DNA from: Microbacteriaceae bacterium VKM Ac-2854 | GTDB lineage: Bacteria > Actinomycetota > Actinomycetes > Actinomycetales > Microbacteriaceae | Assembly: GCA_013205085.1 (NCBI GenBank) | Contig: JABMLH010000007.1 | Span: forward strand, 124,001 to 188,000 | Direction: 5' to 3' | DNA length: 64,000 nucleotides | Notes under the pieces: generated by a model | What the model saw: only the letters and a program-made list of their open reading frames with translations | Told to the model about the DNA's origin: nothing | Database searches by the model: none | In this document: positions 1 to 64,000 of the stretch, piece by piece | Layout: each line of letters opens with the position of its first letter | How positions within the stretch are numbered: the first letter of the stretch is position 1 | Position numbers and translations under genes: made by a program

Positions 1-383
1 TCCTCGGCGCGCTGAGTCTCGTGGCGCTGATCATGGGCACACCGGTCGCCTTCCTGCTGTATCCACTGGTGCTGGGCTTCACGCTGGTGACCTACATCGG
101 CGTGCAGTTCTTAGGCCTGAATCTGCCGGAGTGGCTGATCATCGCGGGCACTACGAACATGCTGTTCTCGAACGGGCTGATGATCGTGGTCTCCGGCATC
201 GCGGCCTGGAAGCGCTACAACTGGCGGGTCGCGATGTTCGCGCTGCTGAACCCGGTGTACTGGGTACTGCACTCCATCTCGGCGTGGCGCGCCGCCTGGC
301 AGATCGTGTTCAGCCCGCACCGCTGGGAGAAGACCCCGCACGGCCTCACGGAGGAGTACGAGGACTCGTCGGTCACGACGTAG
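1..383 (+). CDS. Membrane glycosyltransferase, C-terminal end (gene starts before window)
   Basis: The frame is open from base 3, so the visible 126 residues are only the C-terminal end of a longer protein. It shows hydrophobic segments of about 20 residues at the start and middle, then an amphipathic stretch (LLNPVYWVLHSISAWRAAWQ) and the ending FSPHRWEKTPHG followed by an acidic tail. This ending is typical of family 2 membrane glycosyltransferases of the cellulose-synthase-like type, whose last membrane helices follow a cytosolic GT-A domain. The substrate cannot be told from this part. It is convergent with the DprE2-like gene, and a strong inverted repeat separates the two. Confidence 0.7.
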   Translation, partial: LGALSLVALIMGTPVAFLLYPLVLGFTLVTYIGVQFLGLNLPEWLIIAGTTNMLFSNGLMIVVSGIAAWKRYNWRVAMFALLNPVYWVLHSISAWRAAWQIVFSPHRWEKTPHGLTEEYEDSSVTT

Positions 384-390
384 GGGGCGG

Positions 391-468
391 TGGTTTCGGC
401 AGGCTCTACCACCGGGTGCTTGTCTTTCCGGTGGGCGGCTTTTCCGGTGGTTGAGCCTGCCGAAACCA
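391..468. terminator. Long inverted repeat between convergent genes
   Basis: Arms of 25 nt (391-415 and 444-468) match at 24 of 25 positions around a 28-nt loop. The element lies exactly between the ends of two convergent genes, so a bidirectional terminator is the simplest reading. No U-tract follows. The arm contains GGTTTCGGCAGGCTC, which may be a dispersed intergenic repeat; only this copy is seen in the window. Confidence 0.6.
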
Positions 469-476
469 CGACCGCG

Positions 477-1223
477 TCAGATGTTGAGACGGTTGAAGAT
501 CGGCGCCGGTAGCAGGCGGATGACCGTCATGATGACCAGCCACTTGCTCGGCAGGTAGGCGACCGGACGTCCGGCGGCGATCGCGGCGGCGACGCCCTGC
601 GCGACCGACTCGACGCTCGCGAGCGAGCCGCCCTTCGCCTTGAGCTGCGCCGTCATCGGGGTGTCCGTCGGGCCCGGCTTGATCAGCACGATCCGCAGCC
701 GGCTGCCCGCGAAGCGGTGCTGCAGACCCTGCGCGTAGCGTTCGACCAGGCCCTTCGCCGCGCCGTACACGTAGTTCGTCTTGCGGCCGCGGTCGCCCGC
801 GACGGATCCGATCACGCCGATCGTGCCGGCCGCCATCGCGTCCGCGAACGCCTCCATCCATAGTGCGACCGAGACCGCGGTGACCTGCAACGTCTCGTTC
901 GCGACCGCGAGGTCGGCCTGAGCATCCGCCTGCTCGGCCATGGATCCGTGCGCGATCAGCACCGTGTCGGGAGCGCCGCCGTCGAAGCTCGCCGAGACGG
1001 CGCTCCGGATGGCGTCGACCCCGGTCAGTTCGGTCGCGATGACCGAGACGGTGGCGGCCGGGAAGCGCACCCGCAGGTCCGTCGCCAGCGATTCGAGTTT
1101 CGCCTCGTTGCGACCGATCAGCACGGCCGCGCGGGTGCCGCCGCCCAGCCAGATCCGCAACGTGTGCTCGGCGATCGCGCTCGTGGCGCCCACGAGCACC
1201 GCTTTCGACGGTTGTCCGGCCAT
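477..1223 (-). CDS. dprE2: Decaprenylphosphoryl-2-keto-ribose reductase (DprE2-like SDR)
   Basis: 248-residue short-chain dehydrogenase. The nucleotide-binding motif GATSAIAEH lies near residue 12 and the catalytic pair sits in YGAAK (Y-x-x-x-K) near residue 150. Length and the C-terminal hydrophobic tail (PSKWLVIMTVIRLLP) match DprE2, which reduces the 2-keto intermediate to decaprenylphosphoryl-arabinose with NADH at the inner membrane. The gene follows the DprE1-like gene after one base, so the two are surely cotranscribed. Their products form a two-step epimerase in mycobacteria. The polyprenyl chain length in this organism is unknown. A generic SDR is the alternative, but the neighbourhood makes DprE2 much more likely. 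Confidence 0.88.
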   Translation of the reverse strand: MAGQPSKAVLVGATSAIAEHTLRIWLGGGTRAAVLIGRNEAKLESLATDLRVRFPAATVSVIATELTGVDAIRSAVSASFDGGAPDTVLIAHGSMAEQADAQADLAVANETLQVTAVSVALWMEAFADAMAAGTIGVIGSVAGDRGRKTNYVYGAAKGLVERYAQGLQHRFAGSRLRIVLIKPGPTDTPMTAQLKAKGGSLASVESVAQGVAAAIAAGRPVAYLPSKWLVIMTVIRLLPAPIFNRLNI

Positions 1224-1224
1224 G

Positions 1225-2514
1225 TCAGCTCCCCAGGATTCGGCGGGAGAACTCCGAGCTGATGCCCGGGTCTCGGTACTGCAGGAATTCGTCCAGCCGC
1301 GGGTAACCAGCGGCGAAGAGTTCGGGCGTCATTCGCGCATCCTTCGCCGGATACAGTCGCCCACCCGCTGTCGACACGATCGCGTCGAGTCGCGCGAAGA
1401 GCGGGTCGATGCGTTCGGTGTTGGGGAAGTCGAGGGCGAAGCAGATGCCCTCCTCCGGAAAGCTCAGCAGGCCGGGCGACTCCAGCGGCCCGAAGGTCTT
1501 CAGGACGCCGAGGAACGAACCGGTGCCGGAGCCGGCGATGACCGCGAGCATCTCGCGGGTCGCTTCGGCGCCGCCGGCCCACGGGATCACACTCTGGTAC
1601 TGGTAGAAGCCGCGCGGACCGTACATGGTGTTCCAGCCGGCGATCGCGTCGAGCGGATAGTAGAAGCTCTCGTAGTGCTGCACGCTGCGCCGGGCCCGGA
1701 GCGTCTTCATCCGGTAGTAGGCGCGGTTCAGCAGCGGCAGGCTGGCGCGGTTGACGACCGACAGCGGGAACTCGAACGGCACCGTGACGGTTCGGGCGCG
1801 GCCGGTGCCGCGCGCGGGGGCCGACGTGGCATCGCCGCGGGTGTATACCCCGCGTCGGCCGCCGTCGGTGGTGACGTCGATCCAGCCGACCGTGTGCTCG
1901 AAGACCTCGGTCGATTCGTGCACCAGGGCGAGGTACTCGTCGAGGGTCTGGAACGGGATGTCCTCCGCCAGCAGCCACGGCCCGGGAACGCGCTTCAGCC
2001 GCAGCACCACCTCGACGATCATGCCGGTCAGGCCGAGGCCGCCGATCGTCGCGCCGAAGAGCTGCGCGTTCTGCTCCGGGGTGCACACGGTGAGCGTGCC
2101 GTCGGTGCGCAGCACGTGCAGTTCGAGCACGTGCCGACCGATCGTGCCCTCCGACTGGTGGTTCTTGCCGTGCACGTCGTTCGCGACGGCACCGGCGATG
2201 GTGACGTTCTTCGTGCCGGGCGTGACGGCGAGCATCCACCCACGCGGGCTGAACACGGCCTGGATGTCCTTCAGCAGCACGCCGGGCTCGCAGCGCAGGA
2301 CGCCCGTCTCGGGATCGAAGGCGAGCAGGCGGTCGAAGCCGCTGGTGTCCCAGATCACGCCGCCGTCGTTGAGGGCGACGTCGCCGTAGCTGCGGCCGAC
2401 GCCGCGGGCGATGCCGCCGGTGCCCACCGCCGCGTGGGCGGAGGCGAGGTCGGTGACGGGCAGGACCGTGTGCGGGCGGCGGCTGAGCAGGCCCCACGCC
2501 GATACGACGCTCAT
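1225..2514 (-). CDS. dprE1: Decaprenylphosphoryl-ribose 2'-oxidase (DprE1-like flavoenzyme)
   Basis: 429 residues, of the VAO/PCMH flavoprotein type. RGVGRSYGDVALNDGG near the N-terminus and the FAD-loop VHGKNHQSEGTIGRHV near residue 125 match the HGKNHH region of mycobacterial DprE1. The end GGRLYPAKDARMTPE...YPRLDEF is also DprE1-like. The enzyme oxidises the 2'-OH of polyprenylphosphoryl-ribose; with DprE2 it makes the arabinose donor. ATG at 2514 overlaps the TGA of the upstream GtrA gene by four bases, which fixes the start. The residue before LDFP, which aligns by eye with Cys387 of M. tuberculosis DprE1 (CVDFP), is Ala here. A Cys lies two residues earlier. Confidence 0.9.
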   Translation of the reverse strand: MSVVSAWGLLSRRPHTVLPVTDLASAHAAVGTGGIARGVGRSYGDVALNDGGVIWDTSGFDRLLAFDPETGVLRCEPGVLLKDIQAVFSPRGWMLAVTPGTKNVTIAGAVANDVHGKNHQSEGTIGRHVLELHVLRTDGTLTVCTPEQNAQLFGATIGGLGLTGMIVEVVLRLKRVPGPWLLAEDIPFQTLDEYLALVHESTEVFEHTVGWIDVTTDGGRRGVYTRGDATSAPARGTGRARTVTVPFEFPLSVVNRASLPLLNRAYYRMKTLRARRSVQHYESFYYPLDAIAGWNTMYGPRGFYQYQSVIPWAGGAEATREMLAVIAGSGTGSFLGVLKTFGPLESPGLLSFPEEGICFALDFPNTERIDPLFARLDAIVSTAGGRLYPAKDARMTPELFAAGYPRLDEFLQYRDPGISSEFSRRILGS

Positions 2515-2915
2515 GCCTCGGCGCCCTTCGCGAAGGTGATGTTCTTGTCGAGGTAGTACTTGGCGGCGTAGCCGATCGCGAGTCCGATCACGGCACCGGT
2601 GTAGCGGGCGAAGTCGGTGCCGAAGATCCAGTCGAATCCGAACTCGAAGGCCCAGAAGACGAGGGTGGTCACGCCGCTCATCGTGCCGTAGAGGAAGAAC
2701 GTCTTCAAGCCGTGAGCGGCACTCGTATTCGTATGATTGAAGATGAATCTCTTGTCGAGCAGGTATTTCGCTATCACCCCCGTCAGTGTGCCAGCGATGA
2801 CGGCGAGAACGGTCGTCCACTCACCTGAAACGAGCCATTCGATCAGCATTTGTGTGCCCAGATTCACCGCCGTTGCAACGATCGCGAATGCGACATAGAG
2901 TCCGGCGGTCTTCAT
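2511..2915 (-). CDS. GtrA-family small membrane protein
   Basis: 134 residues with four predicted membrane helices and the GtrA pattern: N-terminal FAIVATAVNLGTQ, the repeated KYLLDKRFIF / KYYLDKNITF motifs after helices 2 and 4, and basic short loops. GtrA proteins bind or translocate polyprenyl-phosphate-linked sugars or recruit the enzymes that use them. A GtrA gene directly before dprE1-dprE2 is the arrangement of Rv3789-Rv3790-Rv3791 in M. tuberculosis. It is the first gene of this operon and overlaps dprE1 by ATGA. Its exact role (flippase or anchor) is unsettled in the family. Confidence 0.85.
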   Translation of the reverse strand: MKTAGLYVAFAIVATAVNLGTQMLIEWLVSGEWTTVLAVIAGTLTGVIAKYLLDKRFIFNHTNTSAAHGLKTFFLYGTMSGVTTLVFWAFEFGFDWIFGTDFARYTGAVIGLAIGYAAKYYLDKNITFAKGAEA

Positions 2916-3070
2916 CGTCGACTACTCGCATTCTGCTGAGGCCGAGTACGCGGCCGATCCGATCGGTGAATGGGGTGCGCGGCAATTGTATTCTTAGCGA
3001 CACCGATCACTCACCACACATCCGCGAGCTGGGAAGTCGATCCAGGGCCGGTTTCTGCAGGGGGACAACC
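2916..3070. promoter_or_regulatory. Divergent promoter region, GtrA-DprE1-DprE2 operon / UbiA gene
   Basis: 155 bp between two divergent units of the same pathway. A TATTCT-like box lies near 2989 for the rightward gene, and an aggggg ribosome-binding site (about 3058-3064) precedes the GTG at 3071. I see no clear operator. Joint control of the two units from here is inference. Confidence 0.4.
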
Positions 3071-3952
3071 GTGAATATCCTCACCGCGCTCGTCGCTGCC
3101 ATGCGGCCTCGGCAATGGCTGAAGAACGTGCTGGTGCTCGCTGCACCGCTGGCGGCCGGCAAGATCTTCGATCCGGAAGTCCTGCTGCACTGCCTGGTCG
3201 CCGCGATCGCGTTCTGCCTGGTGTCCTCGGGCGGCTATCTGTTGAACGACTTGCTCGACATCGCCTCCGATCGGGCGCACCCGACCAAGCGGTTCCGCGC
3301 GATCGCCTCCGGGGCGCTGCCGGCACGGGTGGCGTGGCCGGCGATGGTGCTGCTGATCGTGCTACCGCTCGGTGTGACCTTCCTGCTCGGCTACCTCTGG
3401 TTCTCGCTGACCCTGCTGGCCTACATCCTGATGCAGACGGCGTACTGCCTGAAGCTCAAGCACGAGCCGGTGCTGGACATCCTGGTCGTCGCCGGCGGAT
3501 TCGTACTGCGCGCCATCTCGGGGGCGGCGGTGGCGGAGCTGCCGCTGACGCAGTGGTTCCTGCTCGCGGTGTCGTCGGGTTCGCTTTTTATGGTCGCCGG
3601 CAAGCGCTACTCCGAGAAGCTGGAGAGCGAGGGCAAGGAGGAGAGCCACACCCGCTCCACCCTCGCCGTGTACACGCCGGGCTACCTGCGCTTCGTCTGG
3701 TCGGTCGCCGCCGCGCTGACGATGATCACCTACGCGCTCTGGGCGCTGTTCATCAACGGCGAGGACTCGCTCTGGTCGATCGCCTCGGTGGTGCCCTTCG
3801 GCGCCGCCCTCTTCCTCTACGCCCTGAACATCGAGAAGGGCGCAGCGGCGACCCCCGAGAACATCGTGCTCGGCGACACCCGCCTCCTCGCCTGCGGCGC
3901 CATCTGGGCCGCCCTCTTCGCTATCTCGATCGCCACCCGCCTCCCCACCTGA
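3071..3952 (+). CDS. Decaprenyl-phosphate phosphoribosyltransferase (UbiA superfamily)
   Basis: 293 residues, about eight to nine membrane helices. The UbiA metal/diphosphate motif is clear as NDLLDIASDRAHP (N-D-x-x-D-x-x-x-D) near residue 61, with a second motif region in KRYSEKLESEG. N-terminal MRPRQWLKNVLV is typical of Rv3806c-like enzymes, which move 5-phosphoribose from PRPP onto polyprenyl phosphate, the committed step to DPR and DPA. A longer frame opens upstream, but GTG at 3071 with a good Shine-Dalgarno gives the natural family start. It lies divergent from dprE1-dprE2 and convergent with the PAP2 gene, completing the pathway. Confidence 0.88.
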   Translation: MNILTALVAAMRPRQWLKNVLVLAAPLAAGKIFDPEVLLHCLVAAIAFCLVSSGGYLLNDLLDIASDRAHPTKRFRAIASGALPARVAWPAMVLLIVLPLGVTFLLGYLWFSLTLLAYILMQTAYCLKLKHEPVLDILVVAGGFVLRAISGAAVAELPLTQWFLLAVSSGSLFMVAGKRYSEKLESEGKEESHTRSTLAVYTPGYLRFVWSVAAALTMITYALWALFINGEDSLWSIASVVPFGAALFLYALNIEKGAAATPENIVLGDTRLLACGAIWAALFAISIATRLPT

Positions 3953-3980
3953 CCCTCCCCCTCCTTCCTTCCCCCCGAAA

Positions 3981-4050
3981 ATCTCGCGAAATTTCGCGAG
4001 ATTCGGTGCGGCGGACGAGGTGGTCTGCCGCGGCGGTGCATCTCGTCCGC
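3981..4050. repeat. Composite palindromic repeat, copy 1
   Basis: A perfect 22-bp palindrome (3981-4002, core CTCGCGAAATTTCGCGAG) is followed by ttcggtgc and a second stem, gcggacgag (4011-4019) pairing with ctcgtccgc (4042-4050). The same order of parts recurs at 14974-15101. It lies between the convergent UbiA and PAP2 genes, so it may terminate both. Sequence after 4050 also resembles the other copy. Confidence 0.75.
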
Positions 4051-4139
4051 AGCCCGCGATCTCACCAGCGCGTCGGCCGCCCGGCACCCACCACGCCCGG
4101 CACCCACTCACGCGGCCCGAACCCGGCCCGGCGCCCGCT

Positions 4140-4655
4140 TCAGAGCAGCGGCAGCAGGAGCGCGGTCACCACGCCCGCGCAGACGCCGAGTGCGTACCCC
4201 GCGAGCACATCCGTCGGGAAGTGCATACCGAGCACGATCCGCGCCATACCCATCGCGAGCGCGACCAGCACGGCGAGCGGCCACAGCCCCGGCAGCATCA
4301 GGGTGAACACGAACGCCGCTGCGGCCGTCGAGGAGGCGTGCGAGCTCGGGAAGCTCAACTTGCTCGGCGCCTTCCCCAACACGTTCACGCCCTCACCCGC
4401 CGGCCGCGGCCGCCGGACGAAGCGCTTGATCACCACCGAGGCGCCGTGCGCGCCGACGATCGCGAGGGTGCAGAGCAGCCACGACCAGAGTCGGCCTGAG
4501 TCGAGCACGGCGCCGAGCAGACCGAGCACGATCCAGCCGGCGGCGTGCTCGCCGAAGAGACTCAGCGCGCGGGCGATCGGCAGGTACCCGTGGGCGAAGC
4601 GGGTGCGCTGAACGGCGGCGATGATGGACGATTCGCGAACCCGCAGGGATGTCAT
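4140..4655 (-). CDS. PAP2-family phosphatase, probable polyprenylphosphoryl-5-phosphoribose phosphatase
   Basis: 171 residues with the three phosphatidic-acid-phosphatase motifs: KRFVRRPRP (motif 1), PSSHAS (motif 2) and RIVLGMHFPTDVLAG (motif 3, S/RxxxxxHxxxD). About five membrane helices surround them, so the active site faces one membrane side. Size and context match Rv3807c, proposed to remove the 5-phosphate from decaprenylphosphoryl-5-phosphoribose to give the DprE1 substrate. The start is MTSLRV at 4655; a GTG three codons upstream is possible. A general undecaprenyl-diphosphate phosphatase role cannot be excluded. Confidence 0.8.
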   Translation of the reverse strand: MTSLRVRESSIIAAVQRTRFAHGYLPIARALSLFGEHAAGWIVLGLLGAVLDSGRLWSWLLCTLAIVGAHGASVVIKRFVRRPRPAGEGVNVLGKAPSKLSFPSSHASSTAAAAFVFTLMLPGLWPLAVLVALAMGMARIVLGMHFPTDVLAGYALGVCAGVVTALLLPLL

Positions 4656-4723
4656 CGGCTTCACCGTAACGCAGGCGCGCGTCGCCGCTCGCTCGGCCGG
4701 CACCCCGCATCCGGAGGGGTCGG

Positions 4724-5071
4724 TCACGCCCTGCGCTGAGCCTCGATCGCACTCGCGTTCTGCTCGATCCAGCCGATCACCGGCAGCAGCCTCGCCGTCA
4801 GCTCGGCGCCCATCGGCGTCAGGCTGTAGTCGACGCGCGGCGGGATGGTCGGCTGGGCGTCGCGGGCGACCAGGCCGTCCTCCTCCAGCGTGCGCAGCAC
4901 TTGGGCGAGCATCTTCTCGCTGATGCCGTCGATCCGCCGGCGCAGTTCCCCCCAGCGCATCGTGCGCTCGCTCAGCGCGGCGAGCACGAGCACGCCCCAC
5001 TTGCTCGTGACGTGCGAGAGGATGCTGCGGCTCGCGCACGCGGTCGTGAACACGTCGGCGGCGGGGAACAT
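4724..5071 (-). CDS. HxlR/DUF24-family redox-type repressor (QorR-like)
   Basis: 115 residues, one winged helix-turn-helix domain covering nearly the whole protein (WGVLVLAALSERTMRWGELRRRIDGISEKMLAQVLRTLEEDG is represented in segments around residues 25-65). A single cysteine, Cys12 in TTACASR, sits at the conserved N-terminal place used by DUF24 sensors for thiol-based sensing of quinones or oxidants. ATG at 5071 has an excellent AGGAGG. It is divergent from a Qor2-like quinone reductase gene, as in the QorR-qor2 pair of Corynebacterium glutamicum. It probably represses that gene and itself through the palindrome at 5094-5115, with derepression on Cys12 oxidation. Confidence 0.87.
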   Translation of the reverse strand: MFPAADVFTTACASRSILSHVTSKWGVLVLAALSERTMRWGELRRRIDGISEKMLAQVLRTLEEDGLVARDAQPTIPPRVDYSLTPMGAELTARLLPVIGWIEQNASAIEAQRRA

Positions 5072-5093
5072 CACGGCCTCCTGGCACGGGTGG

Positions 5094-5115
5094 GTACTTA
5101 CTAAATAGTGGGTAC
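5094..5115. promoter_or_regulatory. Palindromic operator between HxlR and quinone reductase genes
   Basis: GTACTTACTA-AA-TAGTGGGTAC: two 10-bp half-sites match at 8 of 10 positions around two bases. The GTAC..ACTA / TAGT..GTAC form is the type bound by DUF24 (HxlR) repressors. It is centred in the 113-bp divergent intergenic region and can serve both genes. Confidence 0.7.
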
Positions 5116-5184
5116 TGCGATCTGGGAAGCATACGCCTGCTCGCCCGGTTACCGTCAGCACTGCACCTCAACGGAAGGACCACC

Positions 5185-6051
<867 letters not shown>

Positions 6052-6057
6052 CGAAAG

Positions 6058-6102
6058 AGGGTTGTCACTTTGTCCGCTACCAGCCGACAAAGTGACAACC
6101 CT
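6058..6102. terminator. GGTTGTC-type hairpin 1
   Basis: A perfect 17-bp stem (6058-6074 with 6086-6102; agggttgtcactttgtc) and an 11-nt loop directly after the quinone reductase gene. It is one of at least eight palindromes in this window with the same outer GGTTGTC/GACAACC frame. A terminator role is likely from position. Confidence 0.75.
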
Positions 6103-6146
6103 TTCTCAAAGGGTGGCAACGCCAGTGCTCGCGCAGGGGCGCGCCG

Positions 6147-6152
6147 TAGGGT
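6147..6152 (+). promoter_or_regulatory. Leaderless -10 box for the M13 peptidase gene
   Basis: TAGGGT ends exactly 6 nt before ATG 6159 and no Shine-Dalgarno is present, so transcription should begin at or next to the start codon. Confidence 0.55.
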
Positions 6153-6158
6153 GTCCTT

Positions 6159-8123
6159 ATGACTTCTGAGACGCTCCGCTCCGGCATCGACACCGCTGAT
6201 CTCGACCCCGCGACCCGCCCTCAGGACGACCTCTACCGCCACGTCAACGGCAAGTGGATCGACGCGACCGAGATCCCCGCCGACAAGGCGCGGTACGGCT
6301 CCTTCCACGTGCTGCAGGAGGAGGCGGAGAAGGCCGTCCGCGACATCATCATCGAGGCCCAGGGTGCGCCGGACGGCGCCGAGGAACGTCGCTTCGGCGA
6401 CCTCTACGCCTCCTTCATGGACGAAGCCCGCGCCGAGGAGCTCGCCGCCGCGCCGATCCAGGGCGACCTCGACCGTGTGGCCGCGATCGACTCCATCCCC
6501 GGCTTCCTCGCCACGCTCGGCGACCTCGAGCGCTGGGGTGTCTCCGGCTTCTTCGGCCTGTTCGTCGACAACGACCCGGGCAACCCGGAGCGCTACCTCG
6601 TCTTCGTGAACCAGGGTGGCCTCGGCCTGCCCGACGAGAGCTACTACCGCGAGGAGAGCTTCGCGGAGGTGCGCGAGGCCTACGCGCCGTTCGTGGCGAA
6701 GATGCTCGGCCTGGCCGGCCTCGATGACGCCGATGAGCGCGCCGCCCGCATCTTCCAGCTCGAGTCCGCCATCGCCGCCGTGCACTGGGACAAGGTGCGC
6801 AGCCGCGACAGCGAGGCCACCTACAACTTGTTCCACTGGCAGGATGCGGCGGCGCTCGCTGCCGGCGTCGACCTCGGCCCGTGGTTGGAGGCGCTGCGCG
6901 CCCCCGACGGAGCCTTCGCCGAGGTGGTGCTGCGCCAGCCGAGCTTCGTCGAGGGCATCGCCCCCCTGCTCACCGAGCAGAACCTGCCCGCGTGGACGGA
7001 CTGGCTCGCGTGGCAGATCGTCCGCGGCGCCGCGGCGTACCTCTCCTCCGATTTCGTCGAGGGCAACTTCGACTTCTACGGTCGCACCCTGACCGGCACC
7101 CCGCAGATGCGCGACCGCTGGAAGCGCGGTGTCTCGCTCGTCGAAGGTGCCCTGGGCGAGGCCGTCGGCAAGATCTACGTCGAGCGGCACTTCCCGAGCA
7201 CGGCCAAGGCTGCGATGGATGTTCTGGTCGAGCACCTGATCGAGGCCTACCGTCAGTCGATCACCGGGCTGGAGTGGATGGGTCTGAAGACCCGCGAGCG
7301 CGCGCTGGAGAAGCTGCACAAGTTCACGCCCAAGATCGGCTTCCCGGTGAAGTGGCGCGACTACTCCAGCCTGTCGATCGATCCCACCGATCTGCTCGGA
7401 AACGCGCGGCGCATCTCCGAGTTCGAGTTCTACCGCGAGCTGGGCAAGATCGGCAGCCCGCTGGATCGCGACGAGTGGTTCATGACTCCGCAGACCATCA
7501 ACGCGTACTACAACCCGGGCTTCAACGAGATCGTGTTCCCCGCCGCGATCCTGCAGTACCCGTTCTTCGACGAGGGTCGCGACGCCGCCGCGAACTACGG
7601 CGCGATCGGTGCCGTGATCGGCCACGAGATCGGCCACGGCTTCGACGACCAGGGTTCGAAGTACGACGGCGACGGCCGCCTGCTGGACTGGTGGACCGAG
7701 GCCGACCGCGAGGCCTTCGAGGAGCGCACGAAGGCGCTGATCGCGCAGTACGACGCTCTCGCCCCCGCGCAGGTGCCCGACCACCACGTCAACGGGGCGC
7801 TGACGATCGGCGAGAACATCGGCGACCTCGGCGGGCTCGGCATCGCGTGGAAGGCGTATCTGATCTCGCTCGAGGGTCAGGAGCCGCCCCTGATCGATGG
7901 GATGACCGGCGCCGAGCGCTTCTTCCTGTCCTGGGCGCAGGCCTGGCAGCAGAAGGGTCGCGACGAGGAGACGATCCGGCTGCTGGCGATCGATCCGCAC
8001 TCGCCGAACGAGTTCCGCTGCAACCAGATCGTCCGGAACATCGACGCGTTCTACGGTACCTTCGATGTCACCGAGAACGACGCGCTCTGGCTTCCGCCGA
8101 CCGAGCGCGTCACCATCTGGTAG
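6159..8123 (+). CDS. M13-family zinc metallopeptidase (neprilysin/PepO type)
   Basis: 654 residues, the usual length for bacterial M13 endopeptidases. The zinc site is intact: HEIGHGFDDQG (HExxH), then GENIGDLGG supplying the third ligand E and the conserved D. NAYYNPGFNEIVFPAAILQ is the substrate-binding NAYY region. The C-terminal RCNQIVRNIDAFYGTFDV with VTIW at the very end is also family-typical. There is no signal peptide, so it is probably a cytosolic oligopeptidase that degrades peptides below about 30 residues. It appears leaderless. Next to it is a serine hydrolase gene, with no obvious functional link. Confidence 0.93.
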   Translation: MTSETLRSGIDTADLDPATRPQDDLYRHVNGKWIDATEIPADKARYGSFHVLQEEAEKAVRDIIIEAQGAPDGAEERRFGDLYASFMDEARAEELAAAPIQGDLDRVAAIDSIPGFLATLGDLERWGVSGFFGLFVDNDPGNPERYLVFVNQGGLGLPDESYYREESFAEVREAYAPFVAKMLGLAGLDDADERAARIFQLESAIAAVHWDKVRSRDSEATYNLFHWQDAAALAAGVDLGPWLEALRAPDGAFAEVVLRQPSFVEGIAPLLTEQNLPAWTDWLAWQIVRGAAAYLSSDFVEGNFDFYGRTLTGTPQMRDRWKRGVSLVEGALGEAVGKIYVERHFPSTAKAAMDVLVEHLIEAYRQSITGLEWMGLKTRERALEKLHKFTPKIGFPVKWRDYSSLSIDPTDLLGNARRISEFEFYRELGKIGSPLDRDEWFMTPQTINAYYNPGFNEIVFPAAILQYPFFDEGRDAAANYGAIGAVIGHEIGHGFDDQGSKYDGDGRLLDWWTEADREAFEERTKALIAQYDALAPAQVPDHHVNGALTIGENIGDLGGLGIAWKAYLISLEGQEPPLIDGMTGAERFFLSWAQAWQQKGRDEETIRLLAIDPHSPNEFRCNQIVRNIDAFYGTFDVTENDALWLPPTERVTIW

Positions 8124-8258
8124 TCGACGCCGACGTCTGCCCGCACCGCGGATGCCCCGCCCCGCATCCGCGCATCCCGCGCCCGCCGGTTCCCCCCGGC
8201 GAGAACGGATGACCCCTCCGTTCCACCCGCACGCCCTACCCGCAGAGGGGTCCATTCC

Positions 8259-9161
8259 GTGGTGAGTCCCACCCACGAAACCCGCCGACAGAACCGCCGT
8301 GCCCGCCGCGGTCGCCACAAGGGTGACAACGATCACGAGAACTTCGCGCGCGGCTTCGACGCGCTCGGCCAGCTCGCCGTCGACGGAGTGATCGTGTCCG
8401 CCCGGGCCGTCGATCTGGCGACAGGTCGCACGCTGTTCGCGGTCGACGACACGGTGTCGATGCCCACGGCCAGCGTCGGCAAGATCCTGCTGCTGATCGA
8501 AGTCGCCGCGCGTCTGGCGACCGATCCGCAGGAGAATCTGCGACTCGTCGATCGCACGGCGGCGGATGCGGTCGCCGACTCCGGCCTGTGGCAGCACCTG
8601 CAGATCCCGTCGATGCCGATCGCCGATCTTGCGGCGCTGGTCGGAGCCACCAGCGACAACCTCGCCACCAACGTGCTGCTGCGCCGGGTCGGCCTGGAGG
8701 CCGTCCGTGAGCGGGCGGAGGGTCTGGGGCTGAGCCGCACGGCGCTGCTGGACGTGGTCCGCGACGAGCGCGGGCCGGATGATGCTCCGCAGCTCTCCAT
8801 CGGCTCGGCCAAGGAACTGACCTGGCTGATGGCCGCGCTCGCGAACGGTGAGATCGTCGATGCCGGCGTCTCCTCGCGGGTCATCGGCTGGCTGTCGCTG
8901 AACCCTGACCTGTCTCTCGTCGCCTCCGCGTTCGGGCTCGACCCCCTCTCGCACCGCCAGGCCGATCACGGCGTGCTGCTGGTCAACAAGACCGGGGTCG
9001 ACGTCGGAGTCCGCGCCGAGGTCGGTGTGCTCCGGGGCCCGCGTGCCGGCGTCGCGTACGCCGTGATCACCCAGTTCAACGACGTCAACCTGCGCTACCG
9101 CCTCAGCGTGTACGAGGGCCTGCGCACCCTCGGCGTCGACCTTTTGGAGTACACCCACTGA
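8259..9161 (+). CDS. Class A beta-lactamase-fold serine hydrolase without signal peptide
   Basis: 300 residues. The three active-site motifs have class A spacing: SVGK with Ser72 and Lys75, SDN at 132-134, and KTG at 244-246. The omega-loop ExxLN motif is not seen; only D169/E170 lie at that height. This argues against efficient hydrolysis of beta-lactams and for a peptidase, esterase or other PF13354-type role. The N-terminus is very basic (RRQNRRARRGRHKG) and has no export signal, so the protein appears cytosolic, which is odd for a penicillin-recognising fold. GTG 8259 has agagggg upstream. Confidence 0.8.
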   Translation: MVSPTHETRRQNRRARRGRHKGDNDHENFARGFDALGQLAVDGVIVSARAVDLATGRTLFAVDDTVSMPTASVGKILLLIEVAARLATDPQENLRLVDRTAADAVADSGLWQHLQIPSMPIADLAALVGATSDNLATNVLLRRVGLEAVRERAEGLGLSRTALLDVVRDERGPDDAPQLSIGSAKELTWLMAALANGEIVDAGVSSRVIGWLSLNPDLSLVASAFGLDPLSHRQADHGVLLVNKTGVDVGVRAEVGVLRGPRAGVAYAVITQFNDVNLRYRLSVYEGLRTLGVDLLEYTH

Positions 9162-9209
9162 GCCTTCGCGAGAGCACGCCCTCAGATGAGCTGCGGCGCG
9201 TCTCTCGTC

Positions 9210-9527
9210 CTACGCTCGCGCCGCTGCGATCGCGTCCTCGAGCAGCCGGGCGAAGTGGGCGTGCTCGGTCAGCGGCACCGCGACCCAGTCCTTCCACCGG
9301 CGCTCGCCGCCTGGCACGAACAGCTCGGCGCCGGGGATGCCCAGCGCGTCCTCGAGCTGTGGTGTGCCGGCGCCGAGCTTGAAGGCAGCCTGGTGCGGCT
9401 GCATCACGCCGACGACCCGGCCGTCGAGGAACCACGCATCGGATCCGAACATCCTGCTGGGCGTGATGCCCTCGTCCGCGAACTCCGCGGCCAACTGTGC
9501 GTGCAGTGCGGATGCGTCCATGTGCAT
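9210..9527 (-). CDS. Small TfoX-N-like protein
   Basis: 105 residues. SRMFGSDAWFLDGRVVGVMQ and FKLGAGTP fit the pattern of the TfoX/Sxy N-terminal domain (RxMFGg...dGrvfg...lylK), with WKDWVAVP near the end at the YxxVP position. Function in actinobacteria is unknown; such small TfoX_N proteins are not competence regulators by themselves. Divergent from the LLM oxidoreductase gene with 35 bp between starts. Two in-frame ATGs (9527, 9521) are both possible. Confidence 0.6.
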   Translation of the reverse strand: MHMDASALHAQLAAEFADEGITPSRMFGSDAWFLDGRVVGVMQPHQAAFKLGAGTPQLEDALGIPGAELFVPGGERRWKDWVAVPLTEHAHFARLLEDAIAAARA

Positions 9528-9562
9528 CAGTGTGCACCGTCGTGTGCTGCCAGGCTGGACTC

Positions 9563-10474
9563 ATGGACTTCAGAATCTTCACCGAGCCCCAGCAGGGCGC
9601 GAGCTACGACGAGTTGCTCGCCGTCGCGCAGGCCACCGAGCGCCTCGGCTTCGACGGCTTCTTCCGCTCCGACCACTACTTGCGGATGGGGGCGGGCGAC
9701 CCCGGCGCGGGGCCGACGGACGCGTGGACGACCCTGGCCGGGCTCGCCCGCGAGACCGAGCGGATCGCTCTGGGCACCCTGGTCTCCTCCGTTACGCACC
9801 GCTGGCCCGGCGTGCTGGCCGTTCAGGTCGCGCAGGTCGACCAGATGTCCGGCGGTCGCGTCGAGCTGGGCCTCGGCACCGGTTGGTTCCAGGAGGAGCA
9901 CGAGGCGTTCGGCATCCCGTTCCCGCCCAAGCGTTTCGATCTGCTGGAGGAGCAGCTGGAGATCGTGACCGGGCTCTGGAACACGCCGGCGGGTGAGAGC
10001 TACAGCTATGCGGGCGCGAACTACACGTTGAAGAACGCACCGGGCCTGCCGAAGCCCGCGCGGCTGCCGGTGCCGGTGATCGTCGGCGGAAAGGGCGCCA
10101 AGCGCACCCCGGCGCTCGCCGCGCGATTCGCGACCGAGTTCAATCTGCCGTTCCCCGATCCCGGCACGATCCCGGAGACCTTCGACCGGGTGCGCGCCGC
10201 GTGCACGGCCGTCGGTCGTGATCCGGAGTCGTTGCTCTACTCGGTCGCGCTGGTCGCGGCGGTCGGGCGCGACGATGCGGAGGTCGCACGCCGCGCCGAC
10301 GCCATCGGTCGCGAGCCGGATGAGCTGCGTCGCAACGGCCTCGCCGGCACCGTCGCGGAGGTCGCCGACACGCTCGCCGCGCTGCAGGCCGACGGTGTGC
10401 AGCGGGTCTACCTGCAGATCCTCGACCTGCACGACCTCGATCACCTCGAGCTCATCGCGGGCGAGCTGCTCTAG
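9563..10474 (+). CDS. LLM-class (F420-type) flavin-dependent oxidoreductase
   Basis: 303 residues of the luciferase-like monooxygenase fold. MDFRIFTEPQQGASYDELL, GFDGFFRSDHYLRMG, IALGTLVSSVTHRWPGVLA and RVELGLGTGWFQEEHEAFGI are standard for the F420-dependent TIGR03560-like group. The bulge region VSSVTHR and the glycine-rich loops that hold the deazaflavin or FMN are present. Substrate unknown. ATG 9563 follows a weak -10 (CAGGCT) at 6 nt, so it may be leaderless. A longer upstream frame exists but would run through the divergent gene start. Confidence 0.88.
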   Translation: MDFRIFTEPQQGASYDELLAVAQATERLGFDGFFRSDHYLRMGAGDPGAGPTDAWTTLAGLARETERIALGTLVSSVTHRWPGVLAVQVAQVDQMSGGRVELGLGTGWFQEEHEAFGIPFPPKRFDLLEEQLEIVTGLWNTPAGESYSYAGANYTLKNAPGLPKPARLPVPVIVGGKGAKRTPALAARFATEFNLPFPDPGTIPETFDRVRAACTAVGRDPESLLYSVALVAAVGRDDAEVARRADAIGREPDELRRNGLAGTVAEVADTLAALQADGVQRVYLQILDLHDLDHLELIAGELL

Positions 10475-10490
10475 GCGGTGGCGCCTCGAA

Positions 10491-10539
10491 AAAGGGTTGT
10501 CACTTCGTCCGCAGGTACCGGAGAAAGTGACAACCCTTT
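10491..10539. terminator. GGTTGTC-type hairpin 2
   Basis: A 15-bp perfect stem (10491-10505, aaagggttgtcactt, with 10525-10539) lies between the convergent LLM and aquaporin genes. It is probably a bidirectional terminator. The same family as 6058-6102, with a different loop. Confidence 0.75.
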
Positions 10540-10551
10540 CGAGCGGGCGCC

Positions 10552-11331
10552 CTACTTCTCGAAGAGCACCTTCTGGGCGGCGCCGGCGATGATCGCGCCG
10601 AGCACCGGGGCCAGGAGGAACAGCCAGAGCTGGCCGAGGGCGTCGCCGCCGCCGTAGATCGCGGTCGCGATCGAGCGCGCCGGGTTCAGCGACGTGTTCG
10701 AGATCGGGATGGTCGCCAGGTGCAGCAGGGTCAGCGTGCCGCCGATCGCGGCCGGCGCGATGCCGGGGATCGCGCGGGGGCCGGTCACGCCGAGGATCAC
10801 GAAGAGGAACACCGCTGTCGCGATCACCTCGGTGATCAGCACGGCGACGAGCGAGAATCCGCCGGGCGAGTGCTCGCCGAATCCGTTCGACGCGAAACCG
10901 CCCGCCTGCGCCGTGGACAGAGCCCCGTCGGGGCCGCTGGCGAGGATCGCGACCAGCACGCTGGAGGCGATCGCGCCGCCGATGATCTGCGCGACGACGT
11001 AGGGCAGAACGCCCTGCCACGCGAAGCGGCCGGCCACGGCGAGGCCGATGGTCACCGCAGGATTGAAGTGGCCCCCGGAGATGTGCCCGACGGTGGAGGC
11101 ACCGATGAAGACGGTGAGTCCGATCGCGATCGAGACGCCGAGGAAGCCGACGCCGAAGGGGGTGGCGTCGTCGAAGCCGAAGCTCGCCGCGAAGAGTGCG
11201 GTGCCGATGGTGCCGAAGACCAGCAGGAAGGTGCCGAACACCTCCGCCGCCAGACGCGAGGACGTCGCTGGGGCGACGGCGGTCGGATCGAGTTCGGGTT
11301 GCGTCTGAAGGGGCGCACTTTCGCTGGTCAT
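10552..11331 (-). CDS. aqpZ: Aquaporin (AqpZ-like MIP channel)
   Basis: 259 residues with six membrane helices and both NPA boxes: GGHFNPAVT near residue 83 and NTSLNPARS near residue 200. The second loop carries Arg directly after NPA, as in all MIP channels. The first half-helix region VGHISGGHFNPAVTIG and the absence of Asp after the second NPA (S instead) point to a water-selective rather than glycerol channel. ATG 11331 has gagga upstream. The N-terminus has a polar extension of about 27 residues. Single-gene unit. Confidence 0.9.
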   Translation of the reverse strand: MTSESAPLQTQPELDPTAVAPATSSRLAAEVFGTFLLVFGTIGTALFAASFGFDDATPFGVGFLGVSIAIGLTVFIGASTVGHISGGHFNPAVTIGLAVAGRFAWQGVLPYVVAQIIGGAIASSVLVAILASGPDGALSTAQAGGFASNGFGEHSPGGFSLVAVLITEVIATAVFLFVILGVTGPRAIPGIAPAAIGGTLTLLHLATIPISNTSLNPARSIATAIYGGGDALGQLWLFLLAPVLGAIIAGAAQKVLFEK

Positions 11332-11516
11332 CGGTTCCTCCGTGAGGTGTGTGGGCGCGCCGAATCGGTCTCGGCGAGCAGCCATCCTGGACGCCGGCCC
11401 GAAGCGCACGAGCGCGAGAATCGCTCAGCGCTCAGAAGAATCATGGCAGTCGGTCACGCGGCGGCCCCGCTCCGAGGCCGACGATGACGCGGAATGTCGG
11501 ACCGCGTGACGCGCCG

Positions 11517-11522
11517 TAGGGT
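11517..11522 (+). promoter_or_regulatory. Leaderless -10 box for clpS
   Basis: TAGGGT ends 6 nt before GTG 11529, in the same spacing as for the M13 peptidase gene. No Shine-Dalgarno. Confidence 0.55.
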
Positions 11523-11528
11523 GGTCAG

Positions 11529-11849
11529 GTGTCCGCCTCCGTGATCTCCGCCTCCGCCGATGTGCGTGAGCGGCCCGATCTGCGCGAGGAGACGGTGACC
11601 CGCTCCCGGGCGGATGTGCCCTGGGTCACCATCGTCTGGAACGACCCGGTCAACCTGATGAGCTACGTCTCGTACGTCTTCCGCAGCTACTTCGGCTTCT
11701 CGCGCGCCGAGGCGGAGCGATTGATGCTGCAGGTGCACAACGACGGCCGCGCCGTGGTCGCGACCGGCAATCGCGAGCAGATGGAGGTGCACGTCCAGGC
11801 CCTGCACGAGTACGGACTCTGGGCGACGCTGCAGAAGGAGGATGCCTGA
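11529..11849 (+). CDS. clpS: ClpS, adaptor for the Clp protease
   Basis: 106 residues. WVTIVWNDPVNLMSYV is the N-degron-binding region with the conserved N-D-P; LMLQVHNDGRAVVATG contains the HxxGxA-type segment that binds the ClpA/ClpC N-domain. ClpS hands proteins with bulky N-terminal residues to ClpCP. The gene overlaps the DUF2017 gene by one base, as in most actinobacteria. GTG start from a leaderless promoter. Confidence 0.95.
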   Translation: MSASVISASADVRERPDLREETVTRSRADVPWVTIVWNDPVNLMSYVSYVFRSYFGFSRAEAERLMLQVHNDGRAVVATGNREQMEVHVQALHEYGLWATLQKEDA

Positions 11850-12382
11850 TGCGGATGTTCCGCCGCGAGTCCGGCGGTTTCGTCGGTGCACGATTCACGG
11901 CCGAGGAGGCCGGCGTGCTCCGTCAGCTGGCGCTCGAACTCCTGCAGCTCCTGGACGGCGCGGCAGCGGATGCGTCCGCCGACGCCGCGGCGACGGATCC
12001 GGCGCTCGCCCGCCTGCTTCCCGACGCGTACCGCGACGATGCCGAGGCCGCCGCCGATTTCCGCCGCTTCACCTCCGAAGACCTCGCCGCACGCAAGATG
12101 GAGAACGCGCGCGCGGTGGTCGCCGCGCTGGACGGGGCGGAGGCTCCGCGCCGGTTCGCGGCGCTCGGCGAGATCGCCGTGCGACTCGACGACCCGGCGG
12201 CGCAGTCGTGGCTGCGCTCGCTCACCGACATGCGCCTCGCACTGGCGGCGCGGCTCGGCATCGACGATGAGGACGAGATGGCGCCATGGGCGCGGATGGA
12301 CCCGCAGTCGGAGGGTGTGCGCAACGTCTACGACTGGCTCGCCGCGGTGCAGGACGGGTTGGTGCGCGCGGTCGATCGCTGA
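11849..12382 (+). CDS. DUF2017 protein, partner gene of clpS
   Basis: 177 residues, largely helical. FRRESGGFVGARFTAEEAGVLRQLALELLQLL and NVYDWLAAVQDGLVR are typical of DUF2017 (PF09438). The clpS-DUF2017 pair is conserved across actinobacteria, which suggests a role with ClpS, but no activity is known to me. Start ATG shares one base with the clpS stop, so translation is coupled. Confidence 0.85.
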   Translation: MRMFRRESGGFVGARFTAEEAGVLRQLALELLQLLDGAAADASADAAATDPALARLLPDAYRDDAEAAADFRRFTSEDLAARKMENARAVVAALDGAEAPRRFAALGEIAVRLDDPAAQSWLRSLTDMRLALAARLGIDDEDEMAPWARMDPQSEGVRNVYDWLAAVQDGLVRAVDR

Positions 12383-12511
12383 GGCGCGTCCAACCCGGGA
12401 AAATCGACAGACGCCGTTTCCCACAGCTGTGCATAACTCTGTGGAGAGAGGTGTGAACTGTGTAGAAACTCGGCACCGGGCAAGGGGGTTACCGTACTCG
12501 GAGGCCACCGC

Positions 12512-12517
12512 TAGCGT
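12512..12517 (+). promoter_or_regulatory. Leaderless -10 box for DUF1206 gene
   Basis: TAGCGT ends 6 nt before ATG 12524. Between it and the preceding gene lie about 120 bp with two short CACAG/CTGTG dyads around 12420-12450 and nothing else recognised. Confidence 0.5.
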
Positions 12518-12523
12518 CGAAGG

Positions 12524-13333
12524 ATGGCAGCGGGCAAGGCGCAGAACGCGGCACGACAGGCCGAATCCTCCACCGCCCTTCGCGGACTCGCCCGTGCGGG
12601 CTTCGCGGCGAACGGGCTGGTGCACGTGCTGATCGGCGGCATCGCCATCGGCGTGGCCGGCGGATCCGGCGGCTCGGCCGATCAATCGGGGGCGCTCGGA
12701 GCGATCGCTGCGACGCCGGGCGGCGTCTTCCTGCTCTGGGCGTGTGCGATCGGCCTGCTCGGCCTCGCGGTGTTCCAGCTCGTGCAGGCCGTGCTGACGC
12801 GCGAGGGCGACTCCTCGGCGAAGCGCTGGGGCAACCGGATCAAGGAGGCGTCGAAAGGCGTGGCGTTCGGAGCCATCGGCGTCACGGCGGTGACCGTGGC
12901 GCTCGGTGGCCGGAGCGACTCGTCGGAATCGTCGCAGAACGCGAGCGCCGGGCTGCTCGGCACACCGGGTGGCGTGTTCCTGCTGGTCGCGATCGGTGCG
13001 GGCGTGATCGCGATCGGCGCGGTCTTCGTGTTCCGTGGCGTCTCCGGGCGCTTCGAGCAGGAGATCAACGAGCCGGCGGGCGCCGCGGGGCGGGCCGTGC
13101 ACACCCTCGGCGTCGCGGGCTACGTCGCCAAGGGCATCGTGCTCGGGGCCGTGGGGGTGCTGCTCGTGGTGGCGGCATTGCGGGCGGATCCGCAGGAGGC
13201 CGGCGGGCTCGACGAGGGGCTGAAGTCACTGGCCGAGCTGCCCTTCGGGGTCGTGCTGCTGTACGCCGTCGCGGTCGGGCTGATCGCGTACGGGGTGTAC
13301 TGCTTCGCTCGCGCGCGGTGGGCGCGGCTCTGA
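12524..13333 (+). CDS. DUF1206 six-helix membrane protein
   Basis: 269 residues made of three repeats of about 85 residues, each with two membrane helices. Each opens with a GxxARG/GLVHVLIG-type helix (LARAGFAANGLVHVLIGGIAIGVA; ASKGVAFGAIGVTAVTVALG; VAGYVAKGIVLGAVGVLLVV) and includes a GG.....G..LL..VA.G...Y segment. This is the DUF1206 architecture. Function is unknown to me. It ends about 25 bp before a palindromic repeat. Confidence 0.85.
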   Translation: MAAGKAQNAARQAESSTALRGLARAGFAANGLVHVLIGGIAIGVAGGSGGSADQSGALGAIAATPGGVFLLWACAIGLLGLAVFQLVQAVLTREGDSSAKRWGNRIKEASKGVAFGAIGVTAVTVALGGRSDSSESSQNASAGLLGTPGGVFLLVAIGAGVIAIGAVFVFRGVSGRFEQEINEPAGAAGRAVHTLGVAGYVAKGIVLGAVGVLLVVAALRADPQEAGGLDEGLKSLAELPFGVVLLYAVAVGLIAYGVYCFARARWARL

Positions 13334-13356
13334 GGTCGTGACCGGGCGAACGCGGA

Positions 13357-13428
13357 CGTAATCTCGGCTGAAAGCGTTTGTCGGCGCCCATCGCGGCCGA
13401 CGACGTCGCTCAGCCGAGGTTGAGTACG
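13357..13428. repeat. AACCTCGGCTGA-type palindromic repeat, copy 1
   Basis: Outer arms ATCTCGGCTGA (13360-13370) and TCAGCCGAGGTT (13410-13421) enclose an inner GTCGGCG/CGGCCGAC dyad with CCCATCGCGG at the centre. The reverse complement of 42161-42230 has the same arms and the same CCCATCGCGG centre. It lies between DUF1206 and the CCA enzyme gene. Confidence 0.7.
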
Positions 13429-13497
13429 CGATCCCTACCGGAGGAACTGGTCGAGCCCGCCGGAGCCGACGGCTCCCGGCCGCGATCGCCCCTCCCG

Positions 13498-13503
13498 TAG
13501 AAT
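13498..13503 (+). promoter_or_regulatory. Leaderless -10 box for the CCA-adding enzyme gene
   Basis: TAGAAT ends 7 nt before ATG 13511. This decides for ATG 13511 rather than the in-frame GTG at 13505, which would fall upstream of the predicted transcript start. Confidence 0.55.
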
Positions 13504-13510
13504 CGTGCGA

Positions 13511-14932
13511 ATGCACAGTGTCGCCGCGGCCCTCGAAGGACTGAAGCTCCTGGCGGAGACCCCGACCGTCGCTCGCCTCGCCGCGAGCTTCGCGGCCGCC
13601 GGGCACGAGCTGGCGCTGGTCGGTGGGCCGGTGCGGGATGCGTTCATCGGACGAGCGGTGCACGACCTCGACTTCACCACGTCGGCGAGGCCCGACGAGA
13701 TCATCGCGATCGTCGCGCCGATCGCCCAGACGCACTGGGACATCGGGCGCGCGTTCGGCACGATCGGTGCCGTGGTCGCCGGCGAGACCGTCGAGATCAC
13801 CACCTACCGCAGCGACAGCTACGACGGCCTCTCCCGCAAGCCGGAGGTCGAGTTCGGCGACTCGCTGGAGGGCGACCTCATCCGTCGCGACTTCACGGTC
13901 AACGCGATGGCGCTGCGGCTGCCGGAGGTCGTGCTCGTCGATCCGTCCGGCGGCATCGAGGACCTCATCGCGGGTCGACTGCGCACCCCGGCGGATGCGG
14001 AGGTGAGCTTCGGCGACGATCCGCTGCGGATGATGCGCGCGGCCCGATTCACGGCGCAGCTCGGCTTGCGCACCACGGACGAGGTCGAGTGGGCGATGGC
14101 CGAGCTGGCCCCGCGCATCCGTGACATCTCGGCCGAGCGGGTGCAGGACGAGTTCAAGAAACTGCTGCTCACGGATACGCCCCGCGAGGGTCTGCAGTTG
14201 CTGGTGGACACCGGTATCGCCGAGCACGTGCTGCCCGAGCTGCCGGCGTTGCGCCTGGAGCAGGACGAGCACCACCACCACAAGGACGTCTACGTGCACA
14301 GCCTCACCGTGCTCGATCAGGCGATCGCGTTGGAGAAGTCCCGCGGGCACCAGCCCGACCTCACGCTGCGGATCGCGGCGCTGCTGCACGACATCGGCAA
14401 GCCGGCCACACGCAAGCTCGAGCCCGGCGGCGCCGTCAGCTTCTACCACCACGACCTCGTCGGCGCGAAGCTCGCCTACAAGCGTCTGCGCGCGCTCAAG
14501 TTCGACAAGCAGACCATGGTCGACGTGTCGCGGCTCGTCGAGCTGCACCTGCGCTTCTTCGGCTACACAGAGGGCACGTGGACCGACTCCGCCGTGCGCC
14601 GCTACGTCACCGACGCCGGCCCGCTGCTGGAGCGGCTGCACATCCTGACCCGGGCGGATGTGACCACCCGCAACAAGCGCAAGGCCGAACGGCTCGCGCA
14701 CGCCTACGACGACCTCGAGGCACGCATCGCCGATCTCGCCGAGCGCGAGGAGCTCGCCTCGAAGCGGCCGGACCTCGACGGCGAGGCGATCATGCGCATC
14801 CTCGACCTCACTCCGGGCCCGGACGTGGGCCGCGCCTACAAGTGGCTCCTCGAACTCCGCCTGGAGCACGGCCCCCTCGGCGCCGAGGAGGCGGAACGCC
14901 GCCTCCGCGCCTGGTGGTCGGCGCGCGACTGA
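13511..14932 (+). CDS. cca: CCA tRNA nucleotidyltransferase
   Basis: 473 residues. Head domain with LVGGPVRDAFIGR and DLDFTTSARPDE (GG...DxD catalytic site) near residue 40, then the RRDFTVNAMALR and ADDPLRMMRAARF motifs for NTP selection. An HD-type domain with LLHDIGKP follows near residue 295. This is the actinobacterial CCA-adding type that repairs or builds tRNA 3' ends. In actinobacteria it often lies near the rpsF-dnaB block, as here. Confidence 0.93.
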   Translation: MHSVAAALEGLKLLAETPTVARLAASFAAAGHELALVGGPVRDAFIGRAVHDLDFTTSARPDEIIAIVAPIAQTHWDIGRAFGTIGAVVAGETVEITTYRSDSYDGLSRKPEVEFGDSLEGDLIRRDFTVNAMALRLPEVVLVDPSGGIEDLIAGRLRTPADAEVSFGDDPLRMMRAARFTAQLGLRTTDEVEWAMAELAPRIRDISAERVQDEFKKLLLTDTPREGLQLLVDTGIAEHVLPELPALRLEQDEHHHHKDVYVHSLTVLDQAIALEKSRGHQPDLTLRIAALLHDIGKPATRKLEPGGAVSFYHHDLVGAKLAYKRLRALKFDKQTMVDVSRLVELHLRFFGYTEGTWTDSAVRRYVTDAGPLLERLHILTRADVTTRNKRKAERLAHAYDDLEARIADLAEREELASKRPDLDGEAIMRILDLTPGPDVGRAYKWLLELRLEHGPLGAEEAERRLRAWWSARD

Positions 14933-14973
14933 CCCTCGTCCCCGTCCCTCGTCCCCGTCCCTCGTCCGGAAGG

Positions 14974-15101
14974 CTCGCGAAATTTCGCGAGATTCGGTGC
15001 TGCGGACGAGATCCCGCGTCGCGGCCGCGCATGTCGTCCGCAACGCCCGATCTCGCCGGCGGGCCCGCGCCGAAACAGCGAATCTCGCGAAATTTCGCGA
15101 G
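14974..15101. repeat. Composite palindromic repeat, copies 2 and 3
   Basis: Two perfect 18-bp palindromes CTCGCGAAATTTCGCGAG (14974-14991 and 15084-15101) bracket a GC-rich stem (gcggacgag at 15002-15010 with gtcgtccgc at 15033-15041) and a cgatctcgccggcg segment. The left part repeats the element at 3981-4050 in the same order. The stretch 14933-15261 has no gene; besides this repeat it holds only the rpsF leader. Confidence 0.75.
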
Positions 15102-15261
15102 GTACTCCCGTGAGCTCCTGCTGGCGCGCCACCCCGGAGGTGAGCTAAGGTAGCCAGGTTGTCTGCGACCAGACGCACTCGCGTCCGCGGGAGCAGACAG
15201 ATGCTACATACCCTCCTGTCACAGAAATCCTGTGGCCGTTCAGTCCGAAGGAGGTGGGTTA
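15102..15261 (+). promoter_or_regulatory. Leader region of the rpsF operon
   Basis: About 160 bp between the palindromic repeat and rpsF. It contains a GTCTGCGACCAGACGC dyad and a later gagcagacag segment (about 15160-15200) that could form alternative leader hairpins. It ends in a strong Shine-Dalgarno (aaggaggtggg, 15248-15258). Leader folding or S6/S18 feedback control is possible but not shown. Confidence 0.4.
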
Positions 15262-15669
15262 GTGACGCATCAGTACGAACTCATGGTCATCCTGGATCCC
15301 GAGATCGATGAGCGCACCGTCGCTCCGAGTCTCGACAAGTTCCTCAACGTCATCCGCACCGATGGTGGCACCATCGACAACGTGGATGTCTGGGGCCGTC
15401 GTCGCCTGGCTTACGAGATCAACAAGAAGTCCGAGGGCATCTACGCCGTCGTCGACTTCACGTCGACCTCCGACGCCGCCAAGGAGCTCGACCGTCAGCT
15501 CGGTCTCTCCGAAGCCGTTATGCGCACCAAGGTGCTGCGTGCGGAAGAGGGCATCGCCCAGGTCGCCGCCGCCAAGAAGCTCGCCGACGAGAAGGCCGCC
15601 CGCAAGGCTGCCAAGGCTCCCGTCGCCCCGAAGGTCGCCGCGCCCGTCGCGGCTCCCGCCGAGGCCTAG
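15262..15669 (+). CDS. rpsF: 30S ribosomal protein S6
   Basis: 135 residues. [23 protein letters not shown] is the classical S6 start, and [26 protein letters not shown] the conserved centre. The C-terminal tail of about 35 residues rich in Ala, Lys and Pro is an actinobacterial extension. The start is the GTG after a very strong Shine-Dalgarno, not the upstream in-frame GTG. First gene of the rpsF-ssb-rpsR-rplI operon. Confidence 0.97.
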
Positions 15670-15678
15670 GAACTCCTC

Positions 15679-16257
15679 ATGGCCGGCGAAACCATCATCA
15701 CGGTTGTGGGAAACCTCACGTCCGACCCCGAACTGCGCTACACGCAGAACGGGCTCGCGGTCGCGAACTTCACCATCGCCTCCACGCCGCGCACCCTCGA
15801 TCGCGCCTCCAACGAGTGGAAGGACGGCGAAGCGCTGTTCCTGCGCGCGTCGGTCTGGCGCGAGTTCGCCGAGCACGTCGCGGGATCGCTGACGAAGGGA
15901 AGCCGCGTCATCGCGACCGGCCGCCTGAAGCAGCGCTCCTACGAGACGAAGGAAGGCGAGAAGCGCACCTCCATCGAGCTCGAGATCGACGAGATCGGCC
16001 CCTCGCTCCGCTACGCGACCGCATCCATCACCCGCGCTGCGGGTGGCGGCGGCGGACAGCGCGGCGTCGGCGGCGGCCAGGGCAACTTCGGTGGCAACCA
16101 GGGCAACTTCGGCGGTAACGGCGGAGGGAACCAGGGCGGTCAGCAGGGTGGATTCGGCGGCGGCCGTCAGCAGGAGGAGCCCTGGGCTCCCGCTGCTCCG
16201 GCCGGCGGCGACGTGTGGAACACGCCGGGCAGCTACAACGACGAGACGCCCTTCTAA
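15679..16257 (+). CDS. ssb: Single-stranded DNA-binding protein
   Basis: 192 residues: an OB fold in the first 115 ([39 protein letters not shown]), a Gly/Gln/Asn-rich linker (repeated [10 protein letters not shown] units) and the acidic tip NDETPF at the end, which recruits replication and repair proteins. Nine bases after rpsF and before rpsR, the standard actinobacterial order. Confidence 0.97.
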
Positions 16258-16360
16258 AGCGCCTCTGCGTTCGCGCCCCTTCGGGGGCACCTCGTTGAGA
16301 ACTGCGTCCCCATCCGCTTCGCGCGGATGAGCGGGCGAACAAGAATCTAAGGAAACCACT

Positions 16361-16621
16361 ATGGCTGGAAAGAGCAGCGGCGACCGCCGCAAGCCGATCC
16401 GCGGAAAGGGCGCGAAGAACGCGGCCCCCGCGAAGTCGGTCCGCGTGGGTGTCATCGACTACAAGGATGTCGCGACCCTGCGCAAGTTCATCTCGGAGCG
16501 TGGAAAGATCCGCGCCCGTCGTATCACCGGTGTCTCCGTGCAGGAGCAGCGCCTCATCGCCCGCGCCGTCAAGAACGCGCGTGAGATGGCTCTGCTGCCC
16601 TACGCCGGCAGCGGAAGGTAG
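16361..16621 (+). CDS. rpsR: 30S ribosomal protein S18
   Basis: 86 residues. [24 protein letters not shown] and [27 protein letters not shown] are S18 signatures. No CxxC zinc motif at the N-terminus, so this is the zinc-free form. A 103-bp gap after ssb holds an imperfect hairpin around 16265-16330. Preceded by aagga. Confidence 0.97.
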
Positions 16622-16629
16622 GTAACGGT

Positions 16630-17082
16630 ATGTCCAAGGTCATCCTGACCCACGAAGTCGACGGACTCGGCTCGGCCGGCGACGTCGTCGACGTCAAGAA
16701 CGGTTACGCCCGCAACTACCTCATCCCGCAGGGCTTCGGCGTTGCGTGGACCCGTGGTGGCGAGAAGCAGGTCGAGCAGATCAAGTCCGCTCGTGCCGCT
16801 CGCGAGCACAAGACCATCGAAGAGGCGCAGCACACGAAGCAGGTCCTCGAGGCCAACCGCGTGAAGCTGACCGTGAAGGCCGGTAAGGACGGGCGCCTGT
16901 TCGGCTCCGTCAAGACCGCCGACATCGCCTCCGCCGTCTCGGCCGCCGGCTTCGGCGACCTCGACAAGCGCAAGATCGTCATCGCCAACCCGATCAAGTC
17001 GACCGGTGAGCACGAGGCGATCGCTCGCCTCCGCGACGACATCCAGGCCACCATCAAGCTCCAGGTGGTCGCGGCCAAGTAA
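16630..17082 (+). CDS. rplI: 50S ribosomal protein L9
   Basis: 150 residues: the N-terminal RNA-binding domain ([33 protein letters not shown] in segments), a long central helix around residues 45-75, and the C-terminal domain with [19 protein letters not shown]. Eight bases after rpsR; last gene of the operon, followed by a terminator. Confidence 0.97.
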
Positions 17083-17105
17083 GGCCGTTACAACGCACGT
17101 CACGG

Positions 17106-17141
17106 CGGCGCGAGCCGGGTTTTCGGACCCGGGTCGCGCCG
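17106..17141 (+). terminator. Terminator of the rpsF-rplI operon
   Basis: A 15-bp stem with one mismatch (17106-17120 with 17127-17141) around the loop tttcgg, followed by ctttgtcgt. It lies 24 bp after the rplI stop. Confidence 0.8.
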
Positions 17142-17167
17142 CTTTGTCGTAGCCGTTTCACACAGGG

Positions 17168-17365
17168 TTGTCCACATGTGCGGCGTGTTGTTCCCAACCT
17201 TCAACACCCCGGTCAAGGAAGTTTCTCCACACAACTGTGGAATCGGATAAACCCTGGTCAGGTCTCATAAAAAACTTCGGCTCACTGAGTTACCCACAGG
17301 GTTTCCCACAAGTTCCCCACACGCTGCCCGGCGTTTCGCGCATTTTCTCCACAGTTCTGTCCACA
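17168..17365 (+). other. Cluster of DnaA-box-like sites upstream of dnaB
   Basis: The 492-bp gap between rplI and dnaB holds one perfect actinobacterial DnaA box TTGTCCACA (17168-17176), three with one mismatch (TTCTCCACA 17223-17231 and 17345-17353; CTGTCCACA 17357-17365) and three with two mismatches (17290-17298, 17302-17310, 17313-17321). All have the same orientation. The A/T-richer piece cataaaaaactt (about 17266-17277) lies inside. It could be a DnaA-controlled dnaB promoter, a DnaA-titrating site or a replication-related locus. From 17366 to 17574 I see only the dnaB leader. Confidence 0.6.
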
Positions 17366-17574
17366 GGCTGGTTTGACCGCCCGGGCAAGGGTTCGTAGTG
17401 TTGCCCAGCATCCCTCTCCCGGAGGGCGTCGGATGCCCGTCACACGGCCGGTCGCACACTCGATGTCGGTGGTGAGAGGTAGACCTGGACCAGGGCCTCC
17501 GACCACGAATCGGGGCCCGGTCCGTGCTCCCGCCGCATTCGGCGTGGCGCCGCATTACGAGAAGAGGCTGAGGC

Positions 17575-18978
17575 ATGTCGATCGCACACCTGGGGGACCG
17601 GCGAGAAGGCGGCAGCGGCCGGGAGGACTGGCAGAACGACCGTCGCGAGGAGCCGCGCGCCGGCGAGCGCACGCCGCCGCACGACCTGATGGCCGAGCAG
17701 AGCGCACTGGGCGGCATGCTTCTCTCGAAGGACGCCGTGGCCGATGTGGTGGAGTCGGTGAAGGGCCCCGACTTCTACATCCCGAAGCACGAGATCATCT
17801 TCGACGCGATCCTCGGCCTCTACTCGCACGGCGAGCCCACCGACGTCATCGCCGTGACGGACGAGCTGGTCAAGAGCGGCGAGCTGCAGCGGGCCGGTGG
17901 CGCCGACTACCTGCACACGCTCACCTCGCTGGTGCCGACCGCCGCGAACGCCGGTTACTACGCCGGCATCGTCGCCGAGCGCGCGCTGCTGCGCCGCCTG
18001 GTCGAGGCCGGCACCCGTATCGCGCAGATGGGCTACCAGGGCGAGGGCGAGGTGCTCGACCTGGTCAACAACGCGCAGGCCGAGATCTACAACGTCACCG
18101 GCTCCGAGACCGCGGAGGACTACGTCCCGCTCACCGAGGCCGTCACGGTCGCGATGGACGAGATCGAGGCCGCCGCTCACAAGGACGGCTCGTTCACCGG
18201 CGTGCCCACCGGCTTCGCCGACCTGGACGACCTGACCAACGGCTTCCATGGCGGCCAGATGATCATCGTCGCGGCCCGCCCCGCGATGGGTAAGTCGACC
18301 CTCGCGCTCGACTTCGCCCGCGCCGCCTCGATCAAGCACAACATGCCGTCGATCTTCTTCTCGCTGGAGATGGGGCGCAGCGAGATCGCGATGCGCCTGC
18401 TCTCGGCCGAGGCCTCGGTGCCGCTGCAGCACATGCGCAAGGGCACGGTCGACTCGCGCGACTGGACCACCATCGCGTCCACCCGGGGCCGCATCAACGA
18501 CGCTCCGCTGTACATCGACGACTCGCCGAACATGACCCTGGTGGAGATCCGCGCGAAGTGCCGGCGATTGAAGCAGCGCGTCGGCCTCAAGCTCGTGGTG
18601 ATCGACTACCTGCAGCTGATGACCTCCGGCAAGAAGGTCGAGAGTCGTCAGCAGGAGGTGTCCGAGTTCTCGCGCGCGCTGAAGCTGCTCGCGAAGGAGC
18701 TGCAGGTGCCGGTCATCGCGCTCTCGCAGCTGAACCGTGGCGCGGAGCAGCGCGCCGACAAGATGCCCGCGATCTCGGACTTGCGTGAATCCGGCTCGAT
18801 CGAGCAGGACGCCGACATGGTCATCCTGCTGCACCGCGAGGCCGCCTACGAGAAGGACAGCCCCCGCGCGGGCGAGGCCGACCTCATCGTCGCCAAGCAC
18901 CGCAACGGCCCGACCCGCACCGTCACAGTCGGCTTCCACGGCCACTTCTCGCGCTTCGCGGACATCCCGGCGGTTTAG
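17575..18978 (+). CDS. dnaB: Replicative DNA helicase DnaB
   Basis: 467 residues: N-terminal primase-interacting domain (PHDLMAEQSALGGMLLSKDAV), linker, and RecA-like motor with Walker A ARPAMGKST near residue 240, Walker B VVIDYLQLM, and SQLNRGAEQRADKMPAISDLRESGSIEQDAD. Both loop motifs where inteins often sit in actinobacterial DnaB are intact, so there is no intein. It unwinds the fork 5' to 3' as a hexamer. ATG 17575 is preceded by gaagagg. Confidence 0.97.
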   Translation: MSIAHLGDRREGGSGREDWQNDRREEPRAGERTPPHDLMAEQSALGGMLLSKDAVADVVESVKGPDFYIPKHEIIFDAILGLYSHGEPTDVIAVTDELVKSGELQRAGGADYLHTLTSLVPTAANAGYYAGIVAERALLRRLVEAGTRIAQMGYQGEGEVLDLVNNAQAEIYNVTGSETAEDYVPLTEAVTVAMDEIEAAAHKDGSFTGVPTGFADLDDLTNGFHGGQMIIVAARPAMGKSTLALDFARAASIKHNMPSIFFSLEMGRSEIAMRLLSAEASVPLQHMRKGTVDSRDWTTIASTRGRINDAPLYIDDSPNMTLVEIRAKCRRLKQRVGLKLVVIDYLQLMTSGKKVESRQQEVSEFSRALKLLAKELQVPVIALSQLNRGAEQRADKMPAISDLRESGSIEQDADMVILLHREAAYEKDSPRAGEADLIVAKHRNGPTRTVTVGFHGHFSRFADIPAV

Positions 18979-19001
18979 GTGCGCGCTGGAAAGGGGCCCG
19001 T

Positions 19002-19607
19002 ATGACCGCCCCGATGCCGGCCCGGCTGGAGGAGTGGCTCTGGCGCGCGCAGCGCATCCGAGCCGGGCGCACGGAGCTCACCAGGCGGGATGCGGAGGCG
19101 GCGCGCACGGCGCTGCTCGCCGACCGCAGCGCGTTTCCGGAGTCGTACAACGGCTTCGACGCCGAGGTCGTCGAGGTGCTGGACACGCTGGAGGTGCTGA
19201 CGCAGCATCGGAGCCGTCGAGAGGACCTGATCTCGATCGTGGCCTCGGAGCAGCGCGCGAAGCGTCGCGAGTCGGATGTCGAGATCGAGGAGCCGGCCGA
19301 GTCGGAGTGGGCTCGCAACCGCAAACGCGCGGCGGCCGAACTGGCGCGTGTGCCGGACGGGCTGCCGAAAGAACTGGACGCCTGGGCCCGCCGGGTGATC
19401 CGGCACGATTACGAGTTGGCGCTGATCGACCCTGAATACGCCTCCCGCGCCGAGACGGTGCTGCGCAGCGATGCCCTCGCCTATCCGGAACTCTACGCGC
19501 AGGGCTGGGTGCGGGCGCGGCTGCGCGACGTCCTGCGGAAGCTCGGCGACATCGCCACGCGTCAGCGCCCGGGCGTCTACACCCGCGAGCTGCGCGGCCT
19601 CGACTGA
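19002..19607 (+). CDS. Hypothetical protein with internal duplication
   Basis: 201 residues, soluble and mostly helical; I do not recognise a named family. The N-terminal part (LEEWLWRAQRIRAGRTEL ... DAEAARTALLADRSAFPESYNGF) and the C-terminal part (LDAWARRVIRHDYELALI ... YASRAETVLRSDALAYPELYAQGW) look like two copies of one domain of about 60 residues. Shared are LxxWxxR, AxxA, the SDA/DRS-x-A-(F/Y)-PE-x-Y motif and a following Arg/Leu-rich helix. They are joined by an acidic linker. ATG 19002 has aaagggg upstream; 23 bp after dnaB. Confidence 0.6.
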   Translation: MTAPMPARLEEWLWRAQRIRAGRTELTRRDAEAARTALLADRSAFPESYNGFDAEVVEVLDTLEVLTQHRSRREDLISIVASEQRAKRRESDVEIEEPAESEWARNRKRAAAELARVPDGLPKELDAWARRVIRHDYELALIDPEYASRAETVLRSDALAYPELYAQGWVRARLRDVLRKLGDIATRQRPGVYTRELRGLD

Positions 19608-19644
19608 GGCGACGCGGGTGCGCGCCGCGTGGCACCCTGGTGGG

Positions 19645-20415
19645 ATGCACGAGGTCACCGTCACCGGCATCGCCCGGTACCCGATCAAGGGGCTGAGCGC
19701 CGAGGAACTCGACGCGGTCGAACTCGTCGCGGGCACGGGCTTCCCGGGCGATCGGGAGTGGGGCCTCGCGCGCGCGACGGGCCGCTACGCCGAGCGACCC
19801 GAGGTGCTCAGCTACCGCGAATTCCACGTGCTCAAGCGCGATCCGCGGCTGATCGGCCTGCAGACCGGCGTCCGCAACGATGTGCTCAGCGTCCGAGTGC
19901 GCGGCCACGAGGTGTTGAACGCCGACCTCGGAGTGGCCGAGGGCCGCGCCGCGGCTGGGGCGTTCTTCGCCCGGGCCCTCGATCTGCCCGCGGGGGAGGA
20001 GCCGGTGCTGGCGCGCCAGCCGGGCATCCGCTGGACGGACGCCGCTCCTGACGGCGGCGCCTTTATGAACGCCGTCTCGATCATCAACCTGGCCTCCGTG
20101 CGGGCGTTGGCGGAGGCGGTGGGTACGGAGATCGATCCCCTGCGCTTCCGGGCCAACCTCTATATCGACGGTCTGCCGGCGTGGACGGAATTCGACGCGG
20201 TCGGTGCGCACTGGCGCTTGGGCGAAGCCGGCGTCGAACTGCTCGCGCGCACCGAGCGTTGTTCGGCCACAGAGCTGAACCGCGTGGATGCGCGCCGCGA
20301 CATCCCCATCCCGCGACTGCTCAAGCAGCATTTCGGTCACGTGGACATGGGCGTCTACGCGGCCGTGCGCACGAGCGGAGCCGTGCGAGTCGGGGACTCG
20401 GTGGCGGATGCGTGA
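19645..20415 (+). CDS. MOSC-domain protein (YcbX/mARC-like molybdenum enzyme)
   Basis: 256 residues. IARYPIKGLSAEELDAVEL at the start is the MOSC N-terminal beta-barrel pattern of the YcbX/mARC group; the C-terminal MOSC domain includes RTERCSATELNRVDA, whose cysteine is the expected molybdenum ligand. Such enzymes reduce N-hydroxylated bases and other N-oxides and need an electron donor. The next gene, a flavin/2Fe-2S reductase, overlaps it by eight bases and would fit as that donor. The start ATG 19645 is supported by the N-terminal motif. Confidence 0.85.
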   Translation: MHEVTVTGIARYPIKGLSAEELDAVELVAGTGFPGDREWGLARATGRYAERPEVLSYREFHVLKRDPRLIGLQTGVRNDVLSVRVRGHEVLNADLGVAEGRAAAGAFFARALDLPAGEEPVLARQPGIRWTDAAPDGGAFMNAVSIINLASVRALAEAVGTEIDPLRFRANLYIDGLPAWTEFDAVGAHWRLGEAGVELLARTERCSATELNRVDARRDIPIPRLLKQHFGHVDMGVYAAVRTSGAVRVGDSVADA

Positions 20416-21322
20416 GCGGCTGCGCGTGATCGTGCGCGAGAAGCGGATGCTGACGCCGGAGGTCTGCCGGCTCGTGTTCGCGCGGGCGGACGGCGGCGAG
20501 TTGACGGCGAACGCGGGCGACCACATCGTGCTGCACACGCCCGCCGGCGCGGCGCGGAGCTACTCGGTGACGGATGCGCGTGACGGGACCGTCGCCATCG
20601 CCGTGCTGCGCGAATCCGCGGGGCGGGGCGGATCCGTCAGTGCGGTCGACGACACCGCGGTGGGGCAGCTGCTCGAGATCGACGCTCCGCACAACACCTT
20701 CCCGCTCGTGACGGCGCCGCGGTACCTGCTGATCGCCGGCGGGATCGGCATCACGGCGATCCGCCCGATGTGGCACGCACTGCGGGCGTCGGGCGCCGAC
20801 GTCGAGCTGCTGTACCTGACGCGGACGGCCGAGCGGACGGCGTTCGCGGCGGAGTTCGTCGGGCAGCCGGGCGTGACGATGCGCCACAGCATCGACGGCC
20901 GGCTCGACCTGTGGCCGTGGCTCGCGGAGCCCGACGACGAGCTGCACCTGTACGTCTGCGCGTCGCCGGCGCTGCTGGAGGAGGTGCGGCTGTCCACGAT
21001 GCACTGGCGCGCGTCCCGGGTGCATACGGAGGACTTCGCGGGGGTCTCGGCGGAGGGCGGCGCGCCGTTCACCGCGGTGTGGCGGCCGACGGGGGCGGAG
21101 ATCGCGGTGCCGGGGTCGGCGACGCTGCTGTCGGCGCTGCGTTCCTCGGGGCTGGAACTCGACTCCTCCTGCGAGAGCGGCACCTGTGGCAGCTGCGTGC
21201 TCACCATCGTCGAAGGCGAGGCCGAGCACCGCGACCTCGTGCTCGACCCCTCCGAGCGCGCCACCCGCATCATGCCCTGCGTCTCCCGCGCCCGAAGCGA
21301 CCGCCTGGTCCTGGACCGCTGA
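20408..21322 (+). CDS. Phthalate-dioxygenase-reductase-like flavin/2Fe-2S oxidoreductase
   Basis: 304 residues in three modules: flavin-binding barrel with RSYSVTD near residue 55, NAD-binding domain with GGIGITAIRPM and CASPALLEEV, and a C-terminal plant-type ferredoxin domain with CESGTCGSC and a later MPC supplying the four cysteines. This order is that of PDR-type reductases (FMN), which pass electrons from NAD(P)H to an oxygenase or other acceptor. The eight-base overlap with the MOSC gene suggests the two work together, like the fused MOSC-ferredoxin YcbX. A 26-bp perfect hairpin follows. Confidence 0.88.
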   Translation: MRERLRVIVREKRMLTPEVCRLVFARADGGELTANAGDHIVLHTPAGAARSYSVTDARDGTVAIAVLRESAGRGGSVSAVDDTAVGQLLEIDAPHNTFPLVTAPRYLLIAGGIGITAIRPMWHALRASGADVELLYLTRTAERTAFAAEFVGQPGVTMRHSIDGRLDLWPWLAEPDDELHLYVCASPALLEEVRLSTMHWRASRVHTEDFAGVSAEGGAPFTAVWRPTGAEIAVPGSATLLSALRSSGLELDSSCESGTCGSCVLTIVEGEAEHRDLVLDPSERATRIMPCVSRARSDRLVLDR

Positions 21323-21327
21323 CCCCT

Positions 21328-21394
21328 CCCCGCGAGATGCCTCTTCTGTACGCGACACGCCGGGCGATGCGTACAGAAGAGGCATCTCGCGGGG
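21328..21394. terminator. Perfect 26-bp hairpin after the reductase gene
   Basis: Stem 21328-21353 with 21369-21394, no mismatch, 15-nt loop. The inner stem (gatgcctcttctgtacgc) is unlike the GGTTGTC family. It starts six bases after the stop codon and ends before the gluconokinase -10 box, so it probably insulates the two genes. Confidence 0.75.
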
Positions 21395-21411
21395 TCGGGG
21401 AGCGCGCCCCC

Positions 21412-21417
21412 TAGGCT
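21412..21417 (+). promoter_or_regulatory. Leaderless -10 box for gluconokinase gene
   Basis: TAGGCT ends 6 nt before ATG 21424; no Shine-Dalgarno is seen. Confidence 0.5.
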
Positions 21418-21423
21418 CGGAGT

Positions 21424-21936
21424 ATGCACACCGCCGCGCCGCTCGTTGTTGTTATGGGGATCACCGGAACCGGGAAGAGCACGATCGGGGCGTTGCTGGC
21501 GACGCGACTCGGCTGCTCCTTCGTGGACGGCGACCGGCTGCATCCCGCCGCGAACATCGCGAAGATGGCCGGCGGCACGCCGCTGACGGACGAGGATCGC
21601 TGGCCGTGGCTGGCCGTGGTCGGTGCGACGCTGGCGGAATCCGCCTCCGTCGGGCTGGTGGTGGCGTGCTCCGCGCTGCGTCGGGTCTATCGCGACGCCA
21701 TTCTCGCGGAGGCGCCGGACGCGCTCTTCGTGCACCTCTCCGGAGACACCGGCCTGGTGTCCGAGCGGATGACCGCGCGGACCGATCACTTCATGCCGCC
21801 GAGCCTGATCGCCTCGCAGTTGGAGACCCTGGAGCCGCTGCAGGACGACGAGCCGGGCTTCGCCGTCGCGATCGATCACACCCCCGACGAGATCGTCGAC
21901 GACATCCTGGCTCGGCTGCGCCGCTCCGATTCATAG
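21424..21936 (+). CDS. gntK: Gluconokinase
   Basis: 170 residues. Walker A MGITGTGKST at residues 11-20, then FVDGDRLHPAANIAKMAGGTPLTDEDRWPWL, the hallmark of gluconokinases, and CSALRRVYRD. It phosphorylates D-gluconate to 6-phosphogluconate with ATP for the pentose-phosphate route. No gluconate permease lies beside it. Length is normal for the GntK/IdnK family. Confidence 0.93.
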   Translation: MHTAAPLVVVMGITGTGKSTIGALLATRLGCSFVDGDRLHPAANIAKMAGGTPLTDEDRWPWLAVVGATLAESASVGLVVACSALRRVYRDAILAEAPDALFVHLSGDTGLVSERMTARTDHFMPPSLIASQLETLEPLQDDEPGFAVAIDHTPDEIVDDILARLRRSDS

Positions 21937-21969
21937 CCGGGCCATGGCGGCGGGCGGCATGATGGAGGG

Positions 21970-22797
21970 ATGAGCCCGCGCCCGCCCCGCCCCCAGACCG
22001 TCCTCGCCGTTGTGCGAACCGAGCGGATCAGCCCGCACCTGGTGCGCGTGCACCTCGGCGGTTCCGGATACGCGGCCTTCCTCGACGCAGCCGATCCGGA
22101 CAAGCTGGCCACGACCGACAAGTACGTCAAGATGCTGTTCGCAAGACCCGAGCTCGGGCTCACCCCGCCGTACGACCTCGACGCGCTGCGCGCCGTGCTC
22201 GCGCCCGAGGACATGCCCGTTCGGCGCACCTACACGATCCGCTCGGTCGGCGCCGAGTCGCTCGCCATCGACTTCGTGGTGCACGGCGACGAGGGCGTGG
22301 CCGGGCCGTGGGCCGCATCCGCTCGACCCGGCGACCTTGTCGCGTTCAACGGCCCGGGCGGGATGTATTCGCCGACGGACGACGCCACGCACCTGCTGCT
22401 GGGTGACGACTCCGCGACCCCGGCGATCGCCGCTGCGCTGGAGGCGATGTCGCCGAACGCGGCGGGACTCGCGCTGATCGAGGTGGCCGGGGCCGCCGAC
22501 GAGCTGCCGCTCGTGAAGCCGGACGGGGTCGAGCTGCGCTGGCTGCACCGCGGCGACCGCGAGGAGGGCACGGTGCTCAGCGCGGCTGTGGCCGAGCTGG
22601 AGCGGATCGCGGATCCGGTCGATGTCTTCGCGCACGGCGAGCGCGGCGCGATGAAGGCGATCCGCGCCGTGCTGCAGGACGGCTGGGGCCTGGACCGCCG
22701 CGCGCTGTCGCTCTCGGCGTACTGGGCGCTCGGTCGCGCCGAGGACACCTTCCAAGCGGAGAAGCGCGAGCCGGTGGGGGCGATCTTCGCGGACTGA
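21970..22797 (+). CDS. Siderophore-interacting protein (SIP/ViuB-type ferric reductase)
   Basis: 275 residues. RRTYTIRSVGAESLAIDFVVHGDEGVAGPWA contains the FAD-binding RxYT motif and the HGDxGxAGPWA signature of siderophore-interacting proteins; the end ALSLSAYWALGRAE (YWxxG) is also typical. It reduces ferric siderophores in the cytosol with NAD(P)H to release iron. No siderophore transporter is in the window. ATG 21970 has ggaggg upstream. Confidence 0.92.
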   Translation: MSPRPPRPQTVLAVVRTERISPHLVRVHLGGSGYAAFLDAADPDKLATTDKYVKMLFARPELGLTPPYDLDALRAVLAPEDMPVRRTYTIRSVGAESLAIDFVVHGDEGVAGPWAASARPGDLVAFNGPGGMYSPTDDATHLLLGDDSATPAIAAALEAMSPNAAGLALIEVAGAADELPLVKPDGVELRWLHRGDREEGTVLSAAVAELERIADPVDVFAHGERGAMKAIRAVLQDGWGLDRRALSLSAYWALGRAEDTFQAEKREPVGAIFAD

Positions 22798-22872
22798 GGG
22801 TTCGGTCCGGAGCGGACCGCCGTTGTCAGGGGGTTGGCGTTTCTTTGACCTGGGCTGAGGGCTGGCTGTTGT

Positions 22873-22896
22873 CGCAACGGCGCTTCGCGCGTTGCG
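22873..22896. repeat. Small hairpin
   Basis: CGCAACG/CGTTGCG stem (22873-22879 with 22890-22896) downstream of the SIP gene. Just before it, gggggttggcgtttctttgacc (about 22829-22850, 22 nt, shown here by position) resembles one half of the hairpin at 27985-28032, perhaps a decayed copy. Confidence 0.45.
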
Positions 22897-22915
22897 GAGG
22901 GTGCAACCGGCACTC

Positions 22916-22970
22916 GGGGTTGTCCTTTCGTCGACACTCGCAGAGCTCGCGTCAACGAAAGGACAACCCC
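22916..22970. terminator. GGTTGTC-type hairpin 3
   Basis: A perfect 16-bp stem, ggggttgtcctttcgt (22916-22931) with 22955-22970, between the convergent SIP and rhamnosidase genes. Same outer frame as the other members with a different inner stem. Confidence 0.75.
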
Positions 22971-22990
22971 TCGCGCCTGTGCGTGCGGGT

Positions 22991-25234
<2,244 letters not shown>

Positions 25235-25285
25235 CGTCGTCCTTCGGAGTGATGGTGGTGGTGCGGAGTGGTGGTGGGATTCAGG

Positions 25286-25328
25286 GGGTTGTCACTTCGT
25301 CGGTGAGTTGCGGACGAAGTGACAACCC
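25286..25328. terminator. GGTTGTC-type hairpin 4
   Basis: A perfect 16-bp stem, gggttgtcacttcgtc (25286-25301) with 25313-25328, between the LacI-type gene and the rhamnosidase gene, both on the minus strand. If it terminates, the two genes are separate units despite their order. Confidence 0.7.
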
Positions 25329-25347
25329 TTCTCGGGGTCGAGGGGAT

Positions 25348-25396
25348 GCGGGAAGGAGCGACGACCCTGTGAAGAAAGGTTGTCGCTGCGTCCCGC
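25348..25396. terminator. GGTTGTC-type hairpin 5 (imperfect)
   Basis: Stem 25348-25366 with 25378-25396 matches at 16 of 19 positions and carries GGTTGTCGC at its inner end. Here the frame is turned inside out compared with the other members: the GACGACC/GGTTGTC part is nearest the loop. It lies nine bases from the end of the LacI-type gene. Confidence 0.6.
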
Positions 25397-25405
25397 GTCG
25401 GGAGT

Positions 25406-26440
25406 TCAGGGTGCGGGGGATCCGGGGGCCGGCGCCGTCGAGCCGCGGACGCGGAGGGTGGCCCGCGTCGTGTGCCGCGTCGCCTCGATGCGTCCGGCGA
25501 TCCGCTCCAGGAGCAGTTCGACCGATCGGGCGCCCATCTCGTGACCGGCCTGATCGACGGTCGTGAGGTCGACGCCGGGCAGTCGGGCGACGTCGATGTC
25601 GTCGTAGCCGACGATCGAGACGTCGGTGGAATCGAGTCCGGCGTCCGCCCGCGCTCGGAACACCGGGAGGGCGAGCGCGTCGTTGCCGGCGAAGATCGCC
25701 GTCGGCCGGTCGTCGCGCCGCAGCAGCTCGAGGCTGTCGCGGTAGACGTCGTCCTCGCCCTCGGCGCGGAGCACCTGCGGCGTGAGGCCCGCCTCTGCCA
25801 TGTGCCGTCCGTATTCGGCGAGCCGGATGGCGTGCGGGTTCTGCGGGATCACCGTCGTGACCTCCTCGCGGACCGTCAGGTGCGCGATCCGCCGGTGGCC
25901 GAGCTCGAACAGGTGCTGCATCACCTGCGCGGTGCCGTCGACATCGTCGCCGGTGACCGTGTCGTAGACCTCGGTCTCATCGTGCCGACCGAGCATCACG
26001 GTCGGGATGCGCGTCGAGACCCGTTCGAGCCAGGTGCGTTGCACCAGCGGCGAGATCACGATCAGGCCGTCGACCTGGCGGTCGGCCAGCGCGCCGATCG
26101 CGCGCAGGCCCTCCTCCCGATCGCTCGTCGCGGGGGCGACGATGAGCTGGTAGGTCGAGCCGGCGAGCGCGCTGCTCGCGCCGTCGATGATCTTCGCGAA
26201 GAACGGGTTGCCGATGCCGGGCAACTCGATGCCGATGGTGAAGCTGGCGCCGCGCAGCGAACGGGCGGCGGCGTTGGGCCGGTAGTCGAGCTCCTCGATC
26301 GCCGCGCCGACCCGCTCGCGCATGGCGGGGCTGACGCCGTAGGCGTTCCGGATCACTTTGGAGACCGCGGCGCGGGAGACTCCCGCACGGTCGGCGACGT
26401 CTTGGATCGTGGCCGGGCCGCGGCTCTGCGTCGTCGTCAT
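25406..26440 (-). CDS. LacI-family transcriptional regulator (rhamnoside locus)
   Basis: 344 residues. HTH at the N-terminus, TIQDVADRAGVSRAAVSKVIRNA, and the periplasmic-binding-like sensor domain (GIELPGIGNPFFAKIIDGA; GNDALALPVFRARADAG; SIVGYDDIDVARL). It most likely represses the neighbouring sugar ABC importer and GH78 genes and responds to an L-rhamnose-containing sugar. ATG 26440 has aggggg before it. Divergent from the importer operon, with palindromes in between. Confidence 0.92.
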   Translation of the reverse strand: MTTTQSRGPATIQDVADRAGVSRAAVSKVIRNAYGVSPAMRERVGAAIEELDYRPNAAARSLRGASFTIGIELPGIGNPFFAKIIDGASSALAGSTYQLIVAPATSDREEGLRAIGALADRQVDGLIVISPLVQRTWLERVSTRIPTVMLGRHDETEVYDTVTGDDVDGTAQVMQHLFELGHRRIAHLTVREEVTTVIPQNPHAIRLAEYGRHMAEAGLTPQVLRAEGEDDVYRDSLELLRRDDRPTAIFAGNDALALPVFRARADAGLDSTDVSIVGYDDIDVARLPGVDLTTVDQAGHEMGARSVELLLERIAGRIEATRHTTRATLRVRGSTAPAPGSPAP

Positions 26441-26496
26441 CTCGCCCCCTCGGGAATCGCTGCGGTACCGTCCTGGGCCGCGTCCTCCGTCACTGT

Positions 26497-26589
26497 AACG
26501 CGTTTCGCGGCGATCCGTAGAGCGATCTACAAATTTGTGTATCGATTTACGTAGATCGATTGACACGATTCATCGGGAGGCCGTAGCGT
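26497..26589 (+). promoter_or_regulatory. Divergent promoter/operator region of the sugar importer
   Basis: Contains AACGCGTT (26497-26504, a typical LacI core), ACAAATTTGT (26529-26538) and the wide inverted repeat CGATCTAC (26523-26530) / GTAGATCG (26551-26558), which abuts TTGACA (26560-26565). TAGCGT (26584-26589) lies 18 bp further, giving a convincing -35/-10 pair for the substrate-binding protein gene. A LacI-family protein bound here would block it. Confidence 0.6.
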
Positions 26590-26655
26590 TCCCTCCGTTC
26601 CCCGATCCAACGGGCATGCACCAACAGCGAAGTTGTCTTTACATGGAGGTAAAGG

Positions 26656-27972
26656 ATGTCGTCCCGGCACACACGGCGAGCGTGGCTCGCACTCGGAGCA
26701 GGAGCCGCAACGCTCGCGCTCACCCTCACCGGCTGCTCCACCAGTGGCGGCGGTTCCTCCGACGGAGGCTCCCTGTCGATCCTGGTCGACAACAGCGAGG
26801 ACTCGGTCACCCTGTGGAACGCGCTCGCCGAGAAGTTCGAGGCGGAGAACCCCGACATCACGGTCGACATCGAGACCCGCCCCCAGGGCAGCGAGGGCGA
26901 CAACCTCGTCAAGACGCGTCTGGCCACGGGCGAGATGAACGACGTCTTCGCCTACAACTCGGGCTCGCTGCTGCAGGCGCTGAACCCCGACCAGAACCTC
27001 GTCGACCTCTCCGACCAGGACTGGGTCTCGAAGGTGGACGACAGCTTCAGCAGCGTCGTCTCGACCGACAACGGGATGTACGGCGTCCCGGTCGGTCAGT
27101 CGATGGCCGGTGCGGTGCTCTACAACAAGGACGTCTACGCGTCGCTGGGCCTCAGCGTGCCGAAGACGTGGGACGAGTTCGTCGCCAACAGCGAGGCGAT
27201 CAAGGCGGCCGGCGGCGTCGCTCCGATCATCCAGACCTACGGCGACACCTGGACCTCGCAGCTCTTCGTGCTCGGCGACTTCGCCAACGTGACGGCGGAT
27301 GAGCCGAACTGGGCCGAGGACTACACGGCCAACAAGGCGAAGTACTCGGACGAGCCCGCCTTCGCCGGCTTCGAGCACCTCGCGCAGCTGAACGAGGCCG
27401 GCCTCTTCAACGAGGACTACGCCTCCGCGACCTACGACGACGGCATCCGGATGGTCGCGACCGGCGAGGGCGCGCAGTACCCGATGCTGACCTTCGCGGC
27501 CGGACCCCTCGTGCAGAACTACCCGGATGCGGCGCAGAAGGTGGGCGTGTTCCCGATTCCCGGCGACTCCGCGGACTCGAACCCGCTGACCGTCTGGCAG
27601 CCGGGTGGCGCCTACATCCCCAAGTCGACCGAGGGCGCCGCGCTCGACTCGGCGAAGAAGCTGATCGCGTTCCTCGCGACGCCCGAGGCCTGCGAGATCC
27701 AGGGTGACGTCTCGGCGCCCCAGGGACCCTACGTGGTCGAGGGCTGCAGCCTGCCGGACGACGTGCCGGCGATGGTGTCCGACCAGCTGCCGTTCTTCGA
27801 CAGCGGCGAGATCGGCGCGGCGCTGGAGTTCCTCTCCCCGATCAAGGGACCGGCGCTCGAGCAGATCACCGTCGCGGTCGGCTCCGGCATCACCTCCGCC
27901 GCGGACGGAGCGGCGCAGTACGACGAGGACGTGAAGAAGCAGGCCCAGCAGTTGGGCATCGAGGGCTGGTAG
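26656..27972 (+). CDS. Sugar ABC importer substrate-binding lipoprotein (family 1)
   Basis: 438 residues. Lipoprotein signal with lipobox LTGC at about residue 24, Ser/Gly-rich spacer, then a family-1 solute-binding fold (DNSEDSVTLWNALAEKFEAENPDITVDIETRPQG in segments; PVGQSMAGAVLYNKDVYASLGLSVPKTWDEF). Anchored outside the membrane, it hands an oligosaccharide to the two permeases encoded next. No ATPase gene is in the operon, so a shared MsiK-type ATPase elsewhere probably drives it, as is common in actinobacteria. Ribosome-binding site ggaggt at 26645-26650. Confidence 0.93.
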   Translation: MSSRHTRRAWLALGAGAATLALTLTGCSTSGGGSSDGGSLSILVDNSEDSVTLWNALAEKFEAENPDITVDIETRPQGSEGDNLVKTRLATGEMNDVFAYNSGSLLQALNPDQNLVDLSDQDWVSKVDDSFSSVVSTDNGMYGVPVGQSMAGAVLYNKDVYASLGLSVPKTWDEFVANSEAIKAAGGVAPIIQTYGDTWTSQLFVLGDFANVTADEPNWAEDYTANKAKYSDEPAFAGFEHLAQLNEAGLFNEDYASATYDDGIRMVATGEGAQYPMLTFAAGPLVQNYPDAAQKVGVFPIPGDSADSNPLTVWQPGGAYIPKSTEGAALDSAKKLIAFLATPEACEIQGDVSAPQGPYVVEGCSLPDDVPAMVSDQLPFFDSGEIGAALEFLSPIKGPALEQITVAVGSGITSAADGAAQYDEDVKKQAQQLGIEGW

Positions 27973-27984
27973 CCCGCCCCTCCT

Positions 27985-28032
27985 CAGCGGGTTGTCGTTT
28001 CTTTGACGCGTCAAAGAAAAGACAATCCGCTG
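27985..28032. terminator. GGTTGTC-type hairpin 6, inside the importer operon
   Basis: A 48-bp loopless palindrome: 27985-28008 against 28009-28032 matches at 22 of 24. It carries GGGTTGTC at its left end. Placed between the substrate-binding protein gene and the first permease gene, it could act as an attenuator or mRNA stabiliser, giving more binding protein than permease. Confidence 0.7.
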
Positions 28033-28063
28033 GGGACCCCGACCCCGATCGACGGAGATCCTG

Positions 28064-28984
28064 ATGACCGCACTCACCGCGAAGCGCACCGCGCTCGCCG
28101 CCCCGAAGAAGCGCCGCCGGAAGCACGGCCCCGACAGCGCGTACCCGACCTGGTTCTACATCCCCGCCGGGGTGTTCTACGTCGTCCTGTTCCTGGTGCC
28201 GACGGGCGCCTCGCTCTACTTCGCGCTGACCCGCTGGACGCTGTTCGACTCGACCTTCATCGGCTTCGACAACTTCGTGCAGTTCTTCCAGGACCCGGCG
28301 CTCGCCACCGGATTCGTGAACACCTTCGTCTTCGCGTTCGTCACCTCCGGACTCAAGGTCGTGCTCGGCCTGCTGCTGGGTGTGCTGCTCTCCTCGCAGA
28401 TCATCGGACGCGGCTTCCTGCGCAGCGTGGTGTTCTTCCCGGTCCTGGTCTCCACGATCGGCATCGGGATCACCTTCAAGGTGATCCTCGACCCCTTCGA
28501 CGGCCTGGTGAACGAGGCGCTCGCCTCCATCGGGATCGCCGGACCGGGCTGGCTCACCGACCCGCAGTGGGCGCTGCTCTCGGTCGCCTTCGTCGACGTC
28601 TGGAAGGGCATCGGACTCGCCGCCCTGATCTACATCGCGGGCATCGTGGCCATTCCGTCCGACTACTTCGAGGCGGCGCGGGTGGACGGAGCCGGCACCT
28701 GGCACAACTTCCGGCACATCACGCTGCCGCTGCTGCGCCCCGCCACCGTCACCGTCATCCTGCTCTCCCTGATCGGCGGGCTGCGTTCCTTCGACCTGAT
28801 CTGGGCGATGACCAAGGGCGGCCCCGGCTTCACCAGCGACGTGGTCGCCTCCGTGATCTACAAGCAGTACCAAGCCGGCTTCTACGGTCTGTCGACCGCC
28901 GGCAACGTCATCCTCTTCCTCGTCGTCGCCGCGATCATTTTTCCGCTGTCGGCCTGGCTCAACCGGAAGGACAAGGAACTGTGA
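28064..28984 (+). CDS. Sugar ABC importer permease 1 (MalF type)
   Basis: 306 residues, six membrane helices after a basic N-terminus (KKRRRKHGP). The EAA loop EAARVDGAGTWHNFRHITLP near residue 205 couples to the ATPase. Its partner permease starts within its stop codon (GTGA overlap at 28981-28984). ATG 28064 is preceded by acggaga. Confidence 0.93.
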   Translation: MTALTAKRTALAAPKKRRRKHGPDSAYPTWFYIPAGVFYVVLFLVPTGASLYFALTRWTLFDSTFIGFDNFVQFFQDPALATGFVNTFVFAFVTSGLKVVLGLLLGVLLSSQIIGRGFLRSVVFFPVLVSTIGIGITFKVILDPFDGLVNEALASIGIAGPGWLTDPQWALLSVAFVDVWKGIGLAALIYIAGIVAIPSDYFEAARVDGAGTWHNFRHITLPLLRPATVTVILLSLIGGLRSFDLIWAMTKGGPGFTSDVVASVIYKQYQAGFYGLSTAGNVILFLVVAAIIFPLSAWLNRKDKEL

Positions 28985-29838
28985 GTTCCATCGTTCAGTC
29001 GCACTCCACGCGCACCAAGCTCTGGCGCTACGGCGGCGGCTCGCTCGCCATCCTCGCCTCGGTCGTCGTCTTCATCATCCCGTTCGCCTTCATCGTGCTG
29101 CAGGCGATGAAGAACCAGCAGGAGTCCTCGCTGCTGAACTTCGACTGGCCGACGCAGTTCGCCTTCTTCGAGAACCTCGGCACCGTGATCGCGAACCGCG
29201 ACTTCCTGCTGCTGAAGGCCTTCGTGAACAGCGCCGTGCTCACGATCGCGGCCGTGACCATCATGGTCGTGCTCGCCGCGATGGTCGGCTACGTGCTGCA
29301 GCGCCGGCGCTCGAAGTGGAACCCGCTGGTGAACGGCCTCGTGCTGGCCGGCCTGATCATCCCGCCCGCCGTGGTGCCCACGATCTGGGTGCTGCAGGGC
29401 CTGGGCCTGTTCAAGACGCTGCCGGGGCTGATCTTCATCCACGTCGCCTTCGGGCTCTCGTTCTGCATCCTGCTGTTCCGCGCCTTCGTCGCGACGATCC
29501 CGAAGGAGCTGGACGAGGCGGCCACGATCGACGGGGCGGGGCCGATCCGGCTGTTCTTCCGGGTGATCCTGCCGCTGCTGAAGTCGGTGATCGTGACCGT
29601 GGTGGTGGTGCAGGCGGTGTTCGTCTTCAACGACTTCACCTACGCGCTGTACTTCCTGCCGGGCGACGCGAACGCGACCGTGCAGCTGACGCTGTACAAC
29701 TTCTCCTCGCAGTCGGTCAGCTCGTGGAACCTGCTCTTCACCGACGTGCTGCTGATCACCATCCCGCCGCTGATCATGTACATCTTCTTCAACCGCCAGA
29801 TCGTCGAAGGCATGACCTCCGGCGCCGTGAAGGGGTGA
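28981..29838 (+). CDS. Sugar ABC importer permease 2 (MalG type)
   Basis: 285 residues, six membrane helices, EAA loop DEAATIDGAGPIRLFFRVIL near residue 180. It begins at GTG 28981, overlapping the preceding gene by four bases, and its own stop overlaps the next gene's GTG. The whole operon is therefore translationally coupled into the GH78-like gene, which links transport and hydrolysis of the same sugar. Confidence 0.93.
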   Translation: MSSIVQSHSTRTKLWRYGGGSLAILASVVVFIIPFAFIVLQAMKNQQESSLLNFDWPTQFAFFENLGTVIANRDFLLLKAFVNSAVLTIAAVTIMVVLAAMVGYVLQRRRSKWNPLVNGLVLAGLIIPPAVVPTIWVLQGLGLFKTLPGLIFIHVAFGLSFCILLFRAFVATIPKELDEAATIDGAGPIRLFFRVILPLLKSVIVTVVVVQAVFVFNDFTYALYFLPGDANATVQLTLYNFSSQSVSSWNLLFTDVLLITIPPLIMYIFFNRQIVEGMTSGAVKG

Positions 29839-31634
29839 GCACCGCCGCCGAACTGCGGCTGCGGGCGCGCGCGTTCTCGCCGGATCCGTTCCCGGCCGGA
29901 TCCGTCGGCGACAGCGAATGGGCGTACGCGCCCGGAGACTTCGAGCTGCTGCTGCTGCACCGCATCGTGCGCCAGGGCTTCGCCGCGAACCGTTCCGTGC
30001 ACTACGCGGAGAACTTCCCGGCCGCGCCCGAGCAGCGGATGTTCCGCCGCGGCGACGAGATCGTGCGGGCCGCCGCCGTGCGCGGGTCGGGCTGGCAGGT
30101 CCGCATCGACGACGCCTGGCGGGCCGCGGAGGTGCGGCGCGGCGGCGACACGGCGCCGCACGAGGTGGACGAGCCGGTGGTCGCGCTGCCGGTGCGACCG
30201 CTGGACGACGGGCTGCTCGACGTCGGAGTCACCGTGCTCGGCCGGCCCGTGTTCCGCAGCGCCGAGGTGCCGGTCGTGTTCAGCGGCGAGTCCGCGGCGG
30301 AGGCGCGGAGCGACGAGCCGGGCGAGACGCGGCACGATGTTCGGCCGCTCGGCGACGGCTGGTGGACGACGGTGCACCGGCTGGGGTTCCGGTACCTGCG
30401 GATCGCGGGCGCGTCGAGCGTCCGCGTCGAGGCGAACATCCGGCCGGTTCCGAGCGCGGGCGTGTTCCTCTGCTCCGACGACGAGCTGAACCGGATCTGG
30501 GCGGTCGCGGCCTACACGATCCGGCTGTGCCTGCAGGGTCTGGTGCTCGACGGAGTGAAGCGGGATCGGATGCCGTGGATCGGGGACCAGGCGCTGAACA
30601 CCCTCTCGAACGCCTACGCGGTGGGGGACGGCGGCATCGTGCGCGACGGACTGGTGGCGCTGGGCCGGCCCGACGGCTACGTCAACGGCATCGCGGACTA
30701 CTCGCTGTGGTGGCTGATCGGCCGCGGCCTGCATCGGCGCTACTTCGGCGGCTCCGTGCCGGACACGGTCCTGACCGAGCTGCTGCGCGAGTGCGGGGAC
30801 GACGGCGTGTTCCGCCCGCGCGGCGCGGGATTCGGCGGCATCGAGGGATCGGTGCTGATCGACTGGGGCGTGCGCATCGAGCCGGATCGGGACCTCACCG
30901 CGCTGCAGCTGCTCTGCTACTGGGCGCTGCGGGAGGCGGGCTCGCCCGTCGCCGACGTGCTGCGGCGCACGCTCTACGACCGGGCGTGGGATGCATCCGC
31001 CGGGGCGTGGCGGGAGTACCTGGACGACTCGCCCAGCGACGATCCGTATCCGAATCTGCTCGCGGTGCTGAGCGGCATCGGGCACGGCGACGGCGCGGTC
31101 GCGGCCATCCGGAACGGGGCGGTGCGGACGCCGTGGATGGCGGCGTTCGCGGTGCGCGCGCTCGCCGCGGCCGGGCATCCGGAGGAGGCGGTCGAGCGGA
31201 TGCGTGCGCGGTGGGCGCCGCTGCTCGCGGCCGGGGCGACCACCTTCTGGGAGGACTTCACCGCGGAGGGCGAGAGCCCGTACGAGATGTACGGGCGCCC
31301 GTTCGGCAAGAGTCTCGCGCACGCGTGGGGCGCCGGTCCGGCCGCGATCCTGCCGGAGACCGTGCTCGGCATCCGCCCGGAGTCGGACGGCTGGGCCACG
31401 TTCTCGGTCGCGCCGCGGCTCGGCGCGCTGCGCTGGGCGAGCGCGGTGGTGCCGATCCCGCACGGCGACATCGTGGTGGAGGCAGCGGGCGGCTCGGTCA
31501 CCGTCGAACTGCCGGGGGGCACGCGGCTGCTGCGTCCGGAGGCGATCGGCCCCACCCGGGTGAGCTGGGTGCCCGCAGGAAATGACGAGGATCCGGCCAA
31601 GAATGTCTCGTTCGAGTCGATTCCGGCCGGATGA
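29835..31634 (+). CDS. GH78-type alpha-L-rhamnosidase-like glycosidase
   Basis: 599 residues. The barrel part carries VLDGVKRDRMPWIGDQ near residue 240, the variant general-acid motif of GH78 relatives (compare CPQRDERLGWTGD in the larger enzyme), and a late TTFWEDF with the second acid. No signal peptide. GTG 29835 overlaps the permease stop by four bases, so it belongs to the importer operon. The last 20 residues are encoded by one arm and the interior of an inverted repeat (31575-31648). The natural C-terminus may therefore have been replaced. Confidence 0.85.
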   Translation: MSTAAELRLRARAFSPDPFPAGSVGDSEWAYAPGDFELLLLHRIVRQGFAANRSVHYAENFPAAPEQRMFRRGDEIVRAAAVRGSGWQVRIDDAWRAAEVRRGGDTAPHEVDEPVVALPVRPLDDGLLDVGVTVLGRPVFRSAEVPVVFSGESAAEARSDEPGETRHDVRPLGDGWWTTVHRLGFRYLRIAGASSVRVEANIRPVPSAGVFLCSDDELNRIWAVAAYTIRLCLQGLVLDGVKRDRMPWIGDQALNTLSNAYAVGDGGIVRDGLVALGRPDGYVNGIADYSLWWLIGRGLHRRYFGGSVPDTVLTELLRECGDDGVFRPRGAGFGGIEGSVLIDWGVRIEPDRDLTALQLLCYWALREAGSPVADVLRRTLYDRAWDASAGAWREYLDDSPSDDPYPNLLAVLSGIGHGDGAVAAIRNGAVRTPWMAAFAVRALAAAGHPEEAVERMRARWAPLLAAGATTFWEDFTAEGESPYEMYGRPFGKSLAHAWGAGPAAILPETVLGIRPESDGWATFSVAPRLGALRWASAVVPIPHGDIVVEAAGGSVTVELPGGTRLLRPEAIGPTRVSWVPAGNDEDPAKNVSFESIPAG

Positions 31635-31648
31635 ACGTCATTTCCTGC
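31575..31648. repeat. Inverted repeat overlapping the 3' end of the GH78-like gene
   Basis: Outer stem gcaggaaatgacg (31575-31587) with 31636-31648, perfect; inner ggatccggcc (31589-31598) with ggccggat (31625-31632). The gene stop TGA (31632-31634) lies in the right part, so the left arm is coding. It also separates this gene from the convergent SDR gene. Confidence 0.7.
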
Positions 31649-31670
31649 AGGCATTCGGCCGGCCTCCGCC

Positions 31671-32684
31671 TCAGGCGACCGACCAGCCGCCGTCCGAGGG
31701 CAGGATCACGCCGTTGACGTTCACAGCGTCGTCGCTGAGCAGGAACGTGATCGAGGCGGCGAGGGCGTCGGCCTCGACCGCGTCGGGCAGCACCGTCATC
31801 GCCAGACGCACCCGCTGCGCGCCCAGTTCCGACGCGAACTTCGCCTCGATGTTCGTGATCGTCGGCCCGGGCGCGACGGCGTTGACGCGGATGCCGGAGG
31901 GCCCGTACATAAACGCGCTGCTCTTGGTCAGCCCCGCGACCGCGTGCTTCGAGGCCGTGTAGGCGGCGCCGGCGGCGGACCCGCGCAGGGCCGCCTCCGA
32001 GGCGACGTTGACGATGGATCCCTTGGCCTGGGCGAGCATGCCGGGCACGACCGCGCGGGTCAGCTTCATGGTGCCGGTGACGTTGATCGCGAAGACCCGG
32101 TTCCAGACCGCGTCGCTCACCTCGTGCACGGGCGTCATGTCGTCCATGATGCCGGCGACGTTCGCGAGCGCGTCGATCCGACCGCCCGCCGCCTCGACGA
32201 TCGCGGCGATCGCGGCGTCGTCCGTGATGTCGCCGGCGACCGGCACGATGTCGGCATCGGCGAACTCGGCGGCGAAGGCGTCCAGGCGCTCCTGTGAGAT
32301 GTCGACGGCGATCACGCGGCCGCCCTCGCGAGCGACCCGGGAGGCGGTGGCCCGGCCGATGCCGGAGCCGGCCCCGGTGACGACCACGGTCTGGCCGGTG
32401 AAGCGGCCACCGGTCACCTTCTCCTGCCAGATCGGGCGCTCGACCGGCGCGACGTAACCCTCGGGCAGAGGCGCGGCCGCGGCCTGCTGCACAAGGCCGT
32501 CGATCATCTCCTGGGTCAGCGCGCCCTGGCTCAGCTCGACCATCCGCTGCAGCGGGAGGCCGCGGACCGGCCCGAGCGCGTCGGCGCTCTGGCCGCCGGC
32601 GGCGAGGAGGCCGCCGAGGATGGCGGCGCCGACGGGGTGATCCAGCCAGGTGCCGATGCTGCTTTCGGCGGTGAGGGTGCTCAT
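31671..32684 (-). CDS. SDR-family oxidoreductase with N-terminal extension
   Basis: 337 residues. A classical SDR domain starts only near residue 90 (VVVTGAGSGIGRATASRVA; catalytic YTASK; VNGVILPSDGGW). The first 85-90 residues (HPVGAAILGGLLAAGGQSADALG ... MVELSQGALTQEMIDGLV) are a helical extension not found in standard SDRs. Substrate unknown. ATG 32684 has aaggaag. Divergent from a TetR gene, with a shared palindromic operator, so probably induced by the TetR ligand. Confidence 0.88.
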   Translation of the reverse strand: MSTLTAESSIGTWLDHPVGAAILGGLLAAGGQSADALGPVRGLPLQRMVELSQGALTQEMIDGLVQQAAAAPLPEGYVAPVERPIWQEKVTGGRFTGQTVVVTGAGSGIGRATASRVAREGGRVIAVDISQERLDAFAAEFADADIVPVAGDITDDAAIAAIVEAAGGRIDALANVAGIMDDMTPVHEVSDAVWNRVFAINVTGTMKLTRAVVPGMLAQAKGSIVNVASEAALRGSAAGAAYTASKHAVAGLTKSSAFMYGPSGIRVNAVAPGPTITNIEAKFASELGAQRVRLAMTVLPDAVEADALAASITFLLSDDAVNVNGVILPSDGGWSVA

Positions 32685-32744
32685 GTCGATCTTCTTCCTT
32701 CGGCGGCGAGGGAGTCGTCGCGCGCTGCCGCCGTCGGGTTCGCG

Positions 32745-32768
32745 CAACCGGACAACCGTGTCCGGTTG
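32745..32768. promoter_or_regulatory. TetR operator in the SDR/TetR divergent region
   Basis: CAACCGGAC-aaccgt-GTCCGGTTG: perfect 9-bp half-sites with a 6-bp spacer, ending next to the -10 box of the TetR gene. Autorepression plus repression of the SDR gene is likely. Confidence 0.75.
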
Positions 32769-32774
32769 TACGCT
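32769..32774 (+). promoter_or_regulatory. Leaderless -10 box for TetR gene
   Basis: TACGCT ends 6 nt before GTG 32781 and abuts the operator. Confidence 0.5.
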
Positions 32775-32780
32775 ACACCC

Positions 32781-33377
32781 GTGCCCCCGTCTCCCGAATC
32801 CGCGCTTCCTGGGAATCCCGCCCGGCCGAACCGCGGGCCGAGCGCGGGGCCGGAGAACCGCCGCGCCCTCGTCGAGGCGGCACGCGCGGTGTTCGCGGAG
32901 GACGGCCTCGCCGCGCCGCTCAGCGCCGTCGCGAAGCGCGCCCGCGTCGGGCAGGGCAGCCTGTACCGGCACTTCCCCGACCGGATCGCGCTGGCCGTGG
33001 CCGTGTTCGAGGAGAACGTGGACGAGCTGGAGGCGCTCGCCGCGGACCCCGCCGCGACGCTGACCGATCTGTTCGACGCGGTGACCGAGCAGGCGCTCGT
33101 CTCGACGGCGCTGATCGAGCTGCTCTCCGCCGCGCGCGAGGACACGCGAGCGGATCGGCTCAACCTGCGGGTGGCCGCCCTGATCGAGGCGGTGCTGGCG
33201 CGCGACCAGGCCGCGGGCCGCATCCGCTCGAGCGTCGAGCCGGCCGACGTGCTGATCGCGATCTCGATGCTGACGCTCTACCTCCCCCAGGCGGACGCGC
33301 GCGCCGACGTCGCCCGCCGGGCCCGCGCGATCTTCCGCGCGGCTTTTGTGGCGGATGCGGAGCGCTCCGCCGGATAG
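32781..33377 (+). CDS. TetR-family transcriptional repressor
   Basis: 198 residues. N-terminal HTH with AARAVFAEDGLAAPLSAVAKRARVGQGSLYRHFPDRIAL around residues 33-72 (in segments), then a helical ligand domain. The N-terminal 25 residues are Pro-rich and disordered. GTG 32781 follows a leaderless promoter and the operator at 32745-32768. Its likely targets are itself and the divergent SDR gene. Confidence 0.9.
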   Translation: MPPSPESALPGNPARPNRGPSAGPENRRALVEAARAVFAEDGLAAPLSAVAKRARVGQGSLYRHFPDRIALAVAVFEENVDELEALAADPAATLTDLFDAVTEQALVSTALIELLSAAREDTRADRLNLRVAALIEAVLARDQAAGRIRSSVEPADVLIAISMLTLYLPQADARADVARRARAIFRAAFVADAERSAG

Positions 33378-33387
33378 TCGCCCGCCG

Positions 33388-33515
33388 GAGCGAACACCTG
33401 GGCTGGCGCGAGGAAGGCGCACCCCTCCAGTGCGGCGGCACTTCCGCGTCGATCCGCGGGTTTCATTCAGCGAGATCAGGGTGGCGTTCACTCACGCCAG
33501 CCCAGATGTTCGCTC
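33388..33515. repeat. Inverted repeat with 86-nt interior
   Basis: Arms 33388-33408 and 33495-33515 match at 20 of 21 (gagcgaacacctgggctgg in the left arm). The interior is not a simple stem but has a GTGCGGCGGCAC dyad near 33430. It lies between the TetR gene and the esterase gene. It has the size and form of a small palindromic intergenic element. Confidence 0.6.
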
Positions 33516-33570
33516 GACGCCCGCACCGACCCCTAGGGTCGAAGGACTGCCCCGAGCGAAAGGCCTCTCC

Positions 33571-34467
33571 GTGCCGCTGGACCCCCGCATCGTCGAACGT
33601 CTCCCTCTCCTGCACGGAATCGGGCGAGGAGACCCGGAGGCGGCGCAGGCGGATGCGGCGTTCAGCGCCGACGAGCCGTGGAACGAACCGCACGGCATCG
33701 ACATCGCCGACCTCGCGATCCCCGGGCCGCACGGCTTGATCCCGCTGCGCCGCTACGTTCCGCGCACCGCGACGACGACGGCGCTGCTCTGGGTGCACGG
33801 CGGCGGCTTCGGAGCCGGCGGGCTGGACTGGCCGGAGTCGCACGTCGTCTCCGCCGAGCTGGCCGCCCGGGCGAACACGGTCGTGGTCGCGGTCGACTAT
33901 CGGCTGGCTCGGCCCGGTCAGCGCTATCCGATTCCCCTCGACGACGTGGTCGCCGCGTGGCAGTGGCTCGCGGTGGAGTACCCGGATGCGCGGCTCGCGC
34001 TGGGCGGCGCCTCCGCGGGAGCCGCGCTCGCGCTCGCATCCGCCCGCCGTACTCCGGAGCGGGTGCGGACGCTGCTGCTGGCGTACCCCTTCGCCCACTT
34101 CCCGGTGCCCGCGCTCGATGACGCGACGGCCGCCGAGATGCGGGAGCTGCCCGCGCGGCTACGGTTCACCCCCGCCGACATCGAGGCGATGGTCGCCAAC
34201 TACGTCGGCCGGTTGCACACCGTGCCCGAGCTCGCGCTGCCGGGTGCGGCGCCGATCCCGGCCGCGCATCCCGAGACCTACGCGCTGAACGCGGAGTACG
34301 ACGACCTGCGCCCCTCCGGCGAGCTGCTGGTGCGCCAGCTGAAGGATGCGGGCGCCCCGGTGCACGAGCGCCTCGAGCCGGGAGTGCTGCACGGCCACCT
34401 GAACCGCCACCCCGGCGCTCCGGGCGTGGACGCCTCCCTCGACTGGTTCGCCGCCGCCCTGCGCTGA
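33571..34467 (+). CDS. Alpha/beta-hydrolase, HSL/Aes-type esterase
   Basis: 298 residues. WVHGGGFGAGG gives the HGGG oxyanion hole and GGASAGAAL the nucleophile Ser in GxSxG; a late NAEYDDLRPSGE and LHGHLN supply the Asp and His. This is the hormone-sensitive-lipase-like family (acetyl-hydrolase type). Substrate unknown; in this locus deacylation of plant glycosides is possible. GTG 33571 has gaaagg upstream; a TAGGGT box lies at 33533-33538. Confidence 0.85.
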   Translation: MPLDPRIVERLPLLHGIGRGDPEAAQADAAFSADEPWNEPHGIDIADLAIPGPHGLIPLRRYVPRTATTTALLWVHGGGFGAGGLDWPESHVVSAELAARANTVVVAVDYRLARPGQRYPIPLDDVVAAWQWLAVEYPDARLALGGASAGAALALASARRTPERVRTLLLAYPFAHFPVPALDDATAAEMRELPARLRFTPADIEAMVANYVGRLHTVPELALPGAAPIPAAHPETYALNAEYDDLRPSGELLVRQLKDAGAPVHERLEPGVLHGHLNRHPGAPGVDASLDWFAAALR

Positions 34468-34493
34468 GTCCGCCCACGAAAAGGCCCGCCCAC

Positions 34494-34514
34494 GAAAAAA
34501 GGGTTGTCACTTTG
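34494..34514. repeat. GGTTGTC-type hairpin 7, left half (split by IS)
   Basis: Left arm of a hairpin whose right arm now lies at 35885-35904. Joined without the IS and one target copy, the two arms would pair over 19 bases and continue into tcggtc/gaccga in the duplicated target. It lies between the convergent esterase gene and rhaS. Confidence 0.8.
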
Positions 34515-34529
34515 TCGGTCGGTGACCGA
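34515..34529. repeat. Target-site duplication, left
   Basis: tcggtcggtgaccga, 15 bp, identical to 35870-35884 on the other side of the IS. It was the loop and inner stem of the target hairpin. Confidence 0.85.
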
Positions 34530-35869
34530 TGTGATGTCTCTCAACTTCGTGGACGGTTGTGTCTCACGACATCGTGGGGGTTTTATGTCTCACTGACAAC
34601 GTGGACATTCCCGATGTAGGGCGTTCCCGGGCTTGCTCGGGGACGCTCTGCGATCAGGGTTCCGTCGTCGTTGAAGACGGTGAGGGTCGTGTCGGTTGTG
34701 ATGGTGAGCACGCGTGTGCCGGCGTGTTCGCGTCCGATGAGGTAGCGGGTGCCGTCTAGCCGGATGGTTCCGGTGCGGTCGACTTTGCGTTCTCGTCCGG
34801 CCCAGTCGATGTCGTGTGTGTCGGCGCTGGGTTGGGGTGATGGGGCCGGCGGGGTGGCGTTCCATGCCTCGAGCGGGGTGGTGTTGCGTGCGAGGGATTG
34901 GTGGGCGCGGCGGGTGTTGTAGTGCTCATCGAAAGCGTCCACCAGTGTCTGCAGTTCGGCGATGGTGTTCGCGGGTCCGCGGGCGTTGAGGTAGCGGTGC
35001 AGGGTCTGGTGGAATCGTTCGTTCTTGCCCTGCGTGGTGGGGCTGGCGATCTTGCCGGTGATCGGTTGCACGCCCTGCGAGGTCAAGTATCGGACCAGCC
35101 TGCTCGTGGAACCCATGCGGGTCGAGTTGAACGCGCGACCGTTATCGGACAGGAACCGTTGCGGGGCGCCGTGTTTCGCGATCGCGGCCTGCACGACGGC
35201 GATCGCGCCCGCGGCGGTCTCACCCGTCGCGACGAGCGACGCCAGCGCGAGGCGTGAGTGGTCATCGACGAGTTGAAAGATCGCGACTTTGCGCCCGTTC
35301 GCGAGGGACCATTCGGTCGCGTCGATCTGCCACAGGCAGTTCGGCGCCGGATACACGAATCGGCGCATCGCCGAGCGCGGCTTCTTCTTCGGCTCGGGTA
35401 CCACGACCCCGGCACGGCTGAAGATCCGAGCGATCGTGGCGCGTGAGGGCGGCTGCACCCCGGCCCGCTCCAGCGTGAACTGCACGCTCAACGGACCGAA
35501 ATCGTGACCCTCGACCCGAAGCTGTTCCCGCGTGGCCAGCACGAGCGCGACCATTTCCTCGCTCGTCGCGTGGGGCGAGGAACGCGGGCGACGTGATCGC
35601 GGCATCAGGACCGCGAACGGGTCGGACGCTCGCGCCTGCGCACGGACCTTATGGAACCAGGACCGCGAGACGCCGTGCTCGCGACAGAACGCGGCAACAG
35701 CGCCCCGCGGCGCATTCTCAGGCCAGGACGCGACCGGAGACGAACTTTCGGACTGGGCATCGACGTGGGCACCAGCCGAGCCAAAACCCAGAACTATCCA
35801 CGATGTCGTGAGACACACCGTCCACGATGTCCGGAGACACAACAGTCCACGATGTCCTGAGACTTCACA
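34530..35869. mobile_element. IS481-family-like insertion sequence, 1340 bp
   Basis: The terminal inverted repeats of 25 bp (34530-34554 and 35845-35869) begin TGTGA and match at 20 of 25. Behind each end lie two more copies of the same motif GTCTC-n-GACATCGTGGAC (left 34561-34577 and 34587-34606; right 35820-35838 and 35797-35814), so three transposase-binding-like repeats per end. One DDE transposase gene fills the middle. The 15-bp target duplication and clean flanks show a recent, complete copy. Confidence 0.9.
34583..35818 (-). CDS. IS481-like DDE transposase
   Basis: About 411 residues. N-terminal HTH region (GAVAAFCREHGVSRSWFHKV), second HTH (PSRATIARIFSRAGVV), then an integrase core with D in WQIDATEWS, D in FLSDNGRAF and E in GKNERFHQTLHRY: the complete DDE triad. 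C-terminal region NTRRAHQSLARNTTPLEAW is usual for this family. The frame opens beyond the right IS end; GTG 35818 is the first start well inside the element but is a guess. The last codons (HVVSET) are encoded by the third left-end repeat. It appears intact and may be active. Confidence 0.9.
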   Translation of the reverse strand: MCLTTSWIVLGFGSAGAHVDAQSESSSPVASWPENAPRGAVAAFCREHGVSRSWFHKVRAQARASDPFAVLMPRSRRPRSSPHATSEEMVALVLATREQLRVEGHDFGPLSVQFTLERAGVQPPSRATIARIFSRAGVVVPEPKKKPRSAMRRFVYPAPNCLWQIDATEWSLANGRKVAIFQLVDDHSRLALASLVATGETAAGAIAVVQAAIAKHGAPQRFLSDNGRAFNSTRMGSTSRLVRYLTSQGVQPITGKIASPTTQGKNERFHQTLHRYLNARGPANTIAELQTLVDAFDEHYNTRRAHQSLARNTTPLEAWNATPPAPSPQPSADTHDIDWAGRERKVDRTGTIRLDGTRYLIGREHAGTRVLTITTDTTLTVFNDDGTLIAERPRASPGTPYIGNVHVVSET

Positions 35870-35884
35870 TCGGTCGGTGACCGA
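35870..35884. repeat. Target-site duplication, right
   Basis: Second copy of the 15-bp target, identical to 34515-34529. Confidence 0.85.
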
Positions 35885-35904
35885 CAAAGTGACAACCCTT
35901 TTTC
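35885..35904. repeat. GGTTGTC-type hairpin 7, right half
   Basis: caaagtgacaaccctttttc, the mate of 34494-34514, 17 bases from the end of rhaS. It probably ended the rhaTPQS operon before the insertion. Confidence 0.8.
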
Positions 35905-35920
35905 GAGCGGCGGCGGTGAC

Positions 35921-36964
35921 TTAGAAGTCGAACTCGCCGATGTTGTCCTTGGTGAAGGTGAACGGGTCGCCGAGCAGCACGGTCGCGTCGTCGCCGACGG
36001 TGAAGCTGCCCAGGTCGCCGGCTTCGAAGGTGTCGCCGGACTTGCCGGTGATGTCACCGTCGATCAGCGCCTTCGCGGCGTAGGCGGCGAGGTAGCCGAG
36101 GTCTCCCGGGTTCCACAGCGCGAACGACGTGACGGTGCCGTCCTCGACGAACTCGCGCATCTGGTTCGGGGTGCCGAGACCGGTCAGCGCGACCTTGCCC
36201 TTGTAGTCCGAGGTGGACAGGTAGCGGGCCGCAGCCGCGATGCCGACCGTTGTGGGCGAGATGATGCCCTTCAGGTCGGGGTGGGTCTGCAGCAGGGCCG
36301 CGGTCTTGTCGAACGAGGTCTGGTCGTCGTCGTCGCCGTACACCGTGTCGACGAGGGTGACGTTCGGGTGGTTGGCCGCGAGGTCCTCCTTCATCAGTTC
36401 GATCCAGGCGTTCTGGTTGGTGGCGTTGGCGGAGGCGGAGAGGATGGCGACCTCGCCGGTGTCACCGATCTGCTCGGTGATCAGGTCGACCTGCGCCTTG
36501 GCGATGCCCTCGGCGGTGGCCTGGTTGATGTAGAGGTCGCGGCAGTCGGGGTTGGTGTCGGAGTCGAAGGTGACGACCTTGGTGCCGTTGTCGCGGGCCT
36601 CGTTCAGCGCGTCGCAGATCGCCTTCGGGTCGTTCGCCGAGACGACGATCGCGCCGGCGCCCTGCTGGGTGAGCGTGTTGATGTAGGAGACCTGCGCGTC
36701 GGGCGAGGCCTCGGCGGGGCCGACCTCGGCGTAGGTGCCGCCGAACTCCTCGATGGCCTTCTCGCCGCCGGCGTCCGAGGTGTCGAAGTACGCGTTGCCG
36801 AGGTTCTTGGGCAGGAAGGTGATGGCGTAGTTGCCGTCGCCGGAGCCCGAATCCGACGAGCCGGAGTCGGAGTCGCCGGATGCGGAGCAGCCGGTCGCGA
36901 CCAGGGTCAGCGAGACCGCGAGAGCGGCGAACGCTCCGATGCGGCGCTTGGTGGGAAACTTCAT
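35921..36964 (-). CDS. rhaS: Rhamnose-type ABC importer substrate-binding lipoprotein
   Basis: 347 residues. Lipoprotein signal with lipobox VATGC near residue 26 and a Ser/Asp/Gly-rich tether, then a family-2 (LacI-like) sugar-binding domain: TFLPKNLGNAYFDTSDAGGEKA, GAIVVSANDPKAICDALNEARD, VTFDSDTNPDCRDLYINQA. These are close to RhaS of rhizobial rhamnose transporters and to LsrB (autoinducer-2). Last gene of the rhaT-rhaP-rhaQ-rhaS order, 34 bp after rhaQ. Rhamnose is favoured because two GH78 genes are near; AI-2 is the alternative. Confidence 0.85.
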   Translation of the reverse strand: MKFPTKRRIGAFAALAVSLTLVATGCSASGDSDSGSSDSGSGDGNYAITFLPKNLGNAYFDTSDAGGEKAIEEFGGTYAEVGPAEASPDAQVSYINTLTQQGAGAIVVSANDPKAICDALNEARDNGTKVVTFDSDTNPDCRDLYINQATAEGIAKAQVDLITEQIGDTGEVAILSASANATNQNAWIELMKEDLAANHPNVTLVDTVYGDDDDQTSFDKTAALLQTHPDLKGIISPTTVGIAAAARYLSTSDYKGKVALTGLGTPNQMREFVEDGTVTSFALWNPGDLGYLAAYAAKALIDGDITGKSGDTFEAGDLGSFTVGDDATVLLGDPFTFTKDNIGEFDF

Positions 36965-36998
36965 CGTTTGCCTTTCGGTTGTGATTGCTGTGTGAGGG

Positions 36999-38036
36999 TC
37001 AGGTGCGGTTCTTGCCCGGCCGCTGCCGCACGCGCGACAGCCAGGCCAGGAAGCTGGTGGACACCACCGAGAGCACGAGCAGCACTCCGGTGATGATGTT
37101 GATGACGTCCGAGGTGACGTTCGCCAGGCGCAGCGCCGAGGCGATCACGCCGATCAGGATCACGCCGGCGATCACGCCGTGCAGCGCCCCTCGTCCGCCG
37201 AAGATCGAGACGCCGCCGAGCAGCACCGCCGCGATCACCTGCAGCTCGAGCCCGGTCGCGTTGTCGCCGCGCGCGGATCCGTAGCGCAGCGTGTAGTAGA
37301 TCCCGGCCAGGGCCGAGACGGCGCCCGAGAGCACGAACAGGATGAACTTGGTGCGATTCACGTTCACGCCCGAGAAGATCGCCGCCTCGTCGTTCAGACC
37401 GATGGCGAAGATGCCGCGGCCGAACGGAGTGAAGTGCAGCACGACGGCGAAGACGATCGCGAGGATCACGAACGGCAGCACCACCAGCGGCACCGGGCCG
37501 AACAGCTTCGCCTTGGCGAGGTCGGTCCAGAACTCCGGGAAGTCGGTGACCGCCGTGGTGCCGAGCAGCCCGACCGCGAGCCCGCGGTACAGCGCGAGCG
37601 TGCCGATCGTCACGGCCAGCGAGGGCAGCCCGACCACGGTGACCAGGAAGCCGTTCAGTGCTCCGCCCACGGCGCCCGCCACGATCGCGATCAGCGCCGC
37701 GACCTCGAAGGGGATGCCCGCCTGGCTCAGCGTGCCGGTCAGCACGCTCGCCAGGCCTACGGTCGAGGCGACCGAGAGGTCGATCTCGCCGGTGATGATG
37801 ATCAGCGTCATCGGCAGGGCGATCAGCAGCGTCGGCGCGATGTCGAGGAACAGGTAGGTGATGGTGATCGGCTTGTCGAAGTTCGCGACCGTGGCGGAGG
37901 CGACCACGATCACCAGCACCAGCAGCGCGATGATCGCGCTCTCGCGGGTGAGCAGGATGCGCTGCCAGGCGGGGCGACCGTAGTTGCGGTAATTCCGCGC
38001 GGTGCGTACGGCGGTGGTGTCGGATACGAGGCTCAT
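36999..38036 (-). CDS. rhaQ: Rhamnose-type ABC importer permease RhaQ
   Basis: 345 residues of the BPD_transp_2 type with about ten membrane helices. TGEIDLSVASTVGLASVLTG and TIGTLALYRGLAVGLLG are family motifs; FSGVNVNRTKFILFVLSGAVSALAG and GGVSIFGGRGALHGVIAGV follow. The ATG at 38036 shares one base with the stop of the upstream permease gene. It would form a heterodimer with RhaP. Confidence 0.9.
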   Translation of the reverse strand: MSLVSDTTAVRTARNYRNYGRPAWQRILLTRESAIIALLVLVIVVASATVANFDKPITITYLFLDIAPTLLIALPMTLIIITGEIDLSVASTVGLASVLTGTLSQAGIPFEVAALIAIVAGAVGGALNGFLVTVVGLPSLAVTIGTLALYRGLAVGLLGTTAVTDFPEFWTDLAKAKLFGPVPLVVLPFVILAIVFAVVLHFTPFGRGIFAIGLNDEAAIFSGVNVNRTKFILFVLSGAVSALAGIYYTLRYGSARGDNATGLELQVIAAVLLGGVSIFGGRGALHGVIAGVILIGVIASALRLANVTSDVINIITGVLLVLSVVSTSFLAWLSRVRQRPGKNRT

Positions 38037-39085
38037 CAGGAGTCGTCCCTCTCTTCGAGGAGCTTGCGCGATTGTCGGAGGGAGAGCACGCGGTCGAGCA
38101 CGATCGCGCCGATGATCAGCACACCGACCACCGCGCGCTGCCAGAAGTCGGGCACGCCGAGGATGGGCAGCGCCCGGTTGATCGTGAGCAGCAGCACCGC
38201 ACCGATCGCGGCGCCCCACACCGTGCCGGAGCCGCCGAAGATCGCGACGCCACCGATCACGGCGGCGCCGACCGCGTCCAGCTCGTAGCCCGAGCCCGCC
38301 TGCGAGTTCACGGTGCCGTAGCGCGCGGCGTAGAGCACACCGGCCAGACCGGTCAGCGCGCCCGAGACCACGAAGGCGACCAGGATGCGCCGGGTGACGG
38401 GCAGGCCGTACAGCCGTGCCGCATCCGGATCCGAACCGATCGCGTAGAACTCGCGGCCCGCCCGGATGTTGCGCATGTACCAGCCCGCGGCGACGAGCAC
38501 CACGAGGGCGATGATCGTCAGGTACGGGATCGACAGGAACTGGCCGGTGCCCAGCGCCAGGAAGTCCTTCGGCATATCCGAGGCGTTGATCCGGTCGCTG
38601 CCGGTCCACGCGACGTTGATGCCGCGGTAGGCGTAGAGCGTGCCGAGCGTGATCACGAGCGCCGGCACCTTCGCGAACGCGACCAGCGCGCCGTTGATCA
38701 GGCCGAGCAGGCCGCCGAAGACGATGCCCGCAGCGAAGACGACCAGGATCGGGATGCCCGGCACGTCCAGGAACAGCCGACCGGTGAGGTAGGCGGTCAG
38801 GCCCAGGATCGAGCCGACCGAGAGGTCGACCGAGCGCGTGATGATCACGATCGACTGGCCGACCGCGATCAGGATCAGGATGGCCGGGGTCAGCAGCAGG
38901 TCGCGCCAGCCGTCCGGGGAGAACAGGAAGGTCGGGTTCTTCGCGGTCGTCGCGATGACGACCAGCACGAGCGCGAGCAGGATGCCCGTCTCGCGGGCTC
39001 GGATGAAGGCGCGGAAGCCGGAAGCGAACGCATTCGGGTTCGCCCCCGGCAGCCGCTGCGGCGTCGGGGTCTGCGTGGCGGTCAT
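38036..39085 (-). CDS. rhaP: Rhamnose-type ABC importer permease RhaP
   Basis: 349 residues, BPD_transp_2 type. [20 protein letters not shown] and [17 protein letters not shown] mirror the motifs of the following permease, as expected for a paralogous pair. [19 protein letters not shown] near the C-terminus. It starts four bases inside the ATPase gene end (39082-39085). Confidence 0.9.
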
Positions 39086-40587
39086 GCGGCGGCTCCTCGG
39101 GTGGCGGCGAGCATCACGGATTCACTGGACGCGTCAGCGCGGTCGAGCTCGGCGGTGATCCGGCCCTCGCGCATCACCAGCACGCGATCGGCCATGCCGA
39201 GCACCTCCGGCAGCTCCGACGAGATCATCAGGATGCCCATCCCCTCGCCGGCCAGCTGCGAGAGCAGCCGGTGCACCTCGCTCTTGGTGCCGACGTCGAT
39301 GCCGCGCGTCGGCTCGTCGATGATCAGCACCTTCGGGTTCGTGGCCAGCCACTTGCCGAGGACGACCTTCTGCTGGTTGCCGCCGGAGAGGGTGCCCGCG
39401 ACGGTGTCCAGCGCGTTGGTCTTCACCTCGAGCCGGGCGACCCAGTCGCGCGCCGCCGTGTTCTCGGCGCGGTCGCTGAGCAGGCCGGCCTTCGAGAGCC
39501 GCTTCTGGATCGCCATGGTGATGTTGCGCGAGACGCTGGAGTCGAGCACCAGGCCCTGCTTGCGGCGATCCTCCGGCACCAGCGCGATGCCGGCGCGCAT
39601 CGCGGCGGTCGGGTTCTTCGGCGGGATGCGCGTGCCCTCGAGGGTGACGCTGCCGGAGTCGTAGGAATCCACGCCGAACACGGCACGGGCGACCTCGCTC
39701 CGGCCCGCGCCGACGAGGCCGGCCAGGCCGACGATCTCGCCGGAGCGGACGGTGAAGGAGATGTCGTGGAAGACGCCGGCGGCGGTGAGCCCCGTGACCT
39801 CGAGCAGAGTGTCGCGGATGACCGCATCCTGCTTCGGGAACAGCTCGGTGATGTCGCGGCCGACCATCTCGCGGACGATGCCGTCGACGGTCGCGTCCGC
39901 CGTGGCGGTGGTGGAGATGTAGGCGCCGTCGCGCATCACGGTGATGGTGTCGCAGAGTGCGAAGACCTCGTCGAAGCGGTGCGAGATGAACACCAGGGCG
40001 CGGCCCTCGTCGCGCAGCGAGCGGGCGACGGCGAAGAGCCGGTCGACCTCGACGCCGGAGAGGGCGGCGGTGGGCTCGTCCATCACGAGCACCTTCGCGT
40101 CCAGCGAGATGGCCTTCGCGATCTCGATGATCTGCTGGTCCGCGATCGAAAGGCCCTCGGCCGGCCGGTCGGGGTCGATCCTCACGCCCAGGCGCTGGAA
40201 CAGCCCGATCACCTCGGTGCGCATCGCCTTGCGGTCGATCCGGCCGAGGCGCCCGCGGGGCTGGCGGCCCATGAAGATGTTCTCGGTGACGCTGAGGTCG
40301 GGGAAGAGCGTGGGCTCCTGGTAGATCACCGCGATGCCCGCGGCCTTCGACTGCGCGGTGCTGGAGAAGTCGACCGGGGCGCCGTCGAGCAGGAACTCGC
40401 CGCCGTCGCGCTGATGCACGCCGGCGATGATCTTCACCAGCGTCGACTTGCCCGCGCCGTTCTCGCCGACCAGGGCGTGGATGCTGCCGCGGTGCACCGC
40501 GAGGGTGCCCGAACGCAGGGCGACCACCGCGCCGAATGCTTTGACCACTCGTGAGAGTTCGAGTGCGGGTGGCGGGTTTGATGCCAC
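39082..40587 (-). CDS. rhaT: Rhamnose-type ABC importer ATPase (two ABC domains)
   Basis: 501 residues, RbsA-like tandem ATPase. N-terminal domain: Walker [10 protein letters not shown], degenerate signature [15 protein letters not shown], Walker [13 protein letters not shown]-terminal domain: degenerate P-loop [16 protein letters not shown], full signature LSGGNQQKV, Walker [15 protein letters not shown]. This asymmetry is normal for sugar ATPases of this type. First gene of the operon, divergent from a LacI-type gene, with a LacI operator between. Confidence 0.92.
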
Positions 40588-40649
40588 GGGTGGGGCCTCC
40601 TCGTCGAGGTGAATGCTGTGGGTGAAGGTCCGCGTCCTGAACGATGGGA

Positions 40650-40661
40650 TGAATCGATTCA
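40650..40661. promoter_or_regulatory. LacI-type operator of the rhaTPQS operon
   Basis: TGAATCGATTCA, a perfect 12-bp palindrome with the central CG of LacI-family operators. It lies 63 bp upstream of rhaT and 81 bp upstream of the divergent LacI-type gene. TACTAT (40676-40681) is a possible -10 for the rightward gene. Confidence 0.75.
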
Positions 40662-40741
40662 GGTGCCTTCATCGCTACTATAGGAGCGTCGGTCAGGTCG
40701 GGTCAATGTTGATTCCGGCTCGGTGTTTCGTTGGAGGTCGA

Positions 40742-41755
40742 GTGACGCGAGTGAGCATCCGCGACGTTGCGTTGCGCGCCGGCGTCTCGGTCGGCACCGT
40801 CTCGAACGTGCTGAACCGGCCCGACGAGGTCTCATCCGAGTCGCTGGCCCGAGTGAACACCGCGATCGAGAAGCTTGGCTACGTGCGCAACGACGCCGCC
40901 CGGAAACTGCGCAACGGCGTGAGTTCCAGCGTCGGATTCGTGGTGCTCGACGGGCAGAACCCCTTCTTCAACGACGTGGTGCGCGGGGCGGAGGACGAGG
41001 CGTCGCGGCACCAGATCGCGGTGCTGCACGGCAACACCGACGAAGACCCCTCGCGCGAACGGCAGTATCTCGACCTGTTCGAGGAGCAGCAGGTGCGCGG
41101 CGTGCTGATCGCGCCGTACGGCGACATCTCGCAGCGGCTGGAGCGGTTGCGGGGCCGGGTGCCGGTGGTGCTCGTGGATCGTTTCAGCGGTGACGGGCGC
41201 TACAGCTCGGTCTCCGTCGACAGCGTCGCGGGTGGACGGATGGCGGCCGAGCACCTGATCGAGACCGGACGGCGCCGGATCGGCTTCGTCGGCGGCCCGT
41301 TCGAGATCCGCCAGGTCACCGACCGCCTGGCCGGCGCACGCGTCGCCGTGGAGAACAGCGACGCCTCCGTCGATCTGGAGGTCTTCGCCACCACGGCGCT
41401 CACGGTCGAGCAGGGCGTCGCGGCCGGGATGCGGATCCTCTCCCGTCCGCGCCGCGATCGGCCCGACGCGCTCTTCGCCGCCAACGACCTGCTCGCTCTG
41501 GGCCTGCTGCAGGCCCTCGCGGTGGACGGTCGGATGCTCGTGCCGGAGGAGATCGCGCTGATCGGCTTCGACGACATCTCGTTCGCGGCCGCCGCCGCGG
41601 TACCGTTGTCCTCGATGCGACAGCCCAGCTCCACCATCGGCCGGACGGCGCTCCGCGTGCTGCTCGAAGAAGCGGCCGACCCGGAGCTGATCCCGCGGCA
41701 GACGGTGTTCCTGCCCGAGCTCGTGGTGCGCGCATCGACGCGGGCGAAGCGCTGA
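40742..41755 (+). CDS. LacI-family regulator of the rhamnose-type importer
   Basis: 337 residues. HTH SIRDVALRAGVSVGTVSNVLNRPDEVSSES at the very N-terminus (in segments), then the sensor domain with VGFVVLDGQNPFFNDVVRGAEDEA, ANDLLALGLLQAL and ALIGFDDISFAAAAAVP. GTG 40742 has ggaggtcg before it. It probably represses rhaTPQS and itself through TGAATCGATTCA, with L-rhamnose or a derivative as inducer. Distinct from the LacI-type regulator at 25406-26440. Confidence 0.92.
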   Translation: MTRVSIRDVALRAGVSVGTVSNVLNRPDEVSSESLARVNTAIEKLGYVRNDAARKLRNGVSSSVGFVVLDGQNPFFNDVVRGAEDEASRHQIAVLHGNTDEDPSRERQYLDLFEEQQVRGVLIAPYGDISQRLERLRGRVPVVLVDRFSGDGRYSSVSVDSVAGGRMAAEHLIETGRRRIGFVGGPFEIRQVTDRLAGARVAVENSDASVDLEVFATTALTVEQGVAAGMRILSRPRRDRPDALFAANDLLALGLLQALAVDGRMLVPEEIALIGFDDISFAAAAAVPLSSMRQPSSTIGRTALRVLLEEAADPELIPRQTVFLPELVVRASTRAKR

Positions 41756-42126
41756 TGATCGACCTCATCCTCGAAGTCATCTGGATCACCGGCGTCGCGC
41801 TCGGCGCGATCTGCGCCTTCCTCTGGGTGACCGTGCACACCGTGGACGGCCGCTGGATCGAGACCACCGGCGTGCTCGTCGAGATCGGTGGGCGCCCGGG
41901 CATCCGCTGGCTCACCGAACGCGGCGAGCTGTTCACCCAGCCGATCAGCGGGCACGACTCCGCCGAGGAGCACCTCACCATCTATTACCGCGAGGCCGAC
42001 CCGGAGCGGATGCGCCTGCACGCACGCAGCGAGCCGGAGCGGATCTTCCGGGTCCTCACCTTCGTGCTCGGCGGGGTCGGCTTGCTCTGCCTCGCGGCGT
42101 CGACGGTGCTGTTGGTGCTGGCGTAG
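41755..42126 (+). CDS. Small two-helix membrane protein (DUF3592-like)
   Basis: 123 residues: an N-terminal helix (ILEVIWITGVALGAICAFLWV), an extracytoplasmic or cytosolic domain of about 60 residues (TTGVLVEIGGRPGIRWLTERGELF), and a C-terminal helix (FVLGGVGLLCLAASTVLLVLA). The layout and the TGV.V...(G) pattern recall DUF3592. Function unknown. ATG overlaps the LacI-type gene stop by one base, so it is cotranslated with the regulator. Confidence 0.6.
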   Translation: MIDLILEVIWITGVALGAICAFLWVTVHTVDGRWIETTGVLVEIGGRPGIRWLTERGELFTQPISGHDSAEEHLTIYYREADPERMRLHARSEPERIFRVLTFVLGGVGLLCLAASTVLLVLA

Positions 42127-42160
42127 TCCGCCCGCGGGGCGATCGCCGGCGACGTGTCGT

Positions 42161-42230
42161 GCACAACCTCGGCTGAGAATGCCCGTCAGCCGCGATGGGT
42201 GCTGACGACGACTCTCAGCCGAAGTTGCGC
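42161..42230. repeat. AACCTCGGCTGA-type palindromic repeat, copy 2
   Basis: Arms 42161-42181 and 42210-42230 (ACAACCTCGGCTGAG / CTCAGCCGAAGTTGCG), inner GTCAGC/GCTGAC (42185-42190 with 42201-42206) and a CCGCGATGGG centre. As a reverse complement it repeats the element at 13357-13428 nearly part for part. Confidence 0.7.
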
Positions 42231-42271
42231 ACGGGGTGTCGTCTCCAGAGCCCGCGCTCCGGCAAAACGTG

Positions 42272-42298
42272 TTGCACCATCGACCCCAGAGTGCAAAG

Positions 42299-42324
<26 letters not shown>
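42272..42324. promoter_or_regulatory. TTGCAC/GTGCAA repeats at the TetR-efflux promoter
   Basis: TTGCAC at 42272-42277, GTGCAA at 42291-42296 and GTGCAAC at 42318-42324. The first and second, or first and third, form inverted half-sites around the start of the TetR gene. Probable autoregulatory operator. Confidence 0.45.
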
Positions 42325-44546
<2,222 letters not shown>

Positions 44547-44559
44547 GCCCCTTCCCCTG

Positions 44560-44603
44560 GCGAAAGGTTGCAGGTCGACGCGCGTCGGCCTGCAACTTTT
44601 CGC
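44560..44603. terminator. Near-perfect hairpin between MFS and AraC genes
   Basis: Stem 44560-44580 with 44583-44603, 19 of 21 paired, two-base loop; inner sequence gttgcagg/cctgcaac. It lies between convergent genes, 14 bp after the MFS stop and 20 bp before the AraC-type stop, and so suits both directions. Confidence 0.75.
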
Positions 44604-44622
44604 AAGCGGGCGGGCGTGGCCC

Positions 44623-45420
44623 TCAGAGCCGGACGAACCGGCGGTACTCACCCATGGTCATGCCGAAGCGCGCCTTGAACGACCGGGCGGCCTGGGGGTA
44701 GGAGTCGATGCCGACTTCGCTCGGCAGGCGGGTCAGCGGCACGTCGGATTCGTCGGTGCGGATCCGCTCGGCCAGAGCCATCAGTCGGCACTCGCGGACC
44801 AGACCCGAGAATGTCGTGTTGCCGGAGGCGAGCGCGAAGCGAACCTCGGCTGTGCTGGTGCCGAGCTCGGCCGCGACCGCGTCGATCGTGACGCGTCCGC
44901 TGATGCCGAGGCGGGCCACGGTATCGCGGAGGGCGATGAATCGCGGGGTCGCCGGCTCGCCGGGTTCGCGGCGCTGATCCGCGATCGCGGCGAGCAGGCC
45001 CCGGCACAGCTGGAGCAGGCTGAGCTCGAGGGCTGCGCCGGAGGCGGTGCCCTGCTCGGGCGGCGCACTGATCACCGCGCTGACCACCGCGTAGACGGCC
45101 GAGGAGAGTGCGCTCGGGCGCAGCGGCCCGGGGACCGCTTCCAGCTGCGCAGCATCCGGCCCCAGCAGCTCGATCGGCAGGTGCACCTGGAGACCGGGCA
45201 CCGGCGCGATCGTATCGGGCGCGTGCTGCAGCATCGTGGTGCGTGCCCGCGCCGGACCGTCGGACGGCGAAGGCGTGACCTGCTCGATCGCGACCACGAC
45301 GCAGCCGTTGCGGGCGGAATGCACCCCGCAGGCGTCGCCGAGCCCGTCGCGGAGCACCACGATCCGCTCGAGCGCGATCGGGTCGGCGGATCGGTCGCTT
45401 CGGTACGAGGCGATGCTCAC
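44623..45420 (-). CDS. AraC-family regulator, paralogue 2
   Basis: 265 residues. C-terminal AraC HTH pair with the second half VGIDSYPQAARSFKARFGMTMGEYRRFVRL; the first HTH (VTIDAVAAELGTSTAEVRFAL) is before it. N-terminal sensor domain of about 150 residues of the AraC_binding_2-like kind. GTG 45420 overlaps the stop of the preceding gene by four bases (GTGA). It resembles that gene along its whole length, so the two are tandem duplicates that may act together. Confidence 0.82.
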   Translation of the reverse strand: MSIASYRSDRSADPIALERIVVLRDGLGDACGVHSARNGCVVVAIEQVTPSPSDGPARARTTMLQHAPDTIAPVPGLQVHLPIELLGPDAAQLEAVPGPLRPSALSSAVYAVVSAVISAPPEQGTASGAALELSLLQLCRGLLAAIADQRREPGEPATPRFIALRDTVARLGISGRVTIDAVAAELGTSTAEVRFALASGNTTFSGLVRECRLMALAERIRTDESDVPLTRLPSEVGIDSYPQAARSFKARFGMTMGEYRRFVRL

Positions 45421-46199
45421 GGTGACGTCTCGCTCTCGGCCTGGGAAGTCGGAAGTCGCAGCATCCGCACGATGGCGCGGTAGTCGCGCATGGTCACGCC
45501 GTAGCGGTGCTTGAACGCCCGGGCGGCCTGCGGGTAGGAGGTGATGCCCACTTCGCCGGGCAGCTCGCCGAGCGGCGCCCGGGTCGGGGCGGTCCTGATC
45601 CGCTCGGCCAGGCCGCTGAGCCGGGCCTCGCGGACGAGCTCGGCGAAGGTCATGTCGCTCGTCGCCAGCACATCGCGGACCTGGCGCACGGTGCTGCCGA
45701 GGTCGCGCGCGACCTCGGTCGGTGAGACCCGGCCGAGCGGGAGCCGCTCGTCGACGGCGTGCCGGATCTCGGTGAACAGCGGCGCCGGGATGCGGGGGTC
45801 GGCGTTGGCCAGGATCCCGCGGGCGAGCTGGATCAGGATGTCGGGCAGCGCCTCGCTCGTCGCGTCGCGCTGGAGCGCGGCGAGCAGAGCCGTCGTCGCC
45901 GAGGTGAGCGCGGTCGGGGCCACCACGAGCGGCGCCCGCCGAGGCACGATCTGAGCGTCGCGCCCGAGTGCGGAGAGCGGGAAGTGCGCCGTGATCGTGC
46001 CCATCTGGGTCGCTGCCGGGTGCCGCCGAGCGAGCACGACCCCCGCGCGAACGGCACCGGGATGCACGGTCAGGGTCAGACACTGTTCGCCGGCGGCCAA
46101 GACCGGACAGGCTCGACCGGTGCCGGGTCCACCGGCAGCGACGAACACGCGGGCGAGGGTGCCGGAATCCATCCGCGGGTCGGCCAGGGCGATGCTCAT
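45417..46199 (-). CDS. AraC-family regulator, paralogue 1
   Basis: 260 residues with the same order as its neighbour: sensor domain, VSPTEVARDLGSTVRQVRDVL, and VGITSYPQAARAFKHRYGVTMRDYRAIVRM. Shared SYPQAAR.FK.R(F/Y)G.TM..YR shows recent common origin. Target genes are unknown; the divergent molybdenum enzyme gene starts 181 bp away and is the nearest candidate. No clear inverted operator is seen in that gap. Confidence 0.82.
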   Translation of the reverse strand: MSIALADPRMDSGTLARVFVAAGGPGTGRACPVLAAGEQCLTLTVHPGAVRAGVVLARRHPAATQMGTITAHFPLSALGRDAQIVPRRAPLVVAPTALTSATTALLAALQRDATSEALPDILIQLARGILANADPRIPAPLFTEIRHAVDERLPLGRVSPTEVARDLGSTVRQVRDVLATSDMTFAELVREARLSGLAERIRTAPTRAPLGELPGEVGITSYPQAARAFKHRYGVTMRDYRAIVRMLRLPTSQAESETSP

Positions 46200-46379
46200 G
46201 CCGTCAGTGAGCCACGGATACGGGGTTCAACTCAATCACGGAGGCCTCCGGTTGGTCGTCTTCGGCGCGTGGAGTCGGACCGGCGGTCGACGTGGCCGCT
46301 TCTGTTACCGATTCGTTACCTAAACGGGCAAACCAGGGGTACCCGGCGAACGGGCAGGTCAGGGGCCAAAACTGACCCC

Positions 46380-47975
46380 ATGGAACCCAGCTCGAAGCAG
46401 CGCGCGCGCCGCGCCTCCGTCGCCGGAGCGGCGCTCGCCGCCGTCGCCGGTGTCATCACCGCGGCCGTGCTGCTCGCCGTCGCCGAGCTGGTGGCTCTGC
46501 TGGTCGCCCGCCAGGCCAGCCCCGTGCTCGCCGTCGGCTCGTTCATCGTCGACATCGTGCCGCGCTGGGCGAAGGAATTCGCGATCGCGACATTCGGTGA
46601 CAACGACAAACTCTTCCTCCTCGCCTCGATCGGCTTCGGCGTGGTGGTCGCGGCCGCCGTGGCCGGCGTGCTGGAGCGCCTCCGACCGCCGCTGGGAATG
46701 GTGCTGATCGGGCTGGCCGGGGCGCTGGCGATCGTGGCGATCGTCACGCGCGCCGGTGCCGCACCGCTCGCGTTCGTGCCCACGCTGGTCGGCACGATCG
46801 CGGCGCTGGCGCTGATGCGCATCCTGTTCTCGAAGCTGCGCACGTTCTCGAAGCTGCGCACGTTCTCGAAGCCCGGTCGCACTGCCGAGTCGGCGGCGTC
46901 GTCGGGGGCGAGTCGGCGCACGTTCTTCCGCATCGCGATCGTCGCCGCCGTCGGCGCGGCCGTGGTCGGCACGGGATCGCGGCTGGTCAACGCGGCGACG
47001 TCCTCACTCGCCCGCGTCCGCGACGCGATCATGCTGCCCAAGCCCGGCTCGACGGTGACCATCCCCGACGGAGCCGACCTGAAGATCCCGGGCGTCTCAT
47101 CCCTCGTGACGTCCAACGACGACTTCTACCGCGTCGACACCGCACTCACGGTGCCCACGGTGGACCCGTCGACCTGGCAGCTCACGGTGACGGGGATGGT
47201 GGACACCGAGGTGACCCTGAGCTTCCAGGATCTGCTCGACATGGGGCTCGACGAGTACGCGGTGACGCTGACCTGCGTCTCGAACGAGGTGGGCGGCGGG
47301 CTCGTCGGCAACGCGGTCTGGCTCGGGGTGCCCATCCGCGACGTGCTGGCGAAGGCCGGCGTGCAGAGTGATGCCGACATGGTGCTCTCGCGCAGCGTCG
47401 ACGGCTACACGGCGAGTACGCCGCTGGAGTCGCTGACCGACGACGGGCTCGACGCGATCCTCGCCGTGGGGATGAACGGCGAACCGCTGCCGTTCGAGCA
47501 CGGCTTCCCCGTGCGGATGGTCGTGCCGGGCCTGTACGGCTACGTCTCCGCGACGAAGTGGCTGACCGAGTTGAAGGTGACCCGCTTCGACGCGGAGCAG
47601 GCGTATTGGACGCCCCGCGGCTACGACGCGAAGGCGCCGATCAAGCTGTCGTCGCGGATCGACACTCCGCGGGTCGACAAGCAGATCGCCGCGGGAGCGA
47701 CCAAGGTCGCCGGTGTCGCGTGGGCGCAGAGCGTCGGCATCGCAAGCGTCGAGGTCAGCATCGACAACGGAGAGTGGCAGCCGGCCACGCTCGCGGGTGC
47801 GATCAACGACGACACCTGGGTGCAGTGGTTCGTGGACTGGGAGGCGGAGGCGGGCACGCACTACCTCGCCGTGCGCGCGACGGACAAGGCGGGCAACCTG
47901 CAGATCGAGGAGCGCGCGCCGATCGCGCCGAACGGATCCAGCGGCTGGCAGCGCACGCTGGTGCGCGTCGGCTGA
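46380..47975 (+). CDS. Membrane-anchored sulfite-oxidase-family molybdenum protein
   Basis: 531 residues. Four N-terminal membrane helices (to about residue 145), a charged linker with a tandem KLRTFS repeat, then a second hydrophobic segment after SRRTFFRIAI (Tat-like twin Arg), and from about residue 250 the oxidoreductase molybdopterin domain. TCVSNEVGG with Cys299 is the molybdenum ligand; HGFPVRMVVPGLYGYVSATKW is the conserved core. A C-terminal Mo-co dimerisation-like domain follows (SVEVSIDNGEWQPATL). It acts outside the cytoplasm; substrate unknown (sulfite, or methionine-sulfoxide-type as in MsrP). Confidence 0.88.
   Translation: MEPSSKQRARRASVAGAALAAVAGVITAAVLLAVAELVALLVARQASPVLAVGSFIVDIVPRWAKEFAIATFGDNDKLFLLASIGFGVVVAAAVAGVLERLRPPLGMVLIGLAGALAIVAIVTRAGAAPLAFVPTLVGTIAALALMRILFSKLRTFSKLRTFSKPGRTAESAASSGASRRTFFRIAIVAAVGAAVVGTGSRLVNAATSSLARVRDAIMLPKPGSTVTIPDGADLKIPGVSSLVTSNDDFYRVDTALTVPTVDPSTWQLTVTGMVDTEVTLSFQDLLDMGLDEYAVTLTCVSNEVGGGLVGNAVWLGVPIRDVLAKAGVQSDADMVLSRSVDGYTASTPLESLTDDGLDAILAVGMNGEPLPFEHGFPVRMVVPGLYGYVSATKWLTELKVTRFDAEQAYWTPRGYDAKAPIKLSSRIDTPRVDKQIAAGATKVAGVAWAQSVGIASVEVSIDNGEWQPATLAGAINDDTWVQWFVDWEAEAGTHYLAVRATDKAGNLQIEERAPIAPNGSSGWQRTLVRVG
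46830..46872 (+). repeat. In-frame 18-bp tandem repeat (KLRTFS)
   Basis: tcgaagctgcgcacgttc occurs twice without change (46830-46847, 46848-46865) and begins a third time. It lengthens the positively charged linker of the molybdenum protein by six residues per unit. It may vary in copy number between strains. Confidence 0.85.
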
Positions 47976-47988
47976 GCCTGCGAGGGGT

Positions 47989-48030
47989 GCATCCGGTCGC
48001 CCCTCGAGCCACAGAAGGGCGACCGGATGC
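47989..48030 (+). terminator. Hairpin after the molybdenum protein gene
   Basis: A 14-bp perfect stem (gcatccggtcgccc at 47989-48002, partner 48017-48030), 14 bp after the stop. A second, nested hairpin atgctcg/cgagcat lies at 48041-48074. From there to 48280 the 375-bp gap to the next gene shows nothing else recognised. Confidence 0.65.
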
Positions 48031-48280
48031 GGGTGGGGGAATGCTCGAACACAGGGGGCACAGTGCCCGAGCATCGGGGGGATACGTCTCGCCGGCCACC
48101 ATGCGCAGCAGCGCGGAGATCCACATCCTCCCTGGGCGCCGAGGCGTCCTGCGGCCACACTAGCCGAAACGCATACGAGTGTGGAAATCCGCTGGCGCGT
48201 GAATGCATTTGGGTGGGCGCCGAATTGCGGGCCGCTTCGTTCATCGCTAATTGAGCGTGCCGAAACCGTACCCAGCAGAA

Positions 48281-48328
48281 TCGAACACAACGTCGAGGTC
48301 GATATCGATGACGCCTCGACGTGTTCGA
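48281..48328. repeat. Palindrome just upstream of the DUF222/HNH gene
   Basis: tcgaacac-aa-cgtcgagg (48281-48298) pairs with cctcgacgtgttcga (48314-48328) with a two-base bulge; the loop includes tcgatatcgat. It overlaps the -35 region of the gene's promoter, so it may be an operator or part of the element the nuclease recognises. Confidence 0.55.
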
Positions 48329-48338
48329 ATCTGTGACC

Positions 48339-48344
48339 TATAAT
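48339..48344 (+). promoter_or_regulatory. Consensus -10 box, leaderless, for the HNH gene
   Basis: TATAAT, the only perfect consensus among the leaderless boxes here, ends 6 nt before ATG 48351. It decides against the longer in-frame start at 48321. Confidence 0.65.
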
Positions 48345-48350
48345 GGGGGT

Positions 48351-49796
48351 ATGACTCCAACTCTCCTCCCTCGCATCGCCGCTCTGGCGGCGCAGGTGCG
48401 TGATGAGGTCGCCTCGATCGAGTGGGGGCGGCTGACGGAGAACGAGCGTATGGAACTCGCGGTCGCGTGGGGAGGGTTGGAGCGGGCCGTGGTCGGCGGT
48501 GCGGTCGGGGCGGCGGGCGCGATCGAGGCGGCCTGCCAGGTGGAGCGGGGGATGGACTCGCTGGCGTTGCGGTACGGGGTCCGCACCGGGAAGCAACTGC
48601 TGGCGATGCTCACCGGATCCTCCGAAGCCACGGCGGGGCGGCGGATCCGGTTGGCGCAGGCGGGGATGGGGAAAGCGGTCACCAGCGGCTGGGGCGCGCC
48701 CGCACTGTTCCCCGTGATGGGGCAGGCGGTGCTGGCCGGGACCATGCACGCGGACGCCGCGGAGGTGCTCGTATCGACTCTCTCCGGGTCCGCGGCGCGG
48801 ATCCACCCCGACGAACTCGCGGTCGCGGAGAAGGCGATCGTGGAATCCGCGACCGACCCGGCCGGGGACGCGAACGCGCACGGCGCCGTCACCGGGACCG
48901 GGATCGCGGCGGAACTGGTGAAGATCCAAGCCCTCGCCTGGCGAGCCCGGTTGGACCCCGACGGGCTCGAACCCAGCGAGGAGGAAGCGTTCCACCTCCG
49001 CAACGCCGTGTGGCGTCGCGGGAAGACCGGCACGGAGACGCTCGTGTTGACGGTGACGACGGAGCAGGCCGCGGCGATCAAATCGTCGCTGTCCCCGCAC
49101 ACCAGCCCCCGCAAGCCCGCGTTCCGCGACGGCGACAACACCCGGGAGACGGCGGAGGATGCCGTGTTCGGCGATGACCGCACCCACGGGCAGAAGGTAC
49201 TCGATACCGTCGTCGCGCTCGTCGTCGCCGGCGCCGCGTCCGAGGCACCCGCCGGGGCGACGCCGCAGATCACCGCCTACGTGAACGCCGACGACCTCAA
49301 CGACGCCGCGACCGGGCCCGCGTACCTGGATCACACGGACGAGCCCGTGCCGGCGGCGTCGGTGCGGCGGTTGCGGTGTCACGGGGAGGTGCGCCTCGCG
49401 ATCCTCGGTGACCGCAACATGACCGACGCCCTCGGCCGGCCCGTGCGGGAGTTCACGCCCGCGCAGAAGAAGCTCCTCGCCGCCCTGTACGGCGGCTGCG
49501 CCTGGCCGGGCTGCACCGCTCCACCCGCGTGGACCGAGGCGCATCACGTGCACTGGCACTCCCGCGGTGGCGAGACGAGTGTGCGGAACGGGGTGCCGTT
49601 ATGCGCTTTTCACCACCACGTGGTCCACGCGAACACCGGGTGGGAGATCGTGATGAAGATGACCGCGCAGGGCCTGCGTGCGCACCTGATCCCACCGTTC
49701 GTGATCGACCCGCACCGCACACCACGACCGATGGGCAACCCCCACCGAAAGCTCACCGGACGACCCGAAGACCCCGACCCGCCGCCCGAACCCTGA
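48351..49796 (+). CDS. DUF222/HNH endonuclease family protein (13E12-type)
   Basis: 481 residues. Long helical DUF222 domain (residues about 20-330; ALRYGVRTGKQLLAMLTGSS) followed by an HNH nuclease: GGCAWPGCTAPPAWTEAHHVHWHSRGGET in segments, then NGVPLCAFHHHVVH, with the CxxxxC...HH...H...CxxHH zinc/metal pattern complete. These occur in many divergent copies in actinobacteria (13E12 repeats of mycobacteria) and are suspected mobile or selfish genes; no biological role is established. The C-terminus is Pro-rich and disordered. Confidence 0.9.
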   Translation: MTPTLLPRIAALAAQVRDEVASIEWGRLTENERMELAVAWGGLERAVVGGAVGAAGAIEAACQVERGMDSLALRYGVRTGKQLLAMLTGSSEATAGRRIRLAQAGMGKAVTSGWGAPALFPVMGQAVLAGTMHADAAEVLVSTLSGSAARIHPDELAVAEKAIVESATDPAGDANAHGAVTGTGIAAELVKIQALAWRARLDPDGLEPSEEEAFHLRNAVWRRGKTGTETLVLTVTTEQAAAIKSSLSPHTSPRKPAFRDGDNTRETAEDAVFGDDRTHGQKVLDTVVALVVAGAASEAPAGATPQITAYVNADDLNDAATGPAYLDHTDEPVPAASVRRLRCHGEVRLAILGDRNMTDALGRPVREFTPAQKKLLAALYGGCAWPGCTAPPAWTEAHHVHWHSRGGETSVRNGVPLCAFHHHVVHANTGWEIVMKMTAQGLRAHLIPPFVIDPHRTPRPMGNPHRKLTGRPEDPDPPPEP

Positions 49797-49814
49797 TCGG
49801 GCCGGCCTTCGGAC

Positions 49815-50714
49815 TCAGTTACCCGGGGGATACAGGAACAGCGGGATCTCGCCGACCGACAGGGTGCGCGTTCCGTAGGAGTGTTTGCCGCCGTAGTTGT
49901 ACTCCTCGATGAGTACGGTGCCGTCGCCGTTCACGGACTGCACGTAGGCGACGTGGTTGTAGCCGAACCAGGCGGCGCAGCCCACGATCGGCGTGTTGCT
50001 GGTCGCCCAGCCCTTGCTCGACCAGTTGGACGGCCACTCGTAGGCGCTGCCGCCGTTCGGGGTGATCACGCTCCAGGTGTACTTCCACGGGGCGGAGGTG
50101 GCGCCGGCGTCCCGGTTGAAGCGCCAGGCCACGAAGTCGACGCATTCGCGGAAGTAGTACATCAGCGGCGAGAGACCGCCGCCCTCGTCATCGGTCGCCT
50201 CGTACGGCCACGGATAGTCGTCGCCGACGGCCTGGGTCTGCACGGTGGTGTAGCTGCCGTTGCCGGCGGTGGAGAGGATCGAGGCCTGCCGCTTCGCCGC
50301 ATCCAACTGCTCAGGGGTGGGGGCGGCGAAGGCGTCGCGAACGGCGGTCGAGGCCGCGGCATCCGCCGACACGGTGAGCTTCTGCATGGTGCCGGTCGTC
50401 GCGGCGCCGGTCGCGGTGCCGGCGGACGAGCGCGCCGCGTACGCGGGGATGGCGGCGGTGGCGAAGAGGCCGCCGACGATGCCGAACGTGGCGAAACCGA
50501 GAGCGCGGCGGCTCAGCGACCGCGCCGGGGTGCTGGTGGCGGCCGGCGCCGGGGCGGGGGCGGATCCGATCGGCGGGGTGAGCACGGCATGCGGATGCGT
50601 GGCAGGAACGACGGCGGGCGCCGGACTCGACTGGACCTGCCGTACTCGACGCGCCGACTCCTCCGCGGCCCGCGCCTCGCGGCGGGTGAGCGGGGGTGGT
50701 TCGGGGTTCGACAC
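49815..50714 (-). CDS. Exported CHAP-domain cell-wall hydrolase
   Basis: 299 residues. A polar Ala/Pro-rich N-terminal part of about 65 residues, then a membrane/signal segment beginning SRRALGFATFGIVGG (twin-Arg, possibly Tat) and ending AYAA, a linker, and from about residue 165 the CHAP domain: YYFRECVDFVAWR has the nucleophile Cys, YNHVAYVQSV the His, VLIEEYNY the following acidic motif. It would cut peptidoglycan cross-bridges outside the cell. GTG 50714 has gaggag upstream. Convergent with the HNH gene. Confidence 0.88.
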   Translation of the reverse strand: MSNPEPPPLTRREARAAEESARRVRQVQSSPAPAVVPATHPHAVLTPPIGSAPAPAPAATSTPARSLSRRALGFATFGIVGGLFATAAIPAYAARSSAGTATGAATTGTMQKLTVSADAAASTAVRDAFAAPTPEQLDAAKRQASILSTAGNGSYTTVQTQAVGDDYPWPYEATDDEGGGLSPLMYYFRECVDFVAWRFNRDAGATSAPWKYTWSVITPNGGSAYEWPSNWSSKGWATSNTPIVGCAAWFGYNHVAYVQSVNGDGTVLIEEYNYGGKHSYGTRTLSVGEIPLFLYPPGN

Positions 50715-50899
50715 GCGCCAGAGCTCCTCGGGTTTCGGCCTGTGGGGACCGTGGCAGTTTACGTGCCGGCCTCGGATAACAAAACGGTCACGACGGAGTC
50801 TGAGTGCTTCCCTGAACGGGATCGAAGGCTGCGCGGGTTCGAACTCCGCCCCGTCAGCGCCGCTGCGGTGCGAGGATGGGCGGAAGGAGAGGAGCCCCG

Positions 50900-51451
50900 A
50901 TGACCGATGCCCCGCGTTCCGTTCCATCCGACTCCGAGCACGGCGCCGTCGTCGTGGGGGTCGTCGAGGGCCAATCGCCGGCGGTGCTGGCCACCGCATT
51001 GCGGACGGCTACCGATCTGGGCGCGCCCCTCCTGGTCGCGCACGTCGCCCCCGATCCGTACCTGCTCGGCGAGTACGTCGACACGGGCACCGGCGGTGTC
51101 GCCGTCGGTTCCGCGGCCGTGCTGGCCGCCGAACTCGACGCGGTGACGCATCCGGTGTTCCCGGTCGAGCTCGCCGCGACCGTCGAGTCGGCGCTGGCGG
51201 GCTCCACCGTTCGACACAGCCTGCGGGTGCTCAGCGGCGAGCCGGCGCTCGCGCTGGGCGACATCGCCGAGCGCGTCGACGCGCGGATGATCGTGGTCGG
51301 CACGCGCGAGGCCGGCGTGCTCGCGGGCATCGCCGAGTTCCTCAGCGGCAGTGTGGCGGTACACCTCGCGCACCGCCAGCACCGCCCGGTGCTCGTCGTT
51401 CCGCAACCCGACCGCAACCCGCACCGCACGGCCCCTTGGGACCTCGCCTGA
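50900..51451 (+). CDS. Universal stress protein (UspA)
   Basis: 183 residues, one Usp domain. VVVGVVEGQSPAVLATALRTA at the start and MIVVGTREAGVLAGIAEFLSGSVAVHLAHRQHRPVLVVP near the end (in segments) carry the G-2x-G-9x-G(S) nucleotide-binding pattern. ATG 50900 follows ggagaggagg-like bases. The 185-bp upstream gap holds the divergent promoters and a ggttcgaactcc run that is not a tRNA. Confidence 0.85.
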   Translation: MTDAPRSVPSDSEHGAVVVGVVEGQSPAVLATALRTATDLGAPLLVAHVAPDPYLLGEYVDTGTGGVAVGSAAVLAAELDAVTHPVFPVELAATVESALAGSTVRHSLRVLSGEPALALGDIAERVDARMIVVGTREAGVLAGIAEFLSGSVAVHLAHRQHRPVLVVPQPDRNPHRTAPWDLA

Positions 51452-51530
51452 CCCTGCGAGGGACCCCCTCAGCACGCGAGGGCGCCCCCGCCGGGGGCGC
51501 CCTCGAGTGCTGTGCGGGTCCCTCGCAGGG
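51452..51530. terminator. Nested bidirectional terminator
   Basis: Outer stem 51452-51465 with 51517-51530 (14 bp, perfect) and inner stem 51478-51490 with 51492-51504 (13 bp, perfect). It fills the whole space between the convergent UspA and beta-helix genes. Confidence 0.8.
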
Positions 51531-51535
51531 AGGGG

Positions 51536-53131
51536 TCAGCTGACCCGGATGGAGACCGGCGCGGAGGTGCCGGTGTTCTTGGCGGCGTCGACGGCCTTCG
51601 CGGTGACGGAGTAGGTCGTCTTCGCGAGGGTCGCGGTGTTCACCAGAAGGGTCCACTGTCCGGAGGAGTTCTTCGTCGCATCACCGATCTTGGTGGTGCC
51701 CAGCCAATAGCTCACCCCGGTCACGCCCACGTTGTCGTCCGCGGTCGCGACGAGCAGAACGGATCCGGTCACGGTGCTGCCCGTGGTGGGCGAGTCGATC
51801 GCCACCGTCGGCGCGGTGCGGTCGGTCGGCGCGGGCGTCGCGGTCGGCCTCGGCGTCGCGGTCGGCGTCGCGGTCGGCGTGGGGGTCGCCGTCGGGGTCG
51901 GAGTCGCGGTCGGCGTGGCCGTCGGAGTCGCGGTCGCGGTCGGCGTCGCGGTCGGCGTGGGCGTGGGCGACGGAGCCGCCCCGACGCCGCCGGGCGCGTC
52001 CGCGCCGGCGATGGTGGCCGGGATGACCTGGCCGTCGATGTCCTTCGGGGCCGGGGAGAAGGAGCCGAAGGGCGTGATCGTCGCGGTGGCCGCGCTGGTC
52101 ACGTGCAGGTTCGATCCCTCCTCGTCCACGAAGGACACGGTGCCGACGCGGTTACCCTTGCCGGCCGCGACCGACTGCGGTTGCGAGCAGAGCTTGGTGT
52201 TCCAGTTCTCGATGATGGAGTTGGTCACCACGGCGGCGCACTCGGAGAGGTACGTGACGATGTTGCGGTCGAAGCTCGCGTTGGTCATGCCGCTGAAGCG
52301 CACGGCGCCGTAGGAGAACGTGTTGTTGCGCACGGTCACGTTCACGGCCGAGGTCTCGCGCATGTCGGTGGCCGAGCCGCCCTTGCAGTCGTTGGTGATC
52401 ACGATGCAGCCCTGCACGAAGTTGCCCTCGACCAGGATGTCGCTCATGCCGTCGCCGCCACCCGGGGAGAAGATGATGCCCGCGTTGTAGCAGTTCGACA
52501 GCTTGTTGCCGCGGAGGGTGACGCCGTTGCTCTCGAACACCTGGATGCAGTCGGAGTGCAGGCCGTTGTTCTTGTTCTGGTCGTAGTCGTGCACGACGTT
52601 GTCCTCGATCAGCGCGTTCGTGGATCCGCCGACCTGGATGCCGTCGATCGACGAGCCGTTCTCGAACTCGGAGTCGCGCACGATCACATTCGCGGAACGC
52701 ACGAAGATGCCCGCGCCGTCGATGTGCATCCGGTTCACCGTGATGCCGGTGCCGTAGGTGTAGAAGGTCGACTTCGAGTAGATGTCGTTCCACACCGTGT
52801 TGCCGGAGTAGACCTTGGTCGAGCCGAGAACGGGGGAGGCGCCCGGCGCGGGCTGCACGGTGACGGGCGCCGAGGTGGTGCCGCGGGTGCCGTTGAGGTT
52901 GGTGGTGGGGTAGGTGCCGCTGGTGAGCAGCACCGTGTCGCCCGCGCTCGCGTTCTGCACGGCGGTGGTGAGCGCGCAGGGCGCGGCGGCGGTGCAGGTG
53001 GTGCCGGTGCCGGCGGGAGCGGCGTACCGCGTGCCCGCCGCGTAGCTCGGGGCCGCGAACAACGCCGCGACGACGGCGAGGGCGGCGAACGCGGCGAAGC
53101 TCGCCGCGATCATCCTGGATAGACGGTTCAT
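51536..53131 (-). CDS. Exported right-handed beta-helix protein with Ig-like tail, paralogue 1
   Basis: 531 residues: signal peptide (to about residue 32, ending PSYAA), right-handed parallel beta-helix (residues about 33-385; repeated NVIVRDSEFENG, ALIEDNVVHDY, VTLRGNKLSNC turns), a Pro/Thr/Ala linker of about 60 residues, and a C-terminal Ig-like domain (TVAIDSPTTGSTVTG ... VGVTGVSYWLGTTKIGDA). The FSPGGGDGMSDILVEGNF turn is identical in form in the second copy at 54933-56483. Such helices bind or cleave polysaccharides (lyase, epimerase), but no catalytic set is evident to me. Start ATG 53131; GTG two codons earlier possible. Confidence 0.85.
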   Translation of the reverse strand: MNRLSRMIAASFAAFAALAVVAALFAAPSYAAGTRYAAPAGTGTTCTAAAPCALTTAVQNASAGDTVLLTSGTYPTTNLNGTRGTTSAPVTVQPAPGASPVLGSTKVYSGNTVWNDIYSKSTFYTYGTGITVNRMHIDGAGIFVRSANVIVRDSEFENGSSIDGIQVGGSTNALIEDNVVHDYDQNKNNGLHSDCIQVFESNGVTLRGNKLSNCYNAGIIFSPGGGDGMSDILVEGNFVQGCIVITNDCKGGSATDMRETSAVNVTVRNNTFSYGAVRFSGMTNASFDRNIVTYLSECAAVVTNSIIENWNTKLCSQPQSVAAGKGNRVGTVSFVDEEGSNLHVTSAATATITPFGSFSPAPKDIDGQVIPATIAGADAPGGVGAAPSPTPTPTATPTATATPTATPTATPTPTATPTPTATPTATPRPTATPAPTDRTAPTVAIDSPTTGSTVTGSVLLVATADDNVGVTGVSYWLGTTKIGDATKNSSGQWTLLVNTATLAKTTYSVTAKAVDAAKNTGTSAPVSIRVS

Positions 53132-53351
53132 GGTCACTCGGTTCCAATCAAGGGAGGGAGGGGCTCGGGGCGGAGCGCTGGGAAAGGTTGGTGGGGGCGG
53201 GGAAAGTAAGCTGGGGGCACGGGATCGGATGCGACCGCCACGCACCATCGCTCCTGCAGTACCGGCGTCCGCGATCCCGTGGAGACGGCGCGTATCCGAC
53301 GGATGCGGCCGAGCAACGGCGAGTCACGATGGGGCTCAGGACGGTGAAGCA

Positions 53352-54572
53352 GTGAGTCGAGTGACGAATCTGGCGAACAAGGCCAGGCGCGCGATGAAGA
53401 ACCCGGCTCTGCTCTCGGCGGGGGCGAGCGTGGCGTTCATCGGAGCGAAGGGCGGCTCCGGGAAGAGAGCGATCCTGATCGCGCCGCCCGGTGCCGGCAA
53501 CATCGGCGATGCCGCCCTCGTGGGCGCGTTCCTCGAGAACGTGGCGGGCCCGATCACCGTGATCAGCCGCTATCCCGCGGACTTCCGCATCCCGCCGGCG
53601 CTCGCCGATCGGGTGCAGCTCGTCGCCCTTGGCAGCCTGCTCTACGGCGGGCTGCCGAGCTTCGTGCGTGACCTGCGGCGCTTCCGGGCGCTGCTGGCCG
53701 ACGCGTCCTCGGTCTCGGTCGTCGGGGCGGACATCATGGACGGCGCGTACAACTTCCGTGCCTCCACGAGTCGCGCGGTCGTCGCCCGCAGCGCCGCGGC
53801 CGCCGGTGTCGACACGCGGGTGCTCGGCTTCAGCTGGAACGGCAAGGCGCATCCCGCCGCCGTGGCGCAGCTGCGCGCCGCCGACCGCGCGGGGGTCGCG
53901 CTGTACCTGCGCGACCCGCTCTCCGTCGAGCGCGCGCGCCGCGACGGCCTGGAGGCCCACGCGGCGGCGGACATCGTCTTCACCGCGAAGACCGTCGACA
54001 ACAGCCGCGCCGACCGCGAGCTCGCCACGATCCCCACGGAGCAGGGCTACGCGATCGTGAACGTGTCCGGCCTGATCGAGAACGACCAGACCGCCGCGTA
54101 CGTCGAGATCATCAGCGGCCTGCGCGATCGCGGGCTGGGCGTTGTGCTGCTGCCGCACGTGATCAAGAAGGGGCCGGACGACCTCGCCGCCTGCCGCCGC
54201 GTCTTCGCCGCGCTCGGCGACACGACCGGCGTCGCCTTCGTCGAAGAGGTGCTGACCCCGGCCGAGGTGCGCGGATTCACCGAGCGCGCGACCATCACGG
54301 TGACGGGCCGGATGCACCTGGCGATCATGTCGCTGATGAAGGGTGTGCCGGCCGTCACCCTGGCCACCCAGGGCAAGGTCGAGGGGCTGATGGCGATGTT
54401 CGAGCTGCCCTACCTCTGCGTCGAGCCGGGCGAGGGACTGGCCGAGCGTGTCGGCGCCGCGCTCGAGCGCATCCTCGCCGATCGCGAGGCGGTGTCGTCG
54501 GCCATCCGCGCCAAGCTGCCCGAGGTGACGGCGCTCGCCGAGCAGAACTTCGCGGGTCTGCCGCGGGTCTGA
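53352..54572 (+). CDS. Polysaccharide pyruvyl transferase family protein
   Basis: 406 residues. ILIAPPGAGNIGDAALVGAFLENV (the GNxGD motif of the family) near residue 47 and VTGRMHLAIMSLMKGVPAVTL near residue 320, with VVLLPHVIKKGPDD between, match the GT-B-like PS_pyruv_trans fold (CsaB relatives). It would transfer pyruvate from PEP to a cell-wall or exopolysaccharide sugar. It lies between two minus-strand beta-helix genes, so it is a single-gene unit. GTG 53352 is the likely start, as the upstream frame crosses the divergent promoter. Confidence 0.85.
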   Translation: MSRVTNLANKARRAMKNPALLSAGASVAFIGAKGGSGKRAILIAPPGAGNIGDAALVGAFLENVAGPITVISRYPADFRIPPALADRVQLVALGSLLYGGLPSFVRDLRRFRALLADASSVSVVGADIMDGAYNFRASTSRAVVARSAAAAGVDTRVLGFSWNGKAHPAAVAQLRAADRAGVALYLRDPLSVERARRDGLEAHAAADIVFTAKTVDNSRADRELATIPTEQGYAIVNVSGLIENDQTAAYVEIISGLRDRGLGVVLLPHVIKKGPDDLAACRRVFAALGDTTGVAFVEEVLTPAEVRGFTERATITVTGRMHLAIMSLMKGVPAVTLATQGKVEGLMAMFELPYLCVEPGEGLAERVGAALERILADREAVSSAIRAKLPEVTALAEQNFAGLPRV

Positions 54573-54856
54573 GCTGATCGGCTGCACGGGGTCGCTCCGT
54601 TCGGGCTGTCGGCGGTTTCGGGGACGGCTGAGGCGTGCGCGGGCGCACGCAGGAGAGAGCCGGGAGAGCCTCCCGACGGCGGTGCCGGGCCGGGAGGTGC
54701 GGCGATCATTGCCGCGGGACAGTGCGCCGGAAATGCCCGTTGATCGGGCCGTTCCGGTGGTCTGCAGCGAGACTAACCGAGCGCCGATCGGCGATGGGGC
54801 TGGTGAGCATTCGTCCGAGCGCTCGGCACGCGCTCGGGGGACGGGCCGAAAGAAGA

Positions 54857-54920
54857 AGGGGGTTGTCACGTCGTCCCACACTCTCGATCGATGGAGCGTG
54901 GGACGCCGTGACAACCCCCT
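54857..54920. terminator. GGTTGTC-type hairpin 8
   Basis: Stem 54857-54879 with 54898-54920, 22 of 23 paired, outer agggggttgtcacg. It lies between the convergent pyruvyltransferase-family and beta-helix genes, and is the only clear structure in the 360-bp gap 54573-54932. Confidence 0.75.
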
Positions 54921-54932
54921 GGAGGTGTCGCG

Positions 54933-56483
54933 CTACTTGACCAGCGTCACCGTGACCGGGGCGCTGGTGGTGCTGTTGCCGGCTGCGTCGACCGCCCGTG
55001 CCGTGAGGGCGAAGGTGCCGCGCATCCCGCCGGTGTTGGCGGTCAGCGTCCAGATGCCCGCGGAGGTCTCGGTGGCGTCGCCGATCTTCAACGTGCCGAG
55101 CCAGTAGCTGACACCGGTCACGCCGGTGTCGTCGCTGGCGAAGGACGTCGTGGTGGCGGTGCCGCTGATGCGGGCGCCGGAGCCGGGCGTGGTGATCTCG
55201 ACCGTCGGGGCGGTGGTGTCCGGGATGGTCTCGCTCGGCTCCTCGGGTTCGGCTCCCGGCTCCTCGGGCTCGACCGGAACGGTCGGGGCGGTCGTCGGGG
55301 CCGGGGTCGGCGTGGCGGTCGGCGTCGTGACGGGGGTGGTGCCGGTCGCGCTGTCGGCTCCGGCGATGGTGCTCGCCATGCTCTGGCCGTCGATGTCCTT
55401 CGCCGCGGCGCTCAGCGAGCCCCAGCCGGCGATCACGGCCTGCTGCGGGTCGGCGAGGTGCAGGTCGCCCGCGGCCTGCGAGACGAAGCTCGGCGAGCCG
55501 ACCACGTTGCCCTGCTGGCCGATCAGCTGCGGCTGCGCGCACATCTTGGTGTTCCAGCTCGCGACGATGGTGTTGGTCATCGGGCTGGTGCAGGAGGCGA
55601 GGTAGCCGACGATGTTGCGGTCGAAGGTGGTGTTCACCGCGCCACCGACGCGCAGCGAGCCGTTCGCGAAGGTGTTGTTGCGGATGGTGATGTCGGATGC
55701 GGTCGCCTCGCGCAGGTCGGCAGCGGATCCGCCGCCGCAGGCCGCCGTGACGACGACGCAGCCCTGGATGAAGTTCGACTCGACCAGGATGTCGCTCATC
55801 CCGTCGCCGCCGCCGGGCGAGAAGATCAGGCCGGCGTTGTGGCAGTTGGAGAGCTTGTTGCCACGGATGGTGACATCGTTCGACTCGAACACCTGCACGC
55901 AGTCCGCGTGGAAGCCGTTGTTGATCAGCTGGTCGTAGTTGCTGACGACGTTGTTCTCGACCAGCACGCGGTTCGCCCCGCCGACCTGGATGCCGTCGAT
56001 CGAGCTGCCGCCCTTGAAGGTGGAGTCGCGCACGGTGGTGTCGTCGCTGCGGAGGAAGAGTCCGCCGCCGGCGAAGTTCATGTTCGACAGGTTCTCGTTG
56101 TCGCCGTAGGTGTAGAAGGTCTTGGTGACGGTGAGGCCGGACCAGTTGGTGTTCGGCACGTAGTTCTTCACGCGGACCAGGACAGGCTCGGCGCCGGGCG
56201 CCGCGGTGATCGTGGCGGGCGACGCTGCTGTGGCCTTGCCGCCCTTCAGCGTCACGTCGGGGTAGGTGCCCGAGTTCAGGTACACCGTCGCTCCGGCCGG
56301 AGCGTTCTGCACGGCGGTGGCCAGGGTGCACGGCGCCGCGCTGGAACAGGCGGTGCCCGATCCGTTCGGTGACGCGTAGCGGTCGGCGACGGCGGCGGTC
56401 GCGGTCGGCGCGAGGAAGAGCGCCGCGGTCACGACCAGGAGCGCCGACACGACGACGCTGACGGATCTCGACAATGTCGACAT
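54933..56483 (-). CDS. Exported right-handed beta-helix protein with Ig-like tail, paralogue 2
   Basis: 516 residues with the same architecture as the protein encoded at 51536-53131: signal peptide ending TATAA, beta-helix with SSIDGIQVGGANRVLVENN, DCVQVFESNDVTIRGNKLSN and FSPGGGDGMSDILVESNF, a Pro/Thr then Pro/Glu linker, and the Ig-like tail (TVEITTPGSGARISG ... VGVTGVSYWLGTLKIGDA). The helix core is about half identical by eye, the tail more so. Target polysaccharide unknown. ATG 56483; ggaagt-like site upstream. Confidence 0.85.
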   Translation of the reverse strand: MSTLSRSVSVVVSALLVVTAALFLAPTATAAVADRYASPNGSGTACSSAAPCTLATAVQNAPAGATVYLNSGTYPDVTLKGGKATAASPATITAAPGAEPVLVRVKNYVPNTNWSGLTVTKTFYTYGDNENLSNMNFAGGGLFLRSDDTTVRDSTFKGGSSIDGIQVGGANRVLVENNVVSNYDQLINNGFHADCVQVFESNDVTIRGNKLSNCHNAGLIFSPGGGDGMSDILVESNFIQGCVVVTAACGGGSAADLREATASDITIRNNTFANGSLRVGGAVNTTFDRNIVGYLASCTSPMTNTIVASWNTKMCAQPQLIGQQGNVVGSPSFVSQAAGDLHLADPQQAVIAGWGSLSAAAKDIDGQSMASTIAGADSATGTTPVTTPTATPTPAPTTAPTVPVEPEEPGAEPEEPSETIPDTTAPTVEITTPGSGARISGTATTTSFASDDTGVTGVSYWLGTLKIGDATETSAGIWTLTANTGGMRGTFALTARAVDAAGNSTTSAPVTVTLVK

Positions 56484-56722
56484 GGGATGGACTTCCGATC
56501 GTTCGGGGCGGGTGCCCGACGCGCGAGGCCGTGAGAGATCACGGATCGATCGGAACCCGGCGCAGGGGGAGTCTGCGGCCGGGGGCTGACGCGTCACTGC
56601 GGGCCGGGCTGGGGTCTGGAGCGGTCGTGCGTGGTGCGTCGTGTGATGTGTTGCTGGTGCGGTGGAGCCTCGGACGGGCGGTGGGGGGGACCACCCGCCC
56701 GAGGGTTCGGGGGAGGAGTGGA

Positions 56723-58477
56723 TCAGTTCTTCACGATGAGCTTGATCGCGGCGCTGGTGCCGACGTTGCCGGCGGCGTCGTAGGCCTTCGCGGTGATCGT
56801 GTACGTGCCGTTGGCCCAGGTCTTGGAGTCGGCCGTCAGCACCCACGATCCGTCGCTCTGCTTGACCGCGTTGCCGAGCTTCAGCGAACCCGACCAGAAC
56901 GACACGGAGGTGACCGCGACGTTGTCGGAGGCGCTGGCGACGAGGCTGGCGGTGCCGCTGATGGTGGCTCCGGTCGCCGGCGACGTGATCGACACGGTCG
57001 GCTTCACGGTGTCAGGAGCGGCGGTCGGCGTCGGCGTCGGCGTGGCCGTCGGCGTCGCGGTGGCCGTGGGGGTCGGCGTCGGCGTGGGCGTCGGGGTCTT
57101 CGTCGGCGTGGCCGTGGGGGTCGGCGTGGCGGTGGGCGTCGGCGTCGCGGTGGGCGTCGGCGTGGTCGGCACGCCCGTGGTCGGCACGGTGCTGATCAGG
57201 TAGCCGAAGTACTTGCCGGTCACGGGGAGGGTCGGGTCGCCGGTGAAGACGTGGCCGCGGGCGGAGGCCGCCTTGCCCTGGGCGATGACCTGCTGGATGG
57301 TCTGCGCCGGGGTCTTGCCGACGCAGGAGCCGCCGACCGAGAGGCAGTCGAGCACCACACCCGAGGTGGCCGCCGCCGACATGCTGGTGCCGGATTGGAT
57401 GTACGCGAAGGTGTTGCCCTTCTTGGCGGTGTACGGGCAGGTGCCGGGCGCCGCGATCGTGTGCGCCTGGTCGGCGGCGCTGACCGCGAAGTTGCTGGTG
57501 ACGGTCCAGCGGTCATCCGGAGTGGTGATGCCGGAGCAGGCGACCGGCGCGAGTCCGCCGGGCTTGCCGTCGTAGTCGGCCATGTTGGTCACGGCCAGCA
57601 CCTCGTCGTAGGAGGCGGGCACCCAGCCGGCGAGGTCCTCCGAGGTGTTGCCGGCGGAGCCGACGATGGTGATTCCCTTGGCCGCCAGGTTGCAGATCGA
57701 CTGGTGCAGCACATCCGCGTTGGTGTATCCGCAGTTGCCGTCGTCGGTGCCGTAGGTCGCCAGCGACATGTTGACGACCTTGATGTTGTAGGTCGCCGCG
57801 TTCGCCGCGACCCAGTCCAGCGCGCACATCAGGGTCGACATGTCGCCCTTGTTGTTCTTGTCCAGCGCGCGGACGGAGTAGATGGGGGCGCCGGGCGCGA
57901 TGCCGACGCTGCCGGTGCCGTTGTCGTATGCGGCCATGTAGCCGGCGACTCCGGTGCCGTGCCCGTTCGCGTCGTCCGCGGTGCCGGATCCGAAGCAGTT
58001 GACCTGCTGCTTGAGGTTGTAGTCGGAGTGGTTCGAGACGCCGGAGTCGATGATCGCGACGGCGGGGCCGTTGTAAGGGGTGGTTCCGGTGCCCGCATTG
58101 ATCGGGGCCTTGTTCGCCTCGGCGGTCAGCACGTGCGAGGGCATGGTCTGCGCCTGGCCGCTGACCTCCTGCGAGGCGGAGGAGAGCCCGAGAACGCGGG
58201 CGTCGGAAGCGAGCAGCGCGTGCTGGCGCGCGGTGAGGGTCGCGGTGAATCCGGCGACGCCTCCGTCGTACTCGGTGTAGTCGCTGATGCCGAGCGCGCG
58301 CACCATGGTCTTGGTGACCGAGGTCGAGTCGACCGTCACGATGTACCGGCCGGCGGACGCGGCCTGCGCGGGCGCCGCGGCGACGGCCACGAGTCCGGCG
58401 GCGAGCGCGGCGGAGACCGCCAGGCCCGTGATGGCGCGGCGGAGGCGGGAGGGGCTGGCGAGGCGGGTGGGGCTCAC
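56723..58477 (-). CDS. Exported S8 (subtilisin-like) serine protease with Ig-like tail
   Basis: 584 residues. Signal peptide ending AQAA (about residue 40), I9-type propeptide (YIVTVDSTSVTKTMVRALG ... ASDARVLGLS), then the S8 catalytic domain with D in VAIIDSGVSNHSD, H in ANGHGTGVAGYMA and S in QSGTSMSAAATSG, so the triad is complete. A Thr/Pro linker of about 65 residues and the same Ig-like domain as in the two beta-helix proteins end the protein. GTG 58477 start with a weak ribosome-binding site. Confidence 0.92.
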   Translation of the reverse strand: MSPTRLASPSRLRRAITGLAVSAALAAGLVAVAAAPAQAASAGRYIVTVDSTSVTKTMVRALGISDYTEYDGGVAGFTATLTARQHALLASDARVLGLSSASQEVSGQAQTMPSHVLTAEANKAPINAGTGTTPYNGPAVAIIDSGVSNHSDYNLKQQVNCFGSGTADDANGHGTGVAGYMAAYDNGTGSVGIAPGAPIYSVRALDKNNKGDMSTLMCALDWVAANAATYNIKVVNMSLATYGTDDGNCGYTNADVLHQSICNLAAKGITIVGSAGNTSEDLAGWVPASYDEVLAVTNMADYDGKPGGLAPVACSGITTPDDRWTVTSNFAVSAADQAHTIAAPGTCPYTAKKGNTFAYIQSGTSMSAAATSGVVLDCLSVGGSCVGKTPAQTIQQVIAQGKAASARGHVFTGDPTLPVTGKYFGYLISTVPTTGVPTTPTPTATPTPTATPTPTATPTKTPTPTPTPTPTATATPTATPTPTPTAAPDTVKPTVSITSPATGATISGTASLVASASDNVAVTSVSFWSGSLKLGNAVKQSDGSWVLTADSKTWANGTYTITAKAYDAAGNVGTSAAIKLIVKN

Positions 58478-58931
58478 AGGTACCGGGGATTCTCTTGGCG
58501 GGAGCTGTCGGAAAGCTCGAACTCGGCGCGGCCGACTGAGAATTCTCCTTCGGCGGTGGGAGGGTATTCGCCTCAACCTAACCCGCGGAGGTTTCCCCCG
58601 CATTACGTTGACAGGACTTTTCGGCATCGCCACGCGGAGCGATGGCCCCAGTGCGGAGGAGTGATTCGCTGAGTTCCGCTCGACGGGGGACGTGGGGCAT
58701 CCGGTTGTGCCAGGAATGGTGACACGGGTCGAGGTCCGGCCGAGGCGATCGCCCGGCCGCGCGAGCTGCCAGTAGTGGTGACGTGCGCCGGCGTGTCGGC
58801 CACCAGAAGTGGCATGTCGAACGGGCGCGATCGAGCGAGCTCGCGCGAGCACGGACCCGTCGAAATCGACGGGCGCCCGCACGCCGCGGAACGGCCGCGC
58901 GAGGTCGTTCGCCCGCATCCGGGAGCGGCTC
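58478..58931. other. Gene-poor stretch with small dyads
   Basis: No convincing gene. Copy C of the MP-x-x-x-x-DTP module lies here in reverse (58765-58820). A half-module (TGTGCCAGGAATGGTGACACG) is at 58706-58726. From 58821 on there is only GC-rich sequence with gcgcgatcgagcgagctcgcgcgagc-like self-complementary runs around 58827-58850. Confidence 0.5.
58765..58820 (-). repeat. Hairpin module, copy C (reverse)
   Basis: Read on the minus strand it starts CGACATGCCACTTCTGG and ends CACGTCACCACTACTGGC. It can fold as a stem of about 14 bp and encodes MPLLVADTPAHVTTTGSSR, matching the peptide frame of copies A and B (MPVMARDTPSRVATTDRSR). Confidence 0.6.
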
Positions 58932-59031
58932 AGTTATCCACAGGGCAGGTGGGCGCGGATCGACATGCCAGTTATGGCGAGGGACACGCCGAGCAGGGTC
59001 GCCACAACTGACAGGTCACGAGCGGCGCGCC
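58932..59031 (+). repeat. 100-bp direct repeat, copy A
   Basis: About 90% identical by eye to 59742-59841. It contains a TTATCCACA DnaA-type box (58934-58942), the ATGCCAGTTATGGCGA hairpin module (58963-59011) and the last codons plus stop of hicB (59016-59031). Confidence 0.8.
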
Positions 59032-59423
59032 GCGGCGGAGCCGCGTGCGTCCTCGTTCAGGAGCTGCCCGACGCGCTGATGCGAGACGCCGAGGATGAAG
59101 CCGATCTCACGGAGCGAGTACGACTCGCCTGCGAGCCGTGCGGCGAGGGCGCGACTCTGCGCGGCCGCTCGAGTCTCCGCCGCAGCGATCTCCTCCTTCA
59201 TCCGGCGGGTCTGAAGAACCTCCTCGTCGACCTCCGGGTTGATCGATGCACGGACTCGGACGGTGACGTCGCTCGGCGAAATCTGTGCGACGAAGGCGAT
59301 CGCCTCGCGTTGCGCCTCTTCCGCCTTGTCCAGCCGAGTGACCTGCGAGAGGGCGCCAGGCAACTGATCGCACTGCACGATCCACCAGCGCCCTTCTCGG
59401 TGCGCGACCGAGGTGTACTCCAT
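59016..59423 (-). CDS. hicB: HicB-family antitoxin with C-terminal helix-turn-helix
   Basis: 135 residues. Partially degraded RNase-H-like HicB domain at the N-terminus (MEYTSVAHREGRWWIVQCDQ; EEAQREAIAFVAQIS), a helical linker, and a C-terminal HTH (YSLREIGFILGVSHQRVGQLL). It neutralises HicA and should bind the operator at 59660-59679. ATG 59423 shares its A with the hicA stop (TGATG), which fixes the start; a longer frame would overlap hicA by 13 bp. Its last five codons lie in direct repeat A. Confidence 0.85.
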   Translation of the reverse strand: MEYTSVAHREGRWWIVQCDQLPGALSQVTRLDKAEEAQREAIAFVAQISPSDVTVRVRASINPEVDEEVLQTRRMKEEIAAAETRAAAQSRALAARLAGESYSLREIGFILGVSHQRVGQLLNEDARGSAAARRS

Positions 59424-59632
59424 CACCGCCACCATCCTTTTCCCAACTCGATCTCGAACTGCTTGAAGAACGCGCGCGCCGTGCCGTCTGCGATCTCGGC
59501 GTGGCGCCCCAGGGTGCTCCGGGTTCCGCCGACGATCACGCCCGTGTGGTTGGTCAATTCGACTTCCCGGTAGTCGAGGCCGCGTTTCCTGGCAGCCGAC
59601 TTGATCCTGCGGAGAACTGCCTTACGCTTCAC
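59423..59632 (-). CDS. hicA: HicA-family mRNA interferase toxin
   Basis: 69 residues. KRKAVLRRIKSAARKRGLDY, then VELTNHTGVIVGG with the conserved His of the dsRBD-like HicA fold, and a basic C-terminus. HicA cleaves mRNA; HicB blocks it. GTG 59632 gives the natural length; a longer frame to 59704 would run through the operator. First gene of the hicA-hicB pair. Confidence 0.85.
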   Translation of the reverse strand: MKRKAVLRRIKSAARKRGLDYREVELTNHTGVIVGGTRSTLGRHAEIADGTARAFFKQFEIELGKGWWR

Positions 59633-59659
59633 CGTACCACCTAGCCCAGTTGCCGCAGA

Positions 59660-59679
59660 CTGTCTAGCGTAATAGACAG
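59660..59679. promoter_or_regulatory. HicAB operator candidate
   Basis: CTGTCTA-gcgtaa-TAGACAG: a perfect 7-bp inverted repeat with a 6-bp spacer, 28 bp upstream of hicA. It fits autorepression by the HTH of HicB. Confidence 0.7.
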
Positions 59680-59741
59680 AGCCGACCAGTGAGCAGGACG
59701 GCATGCCGTCACTGTGCCCGATCCGCCGCTCGCGTGCGCAG

Positions 59742-59841
59742 AGTTATCCACAGGGCAGGTGAGCCCGGATCGACATGCCAGTTATGGCGGGAGACACGCC
59801 GAGTAGGGTCGCCACAACTGACGAGTCACGAGCGCCGCGCC
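59742..59841 (+). repeat. 100-bp direct repeat, copy B
   Basis: Mate of 58932-59031, 810 bp away in the same orientation, with TTATCCACA at 59744-59752 and the hairpin module at 59773-59821. Its end corresponds to the last codons of hicB (ctcgtgactc complement), so it looks like the relic of another hicB 3' end. It ends ten bases before the stop of the glycosyltransferase gene. Confidence 0.8.
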
Positions 59842-59850
59842 GGCGTCGGC

Positions 59851-60915
59851 TCAGGGCCGCTTCGCCGCCAGTACCTCCCGATACACATCCACCGTGGCCC
59901 GCGCGATCGCGTCCCACTCGAGGGCGGAGAGGTCGGCGCTCTCGTCCGCCGGGCGGCCCTCGAGCCAGGTGATCGCCTCGTCGAGAACCGAGCGCTCGAA
60001 CGGCCCCGAGTACAGCCGCACCCAGTGCTCGCCGACGAGCTCGGCGAGCTCGTGCATCGCGCCCAGGTCGGGCACGAGCACCGGGCGATCGGCCGAGACG
60101 GCGAGGATCGCGGAGCCCGAGTTCTGGATGGCCGAGTACGGCAGCACCACCAGGTCCGAGGCGCGCAGCCAGAGCGCCATCCGCTCGTCGCTGAGGAAGG
60201 ACAGCTCCATCAGGATCCGCGGATCGGCCTTCGCCGCGGCGTTAACCCCGGCGAGCATCGCGCCCTTGCCCGGATTGCCGGCGATGCCGAGCAGCGTGCC
60301 GTCATCCGGTCGCGACCGGAACTGCTCGATCAGCGTCGGCACGTTCTTGTAGGGCCGGATCTGCCCGACGGAGACGAGCAGCCGCGCATCCTGGTCGATG
60401 CCGAGCAGTCGCCGCGCCTCGGAGCGGGTGATCGCGAAATCGTAGTCGTGCCGGTAGTGGCCGTGCGGAGTCACGTACGCGGGCACATCCGCCAGCTCCG
60501 GATAGGCGGCGCGCACTGCGGCGACGCCGTCGGCGGAGAGGCAGATCACCGCATCCAGGTTGCGGGTCAGCAGCTTGCGGTACTGCGCGCGCAGGAACGG
60601 TGTCGAGCGCTCCTCGTGCGAGTTGATATTGTGCGCGGTCCAGATCAGCCGGGTGCCGCGCAGTCGCGCGAGCTTCAGGAAGCCGAAGAAGAACAGCAGC
60701 CGCGCGACCACCCGGTACTGCCGCACCCCGCTGAGGAAGGTGAGGTCGGGCCAGTGCAGGTGCACCACGTCCACCCGCGTGACCAGCAGCCGCAACCACG
60801 ACATGTCGCGCACCAGCACACCTTCGGCGGTCATCGCCGTGTACAGCCGCGCGTTGTACGGATTCGCGTACCGGGTGCGGAAAGCCGGCTCGGCCTCGAC
60901 GTGCAGCCTCCTCAT
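59851..60915 (-). CDS. Glycosyltransferase, GT-B type (polysaccharide operon)
   Basis: 354 residues. Acceptor domain with VDVVHLHWPDLTF and LIWTAHNINSHE near residues 50-95, donor domain with LLVSVGQIRPYKNVPTLIEQF and DLVVLPYSAIQNSGSAILAVS (the E/x7/E-type region, here with Gln/Ser rather than two Glu). It resembles beta-1,4-mannosyl/GumK-like enzymes. ATG 60915 overlaps the preceding gene by four bases. Last gene of the operon. Donor and acceptor sugars unknown. Confidence 0.82.
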   Translation of the reverse strand: MRRLHVEAEPAFRTRYANPYNARLYTAMTAEGVLVRDMSWLRLLVTRVDVVHLHWPDLTFLSGVRQYRVVARLLFFFGFLKLARLRGTRLIWTAHNINSHEERSTPFLRAQYRKLLTRNLDAVICLSADGVAAVRAAYPELADVPAYVTPHGHYRHDYDFAITRSEARRLLGIDQDARLLVSVGQIRPYKNVPTLIEQFRSRPDDGTLLGIAGNPGKGAMLAGVNAAAKADPRILMELSFLSDERMALWLRASDLVVLPYSAIQNSGSAILAVSADRPVLVPDLGAMHELAELVGEHWVRLYSGPFERSVLDEAITWLEGRPADESADLSALEWDAIARATVDVYREVLAAKRP

Positions 60916-61886
60916 CGAGCGACCACCGTGCGCCCGAACAGCGCCTCCTCGGCGTGCGGATACCCGGCGCGCCAATCGGCCCGGCGGGTCCAGACCTCGG
61001 TCCAGGCGCGGCGCTTGCGTCGGGTCGCCGCCTCGAGGCCGGTGCGCACCAGCGCGCCGGCCTGCAGCAGCGCGATGCCCGCGCGGGCGGCGGGTGGGCT
61101 CCACGAGAGCCGGATCATGGTGGCCTTTCCGGCCATCACCATGCACATCTTGCGGCCGGAGTTGCCACCGCCGTCATCCCGGGTGGAGGCGCCGACGTCG
61201 TGCACGATCACCGCATCCGGCACCACGATCGGCCGCAGCCCCGCGCGGCGGGCGCGCACCGAGAACTCGGCGTCCTCGCCGTAGAGGAAGAATCGCTCGT
61301 CCAGCCCGCCGATGCGCAGGTACTCCGAGCGTTCCATCAGCACGAGGCAGCCGGTGATGATCGGCACCTCGCGGACGCTGTCGCGTTGCCACCGGCCGAG
61401 CGACTCCGGGTCGAGGATCGGGTTGGAGCGGAACGCCGTTGAGAGCATCGTGGCGTAGCAGAACAGCGACCACAGCGTCGGCGCACCCCAGCAGGAGGAC
61501 GGATCGACGGTGCCGTCGGGGTGCAGGGTGCGGCCGCCGTACATGCCGTTCTGCGGATGCGCGAGCGCGAAGGCGATCAAGGCCGCGAACGAGCCGTCCA
61601 GCACCAGCGTGTCGGGGTTGAGCATCAGCATAAAACGCTCGCTCGCGTGCGAGACGCCGAGGTTCACGCCGCGCGCGAAGCCGAGGTTGTCGCCCGCCTC
61701 GATCACGGTGACGTGCGGATGCGCGGCCCGGATCGCCTCCGCGCTGCCGTCGGCGGAGCCGTTGTCGACCACGATCACGTGCGGATCCGTCGGGGCGCCG
61801 CCCGCGGGGATGGATGCGATGCAGGCGAGGGTCTTCTCGCGCGTGTTGTAGCTGACGATCACGATCGCCAGCGAGGTGTCGGTCAT
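60912..61886 (-). CDS. Glycosyltransferase family 2 (rhamnosyltransferase-like)
   Basis: 324 residues. GT-A core at the N-terminus: [39 protein letters not shown], then [24 protein letters not shown] with the EDAE motif. The pattern is that of WbbL/RfbF rhamnosyltransferases. The C-terminal 80 residues have a weakly hydrophobic helix and a basic tail. ATGA overlaps on both sides show tight coupling within the operon. Confidence 0.88.
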
Positions 61887-62425
61887 GCGTCTTCTCCAGC
61901 GAGGGGTCGTTGACCGATGACCTTGGCGGGCACACCGCCGGCGATGCAGTTCGCCGGCAGGTCCTTCGTGACCACGGCGCCGGCGGCGACGATCGCGCCG
62001 TCGCCGATGGTGACTCCGGCCAGCACCACCACGTTCGCGCCGAGCCAGACGTCGCGGCCGATCACGATGTCGCGCTCGATCTTCGGCTGGTCCATCACCG
62101 GCGTGCCCTGCACGATGCCGTAGTTGGATGCCGTGACGGTGACGTTAGGCGCGAGCAGGCAATTCTCGCCGAAGCTGATCCGGCCCGAGGAGTTGCCGGC
62201 CCAGATCACGGAGTGCTCGCCGATGTGCGTGCCCGCGCCGAGGGTGATCCGCTCGGCGTTGCGGAAGGAGACGTTCGGCGCGAACGAGACATCAGCGCCA
62301 CGGTTGAGCCTGGGCACCTGGTCGGCGTGGCTGTAGGCCGCGAAGTGCAGCAGCTTCAGCGCCTGCAGGTAGGTGCGGACGCGGGTGAGCGTCTTGCGCG
62401 GGCCGCCGCCCTGCTGCCCGCTCAC
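61883..62425 (-). CDS. Hexapeptide-repeat acyltransferase (LbH fold)
   Basis: 180 residues. From about residue 45 left-handed beta-helix turns: [42 protein letters not shown], then [52 protein letters not shown] (in segments), the typical end of O-acetyltransferases. It probably acetylates a sugar of the polysaccharide made here. GTG 62425 overlaps the upstream gene stop (GTGA). Confidence 0.9.
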
Positions 62426-63765
62426 GACTCGACTCCGCTCAGCACGGGCGCGCCGAGTTCTTCGAGGGCCGACTCGATGGTGCCGACGAACAGCGCGACG
62501 TCGAGGTCGAGCCGCACGCTGATCGCGATGTCGAGGTGCGAGCGGTAGGAGGAGGCGAACACCGCGGCCTCGTCGTCGGGCTCGGTCACCGGCCACAGCG
62601 TCATCGAACGCACCGCCGACTGGCCGAAGTACATCTCGCGCGCGAAGACCGGCAGGTAGGAGGCGTAGCCGAGCCAGTCCTTCGCGCCGCGGGTGATGCC
62701 GCTCTCGCCGGTGTCGACCGCGTGCTGCACCTGCGCGCGCACCGAGGCGACCGACTCCGCCAGCGTCAGCTCGCGCGCGACGGCCACGCGGACCATCGAG
62801 ACGTGGTTGCGGGTGTCGCCGCCCCGGTCTCGCCGCGGCGAGACGGGTACGAGGGTCGCGATCTCGGTCGACTCCGGGTGCAGCGCGGCGAAGGCCTTCA
62901 GCGCCACGGCCACGGTGAGGTCGGCGACCGAGCCGCCGGCGGCGCGCGCCGCCTTCTTCGCGGTGGGCAGGTCGACCTGCAGGATGGCCGCGTCGCGCGG
63001 CTTGATCGAGCGCTCGAGCAGGCCGGAGCGGCGGATGTAGACGTCGCGGATCGCGCGGATGTTGCGCCCGCCCACGCGCTTGAGCCGCTTCACGATCGGC
63101 TTGCGCTTCCAGTCGACCCACTCCTCGGCGAAGCTCGCGTACTTCGCCTTGACGGCGCGGCGCGCGGCGATGCTCAGCGTGATCGGGTCGCGCGGCGCTC
63201 GCGGGTCCTCCGGGAAGGGGATGATCGAGCGCGTCTCGGGCACCAGCTGCTGCGGCTCGGTGTGTACGAAGCGCGAGATCAGCACGAGGCCGAACATCCC
63301 GTCGCCGATCGCGTGATGGATCCGCACGGCACAGGCGAGGTCGCCGGTGGAGAGCTCGACGACGTAGACGTCCCAGAGCGGCCCGCGCGGGTTCATCGGC
63401 CCGTTGAACGCACCGGTGAGCAGCGCGACGTGCTTCGGATCCCACTCCACCACCTCGGGGTGGAAGCGGATGTGCGTGCGCAGGTCGACCTTCCCGGTGT
63501 AGACCCACGACGGCGTGAACAGCCCGAGCGGTGCGCGCATCAGGCGCTGACGCACTGCGGGCGAGCCGACGATGAACTGCTCCCACGCCGCGTTCACCAG
63601 CTGGCGGTCGAGCGTGCCGTCCGGCAGTCGGAACGGGGCGCTGTCGACGATCATCGTGCCGGTAGGGCGGGCGACCTCGTAGACGATGGCGTTCGAGACG
63701 AACTTCTCATCCAGGGTGCGCATCGGCTCGGCCGTCGCGCGGGGGCGTTTCGACAGGGGGCTCAT
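62422..63765 (-). CDS. Wax-ester-synthase/condensation-fold acyltransferase-like protein
   Basis: 447 residues. [13 protein letters not shown] near residue 145 is the HHxxxDG catalytic motif of the CoA-dependent acyltransferase/condensation superfamily; the later [11 protein letters not shown] and [21 protein letters not shown] fit the WS/DGAT C-terminal half. In a polysaccharide operon it more likely acylates a glycolipid or glycan than makes storage lipid. ATG 63765 overlaps the upstream gene by four bases. Confidence 0.82.
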
Positions 63766-64000
63766 CGGGCTTCCTCGGGTTCGGCGGGCGCAGCGGGTTC
63801 GGGCAGACGGATCGGGGTCGGCGGGCGCTCGTCCACGAAGGTGGAGCCGCTCAGACGCAGCGAGCGCGAGCGCAGCAGGCCCTCGGCGATGCCGCCGAGC
63901 GCAGCGAACTCGTCGCGGGCACCCTTGCCCTTCTTCTTGGCCGCGCGCACCAGCCGGCGTCCGCTGCGGACCGCGAGCGTGGCGCCCATCCGCGCGCCGA
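63762..64000 (-). CDS. Unidentified protein, C-terminal end (gene runs off window)
   Basis: The frame is open to the window edge; 78 residues are visible. They are basic at first (SGRRLVRAAKKKGKGARDEF), then LLRSRSLRLSGSTFVDERPP and a Pro/Ala/Glu tail. I do not recognise a family. The stop overlaps the next gene's start by ATGA, so it is part of the same operon. Confidence 0.5.
   Translation of the reverse strand, partial: GARMGATLAVRSGRRLVRAAKKKGKGARDEFAALGGIAEGLLRSRSLRLSGSTFVDERPPTPIRLPEPAAPAEPEEAR

Follow-up and report, generated by a model that had tools for sequence, protein, structure and literature searches.

Introduction

Half-units of REP families are short imperfect palindromes in their own right, and a conserved head tetranucleotide is a defining feature; in E. 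coli, one REP lies between malE and malF. Stem-loop repeat families near gene 3' ends have been surveyed in bacteria (PMC1590033, 2006; PMC2267715, 2008), in work that covers 40 genomes, the high-GC Gram-positives among them being Corynebacterium diphtheriae, Mycobacterium leprae and M. tuberculosis. Two further papers describe IS elements that target REPs (PMC1525189) and DNA uptake sequences, which generally number at least 1,000 per genome (PMC1852404).

Here, we propose, with a probability of roughly 65%, that palindromes framed by GGTTGTC and GACAACC form a lineage-specific dispersed family which sits in mRNA 3'-end slots as terminators or 3' stabilisers and has spread by copying. The copies are many, keep a preferred position next to genes, share slots with those of a sister genome and have a narrow distribution, and no Y1 transposase was found with them. 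The starting point was the window, meaning the whole 64,000-nucleotide stretch analysed.

Results

Palindromes of the window

The window contains 22 occurrences of GGTTGTC where 5.83 would be expected, and 0/100 shuffles reach that number. A covariance model trained on 34 copies other than those of the window recovers six window loci at E<=0.0003, whereas the split half scores E=0.54, and an Rfam scan of the window at gathering scores gave no match. The features are as follows, the palindromes being listed without strand.

6058..6102, class A palindrome, GGGTTGTCACTTTGTCCG-loop-CCGACAAAGTGACAACCC; covariance model 61.9 bits, fold -36.4 kcal/mol, z -8.3
10491..10539, class A palindrome whose arms are of two subtypes, with two mismatched pairs; covariance model 64.2 bits
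22916..22970, distant member, GGTTGTC-CTTTCGTC..GACAACC, with a long centre; covariance model 32.5 bits, convergent gap
25286..25328, class A palindrome; covariance model 57 bits, tandem minus-strand context
25355..25392, outward-facing half-unit pair, GGAGCGACGACCC..GGTTGTCGCTGCGTCC; from sequence and fold, in the tandem gap shared with 25286
27981..28036, palindrome with the GGTTGTC frame and inner stem TTTCTTTGAC; covariance model 28.3 bits
34499..34529, left half of a split class A palindrome, ending in the direct repeat copy 34515-34529
34530..35869, minus strand, insertion sequence (IS) of 1,340 bp with an integrase-core (rve) transposase ORF, in the palindrome centre
35870..35902, right half of the split class A palindrome, beginning with the second direct repeat copy, 35870-35884
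54857..54920, class B palindrome, AGGGGGTTGTCACGTCGTCCCAC..GTGGGACGCCGTGACAACCCCCT; covariance model 56.5 bits, fold -51.3 kcal/mol, convergent gap

Exact frames stand at 6060-6100, 10495-10535, 25287-25327, 22918-22968 and 54861-54916, the last two with longer insides than the other three. An earlier note had counted at least eight palindromes with this frame. Six intact, inward-facing copies stand, but 34494 is half of the copy split by the IS, the 25348 locus reads GACGACC..GGTTGTC, so that its half-units face outward and its frame differs from the inward one of the family, and the copy at 27985 has GACAATC instead of GACAACC on its right side. The same note's statement that both arms had changed together in each palindrome holds only in part, since RNA folds leave at least one stem position unpaired in every intact copy: 6058, 25286 and 27981 have one each, 10491 and 54857 two each, and 22916 several in its centre. 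Four do lie in convergent gaps, as it had said (10491, 22916, 34494 and 54857), according to gene calls made with an uncurated in-house script whose table was trained on 800 kb. Tandem genes surround 6058, where the frame begins 8 nt past the stop of a plus-strand gene, and 25286/25348, while 27981..28036 has a solute-binding-protein gene on one side and an ABC permease gene on the other (domain assignments).

The IS is flanked by a 15-bp direct repeat. It has one full copy in the genome, so that a preference for palindromes cannot be judged from it, and it was dropped as a sign of palindrome targeting.

A genome-wide family in two classes

That the genome holds more copies than chance would give, as the note had predicted, is borne out: a strict pattern matches 91 times on the forward and 98 times on the reverse strand, the reversed-pattern control 0 times on either. 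We catalogued 116 copies, with two main classes, A and B, whose median folding energies are -36.2 and -48.5 kcal/mol, respectively. Similarity between copies ends within a few bases of the frame. Neighbouring copies within 350 bp form 13 pairs; six combine A with B, and one joins A to an unclassed copy. At C1:469 kb and 747 kb, where two genes converge, each member of the pair is close to the stop of one gene. A composite A-B element was considered and rejected, the spacers displayed looking mutually unlike (by eye, unaligned).

Pair covariation in the stems exceeds 500/500 shuffles and the slid controls, and most of the double changes are a single A-versus-B class difference repeated across many copies. 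Quasipalindrome correction, an arm-copying mutation, would mimic compensatory change. Because its trace would be identical, the compensatory change that had been taken as showing selection does not by itself prove it.

Among class A copies, between-copy identity is 90% in the inner arms and 52% in the 7-nt loop. When 800 kb were scanned with the inner arms only, the outer frame was intact in 15/15 matches, and catalogued copies hardly vary in their first seven bases or in an inner GTC. This constancy of the frame seems to go beyond the needs of pairing, hinting at sequence recognition or homogenisation. It would also be expected of a binding site for a sequence-specific DNA protein, such as a nucleoid or domain-boundary factor, that is palindromic by chance, and the two sister genomes that carry the family (see below) could share a private factor. 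We consider this reading improbable, since the position just past stop codons and the exchange with unrelated hairpins favour RNA.

Position at gene ends

Of the 116 copies, 64 lie in convergent gaps, 45 in tandem gaps, three in divergent gaps and four inside predicted genes. Tandem copies are mostly closer to the upstream stop (37/45; median 15 nt) than to the next start (median 55). Over 800 contiguous kb, convergent gaps are enriched (13/34 against 85/422 gaps, p=0.012, or 0.0007 when bases are counted) and divergent gaps depleted (2/34 against 110/422 gaps, p=0.003).

A stable GC-rich hairpin soon after the stop codon, as in an intrinsic terminator, is what is found. The U-tracts are weak, above all in class B: the mean number of T in the 8 nt after CCC is 3.8 in class A, 2.0 in class B and 1.4 in background. 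No window copy was picked up when 5000-64000 was scanned with a terminator consensus. An excess of G-U over A-C mismatches on the sense strand served as the test for RNA-level function: the ratio is 68:44 in all tandem hairpins (one-sided p=0.015) and 33:29 in classes A and B of the larger catalogue (p=0.35). To judge from sequence, bidirectional termination by the palindromes is plausible.

Half-units, and the mode of spread

In 800 kb, 90 half-units were found (reversed-pattern control, 4), of which 74 belong to pairs and 16 stand alone. By eye, three of the singles are a palindrome arm whose partner fell below threshold; five singles lie within predicted genes, four of these with two mismatches. 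Inverted pairs of a conserved oligonucleotide at terminator positions recall the uptake-sequence repeats that act as terminators in Neisseria and Pasteurellaceae, but such repeats should also occur as many singles, including in genes, and with so few here we rejected that reading as very improbable.

Half-unit pairs occur both inward and outward, and local tandem arrays are present at two loci (L206 and L218). Together with the dispersed, lineage-specific, near-alike copies whose similarity stops a few bases beyond the frame, these features would suit a non-autonomous mobile element (MITE- or REPIN-like) that has no host function and whose position merely marks harmless insertion sites. Such an element should leave target-site duplications, yet none is clear: the excesses that passed the listing limits (3 copies or more, and 2.5 times expectation or more) touch at most 3/40 A and at most 4/62 B copies, for instance a 4-base match in 3/62 B. 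The search for a REP-associated transposase, which the earlier note had suggested, came back negative, with no Y1 (IS200-like, PF01797) RAYT transposase in any of the 15 genus genomes, our own included, while the control was positive in 5/14 named genomes. No autonomous partner with matching terminal repeats was noticed among the single half-units listed from the 800 kb. Moreover, harmless insertion alone would not explain the different hairpins in orthologous slots of other genomes or the median of 15 nt from stops, and we regard it as an unlikely account of the family.

Slots in related genomes

The family is present in 2/15 genus genomes, and palindromic copies in 2/398 genomes at family level; it is confined to two sister genomes, one small branch of the genus. 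Orthologous non-divergent slots (42, with sister-genome intervals of 40-700 bases only) are filled in both our genome and the sister, G004, in 17 cases, in ours only in seven, in G004 only in three and in neither in 15 (Fisher p=0.0006); convergent slots alone give no significant association (p=0.72). Divergent slots gave 0, 1, 0 and 15, in the same order.

Catalogued copies in matched G004 slots comprise six of class A and five of class B. None of the six class A slots holds class A in G004: three have another repeat family, two have no hairpin and one has only an outward pair. One class A slot, at C1:174060 (998 bases, with GAGATGCC in G004), falls outside the Fisher test. Class B is matched by class B in 3/5 slots and not shared in 2/5. 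For some G004 hairpins that received no automatic family name (GGCTGAGAG at C1:94863 and B-like at C1:75935), the name was assigned by eye. From these sequences, class B looks like an older set, partly common to the sister genome, and class A, with its A/T tracts, like a later spread in our own genome.

In the window, the outward pair at 25355 has a similar arrangement at the same place in G004, no counterpart of 25286..25328 was seen in the matched G004 gap, and a class-A-like palindrome stands in G004 at the place of 27981..28036. Among congeners, the gene C1:469337-472261 is followed by a hairpin 6-30 nt past its stop in 10/10 examined, with differing sequences; the G004 hairpin, AGCGGGCTGTCGCTTCC.., opposite the class A hairpin of this gene could be a candidate decayed relative. 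The gene C1:472549-475170 has a hairpin in 8/10 congeners, and C1:475363-479622 one above threshold in only 1/8; for this last gene, two paralogous rows of 57-58% identity (L150 and L268) are omitted from the counts, and L277 and L278 yielded no usable row.

Our genome also carries other palindrome families, of which the window holds three members (unstranded, from sequence).

21328..21394, member of a second family, GCGAGATGCC..GGCATCTCGC, core 59 bp
44560..44603, likely member of a third family, GCGAAAAGTTGCAG..CTGCAACTTTTCGC type, one arm changed
51452..51530, member of a fourth family, CTGCGAGGGACCC.. type

Discussion

How might the GGTTGTC palindromes work at gene ends? When the upstream gene is transcribed, the palindrome would fold, some 15 nt past the stop codon, into a very stable hairpin of the RNA that would end transcription and/or protect the mRNA 3' end; in a convergent gap, one hairpin could serve both directions. 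The slot would need a hairpin and not the GGTTGTC sequence, relatives often having a hairpin of another family, or a private one, at the same place. Because most copies closely follow a gene, and often occupy a place where relatives have another hairpin, the palindromes probably help to end or protect mRNAs. As relatives' slots often hold other hairpins, copying probably spread the family by takeover or joining of existing 3'-end slots; termination or stabilisation, and copying, are the parts of our proposal that we infer.

A broader and quite tentative extension is that the genus renews its mRNA-end hairpins: slots would persist while families (GGTTGTC, GAGATGCC, TTGCAG, GAGGGACCC and TTCTTTGAC) sweep in and replace each other through RAYT-independent machinery, with at least one family, GAGATGCC, shifting its inner stem genome-wide under a fixed outer frame, as if a recognising factor co-evolved.

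Comparison with known systems

Like REP and REPIN repeats with RAYT, as the available part of PMC8049555 presents them, the GGTTGTC copies are intergenic, dispersed, palindromic and many, and can form inverted pairs; unlike them, they have no RAYT at their side in a search of 15 genomes, and the half-units tested are not hairpins (three were folded, and 18, 50 and 130 of 200 shuffles equalled or bettered them). No conserved head tetranucleotide was seen by eye in the alignment of copies. The REP-like family of the earlier note is a genuine family of intergenic repeats that lie at gene 3' ends and are enriched in convergent gaps, but a strict REP is not supported, given the missing RAYT-type transposase and the half-units that do not fold above shuffles. 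The copy at 27981..28036 resembles the E. coli malE-malF REP in position only, its sequence being different. As with the REP-targeting IS elements in the available part of PMC1525189, the window IS sits in a palindrome centre, although with only the one full genome copy.

The uptake terminators of Neisseria and Pasteurellaceae, in the portion of PMC1852404 available, likewise combine a conserved oligonucleotide, inverted hairpin pairs and convergent enrichment; the GGTTGTC family differs in its few singles, few copies in genes and far lower copy number.

Closest in kind are the stem-loop families of PMC1590033 and PMC2267715, which in the available portions are also structured, with many intergenic and some near gene 3' ends, stem-loops in general favouring convergent gaps. 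The GGTTGTC family is not among the families given there. The earlier note knew of no description of it, and our search of an open-access library gave none, but the general kind, stem-loop repeats at gene ends, has been published. A terminator is commonly regarded as a private sequence that evolves in place; here, hairpins of unrelated repeat families can be compared slot by slot across related species, in genomes that gave no sign of the transposase by which REPs spread elsewhere. Two questions thereby become testable: by what route short palindromes spread when RAYT is missing, and whether a dispersed repeat can turn into a working terminator. Relative to the available portions of those surveys, the slot-by-slot exchange of families between congeners is an addition.

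Identity of the palindromes

Here, we propose that the GGTTGTC..GACAACC palindromes are most simply accounted for as 3'-end hairpins, serving as terminators, stabilisers or both, which have spread into the gaps between neighbouring genes ("slots" where matched across genomes), and we put the probability of this account at roughly two in three. The half-site GGTTGTC is over-represented about 4-fold in the window (22 observed against 5.83 expected), and the copies are as follows.

6058, 10491, 22916, 25286 and 54857: intact palindromes with the exact frame (n=5)
27981: palindrome with one base changed in the right frame
34529 and 35870: end of the left half and start of the right half of a seventh palindrome, split by an insertion sequence
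34530-35869: the insertion sequence, 1,340 bp, with an integrase-core transposase and a flanking 15-bp direct repeat
25348 (pair at 25355): outward-facing pair of half-units

The frame which the earlier note had given to all members is exact in the five intact copies, but one base differs at 27981, and the element at 25348 does not share it, being built the reverse way with half-units that point outward. The seven window stretches tested fold as RNA more stably than every one of 200 shuffles (z -3.8 to -8.6).

Two main classes were distinguished in a non-exhaustive catalogue of 116 copies (40 A, 62 B, 14 unclassed), drawn from a half-unit scan of a contiguous 800-kb stretch of the genome (35 copies), from 60 stretches chosen as sites of high-scoring matches (77) and from the window (4).

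Class A: AAAAGGGTTGTCACTTTGTCGG, 7-nt loop, mirror arm with CCCTTTT
Class B: AGGGGGTTGTCACTCCGTCCC(A/G)C, variable centre

The insertion sequence, present as one full copy in the genome, occupies the exact centre of a class A palindrome.

The idea that both arms had always changed together survives in part: pair covariation across 34 copies is stronger than in any of 500 shuffles or any slid version, but the RNA fold of each intact window palindrome leaves one or more stem positions unpaired, and so the arms have not always followed one another. The double changes mostly represent the single A/B difference, with a few further ones inside class B. Between 30 class A copies (12 of them from a search requiring the frame), identity is 100% in the outer frame, 90% in the inner arms and 52% in the loop (38% under random orientation), and a frame-independent scan of the 800 kb found 15 copies, each with an intact frame on either side. 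Thus, arms are constant and loops drift; a frame this constant might result from recent copying, from homogenisation or from protein recognition. In 13 of the 17 class A copies in tandem gaps, the loop consensus TGGGTAG is oriented against the direction of transcription, a weak hint that these copies are oriented.

Copy number and distribution

A strict pattern matched the 4.75-Mb genome 91 times forward and 98 times in reverse (reversed control 0 and 0), and because most palindromes match on both strands this corresponds to about 100 loci, some of them in local arrays.

L206, 2221-2680: four copies, spacing 95-186 bp
L218, 5029-5220: three copies, spacing 70 bp

With a covariance model built from 34 copies and matches counted per strand, at least 150 were found in this genome, 80 in its sister G004 (taken as VKM Ac-2855), and none at E<=0.001 in 13 other genomes of the genus (150 candidates scored in each). 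We infer the genus name from one window protein, whose next named relatives belong to Rathayibacter. Among 398 Microbacteriaceae genomes the strict pattern occurs in four: this genome, G004, and two others that match once each, with a non-palindromic inside.

Position relative to genes

Of 34 inward-facing palindromes in the 800 kb, convergent genes flank 13 (as they do 85 of the 422 background gaps) and divergent genes two (110 of 422), and three fall in predicted genes. The whole catalogue gives 64 convergent, 45 tandem, 3 divergent and 4 in predicted genes; as the convergent share is greater in the score-chosen stretches, the fair comparison comes from the 800 kb. In tandem gaps the upstream stop is the nearer gene end for 37 of the 45 copies. 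The genome's other hairpin families show a similar placement.

A T-tract is moderate in class A, in both directions, and hardly present in class B, and no copy in the window was flagged by a consensus terminator scan. On the sense strand, G-U outnumbered A-C mismatches 68 to 44 over all tandem hairpins (one-sided p=0.015), and stood at 33 to 29 (p=0.35) in the class A and B copies of the catalogue. For 27981, which lies in the gap separating a permease gene from one for a solute-binding protein, a role in stabilising the 3' end or in partial termination is the better reading.

Other palindrome families

Several further families were observed. At window 21328-21394 lies a 59-bp palindrome, GCGAGATGCC[A/T]CTT..AAG[A/T]GGCATCTCGC with off-centre CGACACGCCG, whose family is present in 11 of 15 genus genomes in up to 84 copies. 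Its inner stem tends to vary by genome (TGTACG here, ATGCACG in G004, GTGCACG in G006, G008 and G014, often ATGACG in G002), while those of one genome tend to be alike, shared slots (C1:528406 and 224586, on the own-genome contig) included, which looks like concerted evolution. Palindromes of the type GAAAAGTTGCAG..CTGCAACTTTTC (window 44560-44603) number 58 here, two in G004 and none in the 13 others. Those of the type TTCTTTGAC..GTCAAAGAA (window 27999-28018) number 29 in G004, against two here and none in the 13 others, and thus G004 has expanded another family. In window 51452-51530 and contig C1, gene ends are also occupied by a family of long hairpins of up to ~83 bp around CTGCGAGGGACCC and by a family around GGTTGAGC(C/T)TGCCGAAACCA.

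Exchange at shared slots

Matching this genome to G004 gave 108 pairs of neighbouring genes; the gap is 50 or more in 62 of them, and 30 of the 62 hold a hairpin in one or both genomes. Sharing in non-divergent slots persists under stricter hairpin thresholds (p=0.0007 and 0.0013).

Hairpins in matched slots (both genomes; own only; G004 only; neither; p)
Non-divergent, within length limits (42): 17; 7; 3; 15; 0.0006
Tandem alone: 13; 4; 2; 14; 0.0003
Convergent alone: 4; 3; 1; 1; 0.72
Divergent: 0; 1; 0; 15

The occupants often differ. At six class A slots, G004 has palindromes of other families at three (GAGATGCC, GAGGGACCC, GGCTGAGAG), no hairpin at two and just the outward pair at one. Class B is common to both genomes at three of five slots (C1:171305, 214232 and 505271), the others holding in G004 two TTCTTTGAC-type palindromes (C1:501009) and an ordinary hairpin (C1:475137). 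The slot at C1:75935 has a GAGGGACCC palindrome here and a B-like one in G004. The outward pair at window 25355 recurs in G004; the further-subtype palindromes at C1:93077 and 505420 are without a family counterpart there. At C1:505295, bases have changed in both arms with pairing (including G-U) kept in both genomes, as judged by eye.

Within the genus, 10 of the 14 congeners were examined for the slot that follows the gene at C1:469337-472261, and all 10 carry a hairpin there, 6-30 nt from the stop. It is GAGATGCC in two, and others have GC-rich private hairpins, of two types. G014 looks like an intermediate, with a GAGATGCC hairpin following a private one. Hairpins follow C1:472549-475170 in 8 of 10 congeners and C1:475363-479622 in only 1 of 8.

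Mechanism and relation to known repeats

Under the proposed account, a palindrome at a gene end would act as a terminator and/or 3' stabiliser, termination itself being what we infer, and copies would spread into slots where a 3'-end hairpin is useful. We found no REP-associated transposase (RAYT) in the 15 genus genomes, this one included, and no clear signal of target duplication around class A or B copies.

The open-access literature searched yielded no description of the GGTTGTC palindrome family. Stem-loop repeat families close to gene ends have been described before (PMC1590033, PMC2267715), as have terminators in which a conserved oligonucleotide recurs as inverted repeats (PMC1852404) and REPINs (PMC8049555). 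What is unusual here is the combination of many families in one genome, exchange at fixed slots and no RAYT.
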